Source: Geobacter sp. AOG2 (GTDB taxonomy: Bacteria; Desulfobacterota; Desulfuromonadia; Geobacterales; Pseudopelobacteraceae). Taken from it: 64,000 nucleotides of DNA. Position 1 is the first letter of the stretch, and the number at the start of each line of letters is the position of its first letter. Position numbers and translations under genes: made by a program. The notes under the pieces were generated by a model. It was given only the letters and a program-made list of their open reading frames with translations. It searched no databases and was not told the origin of the DNA. Location: contig NZ_BLJA01000001.1 in assembly GCF_019972295.1 (NCBI RefSeq), positions 3,069,574 through 3,133,573 on the forward strand, read 5' to 3'. Below are positions 1-64,000 of this stretch, one piece after another.

Positions 1-585
1 CCGAAAGTCGAACCAGGCGATCTGGGCCAGCATCTGGTTGTCGAACACAAAATCATCCGAGTTAAGATCCAGGGGGAGGTCCTCCAGTACTTCGCGCGAA
101 AAGGCCCGGTATCCGGTATGGTACTCGGAGAGCTTCTGGCCGAGCAGGATGTTTTCAACAAAAGTGAGGAAACGGTTGGCAATGTATTTGTAAAGCGGCA
201 TCCCGCCTTTTAGCGCGCCGGTGCCGAGAATGCGCGAAGCAAGCACCGCATCGAACTCTCCCCATGCGATCATGGCCGCCATGGCTGGCAGTAGCAGTGG
301 AGTGTACTGATAGTCTGGGTGCAGCATGATCACGATGTCGGCCCCTCTATCCAGTGCCGTACGGTAACAGGTCTTCTGGTTGCCGCCATACCCCTTGTTC
401 TCCGCATGTATGATGGTGTGTATGCCGAGGCGCCGCGCCACATCCGCAGTTTGATCGCGACTGGCGTCGTCCACGAGGATTACTTCGTCCACGACATCAA
501 GGGGGATTTCCCGATAGGTTATTTCAAGGGTCTTGGCGGCATTGTAAGCAGGGAGTACCGCTACAATTTTTTTCCCGTTCAGCAT
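1..585 (-). CDS. Glycosyltransferase family 2 (3' end cut by window)
   Basis: The gene reads leftwards from an ATG at 585 and runs off the window, leaving 195 residues. It begins with the typical GT-A start (AVLPAYNAA at 9-17), then LVDDAS at 38-43 (nucleotide-sugar-binding acidic pair), ENKGYGGN, and HPDYQYTP. This arrangement is that of dolichol-phosphate-mannose-synthase-like GT2 enzymes, which transfer a sugar from a nucleotide donor to a lipid or polysaccharide acceptor at the cytoplasmic face of the membrane. The missing C-terminus could carry membrane segments. No strong Shine-Dalgarno precedes the ATG, but the N-terminus fits the family start. The sugar and acceptor cannot be told. 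Confidence 0.85.
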
Positions 586-704
586 GTCTTTGTTTTCCCG
601 TACAAAAAGGATGGAGTAGCTAGCTCTCTTCGATTATTACAGTTTTTGCCCCGGGTCAGGGAGCATGGGGTTGCATATCGTGTCGAGGAATTACTGCAAA
701 AAGT

Positions 705-731
705 AAAGGCAGGAAAAGCTCCCCGCCTTTT
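705..731 (-). terminator. Stem-loop terminator after the lipoprotein gene
   Basis: On the minus strand AAAGGC pairs with GCCTTT, and an inner GGGA/TTCC helix continues the stem. It is followed by ACTTTTTG. It lies about 24 nt past the stop of the lipoprotein gene, so it probably ends that transcript. Confidence 0.55.
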
Positions 732-754
732 GAGTTATTCTTTAAGCGCGATTG

Positions 755-1504
755 CTATTTATGTTGTGGAACAGGGCCGGCAGAGAAGATAATGCTGTCA
801 AATGTCCTGTTGAGGCTTTTGCTCGGGAAATTCGTCATTTCAGCCCCATTCCGGAGTTCCAGTTCCTGCCCTACGGATACCTTCATGGTCGGTGCCGCTA
901 CCCAAGTCTTTTTGCCGTCTTTTTCAAGATTTACGTACGTATAGCCGCCACTGTTCATGGTCTCCACAACTTTGCCGGAAATCGTAGAGCCGCTCGGCGC
1001 GTTCTGGGGCATAGCCGGAAGATGTTCGTGCGCCGGTTGTGTCTGCTGGTCTATCGAGGGGTGCCCCGCAGGCAGTATGTTGTGTGGTCCGGAGTTGGTA
1101 GGAACTTCTGATTTCGTGGCAGCGGCATTGGTTGCTACTCCAGGGGAGAAGATGATGTTATCAAAGGTGCGTTTCAGGGTGCTGCTGGTGAATTTGCCCA
1201 TCGCCATGCCCGGCCAGAGTTTCAGCTCTTGCCCGACCTGGACTTTGAGAAGGGGAATGGCTACCCAGGTGTTCTTTCCGTCCTTTTCGAGATTGACATA
1301 GGTATAGCCGCTGCTGTTCATGGTCTCCACTACCTTGCCGGTCAGGAGTTGTGGCTCGGACTGCTGTGTGGCATGGGTAGTAATGGGGGCGGTCGCCTTT
1401 GGCGCTGGAACCGTTGTTGTCTGTGTGGTTGCACAGCCGGCCTGGAGGGCTGCTGCGAGGGCAAGTGAGCATCCTACGGCAACTGTTTTGCTGCGTACAT
1501 TCAT
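755..1504 (-). CDS. Lipoprotein with two tandem ~65-residue repeats
   Basis: A 249-residue predicted lipoprotein: basic N-terminus, hydrophobic stretch, and lipobox LQAGC with Cys24. The mature part holds two copies of one domain (about 56-120 and 177-241). Both have GKVVETMNS.GYTYVNLEKDG, a Trp-Val-Ala, VGQEL, and RTFD.IIFS; a Pro/His-rich linker of about 55 residues joins them. The module resembles the small periplasmic NrfJ-type domains found near cytochromes in delta-proteobacteria; that family assignment is from memory and not certain. An AGGAG Shine-Dalgarno lies upstream of the ATG. It stands alone, with a terminator downstream. Exact function is unknown; a periplasmic binding role anchored to the membrane is a guess. 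Confidence 0.75.
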   Translation of the reverse strand: MNVRSKTVAVGCSLALAAALQAGCATTQTTTVPAPKATAPITTHATQQSEPQLLTGKVVETMNSSGYTYVNLEKDGKNTWVAIPLLKVQVGQELKLWPGMAMGKFTSSTLKRTFDNIIFSPGVATNAAATKSEVPTNSGPHNILPAGHPSIDQQTQPAHEHLPAMPQNAPSGSTISGKVVETMNSGGYTYVNLEKDGKKTWVAAPTMKVSVGQELELRNGAEMTNFPSKSLNRTFDSIIFSAGPVPQHK

Positions 1505-1566
1505 TTTTGGCTCCTGACTTCATGGGTAATGTGCTGCGAGCGCTGCTGAACAAAGCTTGTGACGCG

Positions 1567-1594
1567 TTGACTACGTTAACTCTTTTAGTACACT
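1567..1594 (+). promoter_or_regulatory. Possible distal promoter for rplU
   Basis: TTGACT and TACACT are separated by 16 bp on the plus strand, about 200 bp before rplU. If used, it would give a long leader. It is weaker as a call than the promoter at 1729. Nothing else is evident in the rest of the 1505-1795 spacer. Confidence 0.4.
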
Positions 1595-1728
1595 ATTTCA
1601 AACAGTTTTGGAAGCCGTAACTTATTGGGCGTGAAAGAAAAGAGTTGTGTACGGATGCCGCCATTCGCAACCCGTCGTTGTGGAGAAAGGCCCGTGAGTG
1701 CAACAGGGCGGGGGGTTGTAAATTTATC

Positions 1729-1757
1729 TTGACTTACATCTCTCGTTTGTCTATAGT
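1729..1757 (+). promoter_or_regulatory. Sigma-70 promoter of rplU-rpmA
   Basis: TTGACT (1729-1734) and TATAGT (1752-1757) are separated by exactly 17 bp, 38 bp before the rplU start. This is a good match to the housekeeping consensus, as expected for a ribosomal protein operon. Confidence 0.8.
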
Positions 1758-1795
1758 CCATAACTCTTTAAAATTGAATCAGATGGAGACGTCAT

Positions 1796-2104
1796 ATGTA
1801 TGCGGTTATCAAGACAGGCGGTAAGCAGTATAAGGTAAGCGAGGGGGAGTTTCTCAAGGTTGAAAAACTTGATGGAAACATCGGGGACAGCATTGAGTTC
1901 GCCGAAGTCCTCATGGTTGGCGGCGAAAAGGTTGCCATCGGTGCTCCGCTGGTTGCCGGCGCCACGGTGACTGCCAAGATTGCGGCCCAAGGCAAGGACA
2001 AGAAGATTCTGGTGTTCAAGTCCAAGCGCCGTAAGGATTCCCGCAAGCTTCGCGGCCATCGCCAGGAGCGCACGGTCCTCAAGATAGAAAAGATCAGCGC
2101 ATAA
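1796..2104 (+). CDS. rplU: 50S ribosomal protein L21
   Basis: 102 residues, the normal L21 length. It starts [14 protein letters not shown], the family signature, and has the conserved C-terminal [22 protein letters not shown] stretch that contacts 23S rRNA (split here: [11 protein letters not shown] then [11 protein letters not shown]). GGAG lies 7 nt upstream of the ATG. It is followed after 31 bp by rpmA, the usual pairing. obgE, which commonly comes next in many bacteria, is absent here. Confidence 0.97.
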
Positions 2105-2135
2105 ATCACGATTATTTTTCCCAGGAGAAACGGAA

Positions 2136-2390
2136 ATGGCACATAAGAAAGGTGTAGGCAGTTCACGTAACGGCAGGGATTCGGACGGCCAAAGGCTGGG
2201 TTGTAAAAAATTCGGCGGCGAGGTTGTCAAGGCCGGCAATATCATCTACCGCCAGCACGGCACCCAGATTCATCCGGGCAACAATGTGGGTTGCGGCAAG
2301 GATTATACCCTGTTTGCCCTGATTGACGGAATCGTAACCTTTGAGCGCATGGGAAAAGACCGGAAAAAGGTCTCCGTATATCCCAACTAG
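2136..2390 (+). CDS. rpmA: 50S ribosomal protein L27
   Basis: 84 residues, normal for L27, a protein near the peptidyl transferase centre. It begins [16 protein letters not shown], the unprocessed (non-Firmicute) N-terminus, and carries [10 protein letters not shown] and HPGNNVGCG. An AGGAGAA Shine-Dalgarno precedes the ATG. It is the second gene of the rplU operon, and a strong terminator follows. Confidence 0.97.
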
Positions 2391-2413
2391 GCGTCCGTAG
2401 CAAAAGTCCTCAA

Positions 2414-2444
2414 AGCCCGGAAGAATTATCTTCCGGGCTTTTTT
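2414..2444 (+). terminator. Rho-independent terminator of rplU-rpmA
   Basis: A 10-bp perfect stem (AGCCCGGAAG / CTTCCGGGCT) with a short loop is followed by six T. It lies 24 nt past the rpmA stop. Confidence 0.9.
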
Positions 2445-2592
2445 ACGTTCTTTTGGATAGATAGAACGATGTTTAAACATATTGTTTGCGCTTGATTTCC
2501 GTTTACGATATATTCAAACGCTATTGAATCCTTGTTCTGATTCGGCGCTCAGCCATTCGATACAAATCACCCCCCAGACTTCAGAGGAACCC

Positions 2593-4719
2593 ATGTTTAA
2601 ATCAAAACTGACCCGCAAGATCCTAACCATTATCGGCGGTATACTCTGCATCGGTTTTGCCGGATTGGGAGTTCTTGCCATTTATCTTGAATACAGCGCC
2701 ACGATGGATCTGGAAAAGCGTAATGCCCGCCAGATTGCGGCAACCGTGAGCCACGATATCCTCAACCTGATGACCATTGGCGACATGAAGAACTTCAGCG
2801 CTTATGTCAAGGACATCAAGGCCAAAGGCAGTATTCTGGACATCAGGCTGTTCGGTCCCGAGGGCCGGGAGTGGGGTGGGGGCGGTGCAACGAGCGATGA
2901 GGTGCGTAATGCCTTGAAGTCGGGCAGCAGTGTGGAGGTCCTGGACAAGAAGGATGGCAAACATTTGCTCAGCCTGGCGCTGCCGCTGGAAAATGAGCAG
3001 CGCTGCCGCGGCTGCCATGACGCCTCGGCCAAGTATAGGGGGGGGCTGATTGTTACAACCTCCCTGGAAGAAGGTTATACAAGTGCTTACAAGCTGACGT
3101 TCGTGCTGTCGGCGATAGGGTTTTGTTTCTTTTTCGCAATCCTGGCCGCTTTGTACCTCTTTATCAACCGGACCCTGGTACTGCAGGTCAGGGAGTTGCA
3201 TGAACAATTGGCCGAGATGGCCAGTGGTGAGGGAGACCTGACCAAGGTCGTGCGTGTCCGTTCCGACGATGAGTTGGGCAATCTTGGGACGGAGGTCAAC
3301 CGGCTGACGACAAAGATCCGGGAAACCATCTTGCTGCTGTACCAACAGGCCTGCGTGATCGGCAGCGGTGTCTGTGAACTTTCGTTTGGTACGGACCGCA
3401 CCCTGAACATGAGCCAGGAACAGAAAGAACAGGCTTCTGCGGTGGCCGTGGCATCTGAGGAGATGTCCATGACCATCAACGAGGTGGCCGGCAACACCCA
3501 TCGCGCGGCGGCACTTTCGTCCGATGTGGACCTCGCTGCCAGCGAGGGATTGACGGTAGTGGAAGAAACCTGGGACTGCATGCGGCAGATCAGCGAGAGC
3601 GTGAACAGTACGTTAGATACCATCCGCCAGTTGGAGGCTTCATCCGCAAGTATCGGCGAGATGGTGGTGCTGATCGAGGATATCGCCGATCAGACCAACC
3701 TGTTGGCGTTGAACGCTTCCATCGAGGCTGCCCGCGCCGGTGACGCAGGGAAGGGTTTTGCCGTGGTAGCCAGCGAGGTCAAAGGACTGGCTGAGAAGAC
3801 AACAAGATCCACCCGGGAGATAGAGCGCATCGTTGCCAATATCCAACAGGCCAGCCGTAAGGCGGCCACGATGATCGTGACCGAAACCAGCCTCGTCCAG
3901 ACCGGGCTGACCAGGGCTGAGGACGCCCGTCAGCGGCTTGAGAACATCAAAAACCACTCGGCGGAATCACGTACCATGATTGAGCAGATCGCGACCGCTT
4001 CCGAACAGCAAAGCGCCACCACCCAGGAGATTTCGGAAAAAATTCAGGGGGTTTCTGCCACAGCGAACGAAACGTTTGAATTGACGCAGTTGACCAATGA
4101 GGCGTTTGCAACGTTTTCTGACCTGGTCGAGCAGATCTACGGTACGGTGGGCAAGTTCTCGGTGGGGAATTATCACGATGATGTCAAATCATATATTCGC
4201 GAGATGGAGGGGCAGGTACTGGGAACGATCGAAGCAGCCTTGCGCGACCGGACGATTACATTGGAGGCTCTCTTCGACAGGAACTATGTTCCCGTTCCCA
4301 ATACCGATCCGCAAAAGTTTACGACCAAGTTCGATGCCTTCTTCGACCGCGTGGTGTCTTCCTATCAGGAGAAGATCGTCGCCAAGGATAGCAAGCTTTT
4401 GTACGCCATCTGTGTTGACAACAACGGTTATTGCCCGTGCCATAACCTGCGCTACACCAAGCCGCTGACCGGAAACCCGGAGGTGGACAAGAACAATAAC
4501 CGCACCAAACGGATCTTCAACGACCGCACCGGTATCCGTTGCGCCCGCAACACGGACGGTTTCCTGCTTCAGACCTACCGCCGCGATACCGGAGAGATCC
4601 TCAACGACATGTCGCGGCCGCTTTTGATCAACGGCAGGCATTGGGGCGGTATCCGCATCGGCTACCTGTCCCCCTGCGAGTTGGTCATCAAGCTCGACAA
4701 CAAGACAAAAGGCGCGTGA
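2593..4719 (+). CDS. Methyl-accepting chemotaxis protein with periplasmic heme c site and extra C-terminal domain
   Basis: 708 residues, starting at the ATG preceded by AGAGGAA; an upstream in-frame extension lacks a good start. Order: TM1 (about 10-33), a periplasmic PAS-like sensor domain containing CRGCH (138-142), TM2 (about 165-190), HAMP, then the signalling hairpin with [19 protein letters not shown] near 360. CXXCH indicates covalent heme c, as in the heme-sensor chemoreceptors characterised in Geobacter sulfurreducens, so the likely signal is redox state or a heme ligand. From about residue 525 an extra domain follows ([42 protein letters not shown]), a C-terminal module seen in other proteobacterial MCPs. 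It converges on a cytochrome gene. Confidence 0.92.
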
Positions 4720-4744
4720 TCCGGGCGTAAGGCCGTCTGTACGT

Positions 4745-4776
4745 AAAAGCCCTGTACAACCTCGTACAGGGCTTTT
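4745..4776. terminator. Bidirectional terminator between MCP and cytochrome
   Basis: A 13-bp perfect stem (AAAAGCCCTGTAC / GTACAGGGCTTTT) with a 6-nt loop has T-runs on both strands. It serves the MCP on the plus strand and the convergent cytochrome on the minus strand. Confidence 0.9.
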
Positions 4777-4813
4777 TGTTGTGCTGGTGGGACATCACCG
4801 GTACCAGGACGAG

Positions 4814-5587
4814 CTATCTAAGATGGCATGATATACATATCAACGACCGTTCCTCTTTTGCCCATAAAAAATAGTTGTAGCTATTTCCCGGATCGGGGGT
4901 GGCGTTGTTGCAATTATGCACATCATGGCAACTTGAGCACGTCACGATATCTCCCGCGTACAGGACATCGCGGATTTTTCTTTTCCCATCACGGGTGATG
5001 GTGTTGTAAATACCTGCAACGTTACTCGGGACCAGCGATGTGGCAAAGGCATCGTCGAGTTCAGCCAAACCCTGGACGTTGCCGTTGTTCTGAATGCTCA
5101 GCGCTTCGGAATAGCTGAACCCGATCGGATGATCATTGGTCAGGTCGCCGTTCCTCCCGACAGCAGCGTCATTGCTCATGGATACGGATCCGGTGGTCGA
5201 AAACACGCTGCCATGTTGGTCAATGGCGGTAACGCCATCATGGCAGCTCATGCAAAGACGGCTTGATCCCGTCAGGGGGTCATAAATCGATAAGGTCTGA
5301 TTCATTGGCGCTGCCCACTGATAACTCTGCCAACCGCTTGAATCCGAGTCGTTAGCTGTATGGTTCCACAGAGGACCGCCAGAGTTGTCCGAATTATGGG
5401 GAGTATGGCAGTAAAGGCAGGACCCCCTGCCTAAGGGGTCTTCGACAAGGGCGGCGAATACCCTCATGTCGTGAACAGAGCCGGCCGAGCAGGTCCCCGG
5501 AAGCATTCCTCCCCAAGAGGTGCCAACAGTGCTTGCCATCACGGCAAACAGTAAAAAGGTTACGAACCGTGTTTTAGCGTAAAGCAT
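4814..5587 (-). CDS. Periplasmic c-type cytochrome with four CXXCH sites
   Basis: 257 residues from the chosen ATG, which begins a clear signal peptide (MLYAKTRFVTFLLFAVMAS, probable cleavage near SWG). Four heme attachment motifs are visible: CLYCH (57-61), CMSCH, CSSCH, and CISCH only two residues before the end. SCLYCHTPHN and CSSCHDVHN are typical of the doubled-CXXCH family of Geobacter cytochromes. Likely an electron carrier in periplasm or outer-membrane respiration. An ATG at 5650 in the same frame would add 21 residues before the signal peptide; neither start has a convincing Shine-Dalgarno. It shares a terminator with the heme-binding MCP. Confidence 0.85.
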   Translation of the reverse strand: MLYAKTRFVTFLLFAVMASTVGTSWGGMLPGTCSAGSVHDMRVFAALVEDPLGRGSCLYCHTPHNSDNSGGPLWNHTANDSDSSGWQSYQWAAPMNQTLSIYDPLTGSSRLCMSCHDGVTAIDQHGSVFSTTGSVSMSNDAAVGRNGDLTNDHPIGFSYSEALSIQNNGNVQGLAELDDAFATSLVPSNVAGIYNTITRDGKRKIRDVLYAGDIVTCSSCHDVHNCNNATPDPGNSYNYFLWAKEERSLICISCHLR

Positions 5588-5668
5588 AAGAAAAGAAATA
5601 CTTTCTCTGCAACTCACAACGTGCGTGAGGAGAAGGTTAAATGGTCCCATCAGCTCTTATCTGCATGG

Positions 5669-5810
5669 GGGGCAAAAAAGATATATGGGGAGGACGAGTT
5701 TTTACTAGAAGCACTCGCTGTGCCGAATATGAGGGTAGCAAGGTTACAAATTGGTGAAGAACCGTAAATTAGTGCAAATATAATAACATGGGGCAAAATA
5801 GTATATGGGG
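5669..5810. repeat. Two near-identical 21-22 bp direct repeats upstream of the cytochrome gene
   Basis: 5669-5690 and 5790-5810 both read GGGGCAAAA, a short AT-rich spacer, then TATATGGGG, differing by one indel and one or two substitutions. They lie 100 bp apart in the 296-bp spacer between the cytochrome start and the M16 gene end. They could be paired operator sites for the cytochrome gene. I see no strong promoter or terminator elsewhere in 5588-5883. Confidence 0.5.
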
Positions 5811-5883
5811 TGTGTCAGAAACGGCGCGGCAATTCTGCCCATCTCCACCCCTCATTCAGTCATATCGCGTAAGGGCGCGCAGA

Positions 5884-7209
5884 TTATCTTGTGAATTGAC
5901 CGGCCGGCCCCGGATAGGAATTAAAGCCCTCTGCGTAGCGCGCGACCAGTTCCCGTATCGTCTTCTTCATGCCCATTTTGTTGGGTCCCACGACAACAAG
6001 GTTCAGGTTCTGCGGCGCAAAGAGGTCGCGGGCGGCCTCTTGCAGCACATCAACCGTGATGCGCCGCGCCTCCTCCTGGTCTTCTTCGATACTCCGTTTA
6101 ATCCCGATGAGTTCACCCCATCCGTAGCGCACACCCATCTCATATGCCGAATCTCGACTATATTCCAGGTCAAAGATGTAGGAATGCCGGACCCGTTCCA
6201 GTTCCGCCGCAGTGACCGGCTCGCTGGCAATGCGCCCGATTTCACCGAGGGATACCTCTACCGCCTGATGCAGGTTGTTTGGGGCGGTGGAGAGATCAAA
6301 GGTCAGACAGCCGGTTTCGTCATAGGCCCCAATGGCCCCCTCCACGGAATAGATGATCCCCAACTCCTCCCGCAGCCGCAAGTGCAGGCGCGAACTGCCC
6401 CCACCCGCCAGGATGCGGCGCAAGAGCCGAACGGCCATGAAGCGACGGTCGCCACGGGGAAACCCCAGAAAAGCCAACTGCAGGTTCATCTGACTGTCCG
6501 AGTCCCGAACGAAACGAATCTGTGGGGCGGTATTGCGTCGGTTAACCAGCCGAGTTGCAGGGGGGGCGCTCCCCTGCCAACCGTTGAAAACCTCACCCGC
6601 CGCAACAAATACCTCGTGGTTGCACACCGGGCCGGCGACCACAACCACCGTTGCGCTTGGGACATAGTACCGTTGCAGGTGCGCCTCAAGATCTGTCCGG
6701 CCAATGGCGGCAATACTCTCCAGGGAGCCTATGGTCGGCATGCCCAAGGGATGTCGCGGCCAGAGCAGGCGGCTGGCTATGGTATCGGGGTTGATCTCGT
6801 CGCCCTGCTCGTTCAGGTCTTCCCGCGCCTCTTCCGTGATGATGCGCTGCTCTACCTCAATCCCCTCCAGAAGCGGTCGTAACAGCATGGAGGCGAAGAT
6901 ATCCATGCCCTGCCGCACATGGGCCGGGTGGACACGGGAGTAGTAGCAGGTGGATTCGGCGTCGGTGGCGGCATTTGGGGCTCCGCCGACGGCCTCGAAG
7001 GCGGTTTCGATCTCAAGCGACGAGGTATAATCGGCCGTACCGCGAAAAAGGATATGCTCCAAAAAGTGGGAAAGACCCTCTCTGCCGGGAGGGTCGTTTC
7101 GCCCGCCAACTTTGACGTAGATCGCCAGTTCGGCCGCGTGCAGGTGGGGCATCTCGACACAAACGACCCGCAGGCCGTTGGCCAGGGTGTGGAAAAACGG
7201 CTTGATCAT
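5884..7209 (-). CDS. M16 (insulinase-family) zinc metallopeptidase
   Basis: 441 residues, no signal peptide, so cytoplasmic. The inverted zinc motif HFLEH is intact at 48-52, and the distal zinc-ligand glutamate region TEEAREDLNEQ follows. The second, non-catalytic half contains the R/Y-type substrate-clamping motif LREELGIIYSVEG. It resembles the processing-peptidase-like PqqL/YmxG group of single-domain M16 peptidases that degrade small peptides. The start overlaps the HIT gene stop by 4 nt (ATGA), so the two are co-translated. Confidence 0.93.
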   Translation of the reverse strand: MIKPFFHTLANGLRVVCVEMPHLHAAELAIYVKVGGRNDPPGREGLSHFLEHILFRGTADYTSSLEIETAFEAVGGAPNAATDAESTCYYSRVHPAHVRQGMDIFASMLLRPLLEGIEVEQRIITEEAREDLNEQGDEINPDTIASRLLWPRHPLGMPTIGSLESIAAIGRTDLEAHLQRYYVPSATVVVVAGPVCNHEVFVAAGEVFNGWQGSAPPATRLVNRRNTAPQIRFVRDSDSQMNLQLAFLGFPRGDRRFMAVRLLRRILAGGGSSRLHLRLREELGIIYSVEGAIGAYDETGCLTFDLSTAPNNLHQAVEVSLGEIGRIASEPVTAAELERVRHSYIFDLEYSRDSAYEMGVRYGWGELIGIKRSIEEDQEEARRITVDVLQEAARDLFAPQNLNLVVVGPNKMGMKKTIRELVARYAEGFNSYPGPAGQFTR

Positions 7210-7625
7210 GTCAGCGCCTCCCGTATCCGTGCAATAGAGTGACGGTACTCTTCCGGCGTAAGGACCCGTTCGTCATGCGGCTCGGTCCAGATCGGGCGCG
7301 GCCAGGCTTTTTCCGAGGTAAAACGGGGTACCAGGTGCCAGTGCATGTGCGGGACCATGTTGCCCAGGAGTTCGTAGTTGATCTTGTCGGGCTGGAAGAC
7401 GTCGAACAGCGCCTTGGCCACCCGGCTGATCTCTTCCGTGAGTTCGCTCCGCACCCGGCGGTCGAGGTGGAAGAGTTCGGTCACGTGGGTCTTGCTGAAC
7501 AGCAGCGTATAGCCGGGGAAGAACTGGTCGCGGTTAAGGATGACATAGGAATGGTCGAGTTCGGCGATACGCAAGTCGGCGTCGCTCTCCCAACGGCTGC
7601 ACATGGGGCAGGGTGACAGGGTCAT
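7206..7625 (-). CDS. HIT-family nucleotide hydrolase/transferase
   Basis: 139 residues. The histidine triad HMHWHLVPR occupies 93-99 (His93, 95, 97), and a CPMC pair at 6-9 may bind zinc. HIT proteins hydrolyse or transfer nucleoside monophosphates from dinucleotides or AMP conjugates. It lies between the thioesterase gene (9 nt gap) and the M16 peptidase (4-nt overlap), so it is part of a three-gene minus-strand operon. Its exact substrate cannot be read from sequence. Confidence 0.93.
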   Translation of the reverse strand: MTLSPCPMCSRWESDADLRIAELDHSYVILNRDQFFPGYTLLFSKTHVTELFHLDRRVRSELTEEISRVAKALFDVFQPDKINYELLGNMVPHMHWHLVPRFTSEKAWPRPIWTEPHDERVLTPEEYRHSIARIREALT

Positions 7626-7634
7626 GTATGGCTC

Positions 7635-8390
7635 CTATATTCTCTCATTTTTCCAGCGGGTCCGCAGGCGTGCCAATTCCTTGCCGTCCTCCCGGTTTGT
7701 GATCTGGTGCAGGCAGCAGGTCGGCGGCCCGGTTTCCGCAATTGCGCAGCGTGATACCACGTTATCGCCGCGGCGGGCCTCGGCCCGGAAGACGATTTCC
7801 AGTTCCTGCAGGCTGTCCGATGCTACGGCGTCCGGGACAGCTTCCAGTGCCCATCCCGCATAAATGGTATTGTTCACATGATGGTTCATATCGAGATCGC
7901 TGCGTAGTACCCGGAAGCCCATCTCTGTTGTGGCGGCCTCGGGGAAGGGCGGCAGCGGGGAGAAGTCGTCGTCCACCGCCCGCTGCGGCGTCAGCGGATA
8001 GGGGGGGAGATTCCCCTCCAGTCTGACCGGGCGGCGGGTGGCAACGTTTACTACCGCCCACGAACTGGTCGCCCTCGCCACGCAGGCACCATGATCATCG
8101 TACAATTCGAATTCGCGGCAGGTAAATATCTCCTGGCGGGTTGCCGGCCAGGTGCGGACCGTCACGGTCTCCCCGGCGCGGGGATAGCGTGCGGCCACCA
8201 AGTGGATGCGTGACAGTACCCAGGTCAACCCCAGTTTTCTCAGGTCGGCCATGGCTACGCCCAGAGTGGTGGCATGCATCCCCGCCGTGTCCTGCAGATA
8301 GTTGAGCAGGGTCGCCACCCTCAGATTGCCGCAACTGTCCAGTTCGTGGTAGCGAACCGGGAAATCCTTCGTGAAGATTCTCTGTTCCAT
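7635..8390 (-). CDS. Acyl-ACP thioesterase (FatA/FatB-like)
   Basis: 251 residues with two hotdog halves. The N-terminal half holds VRYHELDSCGNLRVATLLNY (positions 12-31). The C-terminal half contains MNHHVNNTIYAGWALE, which has the conserved Asn/His of bacterial and plant acyl-ACP thioesterases (PF01643). It releases free fatty acid from acyl carrier protein. AGGAG lies just upstream of the ATG. It is the first gene of the operon with the HIT and M16 proteins. Confidence 0.9.
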   Translation of the reverse strand: MEQRIFTKDFPVRYHELDSCGNLRVATLLNYLQDTAGMHATTLGVAMADLRKLGLTWVLSRIHLVAARYPRAGETVTVRTWPATRQEIFTCREFELYDDHGACVARATSSWAVVNVATRRPVRLEGNLPPYPLTPQRAVDDDFSPLPPFPEAATTEMGFRVLRSDLDMNHHVNNTIYAGWALEAVPDAVASDSLQELEIVFRAEARRGDNVVSRCAIAETGPPTCCLHQITNREDGKELARLRTRWKNERI

Positions 8391-8424
8391 AGGAGCCTTG
8401 ATTTTGTCAGTGGTGAATGGTGAA

Positions 8425-8460
8425 ACGGTGAATGGTAAAGGCTTAATTACGATTCACCGT
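8425..8460. repeat. 9-bp inverted repeat upstream of the thioesterase gene
   Basis: ACGGTGAAT (8425-8433) and ATTCACCGT (8452-8460) form a perfect inverted repeat with an 18-bp spacer, and GGTGAATGG also occurs just before it. It lies 35 bp upstream of the thioesterase start and could be an operator or a remnant of a small repeat. Confidence 0.4.
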
Positions 8461-8510
8461 GGGGTGGGGTTCCATGTCTTCCCGAACCGGCATCATAGCA
8501 GATTGCCTCC

Positions 8511-8546
8511 AAAAAAAAAGCCCCCTGCCATGGGGCAGGAGGCTTT
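8511..8546 (-). terminator. Strong minus-strand terminator before the thioesterase gene
   Basis: The stem AAAAGCC.CCTGCC / GGCAGG.GGCTTTT has a 4-nt loop and one internal mismatch. On the minus strand it is followed by nine T (8519-8511). The direction shows it stops a transcript coming from about 8690, upstream of the thioesterase gene. Confidence 0.85.
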
Positions 8547-8568
8547 TGGGGGGAACGCCCGCCGCAGG

Positions 8569-8643
8569 TCATACAGCGGGCCGACTAGGGCAACCCTCTT
8601 TGCAGTGGGATACCGGACGAATTCTGAATCTTGCAGTCCACAT
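8569..8643 (-). CDS. Possible 24-residue peptide with CxxxC motif
   Basis: An ATG at 8643 is preceded by AAGGAGAA with 9 nt spacing. It opens 24 codons ending in TGA. The peptide starts MWTARFRIRP and contains CKEGC near the end. It lies between a TTGACA/GATAAT promoter-like pair with an overlapping palindrome and a strong terminator, so the unit is about 180 nt long. I do not recognise the peptide. The unit could equally be a non-coding RNA, because a GCCCGC/GCGGGC hairpin spans the ORF end. Too short for statistics; treat as a candidate only. Confidence 0.35.
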   Translation of the reverse strand: MWTARFRIRPVSHCKEGCPSRPAV

Positions 8644-8685
8644 AATCGGGTTCTCCTTTCGCGGTTTACGTATAAAACTCCTAAC

Positions 8686-8725
8686 AGGATAAAAATTATC
8701 CTAATACTTTCCAGAAAAATGTCAA
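8686..8725 (-). promoter_or_regulatory. Promoter-like site with overlapping palindromic operator
   Basis: On the minus strand TTGACA (8725-8720) is followed after 19 bp by GATAAT (8700-8695). The perfect palindrome AGGATAA-AAA-TTATCCT (8686-8702) covers the -10 element, as a repressor site would. The spacing is longer than ideal. I do not recognise the operator family. Confidence 0.5.
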
Positions 8726-8767
8726 TTGAAAAACAGCGGCAGGGGTAGCCCGTTTCCGTGCTCCAAC

Positions 8768-8796
8768 TTGACACCGGGCCGGTTTCGGACTACAAG
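8768..8796 (+). promoter_or_regulatory. Promoter of the cobM-cbiG-pdxA operon
   Basis: TTGACA (8768-8773) and TACAAG (8791-8796) are 17 bp apart, 58 bp before the cobM start. I find no cobalamin riboswitch features in the leader. Confidence 0.6.
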
Positions 8797-8853
8797 TTCA
8801 GGCAGGCACCGCCATCATCCCGTTTTGTTAAAGAAAACAAGGAGCAGGTTCAT

Positions 8854-9633
8854 ATGTCACAGCAGGTTTCTTTCGTCGGTGCGGGACCGGGGGCATCAGA
8901 CCTCATCACTATCCGGGGCGCCCGACTTTTACGTCACGCCGATGTGGTCATATATGCCGGCAGCCTGGTGGACCGGGAGTTGGTGCGCCGCTACGCTGCC
9001 ACGGCGGATGTGTACGATTCGGCCGGCATGACCCTTGACGAAGTCATGGGCGTCATCATGGATGCAGTCTCTGCGGGCAGGAGCGTGGTGCGGCTTCATA
9101 CCGGGGATCCGTCGATTTACGGCGCCATCCAGGAGCAGATGGAAGCCCTTGACCGACTGGGGGTGACATACCAGGTGGTGCCCGGCGTAACCAGCGCCTT
9201 TGCCGCCGCCGCCGCCCTCAAACAGGAACTGACCCTGCCGGAAGTGTCACAATCGGTGATCTTTACCCGCATGGAGGGGCGCACACCGGTACCGGAGCGG
9301 GAAAGTCTCAGCCGGATCGCCGGTATCGGCGCCACCCTGGTGATCTATCTTTCGGTGGGTATGATCGACCGGGTGGTGGCAGAACTCCTGGCCGGGGCCT
9401 ACTCCCCGGAGACCGCCGCCGCCGTGGTCTGCCGTGCCTCCTGGGAGGACGAACTGATCATCGAAGGGACCCTGGCCGATATCGCCGCCAAGGTTCGCGA
9501 GGCCGGCATCGAGCGCCAGGCTCTGATCATCGTGGGGGATGTGTTGGCGGCACGCCGTGAAGGGCTCAAGGCGCGGTCGTTGCTTTACGATGACAGTTTC
9601 TCCCACGGTTTTCGCGGCAGCGCCATAGGGTGA
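8854..9633 (+). CDS. cobM: Cobalt-precorrin-4 / precorrin-4 C11-methyltransferase
   Basis: 259 residues from the ATG preceded by GGAG. It begins SFVGAGPGASDLITIRG, the SAM-dependent tetrapyrrole methylase signature, and contains LHTGDPSIYGAIQEQ and VVPGVTSAFAAAA, which match CobM/CbiF. It methylates C11 of the corrin precursor, the step before ring contraction is completed by CbiG in the anaerobic route. cbiG follows 1 nt after the stop, which supports the anaerobic pathway. Confidence 0.93.
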   Translation: MSQQVSFVGAGPGASDLITIRGARLLRHADVVIYAGSLVDRELVRRYAATADVYDSAGMTLDEVMGVIMDAVSAGRSVVRLHTGDPSIYGAIQEQMEALDRLGVTYQVVPGVTSAFAAAAALKQELTLPEVSQSVIFTRMEGRTPVPERESLSRIAGIGATLVIYLSVGMIDRVVAELLAGAYSPETAAAVVCRASWEDELIIEGTLADIAAKVREAGIERQALIIVGDVLAARREGLKARSLLYDDSFSHGFRGSAIG

Positions 9634-9634
9634 C

Positions 9635-10711
9635 ATGCGCGTCGCCGTGATCGCCATAACCCGCAACGGGGTGCAGTTGGGACAACGGTTGCGGGGAGGG
9701 CTCCCCGAAGCAGAGTTGTACGCTTCCAGCCGCTATGCCGGGCAGGCCGGGACGACCAGGCGCCTCTTCGACCCTGCCGGCCTGAAGGCGCTGGTCGCCT
9801 CACTCTGGAAGGAATACGACGGTCTCGTCTTCATCATGGCCGCCGGCATTGTAGTGCGCATGATTGCACCGTTTCTGGAATCCAAGGAGACCGACCCGGC
9901 CGTGGTGGTGATGGACGATGCCGGCAAATTCTCCATCTCCCTCATCGCGGGCCATCTGGGTGGCGCCAACGAACTGGCCGAGCGCTGCGCCTTCATCTGC
10001 GGGGCCCGGCCGGTGATCACTACGGCCACGGATGCAAACGGGCTCCCTTCGTTCGACCTCCTGGCCAAGGAGCAGGGGTGGGTTATCGACGACATCAGCC
10101 GGGTCAAGCTCCTCAACAGGCTGCTTCTGGATGACGAGGAGATTGCCATCGTCGATCCCACGGGGAAGACGCGTTGCTGGCTGTGCGGGCGGGGCCGGAC
10201 CTCTTTCCACGAGACCTTCGCCGAGGCGATGGACAGTCCGGCCCGCGGCTTCCTGTTCGTGACCAACCGCCATCTCCCCCCCCAGACCCAGCCCGATAAC
10301 CTGCTGATCCTGCGCCCCTGTAATCTGGTGTTGGGCATCGGCTGCAATCGCGGTACGACGGTGGACGAAATCGATGATTTCGTCACGGCCCAGCTCAAGC
10401 GCATATTCCTCTCCCGCAAGAGCGTGCGGCTGGTTGCCACGGTAACGGTCAAGCGGGACGAAATGGGTTTGATCGCCTTTGCGGAGCGGCTCGGCGTTCC
10501 ACTGGCATGCTTCGGGGCCGATGAATTGAATGCGGTGGCGGTCCCGTCTCCGCCGTCGCAGCATGCTCTGGCGGCTGTCGGCGTCTCGGGCGTGGCGGAG
10601 CCGTCTGCCATACTGGGAGCGGGCGGCGGCCGGCTGCTGCTGAAGAAGGTCAAGTCGGAGAACGTCACCCTGGCGGTGGCAGAGTTGAAAGAGGAGGAAC
10701 CCCATGCCTGA
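9635..10711 (+). CDS. cbiG: Cobalt-precorrin-5A hydrolase
   Basis: 358 residues. The N-terminal part has FIMAAGIVVRMIAPFLESK and ISLIAGHLGGANELA, and the C-terminal part has LGIGCNRGTT and an ACFGADELNAV region, all characteristic of CbiG. The enzyme opens the delta-lactone of cobalt-precorrin-5A and releases acetaldehyde. It is the marker of the oxygen-independent cobalamin route. It is coupled to cobM upstream, and its last 8 nt overlap the pdxA start. Confidence 0.93.
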   Translation: MRVAVIAITRNGVQLGQRLRGGLPEAELYASSRYAGQAGTTRRLFDPAGLKALVASLWKEYDGLVFIMAAGIVVRMIAPFLESKETDPAVVVMDDAGKFSISLIAGHLGGANELAERCAFICGARPVITTATDANGLPSFDLLAKEQGWVIDDISRVKLLNRLLLDDEEIAIVDPTGKTRCWLCGRGRTSFHETFAEAMDSPARGFLFVTNRHLPPQTQPDNLLILRPCNLVLGIGCNRGTTVDEIDDFVTAQLKRIFLSRKSVRLVATVTVKRDEMGLIAFAERLGVPLACFGADELNAVAVPSPPSQHALAAVGVSGVAEPSAILGAGGGRLLLKKVKSENVTLAVAELKEEEPHA

Positions 10712-11720
10712 AAAGCCGCTGCTGGCCGTTACCATGGGAGACCCCTGTGCCGTCGGTCCGGAGATCATCGTCAAGGCGTTGGGCAATCCCCAGGCCGTCG
10801 CGGGATGCACACCCCTGGTCGTAGGCGACAGGACGGCGCTTGAGCGGGCGGTGCAGGTCTGCGGTTCGCGGCTGGAGATTGCTGAAATCACGGAACCCGA
10901 GGAGGCGCACCAGGTTCCGGACGGCACCATGGCGCTCTTGCCGCTCTCCCGCTTGTCCGAAGGTGACGTGCAGTACGGCAGGCCGACGCTGGCCGCAGGT
11001 GATGCCGTTTATCGCTATATCTGCACGGCTGCCCGACTCTGCCTTGCAGGCCGGGTAGCGGCCATGGCCACGGCTCCCATCAATAAGGAGGCCATGAACC
11101 GGGCCGGCCATGATTATCACGGACACACCGAGCTTTTGGCGGAACTGTGCGGGGTCGACGATTATGTGATGATGCTGGCCGGTGACCTGCTCAGGGTCAG
11201 CTTGGTGACGATCCACGAGGCGCTTCGCGATGTCCCCGGCCTGATCAGCCGGGAACGGGTTCTGACCACGATCCGGGTTACGGAGGACGGGGTGCGTCGC
11301 CTGACCGGCAAGGACCGTCCCCGCTTGGCGGTGCTGGCCCTCAACCCCCATTGCGGCGAGGGGGGGATGTTCGGCAACGAGGAACAGGTGGCCATCGTAC
11401 CGGCTATCGAAGCGGCCAGGCACGAGGGGATCGACGCCCAGGGGCCGCTCTCGGCGGACACCCTCTTTTATTTCGCCCAGCAGGGCGCCTACGATGGGGT
11501 GGTGGCCATGTACCACGACCAGGGATTGATACCGCTCAAGATGCTTCATTTCGACGATGGCGTCAACGTCACCCTCGGATTACCGATCATCCGCACCTCG
11601 GTGGATCATGGCACGGCTTATGATCTGGCGGGTACCGGTAGGGCCTCGGAGAAGAGTCTTGTAGCGGCCATCAGGATGGCCGTGGGGATGGCGGCAGTGG
11701 CAAAGGATGGATCGATATAG
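10704..11720 (+). CDS. pdxA: 4-hydroxythreonine-4-phosphate dehydrogenase (PdxA)
   Basis: 338 residues, the normal PdxA length. It has VTMGDPCAVGPEI at the N-terminus, TAPINKEAMNRAGH, GHTE, LNPHCGEGG, MYHDQGLIPLK and TSVDHGTAYDLAGTG, which together supply the metal- and phosphate-binding residues. It oxidises 4-phosphohydroxy-L-threonine in pyridoxal phosphate synthesis. An AGGAGG lies in the end of cbiG, so the three genes form one operon. A cobalamin-operon location for pdxA is unusual. Either PLP synthesis is co-regulated with corrin synthesis, or this copy acts on a related substrate. Confidence 0.92.
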   Translation: MPEKPLLAVTMGDPCAVGPEIIVKALGNPQAVAGCTPLVVGDRTALERAVQVCGSRLEIAEITEPEEAHQVPDGTMALLPLSRLSEGDVQYGRPTLAAGDAVYRYICTAARLCLAGRVAAMATAPINKEAMNRAGHDYHGHTELLAELCGVDDYVMMLAGDLLRVSLVTIHEALRDVPGLISRERVLTTIRVTEDGVRRLTGKDRPRLAVLALNPHCGEGGMFGNEEQVAIVPAIEAARHEGIDAQGPLSADTLFYFAQQGAYDGVVAMYHDQGLIPLKMLHFDDGVNVTLGLPIIRTSVDHGTAYDLAGTGRASEKSLVAAIRMAVGMAAVAKDGSI

Positions 11721-11738
11721 GGAGGGGAAACGCCCGAC

Positions 11739-11772
11739 AAAAAAGCCCCGCCGGTAACGGCGGGGCTTTTTT
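11739..11772. terminator. Bidirectional terminator between pdxA and flgM
   Basis: A 15-bp perfect stem (AAAAAAGCCCCGCCG and its complement) closes a GTAA loop and ends in T-runs on both strands. It serves pdxA and the convergent flgM. Confidence 0.93.
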
Positions 11773-11775
11773 GTT

Positions 11776-12060
11776 TCAGCCCATAAGGGCGTTAAGCATC
11801 TTGGTCGCGACGTCCTTGCCGCTGATATTGTAGGTACCCGCGGCCAACTGGTCCCTGATGGAGGTTACCTTCTCCCAGCGAATGGTGTCTTCCGCGGGGG
11901 CGCTTGACAAAAGCTTTTCCGTAGTCGATGAGAGTTTTACGCTGAATGCGTCGCCCTCCTCCTGCGTCGATTGGGACTCGGAGCTCTTCCGCGCAGTCGA
12001 ACCTTTGATTGTTTTATCCTGTGTCCCTGTCAGGGATCTAATCCCGGTATCGATTTTCAT
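11776..12060 (-). CDS. flgM: Anti-sigma-28 factor FlgM
   Basis: 94 residues from the ATG at 12060, preceded by GAGGAGG. The N-terminal half is polar and probably disordered. The C-terminal half (VKLSSTTEKLL, EKVTSIRDQLAAGTYNISGKDVA split by helix breaks, MLNALMG) is the sigma-28-binding region of the family. FlgM holds FliA inactive until the hook is complete. No other flagellar gene is nearby, so it is an orphan here. An in-frame ATG 9 codons upstream has a poorer ribosome site. Confidence 0.85.
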   Translation of the reverse strand: MKIDTGIRSLTGTQDKTIKGSTARKSSESQSTQEEGDAFSVKLSSTTEKLLSSAPAEDTIRWEKVTSIRDQLAAGTYNISGKDVATKMLNALMG

Positions 12061-12124
12061 GGCGGCCTCCTCTCCGATCTTATTCATCCATCTTTACTAT
12101 TTATCGGCAAAGCGGGGTTAAAGC

Positions 12125-12168
12125 TTTAGAACTTATCCGAACAAGATTATTTACGGACAAGTTCTAAA
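12125..12168. repeat. 15-bp inverted repeat spanning the bacteriohemerythrin stop codon
   Basis: TTTAGAACTTATCCG and CGGACAAGTTCTAAA pair with a single mismatch around a 14-nt loop. The right arm includes the stop codon of the bacteriohemerythrin gene. There is no long T-run, so it may be an attenuator, an mRNA 3' end or the footprint of a small mobile repeat. Confidence 0.5.
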
Positions 12169-12580
12169 TTGAATTTGGAACTCCCCGCGGCATCCGGATA
12201 AAGCGGCCGTAGTCCTGGTCGGTCCCCTTGATATGGTGGATCAGCCATTCGATCAGAAAGTCCAGGGTCTTGGCGCTCAACTCTTCGCCGTTTTCGATAT
12301 TGGTGTGCATATTCATGAGCCTGGTAACGAAAAAATCGTGTTCCTGACGGTGGCTCGAAAATCCGGAAAAATTATGGGAGAGCATCAAGTGCTCCTCATC
12401 GGAGAAGTGATGTTGTACGTAGCCGATCAGTTTCTGGAGCACATCGTCGATGATCCGGGCACCTTCCCCCTTCTGCACCGCGTCGTTGAGCACCTTGATC
12501 CAGTCGATCAACTCCCTGTGCTGAGCGTCGACGACGGGAAGGCCCAGTGCCATGCTTTCATCCCATTCGGGAAATGCCAT
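12164..12580 (-). CDS. Bacteriohemerythrin
   Basis: 138 residues from the ATG preceded by AGGAGGG; a longer in-frame ORF has no better start. All hemerythrin ligands are present: QHRELIDW (His21), YVQHHFSDEEHLM, SSHRQEHDFF and HHIKGTDQDYGRF. The protein holds a non-heme diiron centre that binds oxygen reversibly and is thought to store, sense or scavenge it in anaerobes and microaerophiles. It sits 10 nt downstream of the inactive M16 gene and may be part of the same transcript. Confidence 0.95.
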   Translation of the reverse strand: MAFPEWDESMALGLPVVDAQHRELIDWIKVLNDAVQKGEGARIIDDVLQKLIGYVQHHFSDEEHLMLSHNFSGFSSHRQEHDFFVTRLMNMHTNIENGEELSAKTLDFLIEWLIHHIKGTDQDYGRFIRMPRGVPNSI

Positions 12581-12590
12581 AGTCCCTCCT

Positions 12591-14015
12591 TTACCTTTCG
12601 GGTTGCTGCCTGAGGTCCAGTTCGCGCACAGCGCCGAAGGCCGTGAGCGGTTTGTCGAATTTGGCGGCATCGCCCACCACCACCAGTTTGAAGGCCTCGG
12701 GCTTCAGATGCCTTCGGGCGGCGGCGAGCACGTCCTCTTTCGTTACCCGGGCGATATTGTCGCGGTAGCCCTCCAGGTAGCCGGAAGGATAACCGTAGAA
12801 CTCCAGCCGCGCCCGCTGGGTCACGATCGAGGCCGGGCTGGTGAAACCGAACATGAAGGAGTTGATGATATATTCCTTGGCGGCTTTCAACTCCTGGTCG
12901 CTGACCGGCTCCCTGGTCATGCCGGCGATGATCCCCTCCATCAGGGAGATAGCCTTGCCGGTGGATTCAGCCTTGGTCTCGGTTTCGGCGAGGAAGGTAC
13001 CGGTAAAACGCCGGCCGACGTCGAAACGGCTGTCCACATTGTAGGCCAATCCTTGGTTGGTACGGATCTCCATGGTCAGGCGCGAAGTGAAACTGCCTCC
13101 CAGGATGTAATCCAGAATGCGCAGGGCGTAGATATCGGGATCGTCTTTGGTTATCCCCAGGTGCCCCAGACGGATCACGGTCTGGTTGACCTCTTTTTTG
13201 CCGTAGATCACCTCTGGCCGGAAGTCGGTCACCGGCTGCGGGATGTCCGGTAGGGCCGGCGATGCCGTCGGGCTCGGTTTACCGAAAACGGCGTTCAACT
13301 CCTTGAGCAGTGCCGTGCGGTCGAAATCGCCCGACACAGCCAGGATCATGGAATCCGGCCGGAAGAAACGGCGGTGGAAATCGACCATATCCTGGCGCGT
13401 GATGGCGTTGGCCGAAGCAAACGTAGGGACAACCCCCAGGGGATGGCCGGCATAGATGGCACGACCAAGCTCCCGCTCGGCAATCCCCTTGGGGTCGTCG
13501 TTCTGTCTCCGCAACCCTTCGATCAGGTGTTTGCGGGCGATATCTACCCGTTTCTGGCTGAAGTCGGGCCGCAAAAGCACATCGCTGAAGATGCGCAGGG
13601 TACGGCTGAAGTTCTTCGTGAGCGACGTCAGGGAGACCGTGCCCATATCGGGGCCAATGCCGCTTTCCACAGCAGAGGCCATGAACTCCAGTTCGTCGTC
13701 CATCTTTTCCGGCGAGAGCCCGCCGGCGCCGCCGCTACGCATGACGCTGCCGGTCAGGGAAGCCAGGCCGGCCTTGGCGGCCGGTTCATAGACCGATCCG
13801 GTGTGGACCAGGGCCGTGACGTTGACAATGGGCAGTTCCGTGTCCCGCAGCAGGTAGACCGGCATGCCGCATTCCAGCATCACCCGTTCGGCCCTGGGTA
13901 TCTCGAAACGCAGCTCGGGGAAGCTCATGGTGCGGGGGTCGGCCTTCCCGCCGGCGGCACCTGCGGTCGCACCTGCCGCGAAAAGGAACAAGAGGGAGAT
14001 GATCAGTCGTTTCAT
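12591..14015 (-). CDS. M16-family protein lacking the zinc motif (partner subunit)
   Basis: 474 residues with a signal peptide (MKRLIISLLFLFAAGATAGA). The M16 fold is clear (GKADP, ESGIGPDMGT, GDFDRTALL, SSRL-like FTSRLTMEIRTNQGLAYNV), but where HxxEH should lie there is GLASLTGSVMRSGG, so the catalytic zinc site is lost. Such proteins pair with an active M16 subunit, as in mitochondrial processing peptidase, and hold substrate. The active partner is the gene immediately upstream, with a 4-nt overlap. Both are exported, so the complex is probably periplasmic. Confidence 0.92.
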   Translation of the reverse strand: MKRLIISLLFLFAAGATAGAAGGKADPRTMSFPELRFEIPRAERVMLECGMPVYLLRDTELPIVNVTALVHTGSVYEPAAKAGLASLTGSVMRSGGAGGLSPEKMDDELEFMASAVESGIGPDMGTVSLTSLTKNFSRTLRIFSDVLLRPDFSQKRVDIARKHLIEGLRRQNDDPKGIAERELGRAIYAGHPLGVVPTFASANAITRQDMVDFHRRFFRPDSMILAVSGDFDRTALLKELNAVFGKPSPTASPALPDIPQPVTDFRPEVIYGKKEVNQTVIRLGHLGITKDDPDIYALRILDYILGGSFTSRLTMEIRTNQGLAYNVDSRFDVGRRFTGTFLAETETKAESTGKAISLMEGIIAGMTREPVSDQELKAAKEYIINSFMFGFTSPASIVTQRARLEFYGYPSGYLEGYRDNIARVTKEDVLAAARRHLKPEAFKLVVVGDAAKFDKPLTAFGAVRELDLRQQPER

Positions 14016-15499
14016 GTGCCTTCCTCCCCCTTTTTGGTGATGGACCCAATCATGCGGTTTTCCCTGGTGAAATATTTCCGGGCGACCCGCTGGATATCGG
14101 CGGCGGTGACCGATGCCACCTTACGGCGGTATTCGGTCATGTAGCGCCACGTGCCGGCGACCGCCTCGTACTCAGTCAGGTTGCGGGCCAGACCGCCGTT
14201 GGTGCCCATCCGGCGGGCCTCCTCATACTCGATCTTGTTAAGGACGCGCTGGAGGTCCCGTTCGGCCACCGGCTCCGTTTTGAGCAGTTCCAGTTCATGG
14301 AGGATGGCCTCCTCCACCTCCCTGGTCGTATGGGGAGCGCGGGGATTGGCATTGACAATGAAGAGGTTGGGATAACGGCTGCCGGGGGCGTCGAAGACCC
14401 CTACCTCGGTCGCGATCTGTTTTTCGATGACCAGATCTTTATACAGACGGGAGGTCCGGCCGTTACCCAGGATCATGTTGATCACGTCAAAGACGTAGTC
14501 ATCGGGGGCATTGATGGCAGGTTTGTGGAACCCGATCATCAAGGTCGGTTCGGCCTCGGCCACCAGTTCGATGCGCCGCTCCCCTTCCTGCTTCGGTTCT
14601 TCGGCCGTGACGGGCGCAGGTTTCTTTCCGGGAGGTATGTCACCGAAATAACGCTCCACCAGGGCGATGGTCGCCTTGGTGTCAATGTCCCCCACGATGG
14701 CCACGATGGCGCTCTGAGGGCCGTAGTAGGAGTGGAAGAACCGTTCCGCCTTGGTGCGGGTCAGGTTCTCGATATCCGGCATCCAGCCGATGGTGGGGTG
14801 GCCGTAGGGATGGGCCAGAAAGCCGGAGGCAATGAAGGTCTCCCACAATTTGCTTTCCGGGTCGGCGTCGGTGGAGCGTCGGCGCTCTTCCATCACCACG
14901 GCGCGTTCCGAGTAGAATTCGCGCAGTACGGCGTTCTGCATGCGGTCGGACTCGATGGCTGCCCACAATTCCAGCTTGTTGGCGGGCAGATTGATCAGAT
15001 AGGTGGTGCCGTCGCGGCTGGTGAACGCATTGTATCCGACACCGCCGTTTTTGGCGTAGAGTTCGAAGAACTCATCCTTTATGACGTACTGGGACGCCTC
15101 GGCCTCCAGCGCCGCCAGTTGTTTCTCCAATGCGGCAATCCTGATTTTGTCCCCTTGGTCCCGTTTGGCCTTCTCGGCGATCATGGCCTGGGCGGTCTGT
15201 TCGATCTTGTCCAGAAGCGGCTTTTCGGCAGCATAGTTCTTTGTCCCCAGGGTGGTGGTGCCCTTGAACAGCATATGCTCCAGCATGTGGGCAATACCCT
15301 GCTCGTCGCTGCGCTCGTCCACGCTCCCCACCCGGAAGCGGATCCAGGCCGCCACGGTCGGAGATGTATGACGCTCCACCAGAAGGAGTTTCATGCCGTT
15401 CTTCATGGTATGCTCGACGACCTTGTCTTCCAGCCCCGAGGCGAAGAGGTTGGTTGAGCACAGGCAGAGCGCTATGATAAACAACCACATCCGTTTCAT
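14012..15499 (-). CDS. Exported M16 zinc metallopeptidase (active subunit)
   Basis: 495 residues with a signal peptide (MKRMWLFIIALCLCSTNLFA). HMLEH at 71-75 is the inverted zinc motif and VVMEERRRSTD supplies the third ligand region. An insert of about 60 residues rich in Lys, Glu and Ala (roughly 95-150) is probably helical and lies between the zinc motif and the YNAFTSRDGTTY segment. It is translated just before the motif-less M16 protein, with overlapping ATGA. The two probably form a periplasmic heterodimeric peptidase. Confidence 0.93.
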   Translation of the reverse strand: MKRMWLFIIALCLCSTNLFASGLEDKVVEHTMKNGMKLLLVERHTSPTVAAWIRFRVGSVDERSDEQGIAHMLEHMLFKGTTTLGTKNYAAEKPLLDKIEQTAQAMIAEKAKRDQGDKIRIAALEKQLAALEAEASQYVIKDEFFELYAKNGGVGYNAFTSRDGTTYLINLPANKLELWAAIESDRMQNAVLREFYSERAVVMEERRRSTDADPESKLWETFIASGFLAHPYGHPTIGWMPDIENLTRTKAERFFHSYYGPQSAIVAIVGDIDTKATIALVERYFGDIPPGKKPAPVTAEEPKQEGERRIELVAEAEPTLMIGFHKPAINAPDDYVFDVINMILGNGRTSRLYKDLVIEKQIATEVGVFDAPGSRYPNLFIVNANPRAPHTTREVEEAILHELELLKTEPVAERDLQRVLNKIEYEEARRMGTNGGLARNLTEYEAVAGTWRYMTEYRRKVASVTAADIQRVARKYFTRENRMIGSITKKGEEGT

Positions 15500-15532
15500 A
15501 GGTTTTTACCTCTGGTTTTTCTTTGAATTAGA

Positions 15533-15572
15533 CACGGTGCCCGCACCCTGCCCGGATGCCGGGCACCGTGTT
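15533..15572. repeat. 12-bp inverted repeat between M16 and mlaD
   Basis: ACACGGTGCCCG and CGGGCACCGTGT form a perfect stem around a 16-nt loop. It lies past the mlaD stop on the minus strand, where a terminator is expected, but has no T-run in that direction. It could be a Rho-type or RNA-stabilising hairpin. Confidence 0.5.
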
Positions 15573-15597
15573 TATTAATGGTAAGATGATGGGCAAT

Positions 15598-16680
15598 TTA
15601 AAACAACGAGAATTTTATGTATTTGCGGGGATGCTCCTTGAAATCCTTTACCAGGGCGTCCAGGTTGTCCACCATGTGGTTCATGCGCTCGTATAATTCC
15701 TTGTCGGTCACCAGTTTGCCGGCCGTCCCCTCGCCGCTCTTGATCTTGGCGGTGACCTCCTCGATGGACTTGACCGAGTTGTCGGCCCGGTTCAGGAGCG
15801 ACAAACCCTTGTCGTAGAACTCCCGGTCGTTGATCAACAGGCCGAGGGTGCTGTCCTTGGACGTGATCTTCTTGTTCAATTCGCGCACGTAGTCCGCAGC
15901 CTCATTGCTCTTTTCCGCAAGGGTCACCAACTTGTCGTAGAGCGCTTTATCGTAGATCAGTTTGTTCAGGGTGCCGTTTGACTCCTGGATGTCCCGGAGC
16001 GTCTTGTCGGCCCGGTTAAGGATGCTGACCAGTTTGTTGTAGGGCTCGGGGTTGCGGTTCAATTTGCCCAAGGTCCCTTCGCCGCGGTTGATGGTGATTG
16101 CCAGCGCGTGGAGTTCTCCGGTCAGGTTGACGATGTTGGTGTAGAGGCTGGCGTCGGTGGTCAGCTTGCCCAGGGTTCCCTTGCCCTGGGTGATGTTGTC
16201 CACGATGGTGTTCAGGCGGTCGAAGGTGGTTCCGGCCTTCGCCATGACGTCATCCAGTTTCACGACCGGTGTGCCGCGCAGGACCGTGGCGGGTGTCTCG
16301 GAGTACTGCTGCGACGGGGTGATGTCCACATATTTTTCCCCCATGAGCCCCCGGGTCTTGATGGTTATCTTCGAATCCGTACCGATCTTCTTCAGCGCTT
16401 CGCTATCGATCTCCAGGCGGATGTCCACCTCGTTGTTCTGCTTTGGATTGGCGAAGCGGATATCGGTCACGACTCCCACATCCACGCCGGACAGCCAGAC
16501 CGGAGCGCCTTCCTTGAGGCCGGCCACATCGTCCATTACCACCTGCAGCCTTCCCTTGGGGACGAACATCTTGTTCTTCTGCCCCATCAGCAGCACCCCG
16601 CCGGCAACGAATATCAGGGCGATGAAAATGAACACGCCGGCACGTACCTGGGCCCAGCCTATCTTATTACTTCGTTCCAT
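15598..16680 (-). CDS. mlaD: MCE-family lipid transport protein (MlaD-like)
   Basis: 360 residues from ATG 16680, preceded by AGGTGGGA; another ATG two codons earlier is possible. One N-terminal membrane anchor (about 10-30) is followed by an MCE domain (about 38-115: VPKGRLQVVMDDVAGLKEGAPV in two halves, LSGVDVGVV, TRGLMGEKYVDI). A long C-terminal part repeats a motif of the type GTLGKL..D..LY about five times and is probably helical coiled coil. It is longer than E. coli MlaD (183 aa). It would form the periplasmic ring that passes phospholipid to or from the MlaE/MlaF transporter. Confidence 0.9.
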   Translation of the reverse strand: MERSNKIGWAQVRAGVFIFIALIFVAGGVLLMGQKNKMFVPKGRLQVVMDDVAGLKEGAPVWLSGVDVGVVTDIRFANPKQNNEVDIRLEIDSEALKKIGTDSKITIKTRGLMGEKYVDITPSQQYSETPATVLRGTPVVKLDDVMAKAGTTFDRLNTIVDNITQGKGTLGKLTTDASLYTNIVNLTGELHALAITINRGEGTLGKLNRNPEPYNKLVSILNRADKTLRDIQESNGTLNKLIYDKALYDKLVTLAEKSNEAADYVRELNKKITSKDSTLGLLINDREFYDKGLSLLNRADNSVKSIEEVTAKIKSGEGTAGKLVTDKELYERMNHMVDNLDALVKDFKEHPRKYIKFSLF

Positions 16681-16717
16681 ATTCATTCCCACCTGTTCAG
16701 GTTTGAAATCACAATCT

Positions 16718-16817
16718 GCCACAGAGATGCAGAGAAAATCAGGAGTAAGATAAAAAACAATGATTCCAGATAATGGAGCCTTGTGCTTTTCTCTGTGAAC
16801 CTCTGTGTCTCTGTGGC
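16718..16817. repeat. 100-bp foldback element between mlaF and mlaD
   Basis: Ends are GCCACAGAGA (16718-16727) and TCTCTGTGGC (16808-16817), a perfect 10-bp inverted repeat. A second pair, AGAGAAAA / TTTTCTCT, is nested inside. CTCTGTG-type units recur. The sequence type resembles dispersed CTCTGTGGC repeats I recall from other bacterial genomes. It lies within the 186-bp spacer splitting the transporter operon. Confidence 0.65.
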
Positions 16818-16866
16818 GGACGTCAGCCTTTCTCGCTTTATGATTTTTTCGGTAATAATGCGGTGT

Positions 16867-17619
16867 TCATACAAACAGCGACTCTTTCGTCGGCAGCAAG
16901 AACTCCCGCACTTCCGGGATCGTACTGGCCCGCATCTCCACCTCGGTCCCCTCGAAGATCATCCGCGCCTGGTGCAGGAAGGTGAAGCGTTCCGAGGTTG
17001 CGAAGGCTGTCGCCAGATCGTGGGTGACCATCAGGGTGGTCTTTCCCTCGGCCTGCAGGCGCTGCATCAGGTTGCAGATGTTATAGACCCCGATGGGGTC
17101 GAGGCCGGTGGTCGGCTCGTCGAAGAAGATGTAATCCGGGTTGGCGGCCAGGGCTCGGGCGATGGCCACCCGTTTCTTCATGCCGCCCGACAGCTCGGCC
17201 GGATAGAGATCGACCGCTTGCTCCACGCCCACGAAGGAGAGCTTTTCCCGCACGATCCGTTCGATTTCCCCCTCCGAAAGCCTTCCCTCCTCAAACAGAC
17301 GGTAGCCCACGTTCTCGCCCACGGTCATGGAGTCGAACAGTGCCCCCCCCTGGAAGACGATGGCGATCCGTTTGCGTTGCTCGCTGAATGCCGACTCCGG
17401 CTGGCCGGTGATGCAGACATCGCCGATGCAAACCCGCCCGGATTGGGGGGGTAAAAGCCCCAGGAGCAGCTTGAGGATGGTGGTCTTGCCGGCGCCGCTC
17501 ACCCCCAGGATGGTACGGTTGACGCCCCGCTCCAGGCAGAAGTCGAAATCTTCCAGGATTTTGCGGCCGCCAACCGAGTAGCAGAGCTTCTCCATGCGGA
17601 TGGAATCGCTGCCGCTCAT
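16867..17619 (-). CDS. mlaF: ABC transporter ATP-binding protein (MlaF-like)
   Basis: 250 residues. Walker A GVSGAGKTT, Q-loop VFQGGALFDSMTV, signature LSGGMKKRVAIARAL, Walker B YIFFDEPTTGLDP and H-loop VTHD are all present. The FQGGALFDSMTVGENV stretch is typical of the Mla/Ttg2A group. The start at 17619 overlaps the EVE gene stop (ATGA) and has GGAG upstream; a start 13 codons earlier would lie inside that gene. It powers retrograde or anterograde phospholipid transport with MlaE. Confidence 0.93.
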   Translation of the reverse strand: MSGSDSIRMEKLCYSVGGRKILEDFDFCLERGVNRTILGVSGAGKTTILKLLLGLLPPQSGRVCIGDVCITGQPESAFSEQRKRIAIVFQGGALFDSMTVGENVGYRLFEEGRLSEGEIERIVREKLSFVGVEQAVDLYPAELSGGMKKRVAIARALAANPDYIFFDEPTTGLDPIGVYNICNLMQRLQAEGKTTLMVTHDLATAFATSERFTFLHQARMIFEGTEVEMRASTIPEVREFLLPTKESLFV

Positions 17620-18086
17620 GAGGACTCCGCTCCGCCCATGAGCAGGATGATCCGCCATTCATCGGCCGAAACCGGCTGAATCGAGAGGCGGCTGCGTTTG
17701 ACCAGCGGCATTCCGGCCAGGAGGGGGTTGGCCTTGATCTGTTCAAGGGAAACCGGCCGGGGCAGCGGCGCGCCATAGCGCACGTCCACCATATACCAGA
17801 TCGGGTTGTCGGGCGACGCCTTGGGATCGAAATGATCGCTCTCCGGGTTAAGGGCCGTGAAATCGGGATATCCCTCCCGCACTACCTCCGCAATGCCGAC
17901 AACGGCAGGCTCGGGGATATTACTGTGGTAAAACAGCACGCCGTCGCCCGGTTTGATCTGATCGCGCAGGAAATTGCGGGCCTGGTAATTGCGCACCCCG
18001 TCCCAGTGCTCGGTCATGTCCGGGAGGGCCTTCAGGTCGTCGAAGGAAAAACAGCCCGGTTCGGTTTTGAAAAGCCAGAATGCCAT
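17616..18086 (-). CDS. EVE-domain protein
   Basis: 156 residues, the usual length for the EVE (PUA-like) family related to THYN1. Key features: WLFKTEPGCFSFDDL at the start, HWDGVRNYQARNFLRD, GDGVLFYHSN and PAVVGIAEVVREGYPD. EVE domains bind modified bases in DNA or RNA. The gene is embedded in the lipid-transport operon: 8 nt after mlaE and overlapping mlaF by 4 nt. It is thus co-translated with transporter genes, which its known biochemistry does not explain. Confidence 0.93.
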   Translation of the reverse strand: MAFWLFKTEPGCFSFDDLKALPDMTEHWDGVRNYQARNFLRDQIKPGDGVLFYHSNIPEPAVVGIAEVVREGYPDFTALNPESDHFDPKASPDNPIWYMVDVRYGAPLPRPVSLEQIKANPLLAGMPLVKRSRLSIQPVSADEWRIILLMGGAESS

Positions 18087-18094
18087 GGTTTTGC

Positions 18095-18868
18095 CTATCC
18101 CCTGAAGGCCACGAAGACCTTGGTCAGGAAAAAATCGAACATCAGGATCAGCACCGACGAGATCACCACCGCCTGTTTGGCTGCGTTGCCCACCCCTTCG
18201 GCACCGCCGCGGGTGTTAAGCCCCACGTAGCAGCCGGTCATGGCGATCAGGAAGCCGAATACGGTCGGTTTGACCAACCCCTCGATCAGGTCCTGAAAGA
18301 CCATGAACTGGGGAATGCCCTTGAGGTACATGGTGGGGTTGATACCGTAGCCCGAAGACATGATATACCCACCCAGGAGCGAGATGGCATCGGCCACCGC
18401 GGTCAGCAGCGGCAGGGCCAGCAGCATGGCTTTCAGCCGCGGAGCCACCAAACGCTTGACGACATCGGTCCCCTCTACCCGCATGGCGTCAACCTGTTCG
18501 GTGACCACCATGGTGCCCAGCTCGGCGGTGATGGCGGACCCGACCCGGCCGGCCACCATCAGGGAGGCCAGTACCGGACCCAACTCCTTGATCATGGTTA
18601 CGGCCACCATGCCGCCTACGTAGCTGGTGGCGGCAAAGGGCTTGAGTTGGACCAGGGCCTGTAGGGCCATGACCATGCCGGTGAACAGGCCGGTCAGCAT
18701 GCAGATGAACAGGGAGGAAAAACCGAGCTTGTCGAACTGTACGGCGAATTCGCGGTAGTAGTAGGGGCGCCGGAATATGCGGACGAAGGTCTTGGCCGCC
18801 AGGGCAAACCACCCCTGGAGTTCGGCGAAGAAACGCAGCATGACCCTGTCGATGAAGGTGATGTTCAT
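18095..18868 (-). CDS. mlaE: MlaE-type ABC transporter permease
   Basis: 257 residues with about five to six hydrophobic segments. Family landmarks include LFTGMVMALQ, GPVLASLMVAGRVGSAITAEL (in two parts), TEQVDAMRVEG and the C-terminal GAEGVGNAA. It is the inner-membrane channel of the MCE system. It is the first gene of the order mlaE-EVE-mlaF-mlaD and lies 40 bp from a foldback repeat that separates it from lon. Confidence 0.93.
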   Translation of the reverse strand: MNITFIDRVMLRFFAELQGWFALAAKTFVRIFRRPYYYREFAVQFDKLGFSSLFICMLTGLFTGMVMALQALVQLKPFAATSYVGGMVAVTMIKELGPVLASLMVAGRVGSAITAELGTMVVTEQVDAMRVEGTDVVKRLVAPRLKAMLLALPLLTAVADAISLLGGYIMSSGYGINPTMYLKGIPQFMVFQDLIEGLVKPTVFGFLIAMTGCYVGLNTRGGAEGVGNAAKQAVVISSVLILMFDFFLTKVFVAFRG

Positions 18869-18908
18869 TCAGTACCTTTTAAACGCCTTAAAAAGCTGTT
18901 GAAAAAAC

Positions 18909-19028
18909 AGGTTGTTCAAAAACAGTCAGATCGTCGCACCCGCAGAATACACCGAGGAGGCGTAGCAGCGCTACGCCGCACGAAAGGGTATTCGAGGATG
19001 GCGGCGAGATGGCTGTTTTTCAACAACC
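18909..19028 (+). repeat. Foldback element family 1, copy A
   Basis: 120 bp with ends AGGTTGTTCAAAAACAG and CTGTTTTTCAACAACC. The core is GGCGTAGC-AGC-GCTACGCC; the outer arms are AATAC / GTATT instead of the AAGCC / GGCTT type of other copies, a compensated change. It begins 4 nt past the lon stop. A CTGTTGAAAAAAC flank precedes it, as in copies C and E. Confidence 0.9.
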
Positions 19029-19031
19029 CCC

Positions 19032-21347
19032 CTACAGCGCCACGGCCACAGCCTCGGCGGCTTCGTGGATAAAGGTGAACTCCAGTTCCTTGCGCACGTT
19101 CTCGGGGATATCCTCCAGGTCATCGCGGTTGCGGTCCGGGGCGATGATCTTCCTGACACCGGCCCGGTGGGCGGCCAGCACCTTTTCCTTGAGGCCGCCG
19201 ATGGCCAGCACCCTGCCGGTCAGGGTAATCTCGCCCGTCATGGACACATTGCGCTTGGCGGGTCTGTTCGTCAGGAGCGACACCAGGGCCGTGACCATGG
19301 TCACGCCGGCGGACGGGCCATCCTTTGGGATGGCGCCCGATGGGACATGAATGTGGATGGCGCGGTTTTCGAAAGCGTCCGGGGCGATGCCGAAATCGCT
19401 GTAGTGGGCCTCCACGTAAGAGAGCGCGGCCCGGGCCGATTCCTTCATCACGTCCCCCAGGGAACCGGTCAGGATCAATTCCGGCTTGCCCGGCATGCTG
19501 GTCGCTTCCACGAACAGGATGTCGCCGCCGGTCTCGGTCCAGGCCATGCCGGTAACCACGCCGATCCGATCATCCTCGGCCGCCACCTCGTTGTGAAATT
19601 TACGCGGTCCGAGCAGTTCAGTCACCACCTCGGGGGTGATCTCCTTGCGCGGGTCCTTCTTCTGGGTGATCTCCTTGGCTATCTTACGGCAGATGGAGCC
19701 GATGGTACGTTGCAGGTTGCGTACGCCTGCCTCGCGGGTATAGTCGCTGATCACTTTCAGGATCGCCTCGTCGTGGAATTCCGGAGGGGTGTTGGTGAGG
19801 CCGTTATCCTCGATTTCGCGACGGATGATGAAGTTGCGGGCGATGTGCAGCTTTTCCTCGGTGCTGTAGCCGGCCAGGCGGATGACCTCCATGCGGTCCT
19901 TGAGCGGGCCGGGGATCGGATCGAGCTGGTTGGCGGTGGTGATGAACATGACCTTGGACAGATCAAAAGGGACATCCAGGTAATGGTCGTTGAACGAGAA
20001 GTTCTGCTCCGGGTCCAGCACCTCCAAAAGCGCTGAAGCCGGATCACCGCGGAAGTCCAGCCCCAGTTTGTCGATCTCGTCCAGCATGAAGACCGGGTTG
20101 TTGCTGCCGCAACGGAAGAGTTCCTTGATGACCCGGCCGGGCAGGGCTCCGATGTAGGTGCGGCGATGGCCGCGGATTTCGGCTTCGTCCCGTACCCCGC
20201 CCAGGGAGATGCGCACGAACTTGCGGCCAAGGGACCGGGCGATGGATTTGCCCAGGCTGGTCTTGCCCACGCCGGGGGGGCCGACGAAACAGAGCACCGG
20301 CCCTTTCATGTTCTCCCTGAGAGAGCGTACCGCCAGGAATTCCAGAATGCGTTCCTTGACCTTTTTCAGGTTGTAGTGATCCTCGTTGAGGATCTCTTCG
20401 GCCCTGACCATGTCGAGGCTGTCGGAGGAGGATTTGTTCCAGGGCATGCCGGCCAGATAGTCCAGGTAGGTGCGGGATACGGTGTACTCGGGGGAGGCCG
20501 GGTTGATCCGTTCCAGCCGTTTGAGCTCCTTGTCAGCGATCTTCTGGACCTCTTCCGGCAGGCCGGCCTCCTCGATCAGCCGTCGCAACTCGTTCATGTC
20601 CGAGGCGCGGGGGTCCTCATCCCCCAACTCCTCCTGGATGTGCTTCATCTGCTCGCGCAGAATATATTCCTTCTGATTCTTACCGACCCTGCGGGTAACC
20701 TCGCTGGAGACCTCGTTCTTGATCTGCATGCGCTGGACTTCGTTGGTCAGGTGAACGTAGACCTTTTTGAGGCGGTCCAGGGGATCGACCGTTTCCAGCA
20801 GTTCCTGCAGGTCGGCGGCCGGCAGGTTGACGTACAGCGCCACCAGGTCGGACAGGCGTGCCGGGTTGTCGATGTAGTCGATCATCTTCATGACGTCATC
20901 CGGCAACGGCTTGCCATGGGAAAGGGAGATCTTCAACAGGGCGTTCAGGCTCTGTACCAGAGCTTCGGATACCAGGCTTTTCTCCACGAACTCCCGCACC
21001 AGTTCGCAATGGGCCAGCATGACCGGAGCGGTTTGCTCGATGCTCAGGATGCGCAACCGGGCCATTCCCTCCAGGGTCACCTTGAATCTGCCGTCACCCA
21101 GTTTTTTGATCTGGTTGACCCGGCAGAGGGTCCCGATCTCGCTGATGTCCTCCATGGTGCTGTTGCCGGGGGCATCCGGGCGGAACAGCACGATCGCCAC
21201 GTATTTCTCGTAGTTGTCGGCTTCGGAGAATACCTGCAATTCGCGTTCGTCCACGTAGAGCGGGAAGATCATGTAGGGGAATGGCACCATCTCCTTCTGG
21301 GGGTAGAGTGGCAGCCTTTCAGGTATTTCAATGTTGGTATGAGGCAT
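19032..21347 (-). CDS. lon: ATP-dependent protease Lon
   Basis: 771 residues, normal for LonA. The N-terminal substrate domain starts near LPLYPQKEMVPFPYMIFPLY. An AAA+ module has Walker A GPPGVGKTSLGKS (about 355) and Walker B FMLDEIDKLG. The Ser-Lys dyad protease domain has KDGPSAGVTM (Ser about 678) and GGLKEKVLAAHRAG. It degrades misfolded and regulatory proteins. A foldback element starts 4 nt after its stop, and mlaE is next on the same strand. Confidence 0.97.
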   Translation of the reverse strand: MPHTNIEIPERLPLYPQKEMVPFPYMIFPLYVDERELQVFSEADNYEKYVAIVLFRPDAPGNSTMEDISEIGTLCRVNQIKKLGDGRFKVTLEGMARLRILSIEQTAPVMLAHCELVREFVEKSLVSEALVQSLNALLKISLSHGKPLPDDVMKMIDYIDNPARLSDLVALYVNLPAADLQELLETVDPLDRLKKVYVHLTNEVQRMQIKNEVSSEVTRRVGKNQKEYILREQMKHIQEELGDEDPRASDMNELRRLIEEAGLPEEVQKIADKELKRLERINPASPEYTVSRTYLDYLAGMPWNKSSSDSLDMVRAEEILNEDHYNLKKVKERILEFLAVRSLRENMKGPVLCFVGPPGVGKTSLGKSIARSLGRKFVRISLGGVRDEAEIRGHRRTYIGALPGRVIKELFRCGSNNPVFMLDEIDKLGLDFRGDPASALLEVLDPEQNFSFNDHYLDVPFDLSKVMFITTANQLDPIPGPLKDRMEVIRLAGYSTEEKLHIARNFIIRREIEDNGLTNTPPEFHDEAILKVISDYTREAGVRNLQRTIGSICRKIAKEITQKKDPRKEITPEVVTELLGPRKFHNEVAAEDDRIGVVTGMAWTETGGDILFVEATSMPGKPELILTGSLGDVMKESARAALSYVEAHYSDFGIAPDAFENRAIHIHVPSGAIPKDGPSAGVTMVTALVSLLTNRPAKRNVSMTGEITLTGRVLAIGGLKEKVLAAHRAGVRKIIAPDRNRDDLEDIPENVRKELEFTFIHEAAEAVAVAL

Positions 21348-21390
21348 GGAAGATGGTTCCTTGTCTGCGGGAATGATAACCGTATTTTAT

Positions 21391-21419
21391 CTTGTAACAT
21401 ATTTTGAAGGCTTATTCAA
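21391..21419 (-). promoter_or_regulatory. Candidate lon promoter
   Basis: On the minus strand TTGAAT (21419-21414) and TACAAG (21396-21391) are 17 bp apart, about 44 bp before the lon ATG. I see no CIRCE or clear sigma-32 site in the spacer. Confidence 0.45.
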
Positions 21420-21528
21420 AAATCTCAATCTAAAAACGATCAATACTGCCGGAGCGAATATTTGGTTTTAGTGATGTAAGGCTGTTATGTGAAAAGCCAC
21501 TTGCCCGCGGCGGATTTACAACAGCCCG

Positions 21529-22107
21529 CTAAACCGGCTCTCCCTCACGCACCTTGACACCCACCACGCGAACGCGGGCACCCGGTCCGGCCAGTTCCCG
21601 ATAGAGCAGGGCCAGGAAACGTACCGTCACCAGACGGTGGATGGCTGCCTGGGAAAGGCGATAGAGCAGACGGCGGAAGGTGGAGGGTGTGGGGCTGCCG
21701 AGGATCAGCGGGCAATACTCGGAGAGTTCCAGCGAGACCCGGATGCCGTCCGGCTGTTCCTTGACGCTGAAGCGCAGTTCGCCACGCCCGCATTGGCCCG
21801 GCTGCACCAGTATGCCGCCGCAGATGCGCAGCACGACGGCCTGTTGCTCGAGAACCGGCGGCAGAAAGCTGATCAGGCTCCAGCGGCTGCCGAACAAGCG
21901 GAACTGGATCTCCGAGGCCGAGCAATGGGGGCGGATGATGGTGGCGGTGCACCTTCGGATGTAGGCCAGGTAGCGTTTCAGAAGTATGTCGGGCGTGAGT
22001 TGCAGCGCAAGATGGGCCGGAAAGACACTCCACTGAATGGAGAATACCGATGAATCCTCCACCAGAACCTGCTGGCAGGCGATTTCCTGATGGCGGGGTA
22101 ATGACAT
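21529..22107 (-). CDS. Hypothetical protein
   Basis: 192 residues, AGGAG 7 nt before the ATG. I do not recognise the family. It has a mixed composition with hydrophobic C-terminal helices, no signal peptide, no clear membrane segment and no metal-binding motif; the region RPHCSASEIQFRLFGSRW and the final VRVVGVKVREGEPV stand out. It starts 3 nt after the cupin gene stop, so the two are co-transcribed. Base composition is like that of its neighbours. Confidence 0.7.
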   Translation of the reverse strand: MSLPRHQEIACQQVLVEDSSVFSIQWSVFPAHLALQLTPDILLKRYLAYIRRCTATIIRPHCSASEIQFRLFGSRWSLISFLPPVLEQQAVVLRICGGILVQPGQCGRGELRFSVKEQPDGIRVSLELSEYCPLILGSPTPSTFRRLLYRLSQAAIHRLVTVRFLALLYRELAGPGARVRVVGVKVREGEPV

Positions 22108-22110
22108 TGT

Positions 22111-22626
22111 CTAGCTCCTGGTCAGGCGCCTGATAAGCGCCTCGTGTTGCGGGAAACGTTCTGCCAGGTTGCTCCGGCTACCCATCTCGAAATCACTGAA
22201 ATCAAAGCCGGGCGACACGGTACAGCCCACCAGGGTAAAATCGCCGGAGCCGGCCACCTCGGCCCCAAACCAGCAGCCGGCCGGCGCCACGGCCTGGAAC
22301 AGTTCCCCCTTTTCCGGATCTCGGCCGAGCAGGAAGGGTCGGTGCCCGCCGTCCGGGGCGACAAGGTGCACCGTCAGGGGCGCGCCGTCGTAGAAGTGCC
22401 ACATCTCGTCTGATTTGAGGCGGTGCAGGGCCGAGAAGTCATCCCGCTCCAAAAGAAAGTGGATCGCGGTGGAAAAAGCCCGTTCACCTTGAAAACGGCT
22501 CGGCAGGCCGGCCTCGGGGATGGCCTCGGCGGCGCGATAGGTTTCGCGGAACCAACCGCCTTCGGGATGGCGGGCAAGGTGCAGTCTTTCGATCCAGTAA
22601 GCCGCGGTATGGGTGCAGATGGGCAT
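22111..22626 (-). CDS. Cupin-5 (DUF985) family protein
   Basis: 171 residues. It shows HPEGGWFRETYR near the N-terminus, STAIHFLLERDDFSALHRLKSDE (in two pieces) with WHFY, and the C-terminal GCTVSPGFDFSDFEMG, the hallmarks of the cupin_5/DUF985 family. These beta-barrel proteins are thought to bind sugars or act on small carboxylates; no activity can be assigned. It is the promoter-proximal gene of a pair with the hypothetical protein. Confidence 0.88.
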   Translation of the reverse strand: MPICTHTAAYWIERLHLARHPEGGWFRETYRAAEAIPEAGLPSRFQGERAFSTAIHFLLERDDFSALHRLKSDEMWHFYDGAPLTVHLVAPDGGHRPFLLGRDPEKGELFQAVAPAGCWFGAEVAGSGDFTLVGCTVSPGFDFSDFEMGSRSNLAERFPQHEALIRRLTRS

Positions 22627-22816
22627 GATGTGCCTCCCCCTTTGCAGGGGCTTTTAATCGTAACGAAGGTAGTTGCCCGTAGGCAACGGAAGCAGGCCTC
22701 CATGCTCCGGGCGGGGAGCGCCGTCGAATGTATCCCATTCTGCCATTGGTATGAGATATTGCAATCATTTTTAGGATATGGCACCTTTTGCAGACCTTTA
22801 TCGGGAGGTTGCAGGG

Positions 22817-24379
22817 ATGCCCCACAAACCACGCCTGTTCGCTGTCGGCGATATCAACGCCTTTTTCGGTCTCATGCTGGACAATGTGTCCGGCCTGGTC
22901 ATCATGGCCGCCATTCTTACCGGCGCTTTTGGCATGCCGCGCGAGATCGTACTGTACCGCATGTTGCCCGGCAGCGCCATGGGGGTGTTGGTGGGCGACC
23001 TGCTGTACTCCTGGATGGCTTGGCGCCTGGCCAGACGCACCGGACGGACGGATGTGACCGCCATGCCATTGGGGTTGGATACCCCTTCCACCTTCGGCCT
23101 GGCCTTCGGCGTGATCGGCCCCTGTTACCTGGCGAGCAAGGATGCCTATTTCACCTGGCAGGTGGCCATGGGGGTCATCATCCTGATGGGGGTCTTCAAG
23201 ATCGCCGTTTCCTTTTGCGGGCCGGCCCTGCGTCGTGCCGTCCCGCGGGCCGCCCTCTTGGGGAGCATTGCTGCAGTGGCGCTGCTCCTGATCGCCTACC
23301 TGCCGTTTCTTAAGCTCTTCGCCTCGCCGGTGGTCGGCTTCCTCTCCCTGGGTATCGTTTTTATTTCGCTTCTGGCCCGTTTCCGGCTCCCTCTGGGGAT
23401 GCCGGGCGCATTGGCCGGCATGCTGTGCGGCACCGTCGCCTATTACCTGCTGTCCGCCTTCGATCTGTTACCCGGCGCAGGACATGCCGTGTTCCGGCCA
23501 TTCGAGGTGTCCTTGCATCTGCCGCTGCCGACCCTGGAATTCGTGCCCGGCCTGACGAAAGCCCTGGCTTATCTGCCGCTGGCGATCCCCTTTGCCCTGG
23601 CTACGGTGGTCGGCGGCGTGGATGTCACCGAAAGCGCGGCCGTGGCCGGCGACGATTACAACACCCGCGATGTCCTCCTGGTGGAGGGGTTTGCCACCCT
23701 GGTGGCCGGCATATGCGGCGGCGTGATCCAATCCTGTCCCTACATCGGCCATCCGGCCTACAAGGAGATGGGGGGGCGGTCCGGCTACACCATCGCCACG
23801 GCCCTGTTCATAGGCCTGGGGGGGATGCTCGGCTATCTCTCGTTCTTCGTCAATCTTCTGCCCGAGGCCGCGGTGGCGCCGATCCTGATTTTCATCGGGA
23901 TCGAAATCACCGCACAGGCCTTTGAAGCCACCCCCCACAAGCATTACCGGGCCATTGCCATCTCCTTTGTCCCGGCAATCGCCTGTCTGGTGTCGATCCA
24001 GTTCGGCCAGATGCTGGGCGGACTGGGCAAGAGCAGCGCCGACCTCTCGGGAGAATTGCTGGCAACCTACAATGCCACGACCCTTCTGGGGAACGGCTTC
24101 ATTGTCACGTCACTGCTCTGGGGCGCAGCCTTTTCCCATGTCCTCGACCACCGGCCGGGGCGGGCGGCGCTCTATCTCCTGATCTGCGCCCTGTTTTCCC
24201 TGTGCGGGGTGATCCACTCTCCGCTCCCTTCGGGGGCGCTCTTTTCGCCACTGTCGCCCCCGACGCCGATTGTCTGGCATCTGGCAGCCGGTTATGCCGT
24301 GATGGCGTTAGCCTTCGCGCTGCTGGAACGGGGACGAAGGTCACCCCCCTTGCCATCCGGTGAAGTTGTGGCACAATAA
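22817..24379 (+). CDS. NCS2-like membrane permease (xanthine/uracil or related)
   Basis: 520 residues from the ATG at 22817, which has GGGAGG 8 nt upstream; an in-frame ATG 13 codons earlier does not. About 12 to 13 hydrophobic segments are visible. NAFFGLMLDNVSGLVIMAAI, PLGLDTPSTFGLAFGVIGP, and GGVDVTESAAVAGDDYNTRDVL with GVIQSCPYIGHPAYK match the purine/pyrimidine permease family in layout. The loop with VTESA..GDDYNTR would be the substrate site. The substrate is uncertain: nucleobases are likely, but other anions are possible. Confidence 0.8.
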   Translation: MPHKPRLFAVGDINAFFGLMLDNVSGLVIMAAILTGAFGMPREIVLYRMLPGSAMGVLVGDLLYSWMAWRLARRTGRTDVTAMPLGLDTPSTFGLAFGVIGPCYLASKDAYFTWQVAMGVIILMGVFKIAVSFCGPALRRAVPRAALLGSIAAVALLLIAYLPFLKLFASPVVGFLSLGIVFISLLARFRLPLGMPGALAGMLCGTVAYYLLSAFDLLPGAGHAVFRPFEVSLHLPLPTLEFVPGLTKALAYLPLAIPFALATVVGGVDVTESAAVAGDDYNTRDVLLVEGFATLVAGICGGVIQSCPYIGHPAYKEMGGRSGYTIATALFIGLGGMLGYLSFFVNLLPEAAVAPILIFIGIEITAQAFEATPHKHYRAIAISFVPAIACLVSIQFGQMLGGLGKSSADLSGELLATYNATTLLGNGFIVTSLLWGAAFSHVLDHRPGRAALYLLICALFSLCGVIHSPLPSGALFSPLSPPTPIVWHLAAGYAVMALAFALLERGRRSPPLPSGEVVAQ

Positions 24380-24386
24380 CCTTCTC

Positions 24387-25292
24387 ATGGCCAGGAAGAA
24401 AAACGTCATCCTCATTACCGGTGCGACCGGGTTCATCGGCCGTCGGCTTGTCAAGGAGCTGCTGGCTCAGGGGCTCAACGTGCGCTGCATGGTACGGGGG
24501 GCGGGCACGGGAATTCCCGGGGCCGCCGAGGTCGTGCGGGCCGATATGCTGGTGCCGTCGTCACTGGCACGGGCTCTGGAAGGGGTCGACAGCGTCTATT
24601 ACCTGGTGCACTCCATGGCGGGCGGCCGAGCCGGTTTCGAACAGCGCGACCGGGAAGCGGCGGGTAATTTGGTGCGGGCTGCCGAAAAGGCCGGTGTGCG
24701 GCGGGTGATCTATCTGGGCGGGTTGGGGGAAACCGGCGATAACCTGTCGGAACACCTCAAGAGCCGGCGGGAGGTAGCCGGGATCCTCACCTCCGGGCAT
24801 TTTGCCACGACCGTTCTGCGGGCCGCCGTAATCATCGGGGCGGGCGGCGCCTCATTCGAAATGGTCCGGGCCCTGGTGGAACGCTTGCCGGTGATGATTA
24901 CCCCGCGGTGGGTTTCGACCCGCTGTCAGCCCATCGCCGTGGACGACGTGATCGCCTACCTGACCGGCTGTCTGGCGGATGAACGCACTGCAGGAAGGAT
25001 CTTCGACATCGGCGGCCCCGAGGTACTGACCTACCGGGAGATGATGGAGCGTTTTGCCCGCATTGAGGGGAAAACCCTCCATATCCTGCCGGTGCCGGTG
25101 TTGACCCCCAAGCTTTCGTCCTACTGGGTCGGACTGATTACGCCGGTGCGGCCGTCGGTTTCCATGCCGCTCATCGAAGGGCTGAGCAACGAGGTGGTCT
25201 GCCGCGAACACGCCATTCGCGAACTGATTCCACTGCGGCTCACCCCCTACGACGAGGCGGTACGCCGGGCGTTGGCCGGAACCGGGCCGTAA
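24387..25292 (+). CDS. NAD(P)-binding SDR-like protein (YbjT/NmrA type)
   Basis: 301 residues from ATG 24387, 7 nt after the permease stop; the in-frame GTG at 24360 is an alternative. The Rossmann motif ITGATGFIGRRLVKELLAQG is at the N-terminus, followed by VYYLVHSMAGG, YLGGLGE, and LRAAVIIGAGGASFE. The classical YxxxK is absent (HLKSRREV), as in atypical SDR proteins of the YbjT/SDR_a5 group, which sense or use NAD(P)H. Translational coupling suggests co-expression with the permease. Confidence 0.85.
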   Translation: MARKKNVILITGATGFIGRRLVKELLAQGLNVRCMVRGAGTGIPGAAEVVRADMLVPSSLARALEGVDSVYYLVHSMAGGRAGFEQRDREAAGNLVRAAEKAGVRRVIYLGGLGETGDNLSEHLKSRREVAGILTSGHFATTVLRAAVIIGAGGASFEMVRALVERLPVMITPRWVSTRCQPIAVDDVIAYLTGCLADERTAGRIFDIGGPEVLTYREMMERFARIEGKTLHILPVPVLTPKLSSYWVGLITPVRPSVSMPLIEGLSNEVVCREHAIRELIPLRLTPYDEAVRRALAGTGP

Positions 25293-25410
25293 GGGTAGCC
25301 TCCCGCAGGACAGGAGTGTTCGTCTTCTCCGGGCTTGCGGCGGCATGCCGGATATATCGGTATCAGCCGCTCAAACCATCGAAACCATAATCAAAGAAGG
25401 AGGAAGGACT

Positions 25411-26064
25411 ATGAAAAAGATCGGCGTGGTGCTTTCGGGCTGCGGTGTGCGGGATGGCAGCGAGATTCATGAGGCGGTCTTTGCGCTTTTGGCCATTGAC
25501 CGGAACGGGGCCGAGGCGGTCTGCATGGCGCCCAATGCCGATTTTCCCGAAACCAATCACCTGACCATGCAGGAAACGGGAAACAAGCGTAATGCACTGG
25601 TTGAAGCCGCCCGTATTGCCCGGGGCAACATCCGCGACATCGCGGAGGTAAAGGCGGCCGACCTGGATGCCGTTGTCTTTCCCGGCGGATTCGGTGCTGT
25701 CAAGAATCTGTGCGATTTTGCCGCCAAGGGGGCCGGCGCCGCGGTGCATCCCGAGGTGGCCCGCCTGCTCAGGGAGATGTCGGCGGCCGGCAAGCCTATC
25801 GGCGCCATCTGCATTGCCCCGGCTGTCGTGGCGACGGTACTGGGCAAAGATAAAGGGCCGACCCTGACCATCGGCAACGATCCGAGCACGGCGGCGGAGA
25901 TAGAAAAGACCGGCGCCAGGCATCAGGAGTGCCCGGTCACCGAATTCGTCGTGGACCGCACGAACAAAATCGTTTCCACCCCGGCCTACATGCTGGCGCA
26001 CCGTATCTCCGAAGCGTACCAGGGGATCGACAAATGCGTGAAGGAAGTGATTGCATTGATTTGA
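25411..26064 (+). CDS. elbB: ElbB-like glyoxalase (DJ-1/PfpI family)
   Basis: 217 residues from the ATG preceded by AGGAGGAA. It begins KIGVVLSGCGVRDGSEIHE and contains FPGGFGAVKNLCDFA and PIGAICIAPAV, in which the nucleophilic Cys lies at the strand-helix elbow (AICIAP), with the ElbB-specific extra insert. ElbB (SCRP-27A) has glyoxalase III-like activity in E. coli; a role in detoxifying dicarbonyls or in isoprenoid synthesis has been suggested. It stands alone, followed by a strong stem-loop. Confidence 0.92.
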   Translation: MKKIGVVLSGCGVRDGSEIHEAVFALLAIDRNGAEAVCMAPNADFPETNHLTMQETGNKRNALVEAARIARGNIRDIAEVKAADLDAVVFPGGFGAVKNLCDFAAKGAGAAVHPEVARLLREMSAAGKPIGAICIAPAVVATVLGKDKGPTLTIGNDPSTAAEIEKTGARHQECPVTEFVVDRTNKIVSTPAYMLAHRISEAYQGIDKCVKEVIALI

Positions 26065-26117
26065 TGATGTGATATGTTTTTCTTCCTCTGAAACAGCCGG
26101 GTGTACGATTTGCCGCA

Positions 26118-26159
26118 CCGAAAAGAAGGCACGGGGTAATCTTCGTGCCTTCTTTTCGG
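26118..26159 (+). terminator. Terminator after elbB
   Basis: A perfect 16-bp stem (CCGAAAAGAAGGCACG and its complement) has a 10-nt loop; the T-rich strand is part of the stem. It lies 54 nt past elbB and 30 nt before the M48 gene. Confidence 0.75.
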
Positions 26160-26188
26160 CCTGAAAACCCAAAAAGGGAAATGTCCTG

Positions 26189-27457
26189 ATGAAACTGATC
26201 CTGCTCATCCTGTTCGCCCTGGTCACCGCCTTTACCTACTGGTTACGCCATATCAACCTGCGCCACCTGAAGCGCTACGGCTCGGCCGTGCCTGCGGGGT
26301 TCGAGGGGAGCATCGACGAAGAGAAGCTTCGCACGAGCACCGCCTACACCTTCGACAGCAGCCGGCTCGGGCTGTGGGAGTCGCTCTTCGACAACGGGCT
26401 TTTGATCCTGTTCCTGTTCTGCGGCCTGATAGGGCTCTATGACCATTTTGTCATGGGGCTCGGCAGTGGATTCATCGCCTCGGCCATCCTCTATTTTCTC
26501 ATTCTGACCTGGGCGCAGACCCTTCTGGGCATCCCCTTCGATCTGTACGGGACCTTTCGCATTGAGACGCGCTACGGTTTCAATACGACCACGCCCAGGT
26601 TGTGGCTCATGGATTTTCTCAAGTCCCAAACCATTGGTACGCTGCTATTGGCCTTCCTGGTCGGTGTGGCCTTCTGGCTCATCCAATGGAGCCCGCAGCG
26701 TTGGTGGCTCTGGGTGTGGGCCTTCATGGCCCTGTTCAGCCTGTTCATGATGTTTATCTCCCCCTATGTGATCGAGCCGCTTTTCAACAAGTTCGAGCCG
26801 GTAACCGAGGAGGGGCTGGAGGCGGAGATCCGTGTCATGATGGAGAAGGCCGGCCTGAGGGTAGGGCGGGTGATGCAGATGGACGCCTCCCGGCGCAGCA
26901 GGCATTCCAACGCCTATTTCACCGGTATCGGCAAGGTCAAGCGCATCGTGCTGTTCGACACGCTCATCAGGCAGATGAGCCACGGCGAGATCGTGGCGGT
27001 GCTGGCCCACGAAATAGGCCACTGGAAGAAGGGTCATATCTGGAAAAGGTTGCTGACAGCCGAGCTGCTTGCATTTGGCGGGGCATGGCTCAGTTTCAGG
27101 CTGCTCGCCTGGCCCGGCCTGCCCGCCCTTCTCGGGCTGCCGGGGAATCTGTCGCTCCCGGCGCGCATGGTCATCCTTGGCTTTATCGGTTCATTGGTTA
27201 TGTTCCCCCTGACCCCGCTTTCGGCATGGCGTTCACGTTGTCACGAACGGGAAGCCGACCGTTTCGCTTCCGACCTGACCGGCCGCCCGCAGGACCTTGC
27301 CTCGGCCCTGGTCAAACTGTCGGTCGAGAACCTCTCCAATCTTTTTCCTCATCCCTGGTATGCCGGTTTCTACTATTCCCATCCGCCGGCTGTGGAGAGG
27401 GTGCGGTCACTGCGTGAACTGGTCTCCGAAACCGGGAGCCGGGAACTGCCCTCTTGA
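26189..27457 (+). CDS. M48 family membrane metalloprotease (Ste24-like)
   Basis: 422 residues with several transmembrane segments. The N-terminal membrane domain contains GIPFDLYGTFRIETRYGFN, the CAAX-protease N-domain motif. HEIGHWKKGH carries the zinc HExxH, and the downstream ligand is in CHEREADRFAS. SRRSRHSNAYFTGIGKVKRI is also conserved in Ste24/M48A. In bacteria these enzymes act in membrane protein quality control. It follows elbB after a terminator. Confidence 0.93.
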   Translation: MKLILLILFALVTAFTYWLRHINLRHLKRYGSAVPAGFEGSIDEEKLRTSTAYTFDSSRLGLWESLFDNGLLILFLFCGLIGLYDHFVMGLGSGFIASAILYFLILTWAQTLLGIPFDLYGTFRIETRYGFNTTTPRLWLMDFLKSQTIGTLLLAFLVGVAFWLIQWSPQRWWLWVWAFMALFSLFMMFISPYVIEPLFNKFEPVTEEGLEAEIRVMMEKAGLRVGRVMQMDASRRSRHSNAYFTGIGKVKRIVLFDTLIRQMSHGEIVAVLAHEIGHWKKGHIWKRLLTAELLAFGGAWLSFRLLAWPGLPALLGLPGNLSLPARMVILGFIGSLVMFPLTPLSAWRSRCHEREADRFASDLTGRPQDLASALVKLSVENLSNLFPHPWYAGFYYSHPPAVERVRSLRELVSETGSRELPS

Positions 27458-27507
27458 TGCAACAGGTGCAAGGATTTATCGGTCGTTGACGATCCGTAAA
27501 AAAAATC

Positions 27508-27560
27508 TTGACAGGGCGGGTTCGGAACCCTATTCTGAATGAGTGATCATTCAGAATAGG
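27508..27560 (+). promoter_or_regulatory. Promoter and palindromic operator of the TetR gene
   Basis: TTGACA (27508-27513) and TATTCT (27531-27536) are 17 bp apart. The palindrome CCTATTCTGAATGA-GTGA-TCATTCAGAATAGG (27529-27560) has perfect 14-bp arms and covers the -10 and transcription start. It is the expected autorepression site. Its core GAATGA-N4-TCATTC recurs upstream of the efflux operon. Confidence 0.9.
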
Positions 27561-27569
27561 AGACAATGA

Positions 27570-28139
27570 ATGTCTTGCAAGCGTGACGATATTTTTAATG
27601 CAGCACGTAAACTCATCGCCGAGTGCGGTTTCCATGGGGCCTCCGTAGCCATGATCGCCGAGCGGGCAGGGGTCGGGGCAGGTACGATCTATCTCTATTT
27701 CAAGAGTAAAGACGTTCTCATCAACGAGCTGTATCAGGATATCGAAAAGCGGGTGTCGGCCTTCATTCTCAATGGGTACCCAGGGACAGGTCCCATCCGG
27801 GAGCGGTTCATTCATCTCGGGACGCGGCTTCTCACCTACTTCATCGCCAATCCCCTCGATTTCCGCTATGTGGAGCAATTTTACTACTCTCCTTATGGCG
27901 TGGCCTTTCGCAGGGACAGGATTATGGGCGAACCGGGCAAGCATACCGTGTATAACGAGCTGTTCGAACAGGGGGTCAGCCAGCAGGTATTACGGAATCT
28001 TCCGTTTTTCGTCATCGACTCCCTGGCGTTTGGTCCTTTGCTCGCGGTGGCCCGCGATCATATTCTGGGGTTCATCACGCTGGACGATCATCTTCTGGAA
28101 GAGGTTGTTGTCGCCAGTTGGGATTCCATAAAGCGGTAA
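27570..28139 (+). CDS. TetR/AcrR family repressor of the efflux operon
   Basis: 189 residues from the ATG 7 nt after GGAG, which itself lies at the edge of the operator palindrome. The N-terminal HTH is typical: IFNAARKLIAECGFHGASVAMIAERAGVGAGTIYLYFKSKDVL (pieces at about 6-48). The C-terminal domain would bind a ligand. It is followed in the same direction by adeA/acrA-, acrB- and oprM-like genes, and shares an operator core with their upstream region. It very probably represses itself and the pump, as AcrR or TtgR does. Confidence 0.92.
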   Translation: MSCKRDDIFNAARKLIAECGFHGASVAMIAERAGVGAGTIYLYFKSKDVLINELYQDIEKRVSAFILNGYPGTGPIRERFIHLGTRLLTYFIANPLDFRYVEQFYYSPYGVAFRRDRIMGEPGKHTVYNELFEQGVSQQVLRNLPFFVIDSLAFGPLLAVARDHILGFITLDDHLLEEVVVASWDSIKR

Positions 28140-28182
28140 GCTGGATTCGCCGTAGGAGTAAGTTTTTTTTGAGTTGAGTTAA

Positions 28183-28198
28183 GAATGACTGTTCATTC
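28183..28198 (+). promoter_or_regulatory. Second TetR operator, upstream of the RND operon
   Basis: GAATGA-CTGT-TCATTC repeats the inner core of the operator at 27529-27560. It lies 78 bp before the membrane-fusion gene, overlapping the likely promoter region (TTGAGT at 28169-28174). This ties the regulator to the pump. Confidence 0.8.
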
Positions 28199-28275
28199 GT
28201 AATTTTAAATAGATAGCTCGATAAGGGCCGGTCCGCGGTCGGGCCGGAAATTCATCAGACAACATAGAGGTGGTT

Positions 28276-29472
28276 ATGCAAAGCAAGTTCAGAATTCTAC
28301 TGGTAAGCGCTATGGGAGCGTTTGTTGGCGGGCTGCTGCTTACGGGCTGCGGGAAAAAGCAGGCAGCAGCACCGAAAGCCGGTCCCCCCGAAGTGGGTGT
28401 GGTGGTCATCCAACCTCAACGCGTCTCCCTGACGACGGAATTGCCGGGACGCACCTCAGCCCACCTGATCGCCGAGGTACGTCCCCAAGTCAGTGGGATC
28501 ATCCAGAAGCGGGTCTTCACCGAAGGAAGCGATGTCAAGGCCGGCCAAGTGCTCTACCAGATTGACCCGGCGAGCTATCAGGCGGCCTACGCCAGCGCCA
28601 AGGCGGCCCTTGCCAAGGCGGAAGCCAGTCTCGCAAGCGTCCGGCTGAAGGCCGAACGTTACAAGGAGTTGGTGAAGATCAAGGCGGTCAGCCAGCAGGA
28701 CTATGACGACGCCTATGCCGCGCTCAAGCAAGGCGAGGCTGATGTGGCCTCCAATAAGGCCGCAGTGGAAACCGCCCGCATCAATCTGGCTTATACCAAG
28801 GTAACCGCTCCCATCTCCGGGCGCATCGGCCGTTCGACCGTAACCGACGGTGCACTGGTGACCGGCAACCAGGCCACGGCGCTGGCCACGATTCAGCAAC
28901 TTGGTTCCATGTATGTGGATGTCACTCAGTCCAGCGCCGATCTGTTGCGCCTTAAACAGAGTCTGGCCAGCGGCCTGCTGAAAAACAGCGCGACGACCCA
29001 GGCCCGGGTCAAACTGGTATTGGAGGACGGCAGCGCCTATCCGTTGCCGGGCACCTTGAAATTTTCAGAGGTCACCGTGGATCAGAGCACCGGTTCCGTT
29101 ACCCTGCGGGCGGTGTTCCCGAACCCGAAACAAACCCTGCTGCCGGGCATGTTCGTCCGTGCGATTCTGGAAGAGGGGGTCAATGAGAGCGCCATCCTGG
29201 TCCCGCAGCGCGGCGTGAGCCGTAATCAGAAAGGCGACGCCACGGTAATGGTGGTCGGGGCGGAGGAAAAGGTGGAGCCACGGATCATCACGGTTGCCCG
29301 GACTATCGGCGACAACTGGCTGGTCAGCGGCGGACTCAAGGCAGGAGACCGCGTCATTCTGGAAGGGACACAGAAGGCCCGCCCGGGAACGCCGGTCAAG
29401 GCTGTTCCATTCGACAGCAAGCCTGCCGCGGCTCCCGCCGGAACGCCCCAACCCGCTGCCGCCAAAAAATAA
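28276..29472 (+). CDS. RND efflux membrane-fusion lipoprotein (AcrA-like)
   Basis: 398 residues from ATG 28276, with GAGG 5 nt upstream. It is a lipoprotein with lipobox LLLTGC. The order is barrel-sandwich half (PEVGVVVIQPQRVSLTTELPG, VRPQVSGIIQKRVFTEGSDV), alpha-hairpin (about 100-170), second lipoyl half (INLAYTKVTAPISGRIGRS) and membrane-proximal domains. It links the inner-membrane pump to the outer-membrane channel. First gene of a three-gene operon; the next start is 12 nt after its stop. Confidence 0.94.
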   Translation: MQSKFRILLVSAMGAFVGGLLLTGCGKKQAAAPKAGPPEVGVVVIQPQRVSLTTELPGRTSAHLIAEVRPQVSGIIQKRVFTEGSDVKAGQVLYQIDPASYQAAYASAKAALAKAEASLASVRLKAERYKELVKIKAVSQQDYDDAYAALKQGEADVASNKAAVETARINLAYTKVTAPISGRIGRSTVTDGALVTGNQATALATIQQLGSMYVDVTQSSADLLRLKQSLASGLLKNSATTQARVKLVLEDGSAYPLPGTLKFSEVTVDQSTGSVTLRAVFPNPKQTLLPGMFVRAILEEGVNESAILVPQRGVSRNQKGDATVMVVGAEEKVEPRIITVARTIGDNWLVSGGLKAGDRVILEGTQKARPGTPVKAVPFDSKPAAAPAGTPQPAAAKK

Positions 29473-29484
29473 AGGAGCCCATCC

Positions 29485-32400
29485 ATGCCTCGTTTTTTCA
29501 TCAATCGCCCGATCTTTGCCTGGGTGATCGCCATTCTGGTCATGCTGGCGGGCCTCCTGTCGATCAAGAGTCTGCCGGTTTCCCAATATCCGGCGATCGC
29601 GCCGCCGCAGATCGCCATCAACGCCACCTATCCGGGGGCCTCGGCCCAGACGGTACAGGATACGGTCACCCAGGTCATTGAACAGAAGCTGAACGGTATC
29701 GATAACCTGATCTATATGGCGTCCACCAGCGACTCGGCAGGGGCCGTGTCCATCACCCTGACCTTCAAGGCCGGTACCGACCCGAACATCGCCCAGGTCC
29801 AGGTGCAGAACAAACTGCAACTGGCTACGCCGCTCCTGCCACAGATCGTTCAGAAGCAAGGCATAGCGGTCGTAAAATCCACCCGGAACTTCCTGCTGAT
29901 CATCGGGCTGGCATCGGAAGACGGCTCCATGGACCGCAACGCCCTGACCGACTACATGGTGTCCAATCTTCAGGATATCATCAGCCGCTTGGAAGGCGTG
30001 GGGGAATTGCAGCTCTTCGGCACCCAGAACGCCATGCGGATCTGGTTGAATCCGACCAAGCTGAATAACTATCATCTGACCTCCAACGAGGTGTCAGCAG
30101 CACTTCAGGCCCAGAACGTCCAGGTCTCTGCCGGACAGTTCGGCGGAACCCCGGCCGTGCAGGGGCAGCAGTTGAACGCCACCATCACCGCGCGCACGCT
30201 GCTCCGGACTCCGGAGCAGTTCGACGCCATCGTCCTGCGCACCAATAGCGACGGCTCCACGGTCAAGCTCAAGGATGTGGCCGAAACCAAGATCGGCACA
30301 GAAAGCTATGACATCACGTCCTACTACAACGGAAAACCGATGGGAGGCATGGCAATACGGCTGGCGGCAGGCGCCAACGCCCTGGATACCGGCAACCGGG
30401 TCAAGGCCAAGATGGCAGAGCTGTCCAAATATTTCCCTGCCGGCATGAAGGTGGTCTATCCCTACGACACCACCCCGTTTGTCAAGATCTCCATCGAAGA
30501 GGTGGTCCGTACCCTGTTTGAGGCGGTTTGCCTGGTCTTTATCATCATGTTCCTTTTCTTGCAGAACATCCGGGCCACCCTGATTCCCACCATTGCCGTG
30601 CCGGTGGTGTTGTTGGGCACCATGGGGGTACTGGCGGCCTGCGGCTTCTCCATCAACACCCTGACCATGTTTGCCTTGGTCATTGTCATAGGCCTGTTGG
30701 TTGACGACGCGATTGTTGTCGTGGAGAACGTGGAACGGATCATGACCGAGGAAGGGTTGCCTCCCAAGGAGGCGACCATCAAGTCCATGGGGCAGATCAC
30801 CAGCGCCCTGTGGGGCATCGCCACCGTTCTGACGGCGGTCTTTCTCCCCATGGCCTTCTTCGGCGGTTCCACCGGTGTCATCTACCGCCAATTCTCCATC
30901 ACCATCATCTCCGCCATGATCCTCTCGGTCATGGTGGCCATGATCCTGACCCCGGCTCTCTGCGCCACCCTGCTTAAGCCGGTGGCAAAGGGGCATCATG
31001 CCGGTGAGACCGGTTGGTTTGCCTGGTTCTTCCGCCACTTCAATCGGACGTTTGAATTCTGCCGGAGCAAGTATGAAGGGATCGTCGGCCGTTCCTTCGG
31101 CAAGCCGGTGCGCTACCTGCTGGTATACGGAACCATCGTCGCCGGCATGGTGTTCTTTTTTATGCGGCTTCCCACGTCGTTCCTTCCCGATGAGGATCAG
31201 GGATTCCTCATCTGCCAGGTTCAACTGCCCGCCGGGGCTACCCAGGCGCGGACCGAGCAGATGATGCGGCAGGTGGAGCGGCATTTCCTCCAGGATGAGG
31301 CCAAGACCGTGGAAGGTGTCATCTCCATCACCGGGTTCAGTTTTGCCGGCCGCGGCCAGAACATGGGGCTGGCCTTTGTGAAGCTCAAGGACTGGAAGGT
31401 GCGCAAGAGCACGGACCTGAAGGCGCCGGCCATTGCCGGCCGCGCCATGAAGGCGTTCTCTCAATTCCGCGATGGCATGGCATTCGCCTTTGCCCCACCG
31501 GCGGTTCTGGAACTGGGTGTGGCGAACGGCTTCGACTTCCAGTTGCAGGATCGTGGCGGCCTGGGGCATGAAAAGCTGATGGAGGCCCGCAACCAGTTGC
31601 TGGGCATGGGCGGGAAGAATCCGAAACTGGTTGCGGTGCGCCCCAACGGCCAGGATGATTCTCCCCAGTTCAAGCTGGATATCGATGATGTGCGGGCCGG
31701 CGCCCAAGGGGTGTCGCTGGCGGACATCAACAACGTGCTGGCCACCGCCTGGGGGAGTACCTACGTTAACGACTTCATCGAAAACGGCCGCGTCAAGAAG
31801 GTCTACCTCCAGTCGGATGCCCGGTATCGCATGGTGCCGGAGGATATCAACAGATGGTATGTCAGCAATAAGAACGGTGATATGGTGCCCTTTTCCGCCT
31901 TTGCCACCGCTCGCTGGCAGTACGGTTCACCCAGGCTGGAACGGTATAACGGCATTCCGTCCGTGGAAATCCAGGGACAGGCCGCCCCGGGGATAAGCAC
32001 CGGCGAAGCCATGTCCGAGATGGAGAAGATGGCGGCTCAACTGCCGACCGGGATCGGCTACGAATGGACCGGTCTCTCCTACGAGGAAAAAAATGCCGGC
32101 GCCCAGGCACCGGCGCTCTACGCCATCTCGCTTCTGGTAGTGTTTCTCGCCGTGGCGGCGTTGTACGAGAGCTGGACCATCCCCTTCGTCAACCTGCTGA
32201 TGCTGCCGCTCGGTCTTGTGGGGGCGGTTACGGCGGTTACGTTGCGGGCGCTGCCCAACGACGTCTACCTCCAGATCGGTTTGCTTACCACCGTAGGACT
32301 TTCCACCAAGAATGCCATTCTGATCATCCAGTTCATCAAGGATCAGATGCACCAGGGGCATGAACTGGTCGATGCCACCCTGGCGGCGGTAAAGATCCGG

Positions 32401-32655
32401 CTTAGGCCGGTCATCATGACGTCACTGGCGTTCTTCTTCGGCACATTGCCGCTGGCCTTAACCCGCGGCGCCGGGGCCGGAGCCCAGAACGCCATAGGTA
32501 CCGCCGTTACCGGCGGGCTCTTGTCGTCCACCTTCATTGACTTGATCTTTATTCCGTTTTTCTTTGTCCTGGTCTCCCGTCTGTTCGCGAAGAAGCAGCG
32601 CCAACTTGCGCCTGTAGAACCTGACGTTGTGACCACCCCCCCGGAGGTGCATTGA
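29485..32655 (+). CDS. RND multidrug efflux transporter (AcrB-like, HAE1)
   Basis: 1056 residues, normal for AcrB. It begins [16 protein letters not shown] and has the proton-relay aspartates in [16 protein letters not shown] within TM4, FLPDEDQG at the second pore domain, and [13 protein letters not shown] near TM10-11. Twelve transmembrane segments and two large periplasmic loops are expected. It exports hydrophobic toxic compounds using the proton gradient. It is flanked by its fusion protein and channel. Confidence 0.96.
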
Positions 32656-32656
32656 C

Positions 32657-34087
32657 ATGAAACCTGTAAAGCGTAGTACGGCAGCTCTCTGCCTCCCTCT
32701 GGGTGCGTTGCTTTACCTCACCGGCTGTACGACCATGGCTCCTACCTATGCACGCCCCGAATCTCCCGCCCCGGCCGCCTGGCCGAGCGGCCCGGCCTAC
32801 AAAAACGGCGAAGCCAAGCCGGGCGGCCAAGCGGCCGCCGAGATTCCCTGGCGGGATTTCTTCCAGGACGATAACCTTAGGAAGGTCATCGACCTGGCGC
32901 TTGCCAATAACCGCGATCTTCGGGTTGCCGCGCTTACCATCGAGAAATATCAGGCCATGTACCAGATTCAGCGGGCCGAACTGTTCCCGACGGTCAACGC
33001 CTCCGGCAGCGCCACGGTCCAGCGCTACCCGGCAAGTGTTTCGAGTTCCGGAAACGCCTATATTGCCCGCTCATATAGTGTCAACCTCGGCTTCAGCTCC
33101 TATGAGCTGGACTTCTTCGGCCGCGTGCGAAGCCTCAAGGATCAGGCGTTGGAGCAATTCCTGGCCACGGAGCAGGCGCGGACCAGCACCCAGATCAGTT
33201 TGGTGGCCGAAGTCGCCGGCAGTTATCTGACCCTCGCCGCAGACCGTGAACATCTGCAACTCGTGAAGGACACGCTTGCCAGCCAGCAGGCCTCCTACGA
33301 TCTGATCAAGCGCCGCTTTGAACTGGGTGCTTCCTCGGAACTCGACCTGCGCCAAGCCCAGACCAGCGTCGATACGGCGCGGGCGGATATGGCAAAGTAC
33401 ACCGCCCTGGTTGCTCAGGATGAGAACGGTTTGACGTTGCTGGTTGGTTCGCCGGTTCCGGCGGGGTTGCTCCCGTCCAAGCTCGGCACGGCTGCCATGC
33501 TGAAGGATATCGGCCCAGGGGTACCGTCAGAGGTGTTGCAACGGCGTCCCGACATCCTCCAGGCCGAGAGTCAGCTCAAGGGGGCCAACGCCAATATTGG
33601 CGCCGCCCGCGCCGCCTTTTTTCCGCGCATTTCCCTGACCGCCTCCGCCGGCACCACCAGCGACCAGCTTGCCAATCTCTTTACAGCCGGTTCGGCGGCT
33701 TGGGCCTTTGCTCCCCAGATATCCCTGCCGATCTTTGACGCGGGAGCAAATCGCGCCAATCTGGAGGTGGCAAAGGTAGATAAGGCGATTTACGTGGCCC
33801 AGTATGAAAAGGCGATCCAGACCGCATTCAGAGAGGTGGCCGACGCCCTTGCGGAGCGCGGGACCCTGGGCGACCAGTTGGCAGCCCAGCAGTCGTTGGT
33901 CGAGGCTACCTCCGTGAGTTACAACCTGTCCGAGGCCCGTTATAAAAACGGGATCGACAGCTATCTGAGCGTCCTTGATTCCCAGCGTGCCCAGTACTCG
34001 GCCCAGCAAAATCTGATCAGCGTCAGCCTCTCGCGGCTCACGAATATGGTAACGCTCTACAAGGTGCTTGGCGGCGGCGGAATATAG
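32657..34087 (+). CDS. Outer-membrane efflux lipoprotein (OprM/NodT family)
   Basis: 476 residues, lipobox LLYLTGC. Two structural repeats follow: [34 protein letters not shown], then [35 protein letters not shown] (cited in pieces) and [20 protein letters not shown]-type endings, as in OprM. It forms the outer-membrane duct of the pump. It starts 1 nt after the acrB-like stop. Confidence 0.95.
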
Positions 34088-34189
34088 ATTTTCCGATGGC
34101 CTTCCGCCCGCATCAGGTCTGAAATACGGCCGAAATGCGGCGAGACGTGGGTCAGTCCGTTGTTTTTAAATTGTTTTGGTGTAAAATCG

Positions 34190-34242
34190 ACAGTGTCCGG
34201 CCGGTAATTGCAGAGAAGCAGTTCGCACGTGCCGGACACTGT
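34190..34242. repeat. 11-bp inverted repeat before the ArnT-like gene
   Basis: ACAGTGTCCGG and CCGGACACTGT are perfectly complementary around a 31-nt loop. This could end the efflux operon transcript or control the downstream gene. A TAAAAT -10-like box lies at its left edge. Confidence 0.45.
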
Positions 34243-34265
34243 TTGTGGTAATAGGGATGTCAGTC

Positions 34266-36014
34266 ATGAACGACCTTAAGGCCTATTTCTCCCCCCGCCA
34301 CTATCCGGCACTGCGGGATATCTCGATACTGTTGTTCCTGTTCGGCGGGGCCTTCTTCCTCTTCCTGGGGCATGCCGGACTGATTGAGCCGGACGAAGGG
34401 CGTTATTCGGAAATCCCCCGCGAGATGCTGGAAAAAGGGGATTTCGTCACTCCAACGCTGAACTATGTCCACTACTTCGAAAAACCACCCCTGCACTACT
34501 GGCTGAATGCCCTCTCCTTCAAGCTCTTCGGGCTGAATGAATTTGCCGCCCGGTTTGCCGGCACGCTGGCGGGGCTTCTGACCGTACTTCTTGTCTACCA
34601 TACCGGCCGCAAACTGTTCGGCAGGCGCGAGGGGCTATTCTCGGCCTTCATCCTGGGCACCTCCACCGGATTCCTCGCCCAGTCCCGCATCAACCTGACC
34701 GACATGACATTGACTTTTTGTCTGTCGGCGGCCCTGTGCTGCTTCATTATCGCTGCCGGAGCCGACGAACGGCACAAAGGGCGCTACTATTATTCGTTTT
34801 TTCTGTTTTCGGCCCTGGCGGTGCTCACCAAGGGGTTGATCGGGATTGTCTTTCCTGCTGGCATCATTGTCATCTATCTTGCAACGACCCGCCGCTGGCA
34901 TCTGCTGAAAGAGATGCACCTGGTCGGCGGCGTCGGGCTTTTCCTGGTCGTGGCGGTCCCCTGGTTCGTGCTGGTATCGCAGCGCAATCCCGAGTTCGCC
35001 CGTTTCTTTTTCATCCATGAACACCTGGAGCGCTTCCTCACCAAGGTCCACGGCCGGTATCAACCGTTCTGGTTCTTTGCCCCCATTCTGCTCCTGACCA
35101 TGCTCCCCTGGTCGTTCTACGCCGTGCGTGCCGTTGTCCGGGCATGGGGCGAGCGGCGGCAACAGAACGGGGACCGCCTGGTGTTCCTGCTTGCCTGGGC
35201 TGCATTCATCTTCATCTTTTTTTCCGCATCCGATTCCAAGCTGATCCCGTATATCCTCCCCGTGTTCCCCCCGTTGGCCCTCCTGACGGGCAAGCTGTTC
35301 TCCGATCTGATGGACCGGGAACAGCAGAGGAATTTCGCCCCGGAAAGCGCGGTGCTGGGTACGCTCATGCTCGTGACGGCAGCCCTTGCGGTCCTCTATC
35401 CCCATGTGCGGGAGCTTGCCCCATTTCTCACGGGGACGGGCCTGGTCCGGCCCGGCAGCTCGCTTTTGACGAAGCAGCCGATCCTGTCACCGGCAGGTGG
35501 CGTCGTCATGGCCTGTCTATCGTTTTCCATGGGTGCGGCGATTTGGCTGGCCGGACGGAGAAAGGAAGTGCTGATCCTGTTTGCCGGCCTCTGTCTCAGC
35601 TCATACTTTCTGGAAACCATAGGGCTTCAGGTATTCATGGAGGGGATCGAGTTCAAGAAATCTTCAAAAGAACTTGCGCTTCTGGCGCAACAGACCACAT
35701 CGCGCGGCGGTTGCCTCGTCTCGTTCGGTTATGAACAATCGCTGCCGTTCTACACCGGGAAGCGGGTCGTGGTGGTGGGAGACATGGGTGAGCTGGAGTT
35801 CGGGAGCAAGCAGGGCAATCAGGCGTCCTGGTTTGTTGACGAAGCCGATTTCATGCGACTGTGGCAGGGAACACGGCCGGTTGTCGTGCTGCTTAAAAGA
35901 GCCGACTACGAGCGGATTGCCCCCCGACTTGTCCCCGAGGCCTCGGTCTTGGGCTCCAAAGGCAAAAAGATACTGATCTGCAACGGGAGCACAACGAATC
36001 TCCCGCTACCGTAG
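34266..36014 (+). CDS. ArnT-like membrane glycosyltransferase (GT-C fold, PMT family)
   Basis: 582 residues from ATG 34266, which follows TAGGG by 9 nt; in-frame GTG/ATG starts lie 7 and 3 codons earlier. About 11 to 12 transmembrane segments. The first periplasmic loop contains LIEPDEGRYSEIPREMLEKGD with the catalytic acidic residues, then YFEKPPLHYWLNA, as in ArnT and other undecaprenyl-phosphate-sugar transferases. The C-terminal soluble part is about 120 residues. It probably modifies lipid A or another surface glycan; the sugar is not known. Confidence 0.88.
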   Translation: MNDLKAYFSPRHYPALRDISILLFLFGGAFFLFLGHAGLIEPDEGRYSEIPREMLEKGDFVTPTLNYVHYFEKPPLHYWLNALSFKLFGLNEFAARFAGTLAGLLTVLLVYHTGRKLFGRREGLFSAFILGTSTGFLAQSRINLTDMTLTFCLSAALCCFIIAAGADERHKGRYYYSFFLFSALAVLTKGLIGIVFPAGIIVIYLATTRRWHLLKEMHLVGGVGLFLVVAVPWFVLVSQRNPEFARFFFIHEHLERFLTKVHGRYQPFWFFAPILLLTMLPWSFYAVRAVVRAWGERRQQNGDRLVFLLAWAAFIFIFFSASDSKLIPYILPVFPPLALLTGKLFSDLMDREQQRNFAPESAVLGTLMLVTAALAVLYPHVRELAPFLTGTGLVRPGSSLLTKQPILSPAGGVVMACLSFSMGAAIWLAGRRKEVLILFAGLCLSSYFLETIGLQVFMEGIEFKKSSKELALLAQQTTSRGGCLVSFGYEQSLPFYTGKRVVVVGDMGELEFGSKQGNQASWFVDEADFMRLWQGTRPVVVLLKRADYERIAPRLVPEASVLGSKGKKILICNGSTTNLPLP

Positions 36015-36119
36015 GGAGCACAACGGACCTCGGAGCAAAGGCGGCGGTCCGGCGAATAAAACAGTCTGTCCGCCCGGTGAAGAGCCGGCCCTCTCCGCAC
36101 CCGGAGGTAACGGCCTGCA

Positions 36120-36722
36120 TCAATCCTTTGTGTACAGTACCGCCACGGCCTTTGCCACGTTTTCTCCCGTGGAAACCCATCCATGGGGCTGGCTGGAGTC
36201 ATAGTAGATGCTGTCACCGGCGCACAGGCGGATGATCTCGTTATTATAGTGGAGATCCAGTTCGCCCTCCACGATGTAGAGGAACTCCTCGTCACCCTCA
36301 TGCTTGAAGAAGAGTCTTTCATCCCAGGGGCACTTGTCGAACTCCACCAGAAACGGCTCCATGTGTTTGTGCCGCATCCCCTGGGCAAGCGAATGGTAGA
36401 CATACGGGCGCGAAACGTCATTGATCACCGGCCGCTGGACCGCTTCGAACTCCCGGACCGTCTCCCGCTTGGTCACCACGTACTTCTGGCGATTGCTCTC
36501 ATCCTCGAAAAAGAAGTGGATGCCGACCTTGAGTCCCTTGGCGATTTTAAGCAACGTTGCCAAGGGGGGGACGACCTGCTCATTCTCGATCTGCGACAGG
36601 AGAGGCTTGGACAGGGTCGTCAGGTCGGACAACTCCTGGAGGGTCAGCCGTTTCTGCTGGCGGAGCCCCCTGATCTTCTGGCCGATGCGGAATTCCTTGA
36701 TTTGCGCCTTGATGTCGGTCAT
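36120..36722 (-). CDS. XRE-family regulator with C-terminal cupin domain
   Basis: 200 residues from ATG 36722, preceded by GGGAGGG. The N-terminal HTH (IGQKIRGLRQQKRLTLQELSDLTTLSKPLLSQIEN region, about 13-50) is followed by a cupin domain with HKHMEPFLVEF, EFLYIVEGELDLHY and DSIYYDSSQPHGW. Such regulators sense small molecules through the cupin, e.g. in amino-acid, polyamine or acetate metabolism. It is divergent from the degP-like gene. The target is unknown. Confidence 0.92.
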   Translation of the reverse strand: MTDIKAQIKEFRIGQKIRGLRQQKRLTLQELSDLTTLSKPLLSQIENEQVVPPLATLLKIAKGLKVGIHFFFEDESNRQKYVVTKRETVREFEAVQRPVINDVSRPYVYHSLAQGMRHKHMEPFLVEFDKCPWDERLFFKHEGDEEFLYIVEGELDLHYNNEIIRLCAGDSIYYDSSQPHGWVSTGENVAKAVAVLYTKD

Positions 36723-36768
36723 TGGTCCCTCCCGTACATAAATTCGGATGTTTGGGTACATGAAATTA

Positions 36769-36797
36769 TTTTTACACAATGTGCATACGGTTTACAA
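36769..36797 (-). promoter_or_regulatory. Candidate promoter of the XRE-cupin gene
   Basis: On the minus strand TTGTAA (36797-36792) and TAAAAA (36774-36769) are 17 bp apart, about 47 bp before the start. For the divergent protease gene, TTGACA at 36857-36862 with AATAGT 18 bp later is a weaker candidate. Confidence 0.5.
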
Positions 36798-36930
36798 TAA
36801 CATTATTATAGCAGATAAAACAAAGGCGGTCCAAGGCCTGCTTTTCTTGAATTCCGTTGACATCCGGGATATATTTGGACAATAGTTTCGCAGGTGAATC
36901 CAACCAAGGCGAGTGGCTAACGAGAACCAT

Positions 36931-38370
36931 ATGAAAATAAGAACTTATTCACGTGCGCTGCTGTGTACGGTTATCTGCGCTCTGTTTCTTGGCGGGCTGG
37001 CGGCATGCAGCAGCAAGAACGAATCCCCCCTGTTTTTTGAATCGAAACGCAAGGGAGGAGAGGCGGAAGCGCCGGTCAAGGACGTCCCATCCGATCTCCT
37101 CTCCACCCAGAAGGCCTTCAGCACGGTGGCCAAGAAGGTCACCCCCTGTGTCGTCAACATCTCCACCGTCAGCAAGAAGAAGATGGTGCAGCCATTCTTT
37201 GAAACGTCGCCCTTTTTCGATGATTTTTTCGGTGGCGGCCAACCGCAATACCGCCGCGACAAGAGCCTGGGGTCGGGGTTCATCATCAGCAAGGACGGCT
37301 ATATCGTGACCAATGATCATGTGGTGCGCGACGCCGAGACGGTTCAGGTTAAGCTCTCCAACGACAAGGTCTATGACGCGAAGGTCGTAGGCGGCGACCA
37401 GAAGTCCGACATCGCCGTGATCAAGATCAATGCTTCCGACCTGCCGACCGCGGTTCTGGGCGATTCGGATAAGCTGGAAGTCGGCCAGTGGGCTATTGCC
37501 ATCGGCAACCCCTTCGGCCTGGACCGGACCGTGACGGTGGGTGTCATCTCGGCCACAGGCCGTTCCAACATGGGTATCGAAACCTATGAGAACTTCATCC
37601 AGACCGACGCCTCCATCAATCCGGGCAACTCGGGCGGTCCGCTCTTGAACATCTACGGCGAGGTCATCGGCATCAACACCGCCATTGTGGCCGCCGGACA
37701 GGGCATCGGTTTTGCCATCCCCGCGAATATGGCCAAGCCGGTCTTTACCCAACTCATCCAGAAGGGGAGTGTCAGCCGCGGCTGGATGGGCGTAACCATC
37801 CAACCGGTTACTGAAGAACTGGCCAAGTCCTTCGGGCTGAAAGAGGCAAGGGGCGCCCTGATCAATGATATCATGAAGGGGAGCCCGGCCGAAAAGGCCG
37901 GCGTCCGCCAGGGGGACGTTATCATCGCCTTTAACGGCACCGACGTGAAGGACCCGTCGCAGCTTCAGCGTCTGGTGGCCGAGACCGGGATCGGCAAGCC
38001 GGTCAAGGTCACCGTCTTCCGGGATGGCAAGGCATTGGAGTTGAGCATGACGCTCACCAGTTCCGATATGGCATCCAAACAGCGTAAGGGAGCAGGCGGC
38101 GAGTCTCAGGGACGAGCCGACCAGATCGGTTTGGTGGTGGAGGACTCCGAAGAGGGGGACGGCGCGGTTGTCGCTGACGTGTCCCGAGGCGGCGCGGCCG
38201 CCGAGGCAGGCATCCGGCGCGGCGACGTGATCGTTTCCGTCAACCGCATGAGGGTTGCCGGCAGCGCCGATTACCAGCGCGCCATCCGGCAGGTGCGTCC
38301 GGGCAGCGCTCTGACCATCCTGGTGCGGCGCGGCGACGCAAACATCTACTTTGCCTTGCGGCCCCGATAG
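36931..38370 (+). CDS. HtrA/DegQ-family serine protease (lipoprotein)
   Basis: 479 residues from ATG 36931; an in-frame GTG at 36913 is possible. The signal sequence ends in lipobox GLAAC (Cys26), so it is probably membrane-anchored in the periplasm, unlike E. coli DegP/DegQ. The trypsin-like triad is His in NDHVV (about 129), Asp in SDIAVI (about 160) and Ser in GNSGGP (about 234). Two PDZ domains follow (about 275-365 and 385-475). It degrades or refolds damaged envelope proteins. Confidence 0.94.
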   Translation: MKIRTYSRALLCTVICALFLGGLAACSSKNESPLFFESKRKGGEAEAPVKDVPSDLLSTQKAFSTVAKKVTPCVVNISTVSKKKMVQPFFETSPFFDDFFGGGQPQYRRDKSLGSGFIISKDGYIVTNDHVVRDAETVQVKLSNDKVYDAKVVGGDQKSDIAVIKINASDLPTAVLGDSDKLEVGQWAIAIGNPFGLDRTVTVGVISATGRSNMGIETYENFIQTDASINPGNSGGPLLNIYGEVIGINTAIVAAGQGIGFAIPANMAKPVFTQLIQKGSVSRGWMGVTIQPVTEELAKSFGLKEARGALINDIMKGSPAEKAGVRQGDVIIAFNGTDVKDPSQLQRLVAETGIGKPVKVTVFRDGKALELSMTLTSSDMASKQRKGAGGESQGRADQIGLVVEDSEEGDGAVVADVSRGGAAAEAGIRRGDVIVSVNRMRVAGSADYQRAIRQVRPGSALTILVRRGDANIYFALRPR

Positions 38371-38473
38371 GATTGCTGATATCGTCTGGATGTGCACGCC
38401 TTGTTTCTGGAGTTTTGTTCAAATTTATGCAAGTATGTGCATATAAATTTCGACAGACGGGGAAAGAGCGCTC

Positions 38474-38737
38474 ATGAACATGATTGATAATCCCGATCAG
38501 GCAAAGCGGCTGGCGCGGGCCATTATCTCCGATGTGGCCATGTACAACACCGAAAAGGTGGAGAGCGGCATCAAGAACGACAATATCTTCGATGTTCTCC
38601 ATGAGGAGTTGGAAGAGGGCCGCCAGCATTTCTTTTCCCGGGTGGCTCCCGAACTCAAACCTGAAACTATCTATGACATCGCGGTGGTGGATGTGCTCAT
38701 CAAGCGTGCCGGCAAGATCGAGTCGAATATCTGGTAG
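38474..38737 (+). CDS. Small conserved-looking protein of unknown function
   Basis: 87 residues, acidic, mainly helical by composition, no Cys cluster or signal peptide. The pattern LARAIISDVAMYN, HEELEEGRQHFFSRVAPEL and IYDIAVVDVLIKRAGKI recalls small proteins I have seen annotated as hypothetical in Geobacter relatives, but I cannot name the family. It has its own leader after the protease gene and ends with a terminator, so it is a discrete unit. Start ATG 38474 is followed by a second ATG two codons later. Confidence 0.75.
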   Translation: MNMIDNPDQAKRLARAIISDVAMYNTEKVESGIKNDNIFDVLHEELEEGRQHFFSRVAPELKPETIYDIAVVDVLIKRAGKIESNIW

Positions 38738-38763
38738 ATTTTCCGCCCGGCAGCGGTTTTTCC

Positions 38764-38803
38764 AGAGGCGCGCCCCTGAACGGGGATGCGCCTCTGCTTT
38801 TTT
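38764..38803 (+). terminator. Terminator after the small protein gene
   Basis: AGAGGCGC pairs with GCGCCTCT, with an inner CCCC/GGGG helix, followed by GC and a run of six T. Confidence 0.85.
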
Positions 38804-38827
38804 GATACATACGGAGTTTGAACGCCC

Positions 38828-39784
38828 ATGAACCAGACGATTCTCAGTTTTTCGCCGGACACCGAGCCCATGCGGCTCGATCTGTTCATCTGCCGTGAGA
38901 TGGCGGGGGAAACCCGCGCCACGGTCCAGCGCCTGATCGAAGCGGGCAATGTGCTGGTCGACGGCAAGACGGCCCGCCCGTCTCTGAAGCTCAAGGGGGG
39001 CGAATGCATCCAGGTGGAGATACCGCCGCCCCAGGCCGCCGAGCCGCAGCCCGAAGCGATTCCGCTGGAGGTGCTGTATGAGGACGGCGACCTGATCGTC
39101 ATCAATAAACAGGCCGGCATGGTGGTGCATCCGGGGGCGGGCAACAGCACCGGGACCCTGGTGAATGCTCTCCTGGCCCACTGTAGCGACTTGTCGGGCA
39201 TTGGCGGCGAACTGCGTCCCGGCATCGTCCATCGCCTGGACAAAGATACCTCGGGCGTGCTGGTGGCGGCCAAGAACGACCGCGCTCACCAATCGCTTTC
39301 CAGCCAGTTCAGCGTACATTCCGTCAAGCGCATCTACCAGGCCCTGGTCTACGGGAGCCCCAAGGAGGATACGGGCAAGATAGAGGGGATCATCGGCCGT
39401 CATCCCACCGAGCGGGTGCGCCTGTCGGGCAAGGCCAAAAGCGGCAAGCACGCAGTAACCCGCTGGCGGGTGAAGGAGCGTTACGGTCGCATGTCCCTGG
39501 TGGAACTGCGCCTGGAGACCGGACGCACTCACCAGATCAGGGTACACCTCTCCGAGGCCGGCTTTCCGCTCCTGGGAGACCCGCTCTACCCCGACGGCGG
39601 CCGGTTCAACAACCTCACCGATCCGCAACTCCGAAAGCTGATTACGACCCTGGGACGCCAGGCACTGCATGCCCGCACCCTGGGCTTCATCCACCCCGCC
39701 ACGGGCGAATTCATGGAGTTCACCACCGAGCCGCCGGAGGACATGGCGGCCGTCATAGAGTACCTGCGAAAGAGCGTCATCTGA
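38828..39784 (+). CDS. rluD: 23S rRNA pseudouridine synthase, RluD family
   Basis: 318 residues. An S4 RNA-binding domain comes first (MRLDLFICREMAGETRATVQ, LVDGKTARPSLKLKGGE). The catalytic domain has HPGAGNSTGTLVNALLAH and HRLDKDTSGVLVAAK with the catalytic Asp. The C-terminal part is GRTHQIRVHLSEAGFPLLGDPLY. RluD modifies helix 69 of 23S rRNA. The related RluA/RluC cannot be fully excluded, but S4 plus this length favours RluD. Confidence 0.93.
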   Translation: MNQTILSFSPDTEPMRLDLFICREMAGETRATVQRLIEAGNVLVDGKTARPSLKLKGGECIQVEIPPPQAAEPQPEAIPLEVLYEDGDLIVINKQAGMVVHPGAGNSTGTLVNALLAHCSDLSGIGGELRPGIVHRLDKDTSGVLVAAKNDRAHQSLSSQFSVHSVKRIYQALVYGSPKEDTGKIEGIIGRHPTERVRLSGKAKSGKHAVTRWRVKERYGRMSLVELRLETGRTHQIRVHLSEAGFPLLGDPLYPDGGRFNNLTDPQLRKLITTLGRQALHARTLGFIHPATGEFMEFTTEPPEDMAAVIEYLRKSVI

Positions 39785-39892
39785 TGAAGAGGCGTGTGGC
39801 CCTCCGGGCGCACGCGTTTTGCTGCTCATCAGCATTATCAGACCTCCCATCCGGAGGATTCCCCGCCATACAGAATGTCGACAACCATTCAC

Positions 39893-39943
39893 GGCTGAAA
39901 AGATGCCATTCAGGCATCTCATTCAGCCATTCGGCTTTTTTTT
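39893..39943 (+). terminator. Nested stem-loop terminator after rluD
   Basis: GGCTGAA...TTCAGCC encloses AGATGCC-ATTCA-GGCATCT. The alternative short hairpin AGCC-ATTC-GGCT uses the same strand and is followed by eight T. The two foldings exclude each other. Confidence 0.7.
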
Positions 39944-40013
39944 ATTATGAGGATGCCCTGATTGGATTAGCTTGGTACGGGGTAGAAACAGGCATAAATA
40001 TCAGGAGGATTTC

Positions 40014-41606
40014 ATGTCGGTAGCAAAAAAGCTCTTTTCTTTGATGGTGATCAGCCTGGCGGTATTGATTTTTGTCGCGGCACTTTCCTGGTCAACGGCC
40101 GGATACATCGTGGGGAGCTATGACGAGATGTTTCGCAGCGATTATCGCCAGGCCCAACTCTCCATGGAATCGCTGGACCGCATGGGGATGGCCATGCGGG
40201 CTTACAAGAACTATCTGATTCGCGGGAACGTGAAACATGTGGAGGAATTCCGGAAGGAAACCGCAGCTATTGAGGACAATCTCAAGGAATTCATGACGCT
40301 TGCGGATGAAGGCGATCGCAAGGCTGCGGAACAGGCGCTCCAGATCCTCGCCAGTTATCGCGGCAGTATGGACAGGTTGGTCAGCCTCCGTGAGGCAAAC
40401 GCAAACGCCACCGAGGTTGACACGCAACTGGGGCATGGCTTCGACATGCAGGTGCGAAAGGCGTTGGTGGTTTTGGCGGAAACCAATAAAAAGGCCATGG
40501 AGAAGACGCGCATGGATGTCCGGACGCGAGCGCAGCACCGGCTCTATATACAGATGTCATGTGCATTCGGTGCGGCCGTTGTCCTCCTGGTATTCAGCGC
40601 GTTGCTGGGCCGGGGGATCCGCAGGAGCATTGCCGACTTTTCGGATGTCATAGACCGGGTTGCCGATAACGATCTTACGGTGCAGGTGGCTGTGGGCGGT
40701 CGTGACGAATTCGCCATGATGGGGATACGGTTGAATGCCATGCTCGACAGCCTGCGAAGGATCATCCGGTCCATGAATGAGAGCGCCTTGCAGGTCTCCG
40801 CCGCCTCGTCCCAACTTTCTGCAAGCTCCGTGCGGATCGCCACGGGCGCCGAAGAGGTCGCGGCACAGGCAAACACCGTGGCGACCGCCAGCGAAGAGAT
40901 GACTGCCACCAGCGAAGAGATTGCCCGGAACTGCGGGCGTGTGGCGGGTGGCGCCCGCCAGGCGAGCGATTCTGCGCGGGATGGCGCCGAAGTAGTCGAA
41001 TCAACCATTATCGGCATGACCCGCATCAGCGAAAGGGTATCGGAATCGGCTCGTACCGTGGAGGCCCTGGGGCGGCGTTCCGACCAGATTGGCGAAATTG
41101 TCAGCACCATCGAGGATATCGCCGATCAGACCAACCTGCTGGCGCTGAATGCCGCCATCGAGGCCGCTCGCGCCGGCGAGCAGGGACGCGGTTTTGCAGT
41201 TGTGGCCGACGAGGTGCGGGCACTTGCCGAACGCACCACCAAGGCTACCCGTGAGATTGGCGAGATGATCAAGGCCATTCAGACGGAGACCCGCGGTGCC
41301 GTAGCCACAATGGAAGAGGGTGTGCGTGAGGTCGAGCGGGGAAGTGAGGGGGCGGCGAGTTCCGGTCAGGCCCTAGAGAATATCCTCGGCAAGATCAACG
41401 AGGTTGCCATGGAAGTCAACCAGATCGCCACGGCGGCCGAACAGCAGACTGCCACAACCCATGAGATCACCAGCAATATCCAGCAGATGAGTCAGGTGGT
41501 GGACGACACCGCCCACGGAGCCCAGGACTCGGCTCGGGCCGCCTCCGACCTCGCCCGTTTGGCCGCTAACCTACAGGAAGAGGTGCGGAGGTTTCGTCTC
41601 GCATAA
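40014..41606 (+). CDS. Methyl-accepting chemotaxis protein (4-helix-bundle sensor)
   Basis: 530 residues from ATG 40014, preceded by AGGAGG. TM1 (about 9-32), a helical periplasmic domain of about 150 residues (4HB_MCP type), TM2 (about 185-205), HAMP, then the coiled-coil signalling domain with [20 protein letters not shown] and [23 protein letters not shown]. No C-terminal pentapeptide tether is seen. The ligand is unknown. It is bounded by terminators on both sides. Confidence 0.94.
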
Positions 41607-41632
41607 ACGTGCGTAGCAAAATGAGGTTATCA

Positions 41633-41661
41633 AAAAAGGCCCGCCAAAAGCGGGCCTTTTT
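41633..41661. terminator. Bidirectional terminator between MCP and ferritin-like gene
   Basis: AAAAAGGCCCGC pairs with GCGGGCCTTTTT around a 5-nt loop, with T-runs on both strands. Confidence 0.9.
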
Positions 41662-41677
41662 GTCAAGTCCTTTACGC

Positions 41678-42133
41678 TTATCCGTTCAACTCCTCCAGCT
41701 TTTCAGCGATCACCCGCAGGTGCTCGACCTCCTCGTTTCTGAGGGTTTCCAGCATTGCCTTGCCGTCCGGGTCGGAGGTCTTGGCGATCAGTTCATCATA
41801 ATAGACCATGCCGCGTTCCTCGATCTTCCGGGCGATCTTCAAGGCCGCGATATCGTCGGTGTCGAAGCCGACCTGCTGCTCATCGCTGCCTGCCGGTTCC
41901 AGCTCGAAGCTTGAGCCGCCGTAAAACACCCAGCGGCCGCTTTCGTGCAGCGAGTTGTACAGTTCGGTCAGTTTCATGTAGTGGCCCTCTTCGGTCTTGG
42001 CCAGCCACTTGAAAATCCTCTTTCCAGCCGGGTTGAAGGTTTTGTGTTCTGCCTTGACGTACAGGTCGAAGGTCTCTTTTTCAAGCTCGATGGCGCGCAT
42101 GATGGCGTCGAGCATCTCCTTGCTTTGGGTCAT
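41678..42133 (-). CDS. Rubrerythrin-like ferritin-family diiron protein
   Basis: 151 residues, no rubredoxin domain. The four-helix diiron ligands are visible in IELEKETFDLY, TEEGHYMKLTELY, IEERGMVYYDEL and NEEVEHLRVI. An insert between helices 2 and 3 is slightly longer than usual (about 60 residues). These proteins consume peroxide or handle iron in anaerobes. GGAG precedes the ATG. The HAD and MidA genes lie upstream on the same strand, separated by a foldback element. Confidence 0.9.
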   Translation of the reverse strand: MTQSKEMLDAIMRAIELEKETFDLYVKAEHKTFNPAGKRIFKWLAKTEEGHYMKLTELYNSLHESGRWVFYGGSSFELEPAGSDEQQVGFDTDDIAALKIARKIEERGMVYYDELIAKTSDPDGKAMLETLRNEEVEHLRVIAEKLEELNG

Positions 42134-42151
42134 GGGTCACTCTCCTTTTAC

Positions 42152-42272
42152 AGGTTGTTGAAAAACAGCCATCTCGCCGCCATCCTCGAAAGCCCTTTCG
42201 TGCGGCGTAGCGCTGCTACGCCTCCTCAGGGCCTTCTGCGGGTGCGACGATCTGACTATTTTTGAACAACCT
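42152..42272 (-). repeat. Foldback element family 1, copy B
   Basis: 121 bp, reversed relative to copy A: starts AGGTTGTTGAAAAACAG and ends CTATTTTTGAACAACCT. The core is GGCGTAGC-GCT-GCTACGCC with outer arms AAAGCCCT / AGGGCCTT. It lies between the HAD and ferritin-like genes. Confidence 0.92.
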
Positions 42273-42284
42273 GGGGTTTTAGCG

Positions 42285-42307
42285 GGTTGTTGAAAAACAG
42301 CCATCAG
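42285..42307 (-). repeat. Truncated end of a second family 1 element
   Basis: GGGTTGTTGAAAAACAGCCA repeats the left end of copy B, then diverges. It is 13 bp beyond copy B and 27 bp past the HAD stop, so it looks like a partial duplicate or remnant. Confidence 0.75.
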
Positions 42308-42333
42308 GCCTTCGTCCTTGCAAACCCCTTGTA

Positions 42334-42972
42334 TCAGTTCAGCAACTCCTCCAGCCGCAGGAGTTGTTCGACGCTCTGGCTGAGATAGACCGGGCACCCC
42401 CGCTGTTCGGGCAGCCGCAGATCCACGTCGTACCGGTCCCCGACGAAAAGCGCCTCGGCCGGAGTCAGGCCGAGCCGGGTCAGCACCTGCTCCAGCATGC
42501 TCTCGTCCGGTTTGGCAAGCCACTGGTCGTCGATGGCGAAGATGTGTCTGAAAAAAACGTCCAGACCCAGGTAGCCGATAATGCGGGTCGTCAGGGCGCG
42601 GTTGTTGTTGGTGAAGAGGGAGAGCTCGAAGCGTTGCGACAGCCGCTCCAGCAGGATGATAACCCGCTCATCCCGTACCAGGTACGACTCGGGACGTAAC
42701 CGGGACTCAAAGACGGCATGCAGTTCCCGGATGTTTCCACCCAACTCCGTGCAGACCGTCGAGAGGGTGGGGGTGATGCCATGCGTCTCGCAGAGCCGCG
42801 ACCGGGTGGCGGCCATCAGCGAGCACGCCTCGTCGCCGCTCACTCCTTTGAGGGAGGCGATATAACCGGTGGCGACCTCCTGGATCGTTGCCGCAAACGG
42901 GTCCGACACGTACAGGGTGCCGTCCAGGTCGAAGACGATGCCGCGGATGGCGGAAAGAGCTGGTTCCGGCAT
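42334..42972 (-). CDS. HAD-superfamily hydrolase
   Basis: 212 residues. Motif I VFDLDGTLY, motif II FTNNN, Lys in WLAKPDESML, and motif IV GDRYDVDLR match the phosphoglycolate phosphatase-like HAD group, although GDRYDVD replaces the usual GDSxxD. It probably dephosphorylates a small metabolite. Its start is immediately after the MidA stop (TGAATG), with AGGAGG inside the MidA end, so the two are co-translated. Confidence 0.9.
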   Translation of the reverse strand: MPEPALSAIRGIVFDLDGTLYVSDPFAATIQEVATGYIASLKGVSGDEACSLMAATRSRLCETHGITPTLSTVCTELGGNIRELHAVFESRLRPESYLVRDERVIILLERLSQRFELSLFTNNNRALTTRIIGYLGLDVFFRHIFAIDDQWLAKPDESMLEQVLTRLGLTPAEALFVGDRYDVDLRLPEQRGCPVYLSQSVEQLLRLEELLN

Positions 42973-44118
42973 TCAGCCTCCTATGCGGCGTTGACAGAGC
43001 AGGCGGGGGCTCTCGATCTCTTTTGACTGGATCAGGACCCGGAAGGTATCACCCATGCCGCCTTCGGGCATGATCAGTTTCTTCAAGGCCAGCCGCAGCT
43101 TGAGTTTCTGCTCTTCGGACGCCGCCGAGCGCTCGAATTCCTCGATCTCCTCCACAATGCCGGCCGAAAGGAGAAAGCGGTACTGTTCCCCGAACCAGAC
43201 CGGCGGCATCCCCAGCCCCTCTCCACAGCGCATCAGGCTGGTGAAGTCCACATGGGAGGTGATGTCCTGTTTGCCCAGGCGGATGTAAGGATCATCCTCA
43301 ACCTGGTGGCGGTAATAACACAGAAGCGTTCCCTGCTTGCGATGCGGGGCATAGAGCTCCTCAGCCGGGTAGCCGTAGTCGACGGTCAGGACGAAGCCGC
43401 GTTGCAGCGACCGGGCGGCCGCAGCCAGCCACTCCGGCGCGGCCAGATTGACCTCGGCCTGCTGGCCGGGGAGGAGCGTTGCGCCGATCCGCTCCAGGTG
43501 AGCGGCGATGGCCGGCGTGGACAGCTCGCCCGCCTCTTCGGCGAACCCGCCGTCCCCGAGCGTGACATAGATCTCCCGCAGCCCCTCGGTTGTCATCATG
43601 ACCCGATGCACCGGCAGGGCATCGATCAGTTCGTTGGAATAAAGGCAACCGCTGAAGCTGAAGTCGTCCGTTCCCATCGCCTCGGGCGGGAGCCAGCGGA
43701 GGCGTTCCCTGTGGCTGGCCAGAAGCTCCGCCTGGGCGGCTTGCAGTGAGGGTTCCCGCTCCACCAGCACCAGGTCCAGGCCGGTGTACATCCCCGGTTC
43801 CCGTCCAGCCAGATAGTCCATGATGTCGCACGCCAGGCGGCCGTTGCCGGCGCCGCACTCCACCAGGGTGAACGAGGTGGGTGAACCCAGGCAGCGCCAC
43901 ATCTGGGCGATCTCCCGCGCAATAACCCGGCCGAAGGCGGCATGCACCGAGATGCTGGTGTAGAAATCCCCCTCCGCGCCGACCTTGCGGCCCGGCGAGG
44001 TATAATAGCCCAGCCCCGGTTCGTACAGGCAGGCCTCCATGAAGGCGGCAAAGGTGATCCTGCCCGCCGCGGCAATACGTTTGATCAGGATGTCGTGAAG
44101 CTGGGTGTCGTCTGTCAT
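42973..44118 (-). CDS. MidA/NDUFAF7-like SAM-dependent methyltransferase
   Basis: 381 residues from ATG 44118 (GGAG close upstream); an in-frame ATG 16 codons earlier lacks a ribosome site. It has FMEACLYEPGLGYYTSPG near the N-terminus, GAEGDFYTSISVHAAFG, the SAM site LVECGAGNGRLACDIMDYL and CLYSNELIDALPVHRV, all typical of the family. In eukaryotes it methylates an Arg of complex I subunit NDUFS2; bacterial targets are unproven. Confidence 0.93.
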   Translation of the reverse strand: MTDDTQLHDILIKRIAAAGRITFAAFMEACLYEPGLGYYTSPGRKVGAEGDFYTSISVHAAFGRVIAREIAQMWRCLGSPTSFTLVECGAGNGRLACDIMDYLAGREPGMYTGLDLVLVEREPSLQAAQAELLASHRERLRWLPPEAMGTDDFSFSGCLYSNELIDALPVHRVMMTTEGLREIYVTLGDGGFAEEAGELSTPAIAAHLERIGATLLPGQQAEVNLAAPEWLAAAARSLQRGFVLTVDYGYPAEELYAPHRKQGTLLCYYRHQVEDDPYIRLGKQDITSHVDFTSLMRCGEGLGMPPVWFGEQYRFLLSAGIVEEIEEFERSAASEEQKLKLRLALKKLIMPEGGMGDTFRVLIQSKEIESPRLLCQRRIGG

Positions 44119-44212
44119 CGGCTCCGCCCGTGTCTCTGGATAAATAGGTATCTGGTTATAATTCACGCAACCGGCAAAGTCAAACAGGCCGTTGGCCGGT
44201 CTGTTCCGTCTT

Positions 44213-45214
44213 CTACTCCTTGCTGCGGTAATACTGGCGCATCTCGCGCACCTGGCGTTTCACCTCACGCCGCAACTCGGGCGGGCCGAGCACCTCTGCG
44301 TGCATGCCGTATGAAAGTATCCAGGAGACCAGTTCCATCTCGCCTGCAGCCTCGAATTCGACCGTCACCCGGCCATCCTTGTCGGTCCTGATCTTCTGCC
44401 CCGGCATCCAGATGCGCTCCTTCACGGCATGGGCGACATCCGGCGAGAAGCGGACCCGTACCTTCATGGGCGTGTCGCTGACCAGGCCGAAGGCACTTCT
44501 GAAATGGGCTTCCGGCTGATATCCCTCGGGGATTTCGAACCGCTGCCGGGTCACCTCGATCCCGCGGACCCGCTCCAGGGCGAACAGGCGCATGGCCTTG
44601 CGGTTGTGGGCATAGCCCAGCAGGTAGATGCCCCCCTTGTGGAAGATCAGGGTATAGGGATCGATTTCGTATTCCTCGCGCTCGTCCCTGCCTTTTTTGG
44701 CATAGCTCAGGCGGACGCGGTACTGGTGCAGCAGAGCGCGTTGCAGTCCCTCGATATAGCCGGCCGCGGCGGAGTAGTCCCGGGCGCCGTGCAGGATCGG
44801 CAGGGATACCCGCGCGATCCGTTCCAGGTGGGCCGCGTAGCGGTCCGGCAGGACCGAGGTGACGGCGCGGAACAATTCCTCGATTTCGGCCTGGAAGGGG
44901 GTGCCTGCCAGGTATACGCCCAAGGAGCGCAGCAGATAGAGCGACATTAACTGGGGAAGGGTAAAGGTGATGGGCGGGATGTTGCGGGACTTGGTCAGGA
45001 AGCTGTAGACCTTTTTCCCCTCCTGCCACTCGGAGGTGAGTGTGTAGCCGGCCTCCTCCACGGCGTTCAAGTCGCGGTGGATGGTCCGCCGGTCGACGCC
45101 GCACTCCTCGGCCAGGTCGTCCAGCGTCATGCCTCTCCGGGCTTCGAACAACCGGATAATGCTGTGCAACCGCCCCGCCTGGGAATACTTTTTGGCCGGT
45201 TTTCCTTTCTGCAT
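44213..45214 (-). CDS. WYL-domain transcriptional regulator
   Basis: 333 residues. The N-terminal HTH (LHSIIRLFEARRGMTLDDLAEECGVDRRTIHRDL, read in pieces) is a DeoR/HTH_11-like winged helix. The WYL domain contains IDPYTLIFHKGGIYLLGYA, AMRLFALERVRGIEV and a C-terminal WCX-like extension (VSWILSYGMHAEVLGPPELR). WYL regulators bind nucleic acid or nucleotide ligands and often control DNA damage or defence genes. No defence locus is visible here. Confidence 0.92.
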   Translation of the reverse strand: MQKGKPAKKYSQAGRLHSIIRLFEARRGMTLDDLAEECGVDRRTIHRDLNAVEEAGYTLTSEWQEGKKVYSFLTKSRNIPPITFTLPQLMSLYLLRSLGVYLAGTPFQAEIEELFRAVTSVLPDRYAAHLERIARVSLPILHGARDYSAAAGYIEGLQRALLHQYRVRLSYAKKGRDEREEYEIDPYTLIFHKGGIYLLGYAHNRKAMRLFALERVRGIEVTRQRFEIPEGYQPEAHFRSAFGLVSDTPMKVRVRFSPDVAHAVKERIWMPGQKIRTDKDGRVTVEFEAAGEMELVSWILSYGMHAEVLGPPELRREVKRQVREMRQYYRSKE

Positions 45215-45334
45215 GCTTCCCCCTTGCCGAATTTTGAATTATCGTTACAATGTGACCACGGGTGCGAGGAATAAAACGGGGAATATTGTAGACGATTGAG
45301 CCATTTTGACAATACATTTCTGACGTATACTGTC

Positions 45335-45784
45335 GTGGTGCATGATTGGCTCAACCAACCGGGGTATGGGGCTCTCTTCGTCCTCAGCTTTCTGGCCTCG
45401 ACCTTGTTGCCGCTTGGCTCGGAGTGGTTGCTGGTGCTGATGCTTGCCAACGGTTACGATCCGGTGGCGGCCGTGGCGACGGCCACCACCGGCAATTATC
45501 TGGGGGCGGTCACAACCTGGCTTATCGGTATGTACGGCGGCCGCTGGCTGATCGAGAAGGTTCTGCGTGTCTCGCCGGAGCAGGAGGAACGTGCCCGTAG
45601 CCACTACCGCCGGTACGGAGCCTTTTCCCTTCTCTTTTCCTGGTTGCCGGTCGTCGGCGACCCCCTCTGTATGGTGGGAGGAATGATGGGTATCAATTTC
45701 GGGCTTTTTTCGGCCCTTGTGGCGTCGGGCAAACTGTTGCGCTATGCAGTGACCGCCTGGATAACCTTAAAGATATCAAGCTGA
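45335..45784 (+). CDS. YqaA/SNARE-associated-like membrane protein
   Basis: About 149 residues from GTG 45335; a TTG start at 45296 would add 13 residues, and neither has a clear Shine-Dalgarno. TATACT at 45326-45331, 3 nt before the GTG, could even place the transcript start at the codon. Membrane segments alternate with STLLPLGSEWLLVLML, ATTGNYLGAVTTWLIG, and HYRRYGAFSLLFSWLPVVGDPLC, the pattern of E. coli YqaA and the DedA-like superfamily, thought to be lipid scramblases or transporters. Confidence 0.85.
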   Translation: MVHDWLNQPGYGALFVLSFLASTLLPLGSEWLLVLMLANGYDPVAAVATATTGNYLGAVTTWLIGMYGGRWLIEKVLRVSPEQEERARSHYRRYGAFSLLFSWLPVVGDPLCMVGGMMGINFGLFSALVASGKLLRYAVTAWITLKISS

Positions 45785-45810
45785 CGGGAATTAAGGCCGG
45801 AGGGTCGTTT

Positions 45811-46904
45811 ATGGACGAAACGCAAGAGGCAGAGCACTACCCCAGTTTTCAGCAGCGCTATGCCGGGTATGACCGCATCATGGGCAACATATCATGGTTG
45901 TTGATCGCCCTGGTGACGCTCGACATCAAGCTCATGCCCACCGAGCACGCCAGCCTGATCTTTCTGGCCGCCTTTTGCGTTTTGCTGTTCTTCTACAACA
46001 TCAACGCCCGCTACGGTATTCTCTCCCGCAAGTACAGCCCCTTCAAGACCTTTGTGGACCTCATGGTCTTTCTGGCCTTCATTGTGGCGGTATGCTGGTA
46101 TACCGGACGCATCACCAGTCCGTTCATGTCGCTCATCTACCTGATCCTGATGGCCACCTCCCTGACCCAGGGCAAGCGGGTCACCTATTTCATGGCCATT
46201 CTGGCCGTCAGTTCCTACATCTTGCTGGCTTCGGAAGAATTTAAGGGGATCAACGATTTTTTGACCCATACCCTGGAATTGTTTCCGTTCATGCTGATTG
46301 CCCACCTGGGGGCCATGCTGGCCGGCGAGACGGAGAGCGCCCGTCGCGAGGTGGAGCGGCTTTCGTTAACCGACGAAGTGACCGGCATCAACAATATGCG
46401 CAATTTTTTCCTCCTGGCCAACGCCCAGGAAAGAGTCGCCAAACGCTACATACGGCCTTATGCCATCTGCATGATCGACGCCGATAACCTCAAAAAGATC
46501 AACGACCAGCACGGCCATCTGGCGGGGACCGAACTGATCCGCCAAGTGGCGGCCATGATTACCTCAACAGTCCGCAGCTCCGACATCTGCGCCCGCTACG
46601 GCGGTGACGAGTACGTTATCATGTTCAGTGAAACCTCCAAGCAGGACGTGATCGCGGTCGTCGAACGCATCGTCTCCAACATGGCGACGACGCCGTTCGC
46701 TTTCGATGGGGTGACGCTCTCCACCACCCTTTCGGCCGGTCTGGCCGGTTATCCCGAGGATGGCGCCGACGTACGCACGGTCATGGCCAACGCCGATGAG
46801 GCCATGTACATCAGCAAGCGTACCGGCAAGAACCGTCTCACCGTTTTCAACAACGCCATGTATGAAAATTCCTTCGGAAAACACGACGAAGGACAAGCGC
46901 TCCG

Positions 46905-46908
<4 letters not shown>
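45811..46908 (+). CDS. Diguanylate cyclase with membrane-bound N-terminus
   Basis: 365 residues. An N-terminal domain of five to six transmembrane segments (about 25-175) is followed by a GGDEF domain. The active site reads YGGDEY (about 263-268), with DADNLKKINDQHGHLAGTE upstream; no RxxD inhibitory site is evident before it. It makes cyclic di-GMP. GGAGG lies before the ATG. Its last 4 nt overlap the recD start (ATGA). Confidence 0.93.
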
Positions 46909-48650
<1,742 letters not shown>

Positions 48651-48770
48651 CGGCTTACGTGTCTGCTGGGCGGCGCGCCTTTTTTGCTCCGGTGTGCAGT
48701 CAGCTTGTAACAGTTTCGCCGCCGGCCGCCTACGAATGGGGCGGGCTGCCGGAAGGCCCAGGAGGGCGAC

Positions 48771-49652
48771 ATGAGGATATTCATCGCAGGAGGAACCGGT
48801 TTTGTCGGTGAGCATGTGACCCATGAACTGCTCCGGCGGGGGCATCAGGTGCGCCTGCTGGTGCATCGCCGGTCTGCGGCCGCCGAGGGGGTCGAGCAGA
48901 TCGAGGGTGATGTCACTCGCCCGGAAAGCTTCGAGCAGGGGGCTGACGGCTGTAGTGCAATGATCAACCTGGTGGGGATCATCCGCGAGTTTCCCGCGAA
49001 GGGTGTGACCTTCGAGCGGCTGCACGTGCAGGCCACGGCCAACATGCTTGCCGTTGCCAAGAAGGCCGGTGTCCGGCGCTATGTGCAGATGTCGGCCCTG
49101 GGGACGAGGCCGAATGCCGTTTCGGGTTACCACAAGACCAAGTTCCGAGCCGAGGAACTGGTGCGAAACAGCGGCCTCGAATGGACCATCCTGCGCCCTT
49201 CCCTGATCTTTGGGCCCAAGGATGCCTTCGTTGCCATGCTTGCCCGCCAGTTGCGGCTGGCGCCGGTGATGCCGGTCATCGGCAGCGGGGCATACCGCCT
49301 CCAGCCGATCCATGCTGCAGATGTGGCCCGTTGTTTCGCCCTGGCGCTGGAGATGCCCGTGACCATCGGCCAGTGCTATGAGCTGTGCGGCAATGACCGC
49401 CTGAGGTACGTGGACCTGCTGGACGCCGTTGCCGCTGTCATGGGCAGATCTGCGCCGTTCAAGCCCCGGCTGCCGTTGGGGGTGATGAAACTGGCCATCC
49501 CGGCCCTGCAAAACATCCCCCGGTTCCCCATCACCATGGACCAGTTGCAGATGCTGGTGGAGGAGAATATCTGTGACGGCCGCTGGAAACAGACCTTTGG
49601 CTTTGAACCGAAGGGTTTCAAGGAAGGGATTGGCGAATATCTGACCAGATAG
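48771..49652 (+). CDS. NAD-dependent epimerase-like protein (NDUFA9 type)
   Basis: 293 residues. It begins MRIFIAGGTGFVGEHVTHELL, followed by MINLVGIIREFP, RLHVQATANMLAVAKKAGV, and MSALGTRPNAVSGYHKTKFRAEELVR, the atypical SDR set of NDUFA9-like proteins; the YxxxK is retained (YHKTK). In mitochondria NDUFA9 is a complex I subunit; bacterial relatives may act on quinone or lipid metabolism. An AGGAGG-type site lies just upstream. Confidence 0.9.
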   Translation: MRIFIAGGTGFVGEHVTHELLRRGHQVRLLVHRRSAAAEGVEQIEGDVTRPESFEQGADGCSAMINLVGIIREFPAKGVTFERLHVQATANMLAVAKKAGVRRYVQMSALGTRPNAVSGYHKTKFRAEELVRNSGLEWTILRPSLIFGPKDAFVAMLARQLRLAPVMPVIGSGAYRLQPIHAADVARCFALALEMPVTIGQCYELCGNDRLRYVDLLDAVAAVMGRSAPFKPRLPLGVMKLAIPALQNIPRFPITMDQLQMLVEENICDGRWKQTFGFEPKGFKEGIGEYLTR

Positions 49653-49691
49653 ACCACAAATGTGAAATAAATCAGCAGGTTTGCCCTGAAC

Positions 49692-49720
49692 TTGACACGG
49701 CGATTGTTTTATTGTATAAA
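49692..49720 (+). promoter_or_regulatory. Promoter of the RlpA-like gene
   Basis: TTGACA (49692-49697) and TATAAA (49715-49720) are 17 bp apart, 20 bp before the start codon. Close to consensus. Confidence 0.85.
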
Positions 49721-49740
49721 ACATCGTACGGAGATTTGTT

Positions 49741-50205
49741 ATGACAGGACGCCCAACGACATATATTATTGCTGCCGGGATCGCGCTGCTGCTGATGGTT
49801 GCCGTTGTCACCCCTTCTATCGCCGCCGACGCGGATTCTGCGAAACTCGAGGAGGCCCTCGAAGGGCTCATCCTGAAAAGCAGCCCGTTGGAGCCCATGG
49901 AAGGTTTCGCCTCCTACTACGCCAAGCGTTTCGAAGGGCGCAGGACCACGTCGGGCTACCGCTATCATCCCGATAAGCTAACCGCTGCCCATGAAAGCCT
50001 GCCCTTGGGTACGGTTGTGCGGGTCGTCAACCCGGCCACCCACCAGGAGGTCCATGTTACGATCACCGACCGTTGCGCCAAAAAGGCCTTCCACTTTATC
50101 GACCTGTCCCGTGCGGCAGCCAAGAAAATCGGTTTGTGGGGTAAGGGCAAGATCAAGGTCGTGATCATCCCCCTGCTACAGGAAAAGCTGGAAAAACCCA
50201 CCTAG
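49741..50205 (+). CDS. RlpA-like exported protein (double-psi beta-barrel)
   Basis: 154 residues with a signal sequence (IIAAGIALLLMVAVVTPSIAA). The core is GFASYYAKRFEGRRTTSGYRY, LTAAHESLPLGTVVRVVN, and VTITDRCAKKAFHFIDLSRAAAKKIG, matching the RlpA lytic transglycosylase domain, in which the Asp of TDR is conserved. It has no lipobox and no SPOR domain, so it is shorter than E. coli RlpA. It probably acts on peptidoglycan lacking stem peptides. GGAG lies 7 nt before the ATG. Confidence 0.9.
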   Translation: MTGRPTTYIIAAGIALLLMVAVVTPSIAADADSAKLEEALEGLILKSSPLEPMEGFASYYAKRFEGRRTTSGYRYHPDKLTAAHESLPLGTVVRVVNPATHQEVHVTITDRCAKKAFHFIDLSRAAAKKIGLWGKGKIKVVIIPLLQEKLEKPT

Positions 50206-50230
50206 ATACAATGCCTCTCTTTTCACCCCT

Positions 50231-50270
50231 GCGGCACTTTTCTCCCAAGCAGTCCGCCCTGCCGTGCCGC
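50231..50270 (+). terminator. Weak stem-loop after the RlpA-like gene
   Basis: GCGGCAC pairs with GTGCCGC across a 26-nt loop, ending near CGTTTT. It could end the transcript before the SRP RNA promoter. Confidence 0.35.
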
Positions 50271-50280
50271 TGAAATCGTT

Positions 50281-50309
50281 TTGACAAAGCCGGGACGACA
50301 TGATACGCT
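50281..50309 (+). promoter_or_regulatory. Promoter of the SRP RNA
   Basis: TTGACA (50281-50286) and TACGCT (50304-50309) are separated by 17 bp. The expected start is near 50316, about 40 nt before the terminal stem. Confidence 0.65.
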
Positions 50310-50355
50310 AATATTCCTTTTGCAGCCGGAAAGCACCCTGCTCTGCCAGTTTTTC

Positions 50356-50489
50356 GTTTGCAGGCGGATATGATAGCCGGGCCCCACGCAACGGCACGCC
50401 GTGAACTCCGCCAGGTCCGGAAGGAAGCAACGGCAGCGGCTCCCGTCGTGTGCCGTGGGTAAGCCCGGCTATCATATCCGCCTGCAAAC
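50356..50489 (+). ncRNA. ffs: Small bacterial signal recognition particle RNA
   Basis: The conserved SRP domain IV is present: CCAGGTCCGGAAGGAAGCA at 50412-50430, with the GGAA tetraloop and asymmetric loop that bind Ffh. The arms on each side (CGGCAC with GTGCCG, CCCAC with GTGGG) continue the long hairpin. A perfect 26-bp inverted repeat (50356-50381 and 50464-50489) closes it, making about 134 nt. It targets inner-membrane proteins to FtsY. A promoter lies upstream and dnaX is downstream, a common arrangement. Confidence 0.95.
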
Positions 50490-50600
50490 AGGTTGTACGG
50501 GGCTTGAGTCCCCGGTCAGGGACGCGGTGTGAACTGCCCGCCGGCGCTAATCAGTACGGTTCATGACCTCCGAACGCAGCCCCTGTGAGGTAACGCCCCT

Positions 50601-52301
50601 TTGTCCTACGTTGTTCTCGCCCGTAAATATCGCCCCCAGACCTTCTCAGAACTGACCGGCCAGGAGCATGTCAGTCGTACGCTGCAAAACGCCATCGACA
50701 CTGGCCGGGTGGCCCATGCCTTCCTGTTCACCGGCGCCCGGGGCGTCGGCAAGACCAGTTCGGCGCGCATTCTGGCCAAGGCGCTCAATTGCGAGCAGGG
50801 GATGACCACCGAGCCGTGCAACGCCTGCCCGATCTGCAAGGAGATCACCGACGGCACCTCCACCGATGTCTTCGAGATCGATGGCGCGTCCAATACCGGC
50901 GTGGACGATGTGCGCGACCTGCGCGACAACATCAAGTACCTCCCCTCCCACAGCCGCTACAAGATCTTCATCATCGACGAAGTCCACATGCTCTCCACCA
51001 GCGCCTTCAACGCCCTGCTGAAGACCCTTGAGGAGCCGCCGGCCCATGTGAAGTTTATCTTTGCCACCACCGAACCCCACAAGGTCCCGGTCACCATCCT
51101 CTCCCGCTGCCAGCGTTTCGATTTCAAGCGCATCCTTCTGCCGAAGCTGATCGAGCGCCTGCGCTTCATCGCCGGGGAGGAGGGCATCTCCATCAGTGAC
51201 GCCGCCCTGGCCATGATTGCCCGCAAGGGGGACGGCAGCATGCGCGACTCCCTGTCGGTCTTCGACCAGGTGTTGGCCTTTTGCGGCAACAGCGTCAGCG
51301 ACGAGGATGTGGCCACCATGATCGGGGCCGTCGATCGACGCCTGCTGGCCGATATCTCCGGGGCGGTCTTCAGCGGCGACACCCAGGGGGTGCTGGCGGG
51401 CGTCAAGCGGGTGGACGGGGTCGGCTACAATATGCGCCAGTTTTGCCAGGAGTTGATCGAGCACTTCCGCAATCTCCTGGTGATTCGCTCGGTGAAAAAC
51501 CCCGGAGAGATACTTGACCTGGCCGAGGCGGAACTCGAAGAACTGCGCCGCCAGGGGGACGGTTTTTCACCTCAGGAGATCCAGCGCCGCCTGACCCTCC
51601 TTCTGAAGGCGGAAACCGAGATGGCCTACGCCACGTTCCCCCGTTTGATTCTGGAGATCGCGCTGCTCAAGGCGGCCACGCTGGTGCCGGTCATTCCGAT
51701 TCAGGAGTTGCTGGAGAAACTCAAGGGGCTTGAAAGCGGGGCGGTCCATACCCCCACACTTCCCTGGGATGCCTCACGGCCTGCCGCCCCGGCATCTGCC
51801 GCTGCCCCGGCGCAACGCCCGGAGCCGTCCCGCGGCGAACAGCCGCCGCGCCCGGCTGCTGAGCCTCCGCAACAGCCGTCGCCGTCTCCGCGCCCGCAAT
51901 CGCGTGGAGGTTACGCCGACTGGGAGCGTTTTGTGGATTTCTGTGTGGAAAAGCGCCCGGCCAACGGTTCGGTGCTGGAACACGGCAGCCCGCTCAAGCT
52001 GGAACAGGGGCAGATGGAGATCGGTTTCCCGGTCGGTTACTATCTGAATATGGCCCAGGATGCGGACTTCATCGCCGAGATCCGGACGCTGGCACAGGAG
52101 TTTACCGGGCATGAAACGACGATCAGGATCAAGGCCATCACGCCCGAAACCGGCGAGCCGCCCCAATCACTGGCGGAAAAAAAAAAGAGCGATAACGAAC
52201 GGCTGATGGAGGACCTGAAACGTGAGGTCGCCGAACATCCGGTGATCAATGAAGCGGCGCGGATATTCGGCGGTACCGTTACGGAGATCCGCAAAGCGTA
52301 A
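50601..52301 (+). CDS. dnaX: DNA polymerase III subunit gamma/tau
   Basis: 566 residues from a TTG start: an in-frame TGA lies five codons upstream, GTGAGG is 10 nt before, and the protein begins SYVVLARKYRPQTF as usual. Walker A GARGVGKTSSAR (about 44-55), zinc Cys cluster (64-79), DEVHML and sensor SRCQRFDFKR are intact. A Pro/Ala-rich linker precedes the C-terminal polymerase-binding part. A run of ten A (52177-52186) lies near the 3' end; slippage would cut about 37 residues off. It is the clamp-loader core. Confidence 0.95.
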   Translation: MSYVVLARKYRPQTFSELTGQEHVSRTLQNAIDTGRVAHAFLFTGARGVGKTSSARILAKALNCEQGMTTEPCNACPICKEITDGTSTDVFEIDGASNTGVDDVRDLRDNIKYLPSHSRYKIFIIDEVHMLSTSAFNALLKTLEEPPAHVKFIFATTEPHKVPVTILSRCQRFDFKRILLPKLIERLRFIAGEEGISISDAALAMIARKGDGSMRDSLSVFDQVLAFCGNSVSDEDVATMIGAVDRRLLADISGAVFSGDTQGVLAGVKRVDGVGYNMRQFCQELIEHFRNLLVIRSVKNPGEILDLAEAELEELRRQGDGFSPQEIQRRLTLLLKAETEMAYATFPRLILEIALLKAATLVPVIPIQELLEKLKGLESGAVHTPTLPWDASRPAAPASAAAPAQRPEPSRGEQPPRPAAEPPQQPSPSPRPQSRGGYADWERFVDFCVEKRPANGSVLEHGSPLKLEQGQMEIGFPVGYYLNMAQDADFIAEIRTLAQEFTGHETTIRIKAITPETGEPPQSLAEKKKSDNERLMEDLKREVAEHPVINEAARIFGGTVTEIRKA

Positions 52302-52348
52302 CGACCCTGCGACATATAACCAGGTTTTAGCAGTCTGTTGAATAACTC

Positions 52349-52470
52349 AGGTTGTTCAAAAATAGTCAGATCGTCGCACCCGCAGGGAGCCCCTTGTGCG
52401 GCGTAGCAGGGCTACGCCGCACAAGGGGGCTTTCGAGGACGGCGGCGAGATGGCTGTTTTTCAACAACCT
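52349..52470 (+). repeat. Foldback element family 1, copy C
   Basis: 122 bp, same orientation as copy A. The inner part is a nearly perfect 20-bp palindrome (AGCCCCTTGTGCGGCGTAGC with its complement, loop AGG), longer than in other copies. A TCTGTTGAATAACTC flank precedes it. It lies between dnaX and ybaB. Confidence 0.92.
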
Positions 52471-52501
52471 CTAGACGTATTTCATACTCAGGGAGGGACA
52501 G

Positions 52502-52816
52502 ATGTCAAAAGGTTTGGCAAGCATCATGAAACAGGCCCAGATGATTCAGCAGAAAATGGCGAAGCTCCAGGAAGAGGCGAGCCAGCGGACGGCCGAAGCG
52601 TCCTCGGGCGGCGGAGCGGTAAGCGTACAGGTCAACGGCAAGAACGAAATTATTTCACTTTCGATAAAAAAAGAAGCCGTTGATCCGAGTGATGTGGAAA
52701 TGCTGCAAGACCTTATCATTACTGCGGTCAACGAGGCGATGAAGAAGGTTCACGGTGAGATCTCCGAAGAAATGTCCAAGATCACCGGCGGTATGAGTAT
52801 CCCGGGTCTCTTCTAG
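52502..52816 (+). CDS. Nucleoid-associated protein YbaB/EbfC
   Basis: 104 residues, normal for the family. It begins SKGLASIMKQAQMIQQKMAKL, has the glycine patch SGGGAVSVQVNG and ends with GGMSIPGLF. It binds DNA and is usually next to dnaX and recR, as here. GGGAGGG precedes the ATG. A foldback element and a palindrome-containing spacer flank it. Confidence 0.96.
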   Translation: MSKGLASIMKQAQMIQQKMAKLQEEASQRTAEASSGGGAVSVQVNGKNEIISLSIKKEAVDPSDVEMLQDLIITAVNEAMKKVHGEISEEMSKITGGMSIPGLF

Positions 52817-52867
52817 TCTTTCTGCGGCATTGTCCATGGTAACGGCGATTATGCCGGTTGTCATGAG

Positions 52868-53027
52868 TTTTAGTTTGACTAAAAGTTTTAGTTCGGCTAA
52901 TAGTGGTGGTGTATACGGGCAAACTCCGTTGCCATGCCACTGCGGGTATAAAGGTCTTTATTATGTGCTCCTCCAGGGTGTTCGGTTGTCTGCCGGCCCG
53001 TTCCGTGACGGGGGAGCATATTTTTTA
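52868..53027 (+). ncRNA. Candidate small RNA or recR leader between ybaB and recR
   Basis: TTTTAGT-TTG-ACTAAAA (52868-52884) overlaps TTGACT, which is 17 bp from TAATAG (52898-52903). A terminator-like structure ends the segment: ATGTGCTCC / GGAGCATAT with inner CCCGT / ACGGG and a run of T up to 53026. A transcript of about 115 nt is therefore possible, ending before recR. The -10 match is poor, so this is only a candidate. The recR start is 46 nt downstream. Confidence 0.35.
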
Positions 53028-53072
53028 TCCATGCTATAATTTTAAAAAAATGTTTTATTTGTGTTGGGAAAT

Positions 53073-53666
53073 ATGCTAACAAAATCCTCCTCGTTGATGC
53101 GTCTGGTCGGAGAGTTGAAGAAACTGCCGGGTATAGGCGAACGCACTGCCCTGCGGCTGGCGTTCCATCTCCTCAAGTCTCCCCACAACCTGACGGCGCT
53201 GGCGGAGTCCCTTCAGGAGGTCCGCGACCGGGTGCACGCCTGTTCCACCTGCTTTGCCGTCACCGAGGACGACCCCTGTGCCATCTGCTCCGGCAACCGC
53301 GATGCCGGAACGATCTGCGTGGTGGAGAACTCCCAGGACCTGATGGCGCTGGAACGGAGCAACGCCTACCAGGGCGTGTACCATGTCCTTGAGGGGGCGA
53401 TCTCGCCGCTGGGGGGCATCGGCCCCTCGAACCTGCGGATCGCCGAACTGTTGGAGCGGGTCGCCCGGGGTGGGGTGAACGAAGTGGTCATCGCCACCAA
53501 TTTCACGGTGGAAGGCGAGGCAACGGCTCTCTACCTGACCAAGGCGCTCAAGCCGCACGGTGTGAAGGTCACCCGACTGGCCCACGGCATCCCGCTGGGA
53601 AGCGATATTGAATTCGTCGATGCGGCTACGGTGCAGTGGGCGCTCCAGGGGCGAAACGAGCTGTAG
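53073..53666 (+). CDS. recR: Recombination protein RecR
   Basis: 197 residues. HhH region LKKLPGIGERTALRLAFHLL, zinc site CSTCFAVTEDDPCAIC and Toprim motifs VVENSQDLMALE and NEVVIATNFTVEGEATALYL are present. It works with RecO and RecF in gap repair. The start is ATG 53073; an in-frame GTG four codons earlier is possible. TATAAT at 53035-53040 may be part of its own promoter. A foldback element begins 2 nt after the stop. Confidence 0.95.
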   Translation: MLTKSSSLMRLVGELKKLPGIGERTALRLAFHLLKSPHNLTALAESLQEVRDRVHACSTCFAVTEDDPCAICSGNRDAGTICVVENSQDLMALERSNAYQGVYHVLEGAISPLGGIGPSNLRIAELLERVARGGVNEVVIATNFTVEGEATALYLTKALKPHGVKVTRLAHGIPLGSDIEFVDAATVQWALQGRNEL

Positions 53667-53667
53667 T

Positions 53668-53788
53668 AGGTTGTTGAAAAACAGCCATATCGCCGCCGTC
53701 CTCGAAAGCCCCTTCGTGCGGCGTAGCGCTGCTACGCCTCCTCGGGGCTTCCTGCGGGTGCGACGATCTGACTGTTTTTGAACAACCT
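53668..53788 (-). repeat. Foldback element family 1, copy D
   Basis: 121 bp, orientation as copy B. It begins AGGTTGTTGAAAAACAG 2 nt past the recR stop and ends CTGTTTTTGAACAACCT. The arms are AAAGCCCC / GGGGCTTC with core GGCGTAGC-GCT-GCTACGCC. Its right end contains TTGAAC, 16 bp before TATAGA, a possible promoter for nifJ. Confidence 0.92.
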
Positions 53789-53857
53789 GTGGTAAAATAT
53801 ATAGATAACACCTCGAATTGAACAAATAGCCAGGATAATCACAAACAGGAGGAACGC

Positions 53858-57430
<3,573 letters not shown>

Positions 57431-57457
57431 CCGTCGGAACCAGGTCGTTTCATAACG

Positions 57458-57487
57458 AAGGCCCCGTGGCATACACGGGGCCTTTTT
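57458..57487 (+). terminator. Rho-independent terminator of nifJ
   Basis: AAGGCCCCGTG pairs with CACGGGGCCTT around a 5-nt loop, followed by a T-run. Confidence 0.9.
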
Positions 57488-57561
57488 CCTTTTTCCGGCG
57501 TCGGCGACCTGCTATAGTGCTGCCACGAGGGCATTGATGATCAGTTATTCGGCGAGGGATC

Positions 57562-58440
57562 ATGAAGAAGATATTCATAGCCGGTTGCGGCTACATAGGC
57601 AGGCGTGTCGCCCGTTTGGCGAGCGATGCGGGATATGGGACGACCTGCCTGGTCAGGTCGGCGGAGCAGGGCACCGCTTTGGAGAAGGACGGCTTCGGGA
57701 CAGTCGTGGGTTCCCTGGACGACGCGGCGGGGATGCCGTCGCTGGAAGGGGCGGCCGGAGGGGCGGTGCTGTACTGCGTACCGCCACCGGGCGGTGGGCT
57801 GTTCGACACCCGGGCCAGGAACTTCTGCGCCGCCTTGGCTCTATCTGCGCCGCCTGCGAAGATCGTCTACCTGAGCGCCACCTCGGTCTATAGCGAGACC
57901 CGCGGCGGTACGGTAACGGAAGATTCCCCCACCGCACCGGCATCGTCCATGGGCAAGCGGCGTCTCGATGCCGAAGCAGCCTTCCGGGAGTTCGGAGCGG
58001 CCCACGGCGCGGGGGTGGTGATCCTGCGCATCAGCGGTATTTACGGCCCCGGCCGCCTGCCCCTGATGCAGATCAGCCAGGGACAGCCGCTTCTCAAGGA
58101 AGAGGAGTCCGGGCCAAGTAACCGCATCCACGCCGACGATCTGGCGCAGATTTGCCTTGCGGCGGTTGAAAAGGGAAAGGACGGTGACATCTTCAACGTC
58201 AGCGACGGCCATCCCGCCAGTATGACCAGTTACTTCAACGCCGCCGCCGATGTCCTGGGCATGCCCCGCCAGCCCCAGGTGCCCCTGGAGGAGGCGCGCC
58301 AGACCATGTCCCCCCTGATGTTCTCCTACGTGAGCGAGTCGCGGGTGGTGGACAATTCCCGCATGCTGGAGAGGTTGGGCGTCAGGTTGCGTTACCCCTC
58401 CATGGTCCAGGGGCTGTCTGCCTCGGTCGAGGTGGCATGA
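57562..58440 (+). CDS. NAD(P)-dependent SDR/epimerase-like protein (YeeZ type)
   Basis: 292 residues. KKIFIAGCGYIGRRVARLA is a Rossmann motif with the GCGYIG variant seen in the YeeZ-like atypical SDR group. YLSATSVYSET, a Tyr-rich segment, and RISGIYGPGRLPL follow. The substrate is unknown. The start is preceded by GAGGGAT. The stop overlaps the next gene by 4 nt (ATGA), so it is translationally coupled to a DNA-repair-like glycosylase. Confidence 0.88.
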   Translation: MKKIFIAGCGYIGRRVARLASDAGYGTTCLVRSAEQGTALEKDGFGTVVGSLDDAAGMPSLEGAAGGAVLYCVPPPGGGLFDTRARNFCAALALSAPPAKIVYLSATSVYSETRGGTVTEDSPTAPASSMGKRRLDAEAAFREFGAAHGAGVVILRISGIYGPGRLPLMQISQGQPLLKEEESGPSNRIHADDLAQICLAAVEKGKDGDIFNVSDGHPASMTSYFNAAADVLGMPRQPQVPLEEARQTMSPLMFSYVSESRVVDNSRMLERLGVRLRYPSMVQGLSASVEVA

Positions 58441-59135
58441 GCGGCCCGGCCACGGTACACCTCAGCGTCACCGGAGAACGGCTCCGGGCCGTCTTTGCCC
58501 GCCTGCTGGAGCACTACGGCCCACGTTTCTGGTGGCCGGCCGAAACCCCCTTCGAGGTCTGCATCGGGGCGATCCTGACCCAGAACACCGCCTGGACCAA
58601 TGTGGAAAAGGCCATCGGAGCCCTGAAGGCAGCCAACGTGCTGACCATCGAGGGGATTGAGGACATTCAGGCTGGTCGTCTGGCGGAGTTGATCCGTCCA
58701 TCCGGCTACTACAACGTCAAGAGCGTCAGGATCAAAGGGTTTGTGGGGTGGCTCCGGGAGCGTCACAACGGCTCGCTGGACGCCATGTTCAACGGGGAGT
58801 GGCGCGAGTTGCGCACGGAGTTGCTGAAGGTGCCCGGCATCGGCCCGGAAACCTGCGATGCGATCATGCTGTACGCCGGGAACAAGCCGACCTTTGTGGT
58901 CGATGCCTACACCCGGCGCCTGTTCCACCGCCTGGGCCTGCTACCGGCCGATGCGGGCTACGACGAGACCCGCCGACTGTTCATGGAGCACCTGCCCGGC
59001 GATGCCCAGCTGTTCAACGAATACCACGCCCTGATCGTGGAACAGTGCAAGATTTTCTGCCGTACCCGGCCGTTGTGCGACGGCTGCCCCCTGGCGCTGC
59101 AATGCCCCGTCTTCCATTCCGGCTGCAATCCGTAA
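58437..59135 (+). CDS. Endonuclease III-like HhH-GPD glycosylase (COG2231/MagIII type)
   Basis: 232 residues. The helix-hairpin-helix is LLKVPGIGPETCDAIMLYAG and the catalytic Asp is in FVVDAYTRR. Where EndoIII has the catalytic Lys (GRKTAN) this protein has GPETCD, as in Helicobacter MagIII, which removes alkylated adenine without lyase action. ILTQNTAWTNVEKA is also typical. The C-terminal cysteines (CRTRPLCDGCPLALQC) suggest a 4Fe-4S cluster, with spacing C-x5-C-x2-C-x5-C rather than the EndoIII C-x6. Confidence 0.88.
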   Translation: MSGPATVHLSVTGERLRAVFARLLEHYGPRFWWPAETPFEVCIGAILTQNTAWTNVEKAIGALKAANVLTIEGIEDIQAGRLAELIRPSGYYNVKSVRIKGFVGWLRERHNGSLDAMFNGEWRELRTELLKVPGIGPETCDAIMLYAGNKPTFVVDAYTRRLFHRLGLLPADAGYDETRRLFMEHLPGDAQLFNEYHALIVEQCKIFCRTRPLCDGCPLALQCPVFHSGCNP

Positions 59136-59202
59136 CCCCGACCAATTAACTAGGCTTTTCAGCTCTTTGTGTATGAAACCAAAATGTTAGGCCCGTTCCT
59201 GC

Positions 59203-59231
59203 TTGCCAGGGTATAAGCTGTCTGGTAGAAT
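59203..59231 (+). promoter_or_regulatory. Intergenic promoter for a possible small RNA
   Basis: TTGCCA (59203-59208) and TAGAAT (59226-59231) are exactly 17 bp apart. No gene on this strand follows, only two hairpins and a terminator. Confidence 0.65.
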
Positions 59232-59237
59232 AAAGAT

Positions 59238-59316
59238 ACAGAAAACATTGCGAGGGTTCCCTAAGAACCCTCATTTGCCCTGGCGACTTTCCCTCCTAGT
59301 TGCCGGGGTGTTTTTT
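59238..59316 (+). ncRNA. Candidate intergenic small RNA
   Basis: About 79 nt from the start expected for the promoter at 59203-59231. It contains hairpin GAGGGTT-CCCTAAG-AACCCTC (59252-59272) and a terminator stem CCCTGGCGAC / GTTGCCGGGG (59278-59308, two G-U pairs) followed by TGTTTTTT. No ORF longer than a few codons starts inside, and the next gene is on the other strand. The family is unknown. The rest of 59318-59453 shows nothing clear. Confidence 0.5.
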
Positions 59317-59453
59317 GCCGGCCGCTTAGAATTCCACCCACGCAGCAGAGAGCCACGGCTGAAAAACGGGACAAAGCAGCGCGCCCCTCCGTTCGGATTG
59401 ATTGTCGTTTATCCACTTCATCACGGCTTGAACGGTTTTTAGGTGAACTGTAG

Positions 59454-60326
59454 TCAGTCCGCAGTTGCCTGAGGGCAGACCCCGGCAATGGCGCAGTTCA
59501 GGCAGCGCAAGGGATCGTTGCCGGTGCATCCTTCACTGATGCCCAGGTGGGCCAGGGAAAAGTCGTATTTGACCGGGTCCGCGGGATCGAATGACCGCAG
59601 GCCGTCGGTGATTTCCCGGGCCATGCGCCAATCGGCGTTCTTCCTGTGGGTAAAGCCAAGGTAGGAGCAGATACGGCTGATGTGGGTGTCCACCGGGATG
59701 ACCAGTTGGGCGGGTGAAACCCCCTGCCAGAGTCCCAGGTCGATGCCGTCGGCCGGACGCACCACCCAGCGCAGGAACATGCAGAGGCGTTTGCAGGCGC
59801 TGCCCGAGGCGGGTGCGGGGAAGAGAAAGGAGAAGTAGGAGCCGGCGGGGATGTCAGCCTTCCCGAAGACCGGCCGGTAATCCAGGCCTCGTACCGCAGC
59901 CGTATAGCCGTCCAGGGCGGCTGTCACGTCCTCGGCCCCGCTGTCGTGGAAACGCACGAAGAAGCCGTTGACGCTGCCCGCGTCCTCGATCATCAGCCGG
60001 CAGGCCCACAGGAGGGCGCACAGGTCGCGGCCGTCATTGAAGCGGTGTTTGAAGCCGCTGAAGGTCCGTAATCCCTTCTTGGCATCGAATCGCTCCACGA
60101 ACCGGCGCGGCGACGGTCCCAGCTCGGTGAAGATCCGTTCCAGGGTGCGCAGGATGATCTTGATGCCGCCGTAGGCGAAGGCAGAGGCGATGACGGCCGC
60201 CACCTCCCGGTCGGCCGGCTCCCGGTAGCGGTGGCAGAAAGAGAGCGGATCGTTGGCCAGATGGGCGGCGGAACGGGTTGCGTACAGGGCGTCAAGGACG
60301 GTTTTCAGGTCGTTTTTTTTGGGCAT
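59454..60326 (-). CDS. TIGR02757 family protein (DUF2400)
   Basis: 290 residues, the family's usual length. It has DPLSFCHRYREPADREVAAV near the N-terminus, AFAYGGIKIILRTLERIF, WVVRPADGIDLGLW, and VIPVDTHISRICSYLG, which resembles the HhH-GPD catalytic segment with its Asp. The C-terminal GCTGNDPLRCLNCAIAGVC has four Cys that could hold an iron-sulphur cluster. A DNA glycosylase-like role has been suggested; none is proven as far as I know. Confidence 0.9.
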   Translation of the reverse strand: MPKKNDLKTVLDALYATRSAAHLANDPLSFCHRYREPADREVAAVIASAFAYGGIKIILRTLERIFTELGPSPRRFVERFDAKKGLRTFSGFKHRFNDGRDLCALLWACRLMIEDAGSVNGFFVRFHDSGAEDVTAALDGYTAAVRGLDYRPVFGKADIPAGSYFSFLFPAPASGSACKRLCMFLRWVVRPADGIDLGLWQGVSPAQLVIPVDTHISRICSYLGFTHRKNADWRMAREITDGLRSFDPADPVKYDFSLAHLGISEGCTGNDPLRCLNCAIAGVCPQATAD

Positions 60327-60354
60327 TGAGTCTCGGCAGTCTGTTGAAAAGTTC

Positions 60355-60474
60355 AGGTTGTTCAGAAATAGTCAGATCGTCGCACCCGCAAAAAGCCCCG
60401 CGGAGGCGTAGCAGCGCTACGCCGCACAAGAAGGCTTTTGAGGACGCGGCGAGATGGCTGTTTTTCAACAACCT
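60355..60474 (+). repeat. Foldback element family 1, copy E
   Basis: 120 bp, orientation as copies A and C. Arms AAAGCC / GGCTTT, core GGCGTAGC-AGC-GCTACGCC. Preceded by CAGTCTGTTGAAAAGTTC as in copy C. Its other end lies 4 nt past the galT stop. Confidence 0.92.
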
Positions 60475-60477
60475 GTT

Positions 60478-61503
60478 TCATACCTCCGCTTCCCGCAGGA
60501 AGCTTGCCGCATCCTCCGGCGAGGTCGGATTGATGTAGAAGCCGGTACCCCATTCGAAGCCCGCCACCTGGGTCAGGCGCGGCACCAACTCGATATGCCA
60601 GTGATAGTCCTGCTCCAGCGAGTTCCAGTGGGTCGGCTTGCCGGGTCGCCTATGCATGGGGGGCGCGGTGTGGAGGATGAAGTTGTAGGGCGCATCGCGC
60701 AGCACGTTCTTGACCCTGAGCAGCATGTCCTTCATGGCCACGGCCAGTTCGGCCAGTTGGGCATCGTTCATCAGGGCAAAGTCGTGGCTGTGGCGCTTGG
60801 GATAGAGCCGAACTTCAAAGGGCGAACTGGAGGCGTAGGGGGCCAGGGTGACGAAGTTGGAGAATTCCCGCACCACCCGCTCGCCGCATTTCAGCTCGAA
60901 ATCAATAATGTCGCAAAAGATGCAACGCTCCTTGGTGTTGAAATAGTTGCGGGCCACCTTGAGCTGGGTTGCGGCCACCGGCGGCAGAAGCGGTACGGCG
61001 ATCAACTGGCTGTGGGAGTGGTGCAGGGTTGCCCCGGCCCGGAGCCCGTGATTCTTGAAGAGCACCATGTAGCGGAAGCGGAAATCCCTGCGCAGGTCCA
61101 GATAACGTGCCCGGTAGGCGGTCAGGACGTCGGTGATCTCGTGGGCGGTGAGATCGGCCAGGCTGCGGTTGTGGTCGGGGGTTTCAATGATGACCTCGTG
61201 GGCGCCGATGCCGTTCATCACGTCGTACAGTCCGTAGCCGCGGTTGTTCAGCTCCCCTTCCACCCGTAGCGCCGGGTATTTGTTGGGGATTACTCTCACC
61301 CGCCAGTTGGCGGCGTTGGGCATGCCACTGGGGCGGATAGCGAATATCTCGGGCGGCGTCTTGTCCTCATTGCCGTAACAGAAGGGGCAGGCGGTCATGC
61401 CGTCCCCCTCCGGCTCGACTTGGAAATCCCGCGGCCGCCGGCCACGCTCGGTGGCGATGATAACCCAGTGCAGCTTTATGGGGTCCCAGCGAAGTTCTGA
61501 CAT
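60478..61503 (-). CDS. galT: Galactose-1-phosphate uridylyltransferase-like protein
   Basis: 341 residues. It begins ELRWDPIKLHWVIIATERG and has zinc-site cysteines CPFC and the active site GATLHHSHSQLIA, HSHxQ in place of the usual HPHxQ. The second half has KERCIFCDI and HWHIELVPRL. It would exchange UMP between UDP-glucose and galactose-1-P; the HSH form may use other hexose phosphates. AAGGAG lies upstream. It lies next to a GH57 enzyme, so a role in glycogen or sugar-nucleotide turnover is likely. Confidence 0.88.
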   Translation of the reverse strand: MSELRWDPIKLHWVIIATERGRRPRDFQVEPEGDGMTACPFCYGNEDKTPPEIFAIRPSGMPNAANWRVRVIPNKYPALRVEGELNNRGYGLYDVMNGIGAHEVIIETPDHNRSLADLTAHEITDVLTAYRARYLDLRRDFRFRYMVLFKNHGLRAGATLHHSHSQLIAVPLLPPVAATQLKVARNYFNTKERCIFCDIIDFELKCGERVVREFSNFVTLAPYASSSPFEVRLYPKRHSHDFALMNDAQLAELAVAMKDMLLRVKNVLRDAPYNFILHTAPPMHRRPGKPTHWNSLEQDYHWHIELVPRLTQVAGFEWGTGFYINPTSPEDAASFLREAEV

Positions 61504-61578
61504 GGTAAGCTCCTTGATACGCGTATCGTATAAATTCCACCAAAGTGGCCCCGAAGGTCACACTGTCTGCCACGTTCA

Positions 61579-61697
61579 GCAACGTCAGATTTGAGATGAT
61601 GAGGGTGGCGGCGAGGAGGAGGCGCCGGAGGCATAGCAGCGCTATGCCGACAAGCTTCCGACGAGCCAACGCCCTCAGCGCTCAAATATGGCGTTGC
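61579..61697. repeat. Foldback element family 2
   Basis: 119 bp with imperfect 17-bp inverted ends: GCAACGTCAGATTTGAG and CTCAAATATGGCGTTGC, 2 mismatches. The core is GGCATAGC-AGC-GCTATGCC, the same 8-bp stem and AGC loop layout as family 1. It ends 3 nt past the GH57 stop. Only one copy is in the window. Confidence 0.8.
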
Positions 61698-61699
61698 GG

Positions 61700-63889
61700 C
61701 TATATGAGCCAGTTGTCCAGCTCGATCTCCGGCCCCGCATAATACAACATCAAAGGCGCATCCGTCGGCCAGCGGCCGATCTCTTCATTGTCGCGCACCA
61801 GGGTCACCGAAGCGAACAGTTTGCTTTTGGAGGCAAGCTTGATGGCCTCCAGCGGGATGCAGACCTCGCAGGTCTTGGCGATCTTCCAACGGCAATGGCC
61901 GCTGGTCGGAACCCAGGCGTTGTTTTCCCGGACCTGTAAAAGCCCCTCGTCGGTGCGCATCTGCAGGGGCAGCCGGTATTCCCGGTCATAGATGAGGTGC
62001 AGGTTGAGCACGTCGATCTCCCGCAACATCCGGGAAAGCTCCTGAATGCCGTCGATGCGGAAGAAGAGATGGCTCTTGTTATAACCGTAGTAGAAGCTTT
62101 GCAGCATGCGGTCCGAGGAGTGCATGGCCGAACCCTGGCGGGTCAGGTCGTAGAGGCCGGCGGCCAGCCATTCGAAGTAGTCGCTGATCCTGCCGTTGAT
62201 CTCGGGATCGATGAAGCCGGCCGGTTCCCGGATCAATCCGGCCGGACTCTTCTTCTTGATCGCTTCCAGCAGTGCGCGCGGCGTGTCGATGCCCAGCAGC
62301 CGGTAGACGTTCATCAGGTGCTGGCGGAAAAGCCGGTCGAAGCGGTCGCTGTGGGGCGAAAAATGGTCGTCGCCGTACCACCAGAACCAGTCGCTCCCCT
62401 CGGCGGCATACAGCGAACGGCAGATCGTCTCCACATCGGCATCCGCTGCGACGGTGCCGCTTGCCAGGGCCTCGGCCACGGCCGGGCTGTGGGAGACGGC
62501 GGCGTCCCGTGTTGCGGCCAAGAGGTCCCAAGCCAGGTTCTCCTCCGGGTGCCCGATCCAGATACCGTAATTGGCGTTGATCCATGAACCGGGGTGGATG
62601 CCGTGCAGCCGCCCGTCAAAGGTGCTGCGGGCCAGGACGTCGGAGCAGAGGGTCAGGTTGAGGGAGGGTGAGTCGGCAATGCCGCGGTACAAGCCCTGCA
62701 AAAAGTCGTAGGCGTTGTTTGGGTAATACTCCCAGGCGTTCTCGCCGTCCAGGCAGATCGGGATCACCTTTCCCTCGCCGCCGCTACGCCCCTTGATGGC
62801 GTGCAGCCGTCCGCAGAAATCCGCCACGGCCCGGCTTGCATCCCATTGGGAGTAGGTGAAGCCAACCAGGTCGGAGAGTTGGTGGTCGCGGAAAAAGGCG
62901 CCGATCTCCCCCTGTCGGCAGACGAAGCGCCAGGGACGGTAGAGACGCTCCTTATGATCCCCCAGGCCCCCCTCAAGGCTTTTGACCAGAATGTCTTCAT
63001 CCGTCGCGATCCAGCCGATGCCGCTTTCGGCGATGATCTCCAGCGTCTCGTTGCTGACCGAACCTTCCGACGGCCACATGCCGGTGGGGGTGAAACCGAA
63101 GACCTGCTCGAAATAGTCGATACCGCGCCGGATCTGGGCGCGGGCATCTTCAGGGTGGCGGAAAACAGCCGTGGGCAGCGTGACCCGCGGCATGGCGGTC
63201 TGGGCGCTACGGGTGTCGCACAGAAGCGGCAGGATGGGATGGTAGTAGGGGGAGACGGCCAACTCAACGCGCCCCTCCTGATGCAGGCGCTTGTAGCACG
63301 GGATGATGGCCTGCAACAGTTCCCGCTGCGTGGCAAAGAGCAGTGCCTTGTCCGCGGCGGTGAATTCCTCCCCTTTGGCCGCCAGTTCGGCAAAGACCGG
63401 ATAGCGCCTGCGGGAAGCCTCTCCGGTCCAGGCCAGGAAGAACAAAACCTGGAGGTCCAGCAGATCCTGGTCGTTGAAGTGCCGTACCCGGTCACGGGCG
63501 CTGCCCGGTTTCCCCTCGCCGGCCATGTAGAGCAGTTCCAGGTAGCGGCGTGACGGTTCGATCATGCGCTGCCGGTTGGCGGAAAAGAAATTCTCCAACA
63601 GGAAGATGCGATCAGCCTCCGCCAGATCGGCCGGAGAAGCCTTGCCTTTTTCCAGGAAGGGGTCAACGGCGGTGCCGGAGGCGTAATCCAGGATCTGCTC
63701 TATCAGGGACGGGACCAGGTTGAAGACCGCCTTTGCGCCCGGAGTGTCTTCCACGATCGCCGGCATGTCGAAATAATCCTTGATGCCGTGGAGGTAGGTC
63801 CAGGGGAGCTCATACTCGTTCTTGAGCGGGTCCCTGTAGTACGGCTGGTGCATGTGCCATAGTATGACCACATCGAGCGGGGTCGGCAT
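61700..63889 (-). CDS. GH57 glycoside hydrolase (alpha-amylase-like)
   Basis: 729 residues. DVVILWHMHQPYYRDP at the N-terminus is the GH57 hallmark; the catalytic Glu is in GMWPSEGSVS (about 270) and a downstream acid region lies in WFWWYGDDHFSPHSDRFD. A C-terminal beta domain follows (about 600-729). Members cleave or transfer alpha-1,4-glucan; this length and neighbourhood fit a cytoplasmic glycogen-related amylase. GGAG lies 10 nt before the ATG. It is upstream of galT on the same strand. Confidence 0.93.
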   Translation of the reverse strand: MPTPLDVVILWHMHQPYYRDPLKNEYELPWTYLHGIKDYFDMPAIVEDTPGAKAVFNLVPSLIEQILDYASGTAVDPFLEKGKASPADLAEADRIFLLENFFSANRQRMIEPSRRYLELLYMAGEGKPGSARDRVRHFNDQDLLDLQVLFFLAWTGEASRRRYPVFAELAAKGEEFTAADKALLFATQRELLQAIIPCYKRLHQEGRVELAVSPYYHPILPLLCDTRSAQTAMPRVTLPTAVFRHPEDARAQIRRGIDYFEQVFGFTPTGMWPSEGSVSNETLEIIAESGIGWIATDEDILVKSLEGGLGDHKERLYRPWRFVCRQGEIGAFFRDHQLSDLVGFTYSQWDASRAVADFCGRLHAIKGRSGGEGKVIPICLDGENAWEYYPNNAYDFLQGLYRGIADSPSLNLTLCSDVLARSTFDGRLHGIHPGSWINANYGIWIGHPEENLAWDLLAATRDAAVSHSPAVAEALASGTVAADADVETICRSLYAAEGSDWFWWYGDDHFSPHSDRFDRLFRQHLMNVYRLLGIDTPRALLEAIKKKSPAGLIREPAGFIDPEINGRISDYFEWLAAGLYDLTRQGSAMHSSDRMLQSFYYGYNKSHLFFRIDGIQELSRMLREIDVLNLHLIYDREYRLPLQMRTDEGLLQVRENNAWVPTSGHCRWKIAKTCEVCIPLEAIKLASKSKLFASVTLVRDNEEIGRWPTDAPLMLYYAGPEIELDNWLI

Positions 63890-63914
63890 CTCAGGCGGCT
63901 CCTTGTCTCTTATG

Positions 63915-64000
63915 AGGTTGTTGAAAAACAGCCATCTCGCCGCCGTCCTCGAAAACCCCTTGTGCGGCGTAGCGCTGCTACGCCTCCGCGGGGCTTTTCT
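63915..64000 (-). repeat. Foldback element family 1, copy F (cut by window end)
   Basis: Starts AGGTTGTTGAAAAACAG as in copies B and D, with arms AAAACCCC / GGGGCTTTT and core GGCGTAGC-GCT-GCTACGCC. It lies 26 bp upstream of the GH57 start. Confidence 0.9.

What the first reader, a model, noticed from the sequence alone, without database searches (positions are those of the whole stretch)
18909..64000. Six-copy family of ~120-bp foldback elements with compensating arm changes
Copies at 18909, 42152, 52349, 53668, 60355 and 63915 share 17-bp imperfect terminal inverted repeats (AGGTTGTTGAAAAACAG / AGGTTGTTCAAAAATAG), a conserved flank with TCAGATCGTCGCACCCGCA, and a GGCGTAGC/GCTACGCC core. The segment outside the core differs between copies but still pairs: AATAC/GTATT in A, AAGCC/GGCTT types elsewhere, and an almost perfect 20-bp palindrome in C. 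That pattern suggests selection for a structure, and the density (six in about 45 kb) suggests a mobile, non-autonomous repeat. No transposase is in the window.
Basis: seen in the sequence. Interest (0 to 1): 0.8.

Follow-up and report, generated by a model that had tools for sequence, protein, structure and literature searches.

The report
Mobile DNA hairpin with conserved fold
A roughly 140-base piece of mobile DNA, present about 125 times in this genome, tends to land on gene stop codons and carries a hairpin whose shape is kept by paired mutations even at an old site that has lost the mobile ends, which suggests that the bacteria may use it for something still unknown.

Summary
The six copies are real. 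The 19-base tag has 123 places genome-wide, the reversed control none. 71 of 123 paired copies are 121 bp between inner repeats; the true ends lie about 18 bp further left and 1 bp right. Flanks show a 4-bp target duplication around TA, mostly YTAR, and copy C's site is empty in 5 of 5 congeners. IS5-type transposons elsewhere in the family share the ends; the host genome has no PF01609 or NF033581 match. So it is best read as an IS5-type MITE, often on stop codons.

The interior is more unusual. The same hairpin, with conserved loops but locus-specific lower stems, occurs across the class: 191 of 277 genomes match the model. Covariation is strong. At one fixed locus in five congeneric genomes, six of 44 pairs vary and all still pair. 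One strand folds better in 116 of 119 copies; at solitary loci it is mostly opposite to the upstream gene's message. No Rfam match at gathering score. The core palindrome was reported in 2009 as 'predicted short RNA elements'. Function is undetermined.

The parts
18909..19029 (+). copy A, 121 bp between inner repeats; right end next to the lon stop codon (gene 19032-21347, -)
42152..42272 (-). copy B, 121 bp
42284..42332 (-). partial copy, right-end fragment beside copy B
   Evidence: family D2, pair I13
52331..52348 (+). outer left end of copy C (CAGTCTGTTGAATAACTC), part of the insertion; preceded by target TTAG 52327-52330
52349..52470 (+). copy C, 122 bp, left arm replaced by the complement of the right arm; downstream of dnaX; site empty in 5 of 5 congeners
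53668..53788 (-). copy D, directly after the recR stop codon; site occupied by copies with other interiors in G049, G050, G052, no copy there in G051, G053
60355..60474 (+). copy E, 120 bp, right end next to the galT stop codon; no copy at the site in G051 and G053 (left flank not cleanly aligned); other three congeners not resolved
63915..64000 (-). copy F, cut by the window end (complete in L058); site occupied in G049 (opposite orientation, flanked by TTAG and TTAG), G050 and G052 (apical insert), other sequence in G051 and G053
61573..61702 (+). copy G: diverged solitary copy with its own lower stem and a changed core stem (GGCATAGC/GCTATGCC); right end on the stop codon of the gene 61700-63889 (-); full orthologs in 4 of 5 congeners

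Best explanation
It is an IS5-type MITE of about 140 bp. An IS5-family transposase acting in trans recognises the ends CAGGYTGTTGAAAAAC and inserts the element at NTAN, mostly YTAR, making a 4-bp duplication (inferred from ends, duplications and empty sites). Because YTAR contains TAA or TAG on both strands, many insertions sit exactly on a stop codon (shown statistically). The cargo is one long hairpin with a nearly invariant upper stem and conserved internal loops (shown). After insertion some copies stay for long times: their outer ends lose the transposon sequence but keep pairing by compensatory changes (shown at orthologous sites; that they began as MITEs is inferred). The fold under constraint appears to be that of one strand, mostly opposite to the upstream gene's message at solitary loci. 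I think it most likely acts as a structured nucleic acid at gene ends, as an RNA from that strand or as a single-stranded DNA hairpin. This last step is inference, at about 40 percent.
For: Copy number 123-125. Duplication: 22 of 119 copies repeat the right flank tetramer 12-24 bp left of the inner end, shuffled mean 7.9, maximum 17 of 500; the three other tetramer offsets gave 10, 6 and 8 against 6.7, 5.9 and 6.0. In 39 of 119 copies with TA placed on both sides, excess identity only at the two bases next to TA (p 0.0006 and 0.001). Copy C empty in 5 of 5 congeners; the copy F site in G049 has a copy between TTAG and TTAG. IS5-type transposons: 10 of 11 inspected loci over the NF033581 cut-off have paired CAGGYYKTTGAA-like ends (up to 2 mismatches) 1.3 kb apart, and 8 of those 10 an identical 4-bp flank, read by eye. 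IS5 duplicates YTAR (PMC10359306, passage). Stop codon at the right duplication in 46 of 119 copies, control YTAR 194 of 1150. Fold: 39 pairs, 93.5 percent of cells paired against 73.5 shuffled, covariation score 0.586 against 0.210 shuffled and 0.14-0.20 slid. Copy G: 44 pairs, 38 invariant, 4 compensatory, 2 one-sided, none broken. Plus strand more stable in 116 of 119 own copies and 17 of 17 others. Class-wide 191 of 277 genomes; no match at E up to 1 in 727 kb of 71 loci from other phyla or classes.
Against: No IS5-type transposase found in this genome, so current mobility is unproven. Only about a fifth of copies keep an exact duplication. Of the 8 identical IS flanks only 3 are YTAR; 1 is GTAA and 4 are ATAT, which is its own complement and could belong to the ends. 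Left TA placement is doubtful for several copies. MITE copies show no orientation bias between co-directional genes (34:36), which does not favour a cis-acting RNA. The strand test is partly circular in A1, where pairs were predicted on the plus strand; the G.T over A.C excess in own copies is significant by cells (59:30) but not by types (24:14), and unpaired positions lean the same way. In A1 folded as minus, GU still exceeds AC (59:35). Ortholog pairs L177/L179 and L175/L180 also have 3 and 7 broken pairs. No expression data.
Confidence: 0.75

Rival explanations
1. A REPIN-like element moved as single-stranded DNA by a RAYT (Y1) transposase. This would explain one-strand folding and compensatory changes without host function.
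For: Two Y1 genes in the genome. Strand-specific stability. Compensatory changes are also common in REPINs (PMC3116915, passage).
Against: Neither Y1 locus has the element, its tag, its core or its end within about 3.3 kb. A 4-bp duplication at both ends is not expected of Y1 transposition (recalled). Ends match IS5-type transposons. Solitary copies with altered ends still keep the fold.
Confidence: 0.1
2. A co-transcribed intercistronic mRNA hairpin, like ERIC or Correia elements, that changes stability or processing of the operon message.
For: In 14 of 17 copies from other genomes with a right-hand gene called (18 examined), that gene runs towards the element and ends -7 to +5 bp from it; in 11 of these 14 the left-hand gene is co-directional, within 50 bp in 7 (examples kdpA-kdpB and thl-hbd named by eye). 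ERIC is co-transcribed and affects message stability (PMC2229807, passage).
Against: The better folding strand is the antisense one at these loci. No bias of orientation in MITE copies. No U-rich terminator tail seen in the solitary forms looked at (by eye).
Confidence: 0.25
3. No function: arms stay complementary because quasi-palindromes are corrected by template switching, and the rest is shared ancestry.
For: Copies C and L048 have the left arm replaced by the complement of the right arm over the internal loop as well, a one-step templated change. Five more copies (157-159 bp forms) carry the same rewritten left arm: 7 of 119 in all.
Against: Template switching would remove the conserved internal loops, which stay nearly invariant in the alignment across the family. 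Variable pairs at copy G pass through G.U and not through A.C states on the plus strand.
Confidence: 0.2
4. A small RNA made from the plus strand, with the MITE form as its dispersal mode.
For: Plus-strand stability. A sigma-70-like site TTGAAA-17-AATAGT at the left end of copy E, fitting the MITE consensus by eye.
Against: One promoter-like match against 0.5 expected in that stretch; the predicted start would cut off the lower left stem; solitary copies lack the outer left end.
Confidence: 0.25

Closest known systems
Predicted short RNA elements of Geobacter metallireducens (24 copies; PMC2700814, Additional file 4 legend)
   Same: Central palindrome GRCGTAGCGCTGCTACGCC is our core in reverse complement; intergenic; one lies between dapAB and dapL.
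   Different: Described as RNA elements of unknown function. The passages and legends I read do not mention ends, target duplication, mobility or stem covariation for it. The alignment itself is in a supplement I could not see.
Chunjie MITE of Geobacter uraniireducens (Chen 2008; seen only in one section of the review PMC10969869)
   Same: MITE in a Geobacter, size variation, mostly intergenic, partial copies.
IS5 family transposons (NCBIfam NF033581)
   Same: Ends of the CAGGYTGTTGAA type, 4-bp duplication around TA.
   Different: 1.3 kb with a transposase; none found in this genome; only part of those inspected duplicate YTAR.
ERIC and Correia elements
   Same: Small, intergenic, inverted ends, long stem-loops, target duplication with TA at the termini (PMC2229807, table and passages).
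   Different: Other hosts. Sequence homology not tested here; here the duplication is 4 bp around TA.
REPINs and RAYTs (PMC3116915, passages)
   Same: Hairpins with compensatory changes, many copies.
   Different: No adjacent RAYT; 4-bp duplication; conserved parts are internal loops and the apical stem.
MRSC-65-2 motif (PMC11109978, passages)
   Same: Single long covarying stem, dozens of copies per genome.
   Different: Conserved UYCCGG repeat; a different motif. No MRSC-61 is named in the main text; I assume from other motif names that 61 is its Geobacter genome.

Membership tests
MITE | Short, many dispersed copies | tested here: met
   123 places; about 140 bp
MITE | Terminal inverted repeats | tested here: met
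   CAGGCTGTTGAAAAAC left, SAGGTTGTTGAAAAACAG right, imperfect; left outer end decayed in many copies
MITE | Target site duplication | tested here: met
MITE | Empty sites in relatives | tested here: met
   copy C empty in 5 of 5 congeners; D and E have no copy in 2 genomes each; F has none in 2 but other sequence there; copies A and B not tested
MITE | No transposase of its own | not tested
   The element is too short for one; no coding scan was run
IS5-family derivative | Ends match IS5-type transposons | tested here: met
   outer 12 bp CAGGCTGTTGAA identical to L238; 10 of 11 loci with similar ends, up to 2 mismatches
IS5-family derivative | YTAR duplication | tested here: met
   for the MITE; YTAR for IS5; among the related transposons only 3 of 8 identical flanks are YTAR
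IS5-family derivative | IS5 transposase in the same genome | tested here: not met
   no PF01609 or NF033581 match in G000
REPIN / RAYT | RAYT gene flanked by the element | tested here: not met
   L075 and L076, about 3.3 kb each: no model match at E up to 1, no tag, core or end
Aklujkar short RNA family | Central palindrome GRCGTAGCGCTGCTACGCC | tested here: met
   legend
Aklujkar short RNA family | Full-length alignment with its 24 members | not testable with these tools
   supplement not available
Chunjie | Sequence similarity | not testable with these tools
   original paper not held
ERIC / Correia | Sequence similarity | not tested
   compared by architecture only
Any Rfam family | Match at gathering score | tested here: not met
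   window and five other loci; best weak hit at copy D MIR4374, 15.7 bits

The most novel reading that the evidence does not exclude
A class-wide, unnamed structured nucleic acid (plus-strand RNA or single-stranded DNA hairpin) that is seeded onto stop codons by transposition and then kept by selection at fixed loci, on the strand opposite to the upstream gene's message. The MITE would be its dispersal form and the solitary copies its domesticated form.
Probability: 0.4. Interest if true: 0.78.

Novelty: new variant of a known kind. Interest (0 to 1): 0.58.

Why it matters
It links a 2009 list of unexplained 'short RNA elements' to a transposon-borne hairpin and gives many natural copies, old and young, in which to test what a repeated hairpin does at gene ends. 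The retained fold after loss of transposon ends is a direct test case for domestication of a bacterial MITE. If the antisense strand is the working molecule, the usual explanation by mRNA stability would not apply.

Tried and rejected
RAYT as mover: neither Y1 locus carries the element, tag, core or end. Plasmid and phage collections: no match to the 121-nt consensus. Autonomous partner in the host genome: no convergent end pair 1-2.5 kb apart among the 73 end-like matches with up to 1 mismatch (checked by eye); PF01609 and NF033581 absent. Strand asymmetry in own copies by substitution types: not significant, and its unpaired control leans the same way. Orientation bias of MITE copies: none. 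Intrinsic terminator in copy D: none found. The end scan of transposon loci also listed pairs with 2+2 mismatches at L252, L255 and L266, which I took as chance. First arm parsing had a wrong right-arm pattern; only one search is used. Rows dropped: 4 of 123 paired copies were one element called on both strands, leaving 119; 91 of 123 copies parsed for arms; 39 of 119 used for the base-by-base duplication test; of 119 copies, 5 inside a frame and 3 at a stretch edge were left out of the gene-context count. RNA-model matches scored per genome are capped at 24 and 12.

Full report
What was checked. The six copies exist as described. The window belongs to a 3,921,258-bp single-contig genome, most likely Geobacteraceae; the closest named match to its 1190-aa gene is 86 percent, in an uncultured Geobacter. 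The tag has 123 places with up to two mismatches and none for the reversed control. I took stretches around the listed matches (the lists show the first 100 places each) and paired the two ends in 123 cases; four of these are one element called on both strands. 71 of 123 are exactly 121 bp between the inner repeats. The rest include modular forms: an 80-bp block near the left end, another near the right, an apical insert of CCCTC-rich sequence, an alternative right arm, and 66-bp short forms.

Ends and target. Just outside the left inner repeat is a weakly conserved block CAGGCTGTTGAAAAACTC, preceded by TTAA-like bases; on the right, one base and then CTAG-like bases. The right tetramer recurs 12-24 bp left of the inner end in 22 of 119 copies, against a shuffled mean of 7.9 and a maximum of 17 in 500; three neighbouring offsets show no such excess. 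In 39 of 119 copies with TA placed at both ends, excess identity is limited to the base before and the base after TA (p 0.0006 and 0.001) and vanishes one base further out; the left TA is doubtful in several. So the duplication is 4 bp, NTAN, mostly YTAR. Copy C is absent in all five congeneric genomes; their sites read like TTTTAGACG, while the window has TTTTAG, element, CTAGACG. Copies D and E have no copy at the site in two genomes each, E with a poorly aligned left flank. The copy F site holds a copy in three congeners: in G049 in the opposite orientation between TTAG and TTAG, in G050 and G052 with an apical insert; G051 and G053 have other, partly self-complementary sequence there. The opposite orientation suggests repeated insertion at one site.

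Mover. PF01609 gave no match in the host genome but matched in 9 of 16 relatives. Two of these loci, in G054, encode IS5-type transposases over the NF033581 cut-off. One is bounded by TTAG and TTAG and has ends CAGGTCGTTGAA and CAGGTTGTTGAA; the other has ends CAGGTCTTTGAAAAAC on both sides and ATAT flanks. Searching NF033581 in 76 family genomes gave matches over cut-off in 10 and none in the host. Of 11 such loci that I could inspect, 10 have paired ends of this type, with up to 2 mismatches, about 1.32-1.35 kb apart; the eleventh is cut by its contig. 8 of the 10 have an identical 4-bp flank: 3 YTAR, 1 GTAA and 4 ATAT, the last self-complementary and so ambiguous (read by eye). IS5 is documented to duplicate YTAR (PMC10359306, passage). 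The MITE would therefore be of IS5 type and an orphan in this genome. Two Y1 genes exist, but neither carries the element nearby.

Where it lands. YTAR contains a stop codon on either strand. In 46 of 119 copies the right duplication is exactly the stop codon of an open frame of at least 80 codons, and in 14 of 119 the left one is; all other YTAR sites in the same stretches give 194 of 1150. Open frames are a crude gene call. Orientation between co-directional genes is even, 34 to 36.

Fold. Five window copies fold as one long hairpin with z from -5.5 to -11.4. Within the genome, arm positions 4, 5 and 9 of nine covary beyond 5000 shuffles. Copy C and L048 carry a left arm rewritten as the complement of the right arm, loop included, and five 157-159 bp forms carry the same rewritten arm, 7 of 119 in all. 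This is a sign of templated change, so covariation inside one genome is not enough.

Beyond the MITE. The tag is patchy in the family, 23 of 76 genomes, and the 121-nt consensus matches 45 of 76. Hits in other genera keep the upper stem and the internal-loop motifs but several have other lower stems. Twelve such solitary copies and eight MITE copies were aligned (A1). RNAalifold gives 39 pairs, 30 with changes on both sides. Counting on that structure, 93.5 percent of cells pair against 73.5 shuffled; the covariation score is 0.586 against 0.210 shuffled and 0.14-0.20 when slid. The structure was derived from the same alignment, which favours it over slid versions. The model made from it matches 104 of 141 genomes of the order and 191 of 277 of the class, 63 of 82 genera, at E up to 0.001 with rough E-values; the sequences behind most class-level matches were not inspected. 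It matches nothing at E up to 1 in 727 kb from 71 loci of other phyla or classes, and 1 of 9 loci of nearer relatives from the same gene search, L081, a Desulfuromonadaceae genome, where the copy sits at the end of a dnaX-like gene (named by eye). Rfam has no match at gathering score (weak hit only).

Old copies keep the fold. The window holds one: 61573-61702, ending on the stop codon of its neighbour, with its own lower stem and a changed core stem. Full orthologs exist in four of five congeners; G051 has lost its middle, and two genomes of another genus have other sequence there, one a different hairpin. Among the window and these four, 44 pairs: 38 invariant, 4 with double changes, 2 one-sided, 0 broken. 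Pairs of copies elsewhere that I judge orthologous from their neighbours agree less cleanly: L177 and L179 show 3 double changes, 4 one-sided and 3 broken; L175 and L180 show 4 double, 4 one-sided and 7 broken; L185 and L186 show 6 one-sided, 1 broken by changes and 1 unpaired in both.

Strand. The strand called plus (the + strand of copies A, C, E) is more stable in 116 of 119 own copies, and in 17 of 17 copies from other genomes with RNA and DNA parameters. Of those 17, fifteen are solitary (twelve rows of A1, L286, L287, L081); L170 is 88 percent identical to the MITE consensus and L291:61-189 was not inspected. At copy G, five variable pairs pass through G.U and none through A.C; folded as the other strand, six columns show A.C and one G.U. 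In A1 as a whole the minus-strand fold still has more GU than AC (59 to 35), and the own-copy test by types is not significant. Some of the stability difference may be inherited with conserved motifs. Of 18 copies from other genomes, 17 have a gene called on the right; in 14 of these it runs towards the element and ends -7 to +5 bp from it (12 of 14 among the solitary ones), and in 11 of those 14 the left gene is co-directional, within 50 bp in 7. So the better folded strand is mostly opposite to the message of the upstream gene.

Known or new. The palindrome GRCGTAGCGCTGCTACGCC heads a legend in the G. metallireducens genome paper (PMC2700814; passages and section 22 read); it is the core found here. 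A search of the held library for the core string found only that paper and none for the end strings; I saw no supplement. Closest in behaviour are ERIC and Correia elements (PMC2229807, passages) and REPINs (PMC3116915, passages). I therefore file it as a new variant of a known kind: an IS5-type MITE with a conserved, retained structured core. What the structure does is open.

Noticed in passing
window 50375-50473 and 59224-59315: Small SRP RNA and an atoC RNA motif reach Rfam gathering scores.
   Followed up: no
L191 near 2927752, L193, L194, L192 (G000): Short elements with the same terminal repeats but unrelated or deleted interiors, one between CTAT and CTAT: possibly other MITEs of the same transposon type.
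   Followed up: partly
L009, L011, L017, L024 and others: An 80-bp block (TATAAT...CGGTGACGRAGCG...GCTAA) occurs near either end of longer copies and may be a repeat of its own.
   Followed up: no
L009, L011, L021, L030, L044: Apical insert rich in CCCTC replaces part of the core loop; possibly the 'class 4' CCYTC repeat of PMC2700814.
   Followed up: no
L075 (G000 144079): Y1 transposase gene flanked by its own inverted repeat GGGTCAGGTCTACATTC (by eye).
   Followed up: no
copy D site in L195, L198, L199; copy F site in L205, L206, L207: Copies at the same place have different apical inserts, or the opposite orientation, in different species: module exchange or repeated insertion.
   Followed up: partly
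L303 (G056), L304 (G054); L208 (G053), L209 (G051): At the copy G and copy F sites other genomes have different sequence, in part an unrelated long inverted repeat.
   Followed up: no
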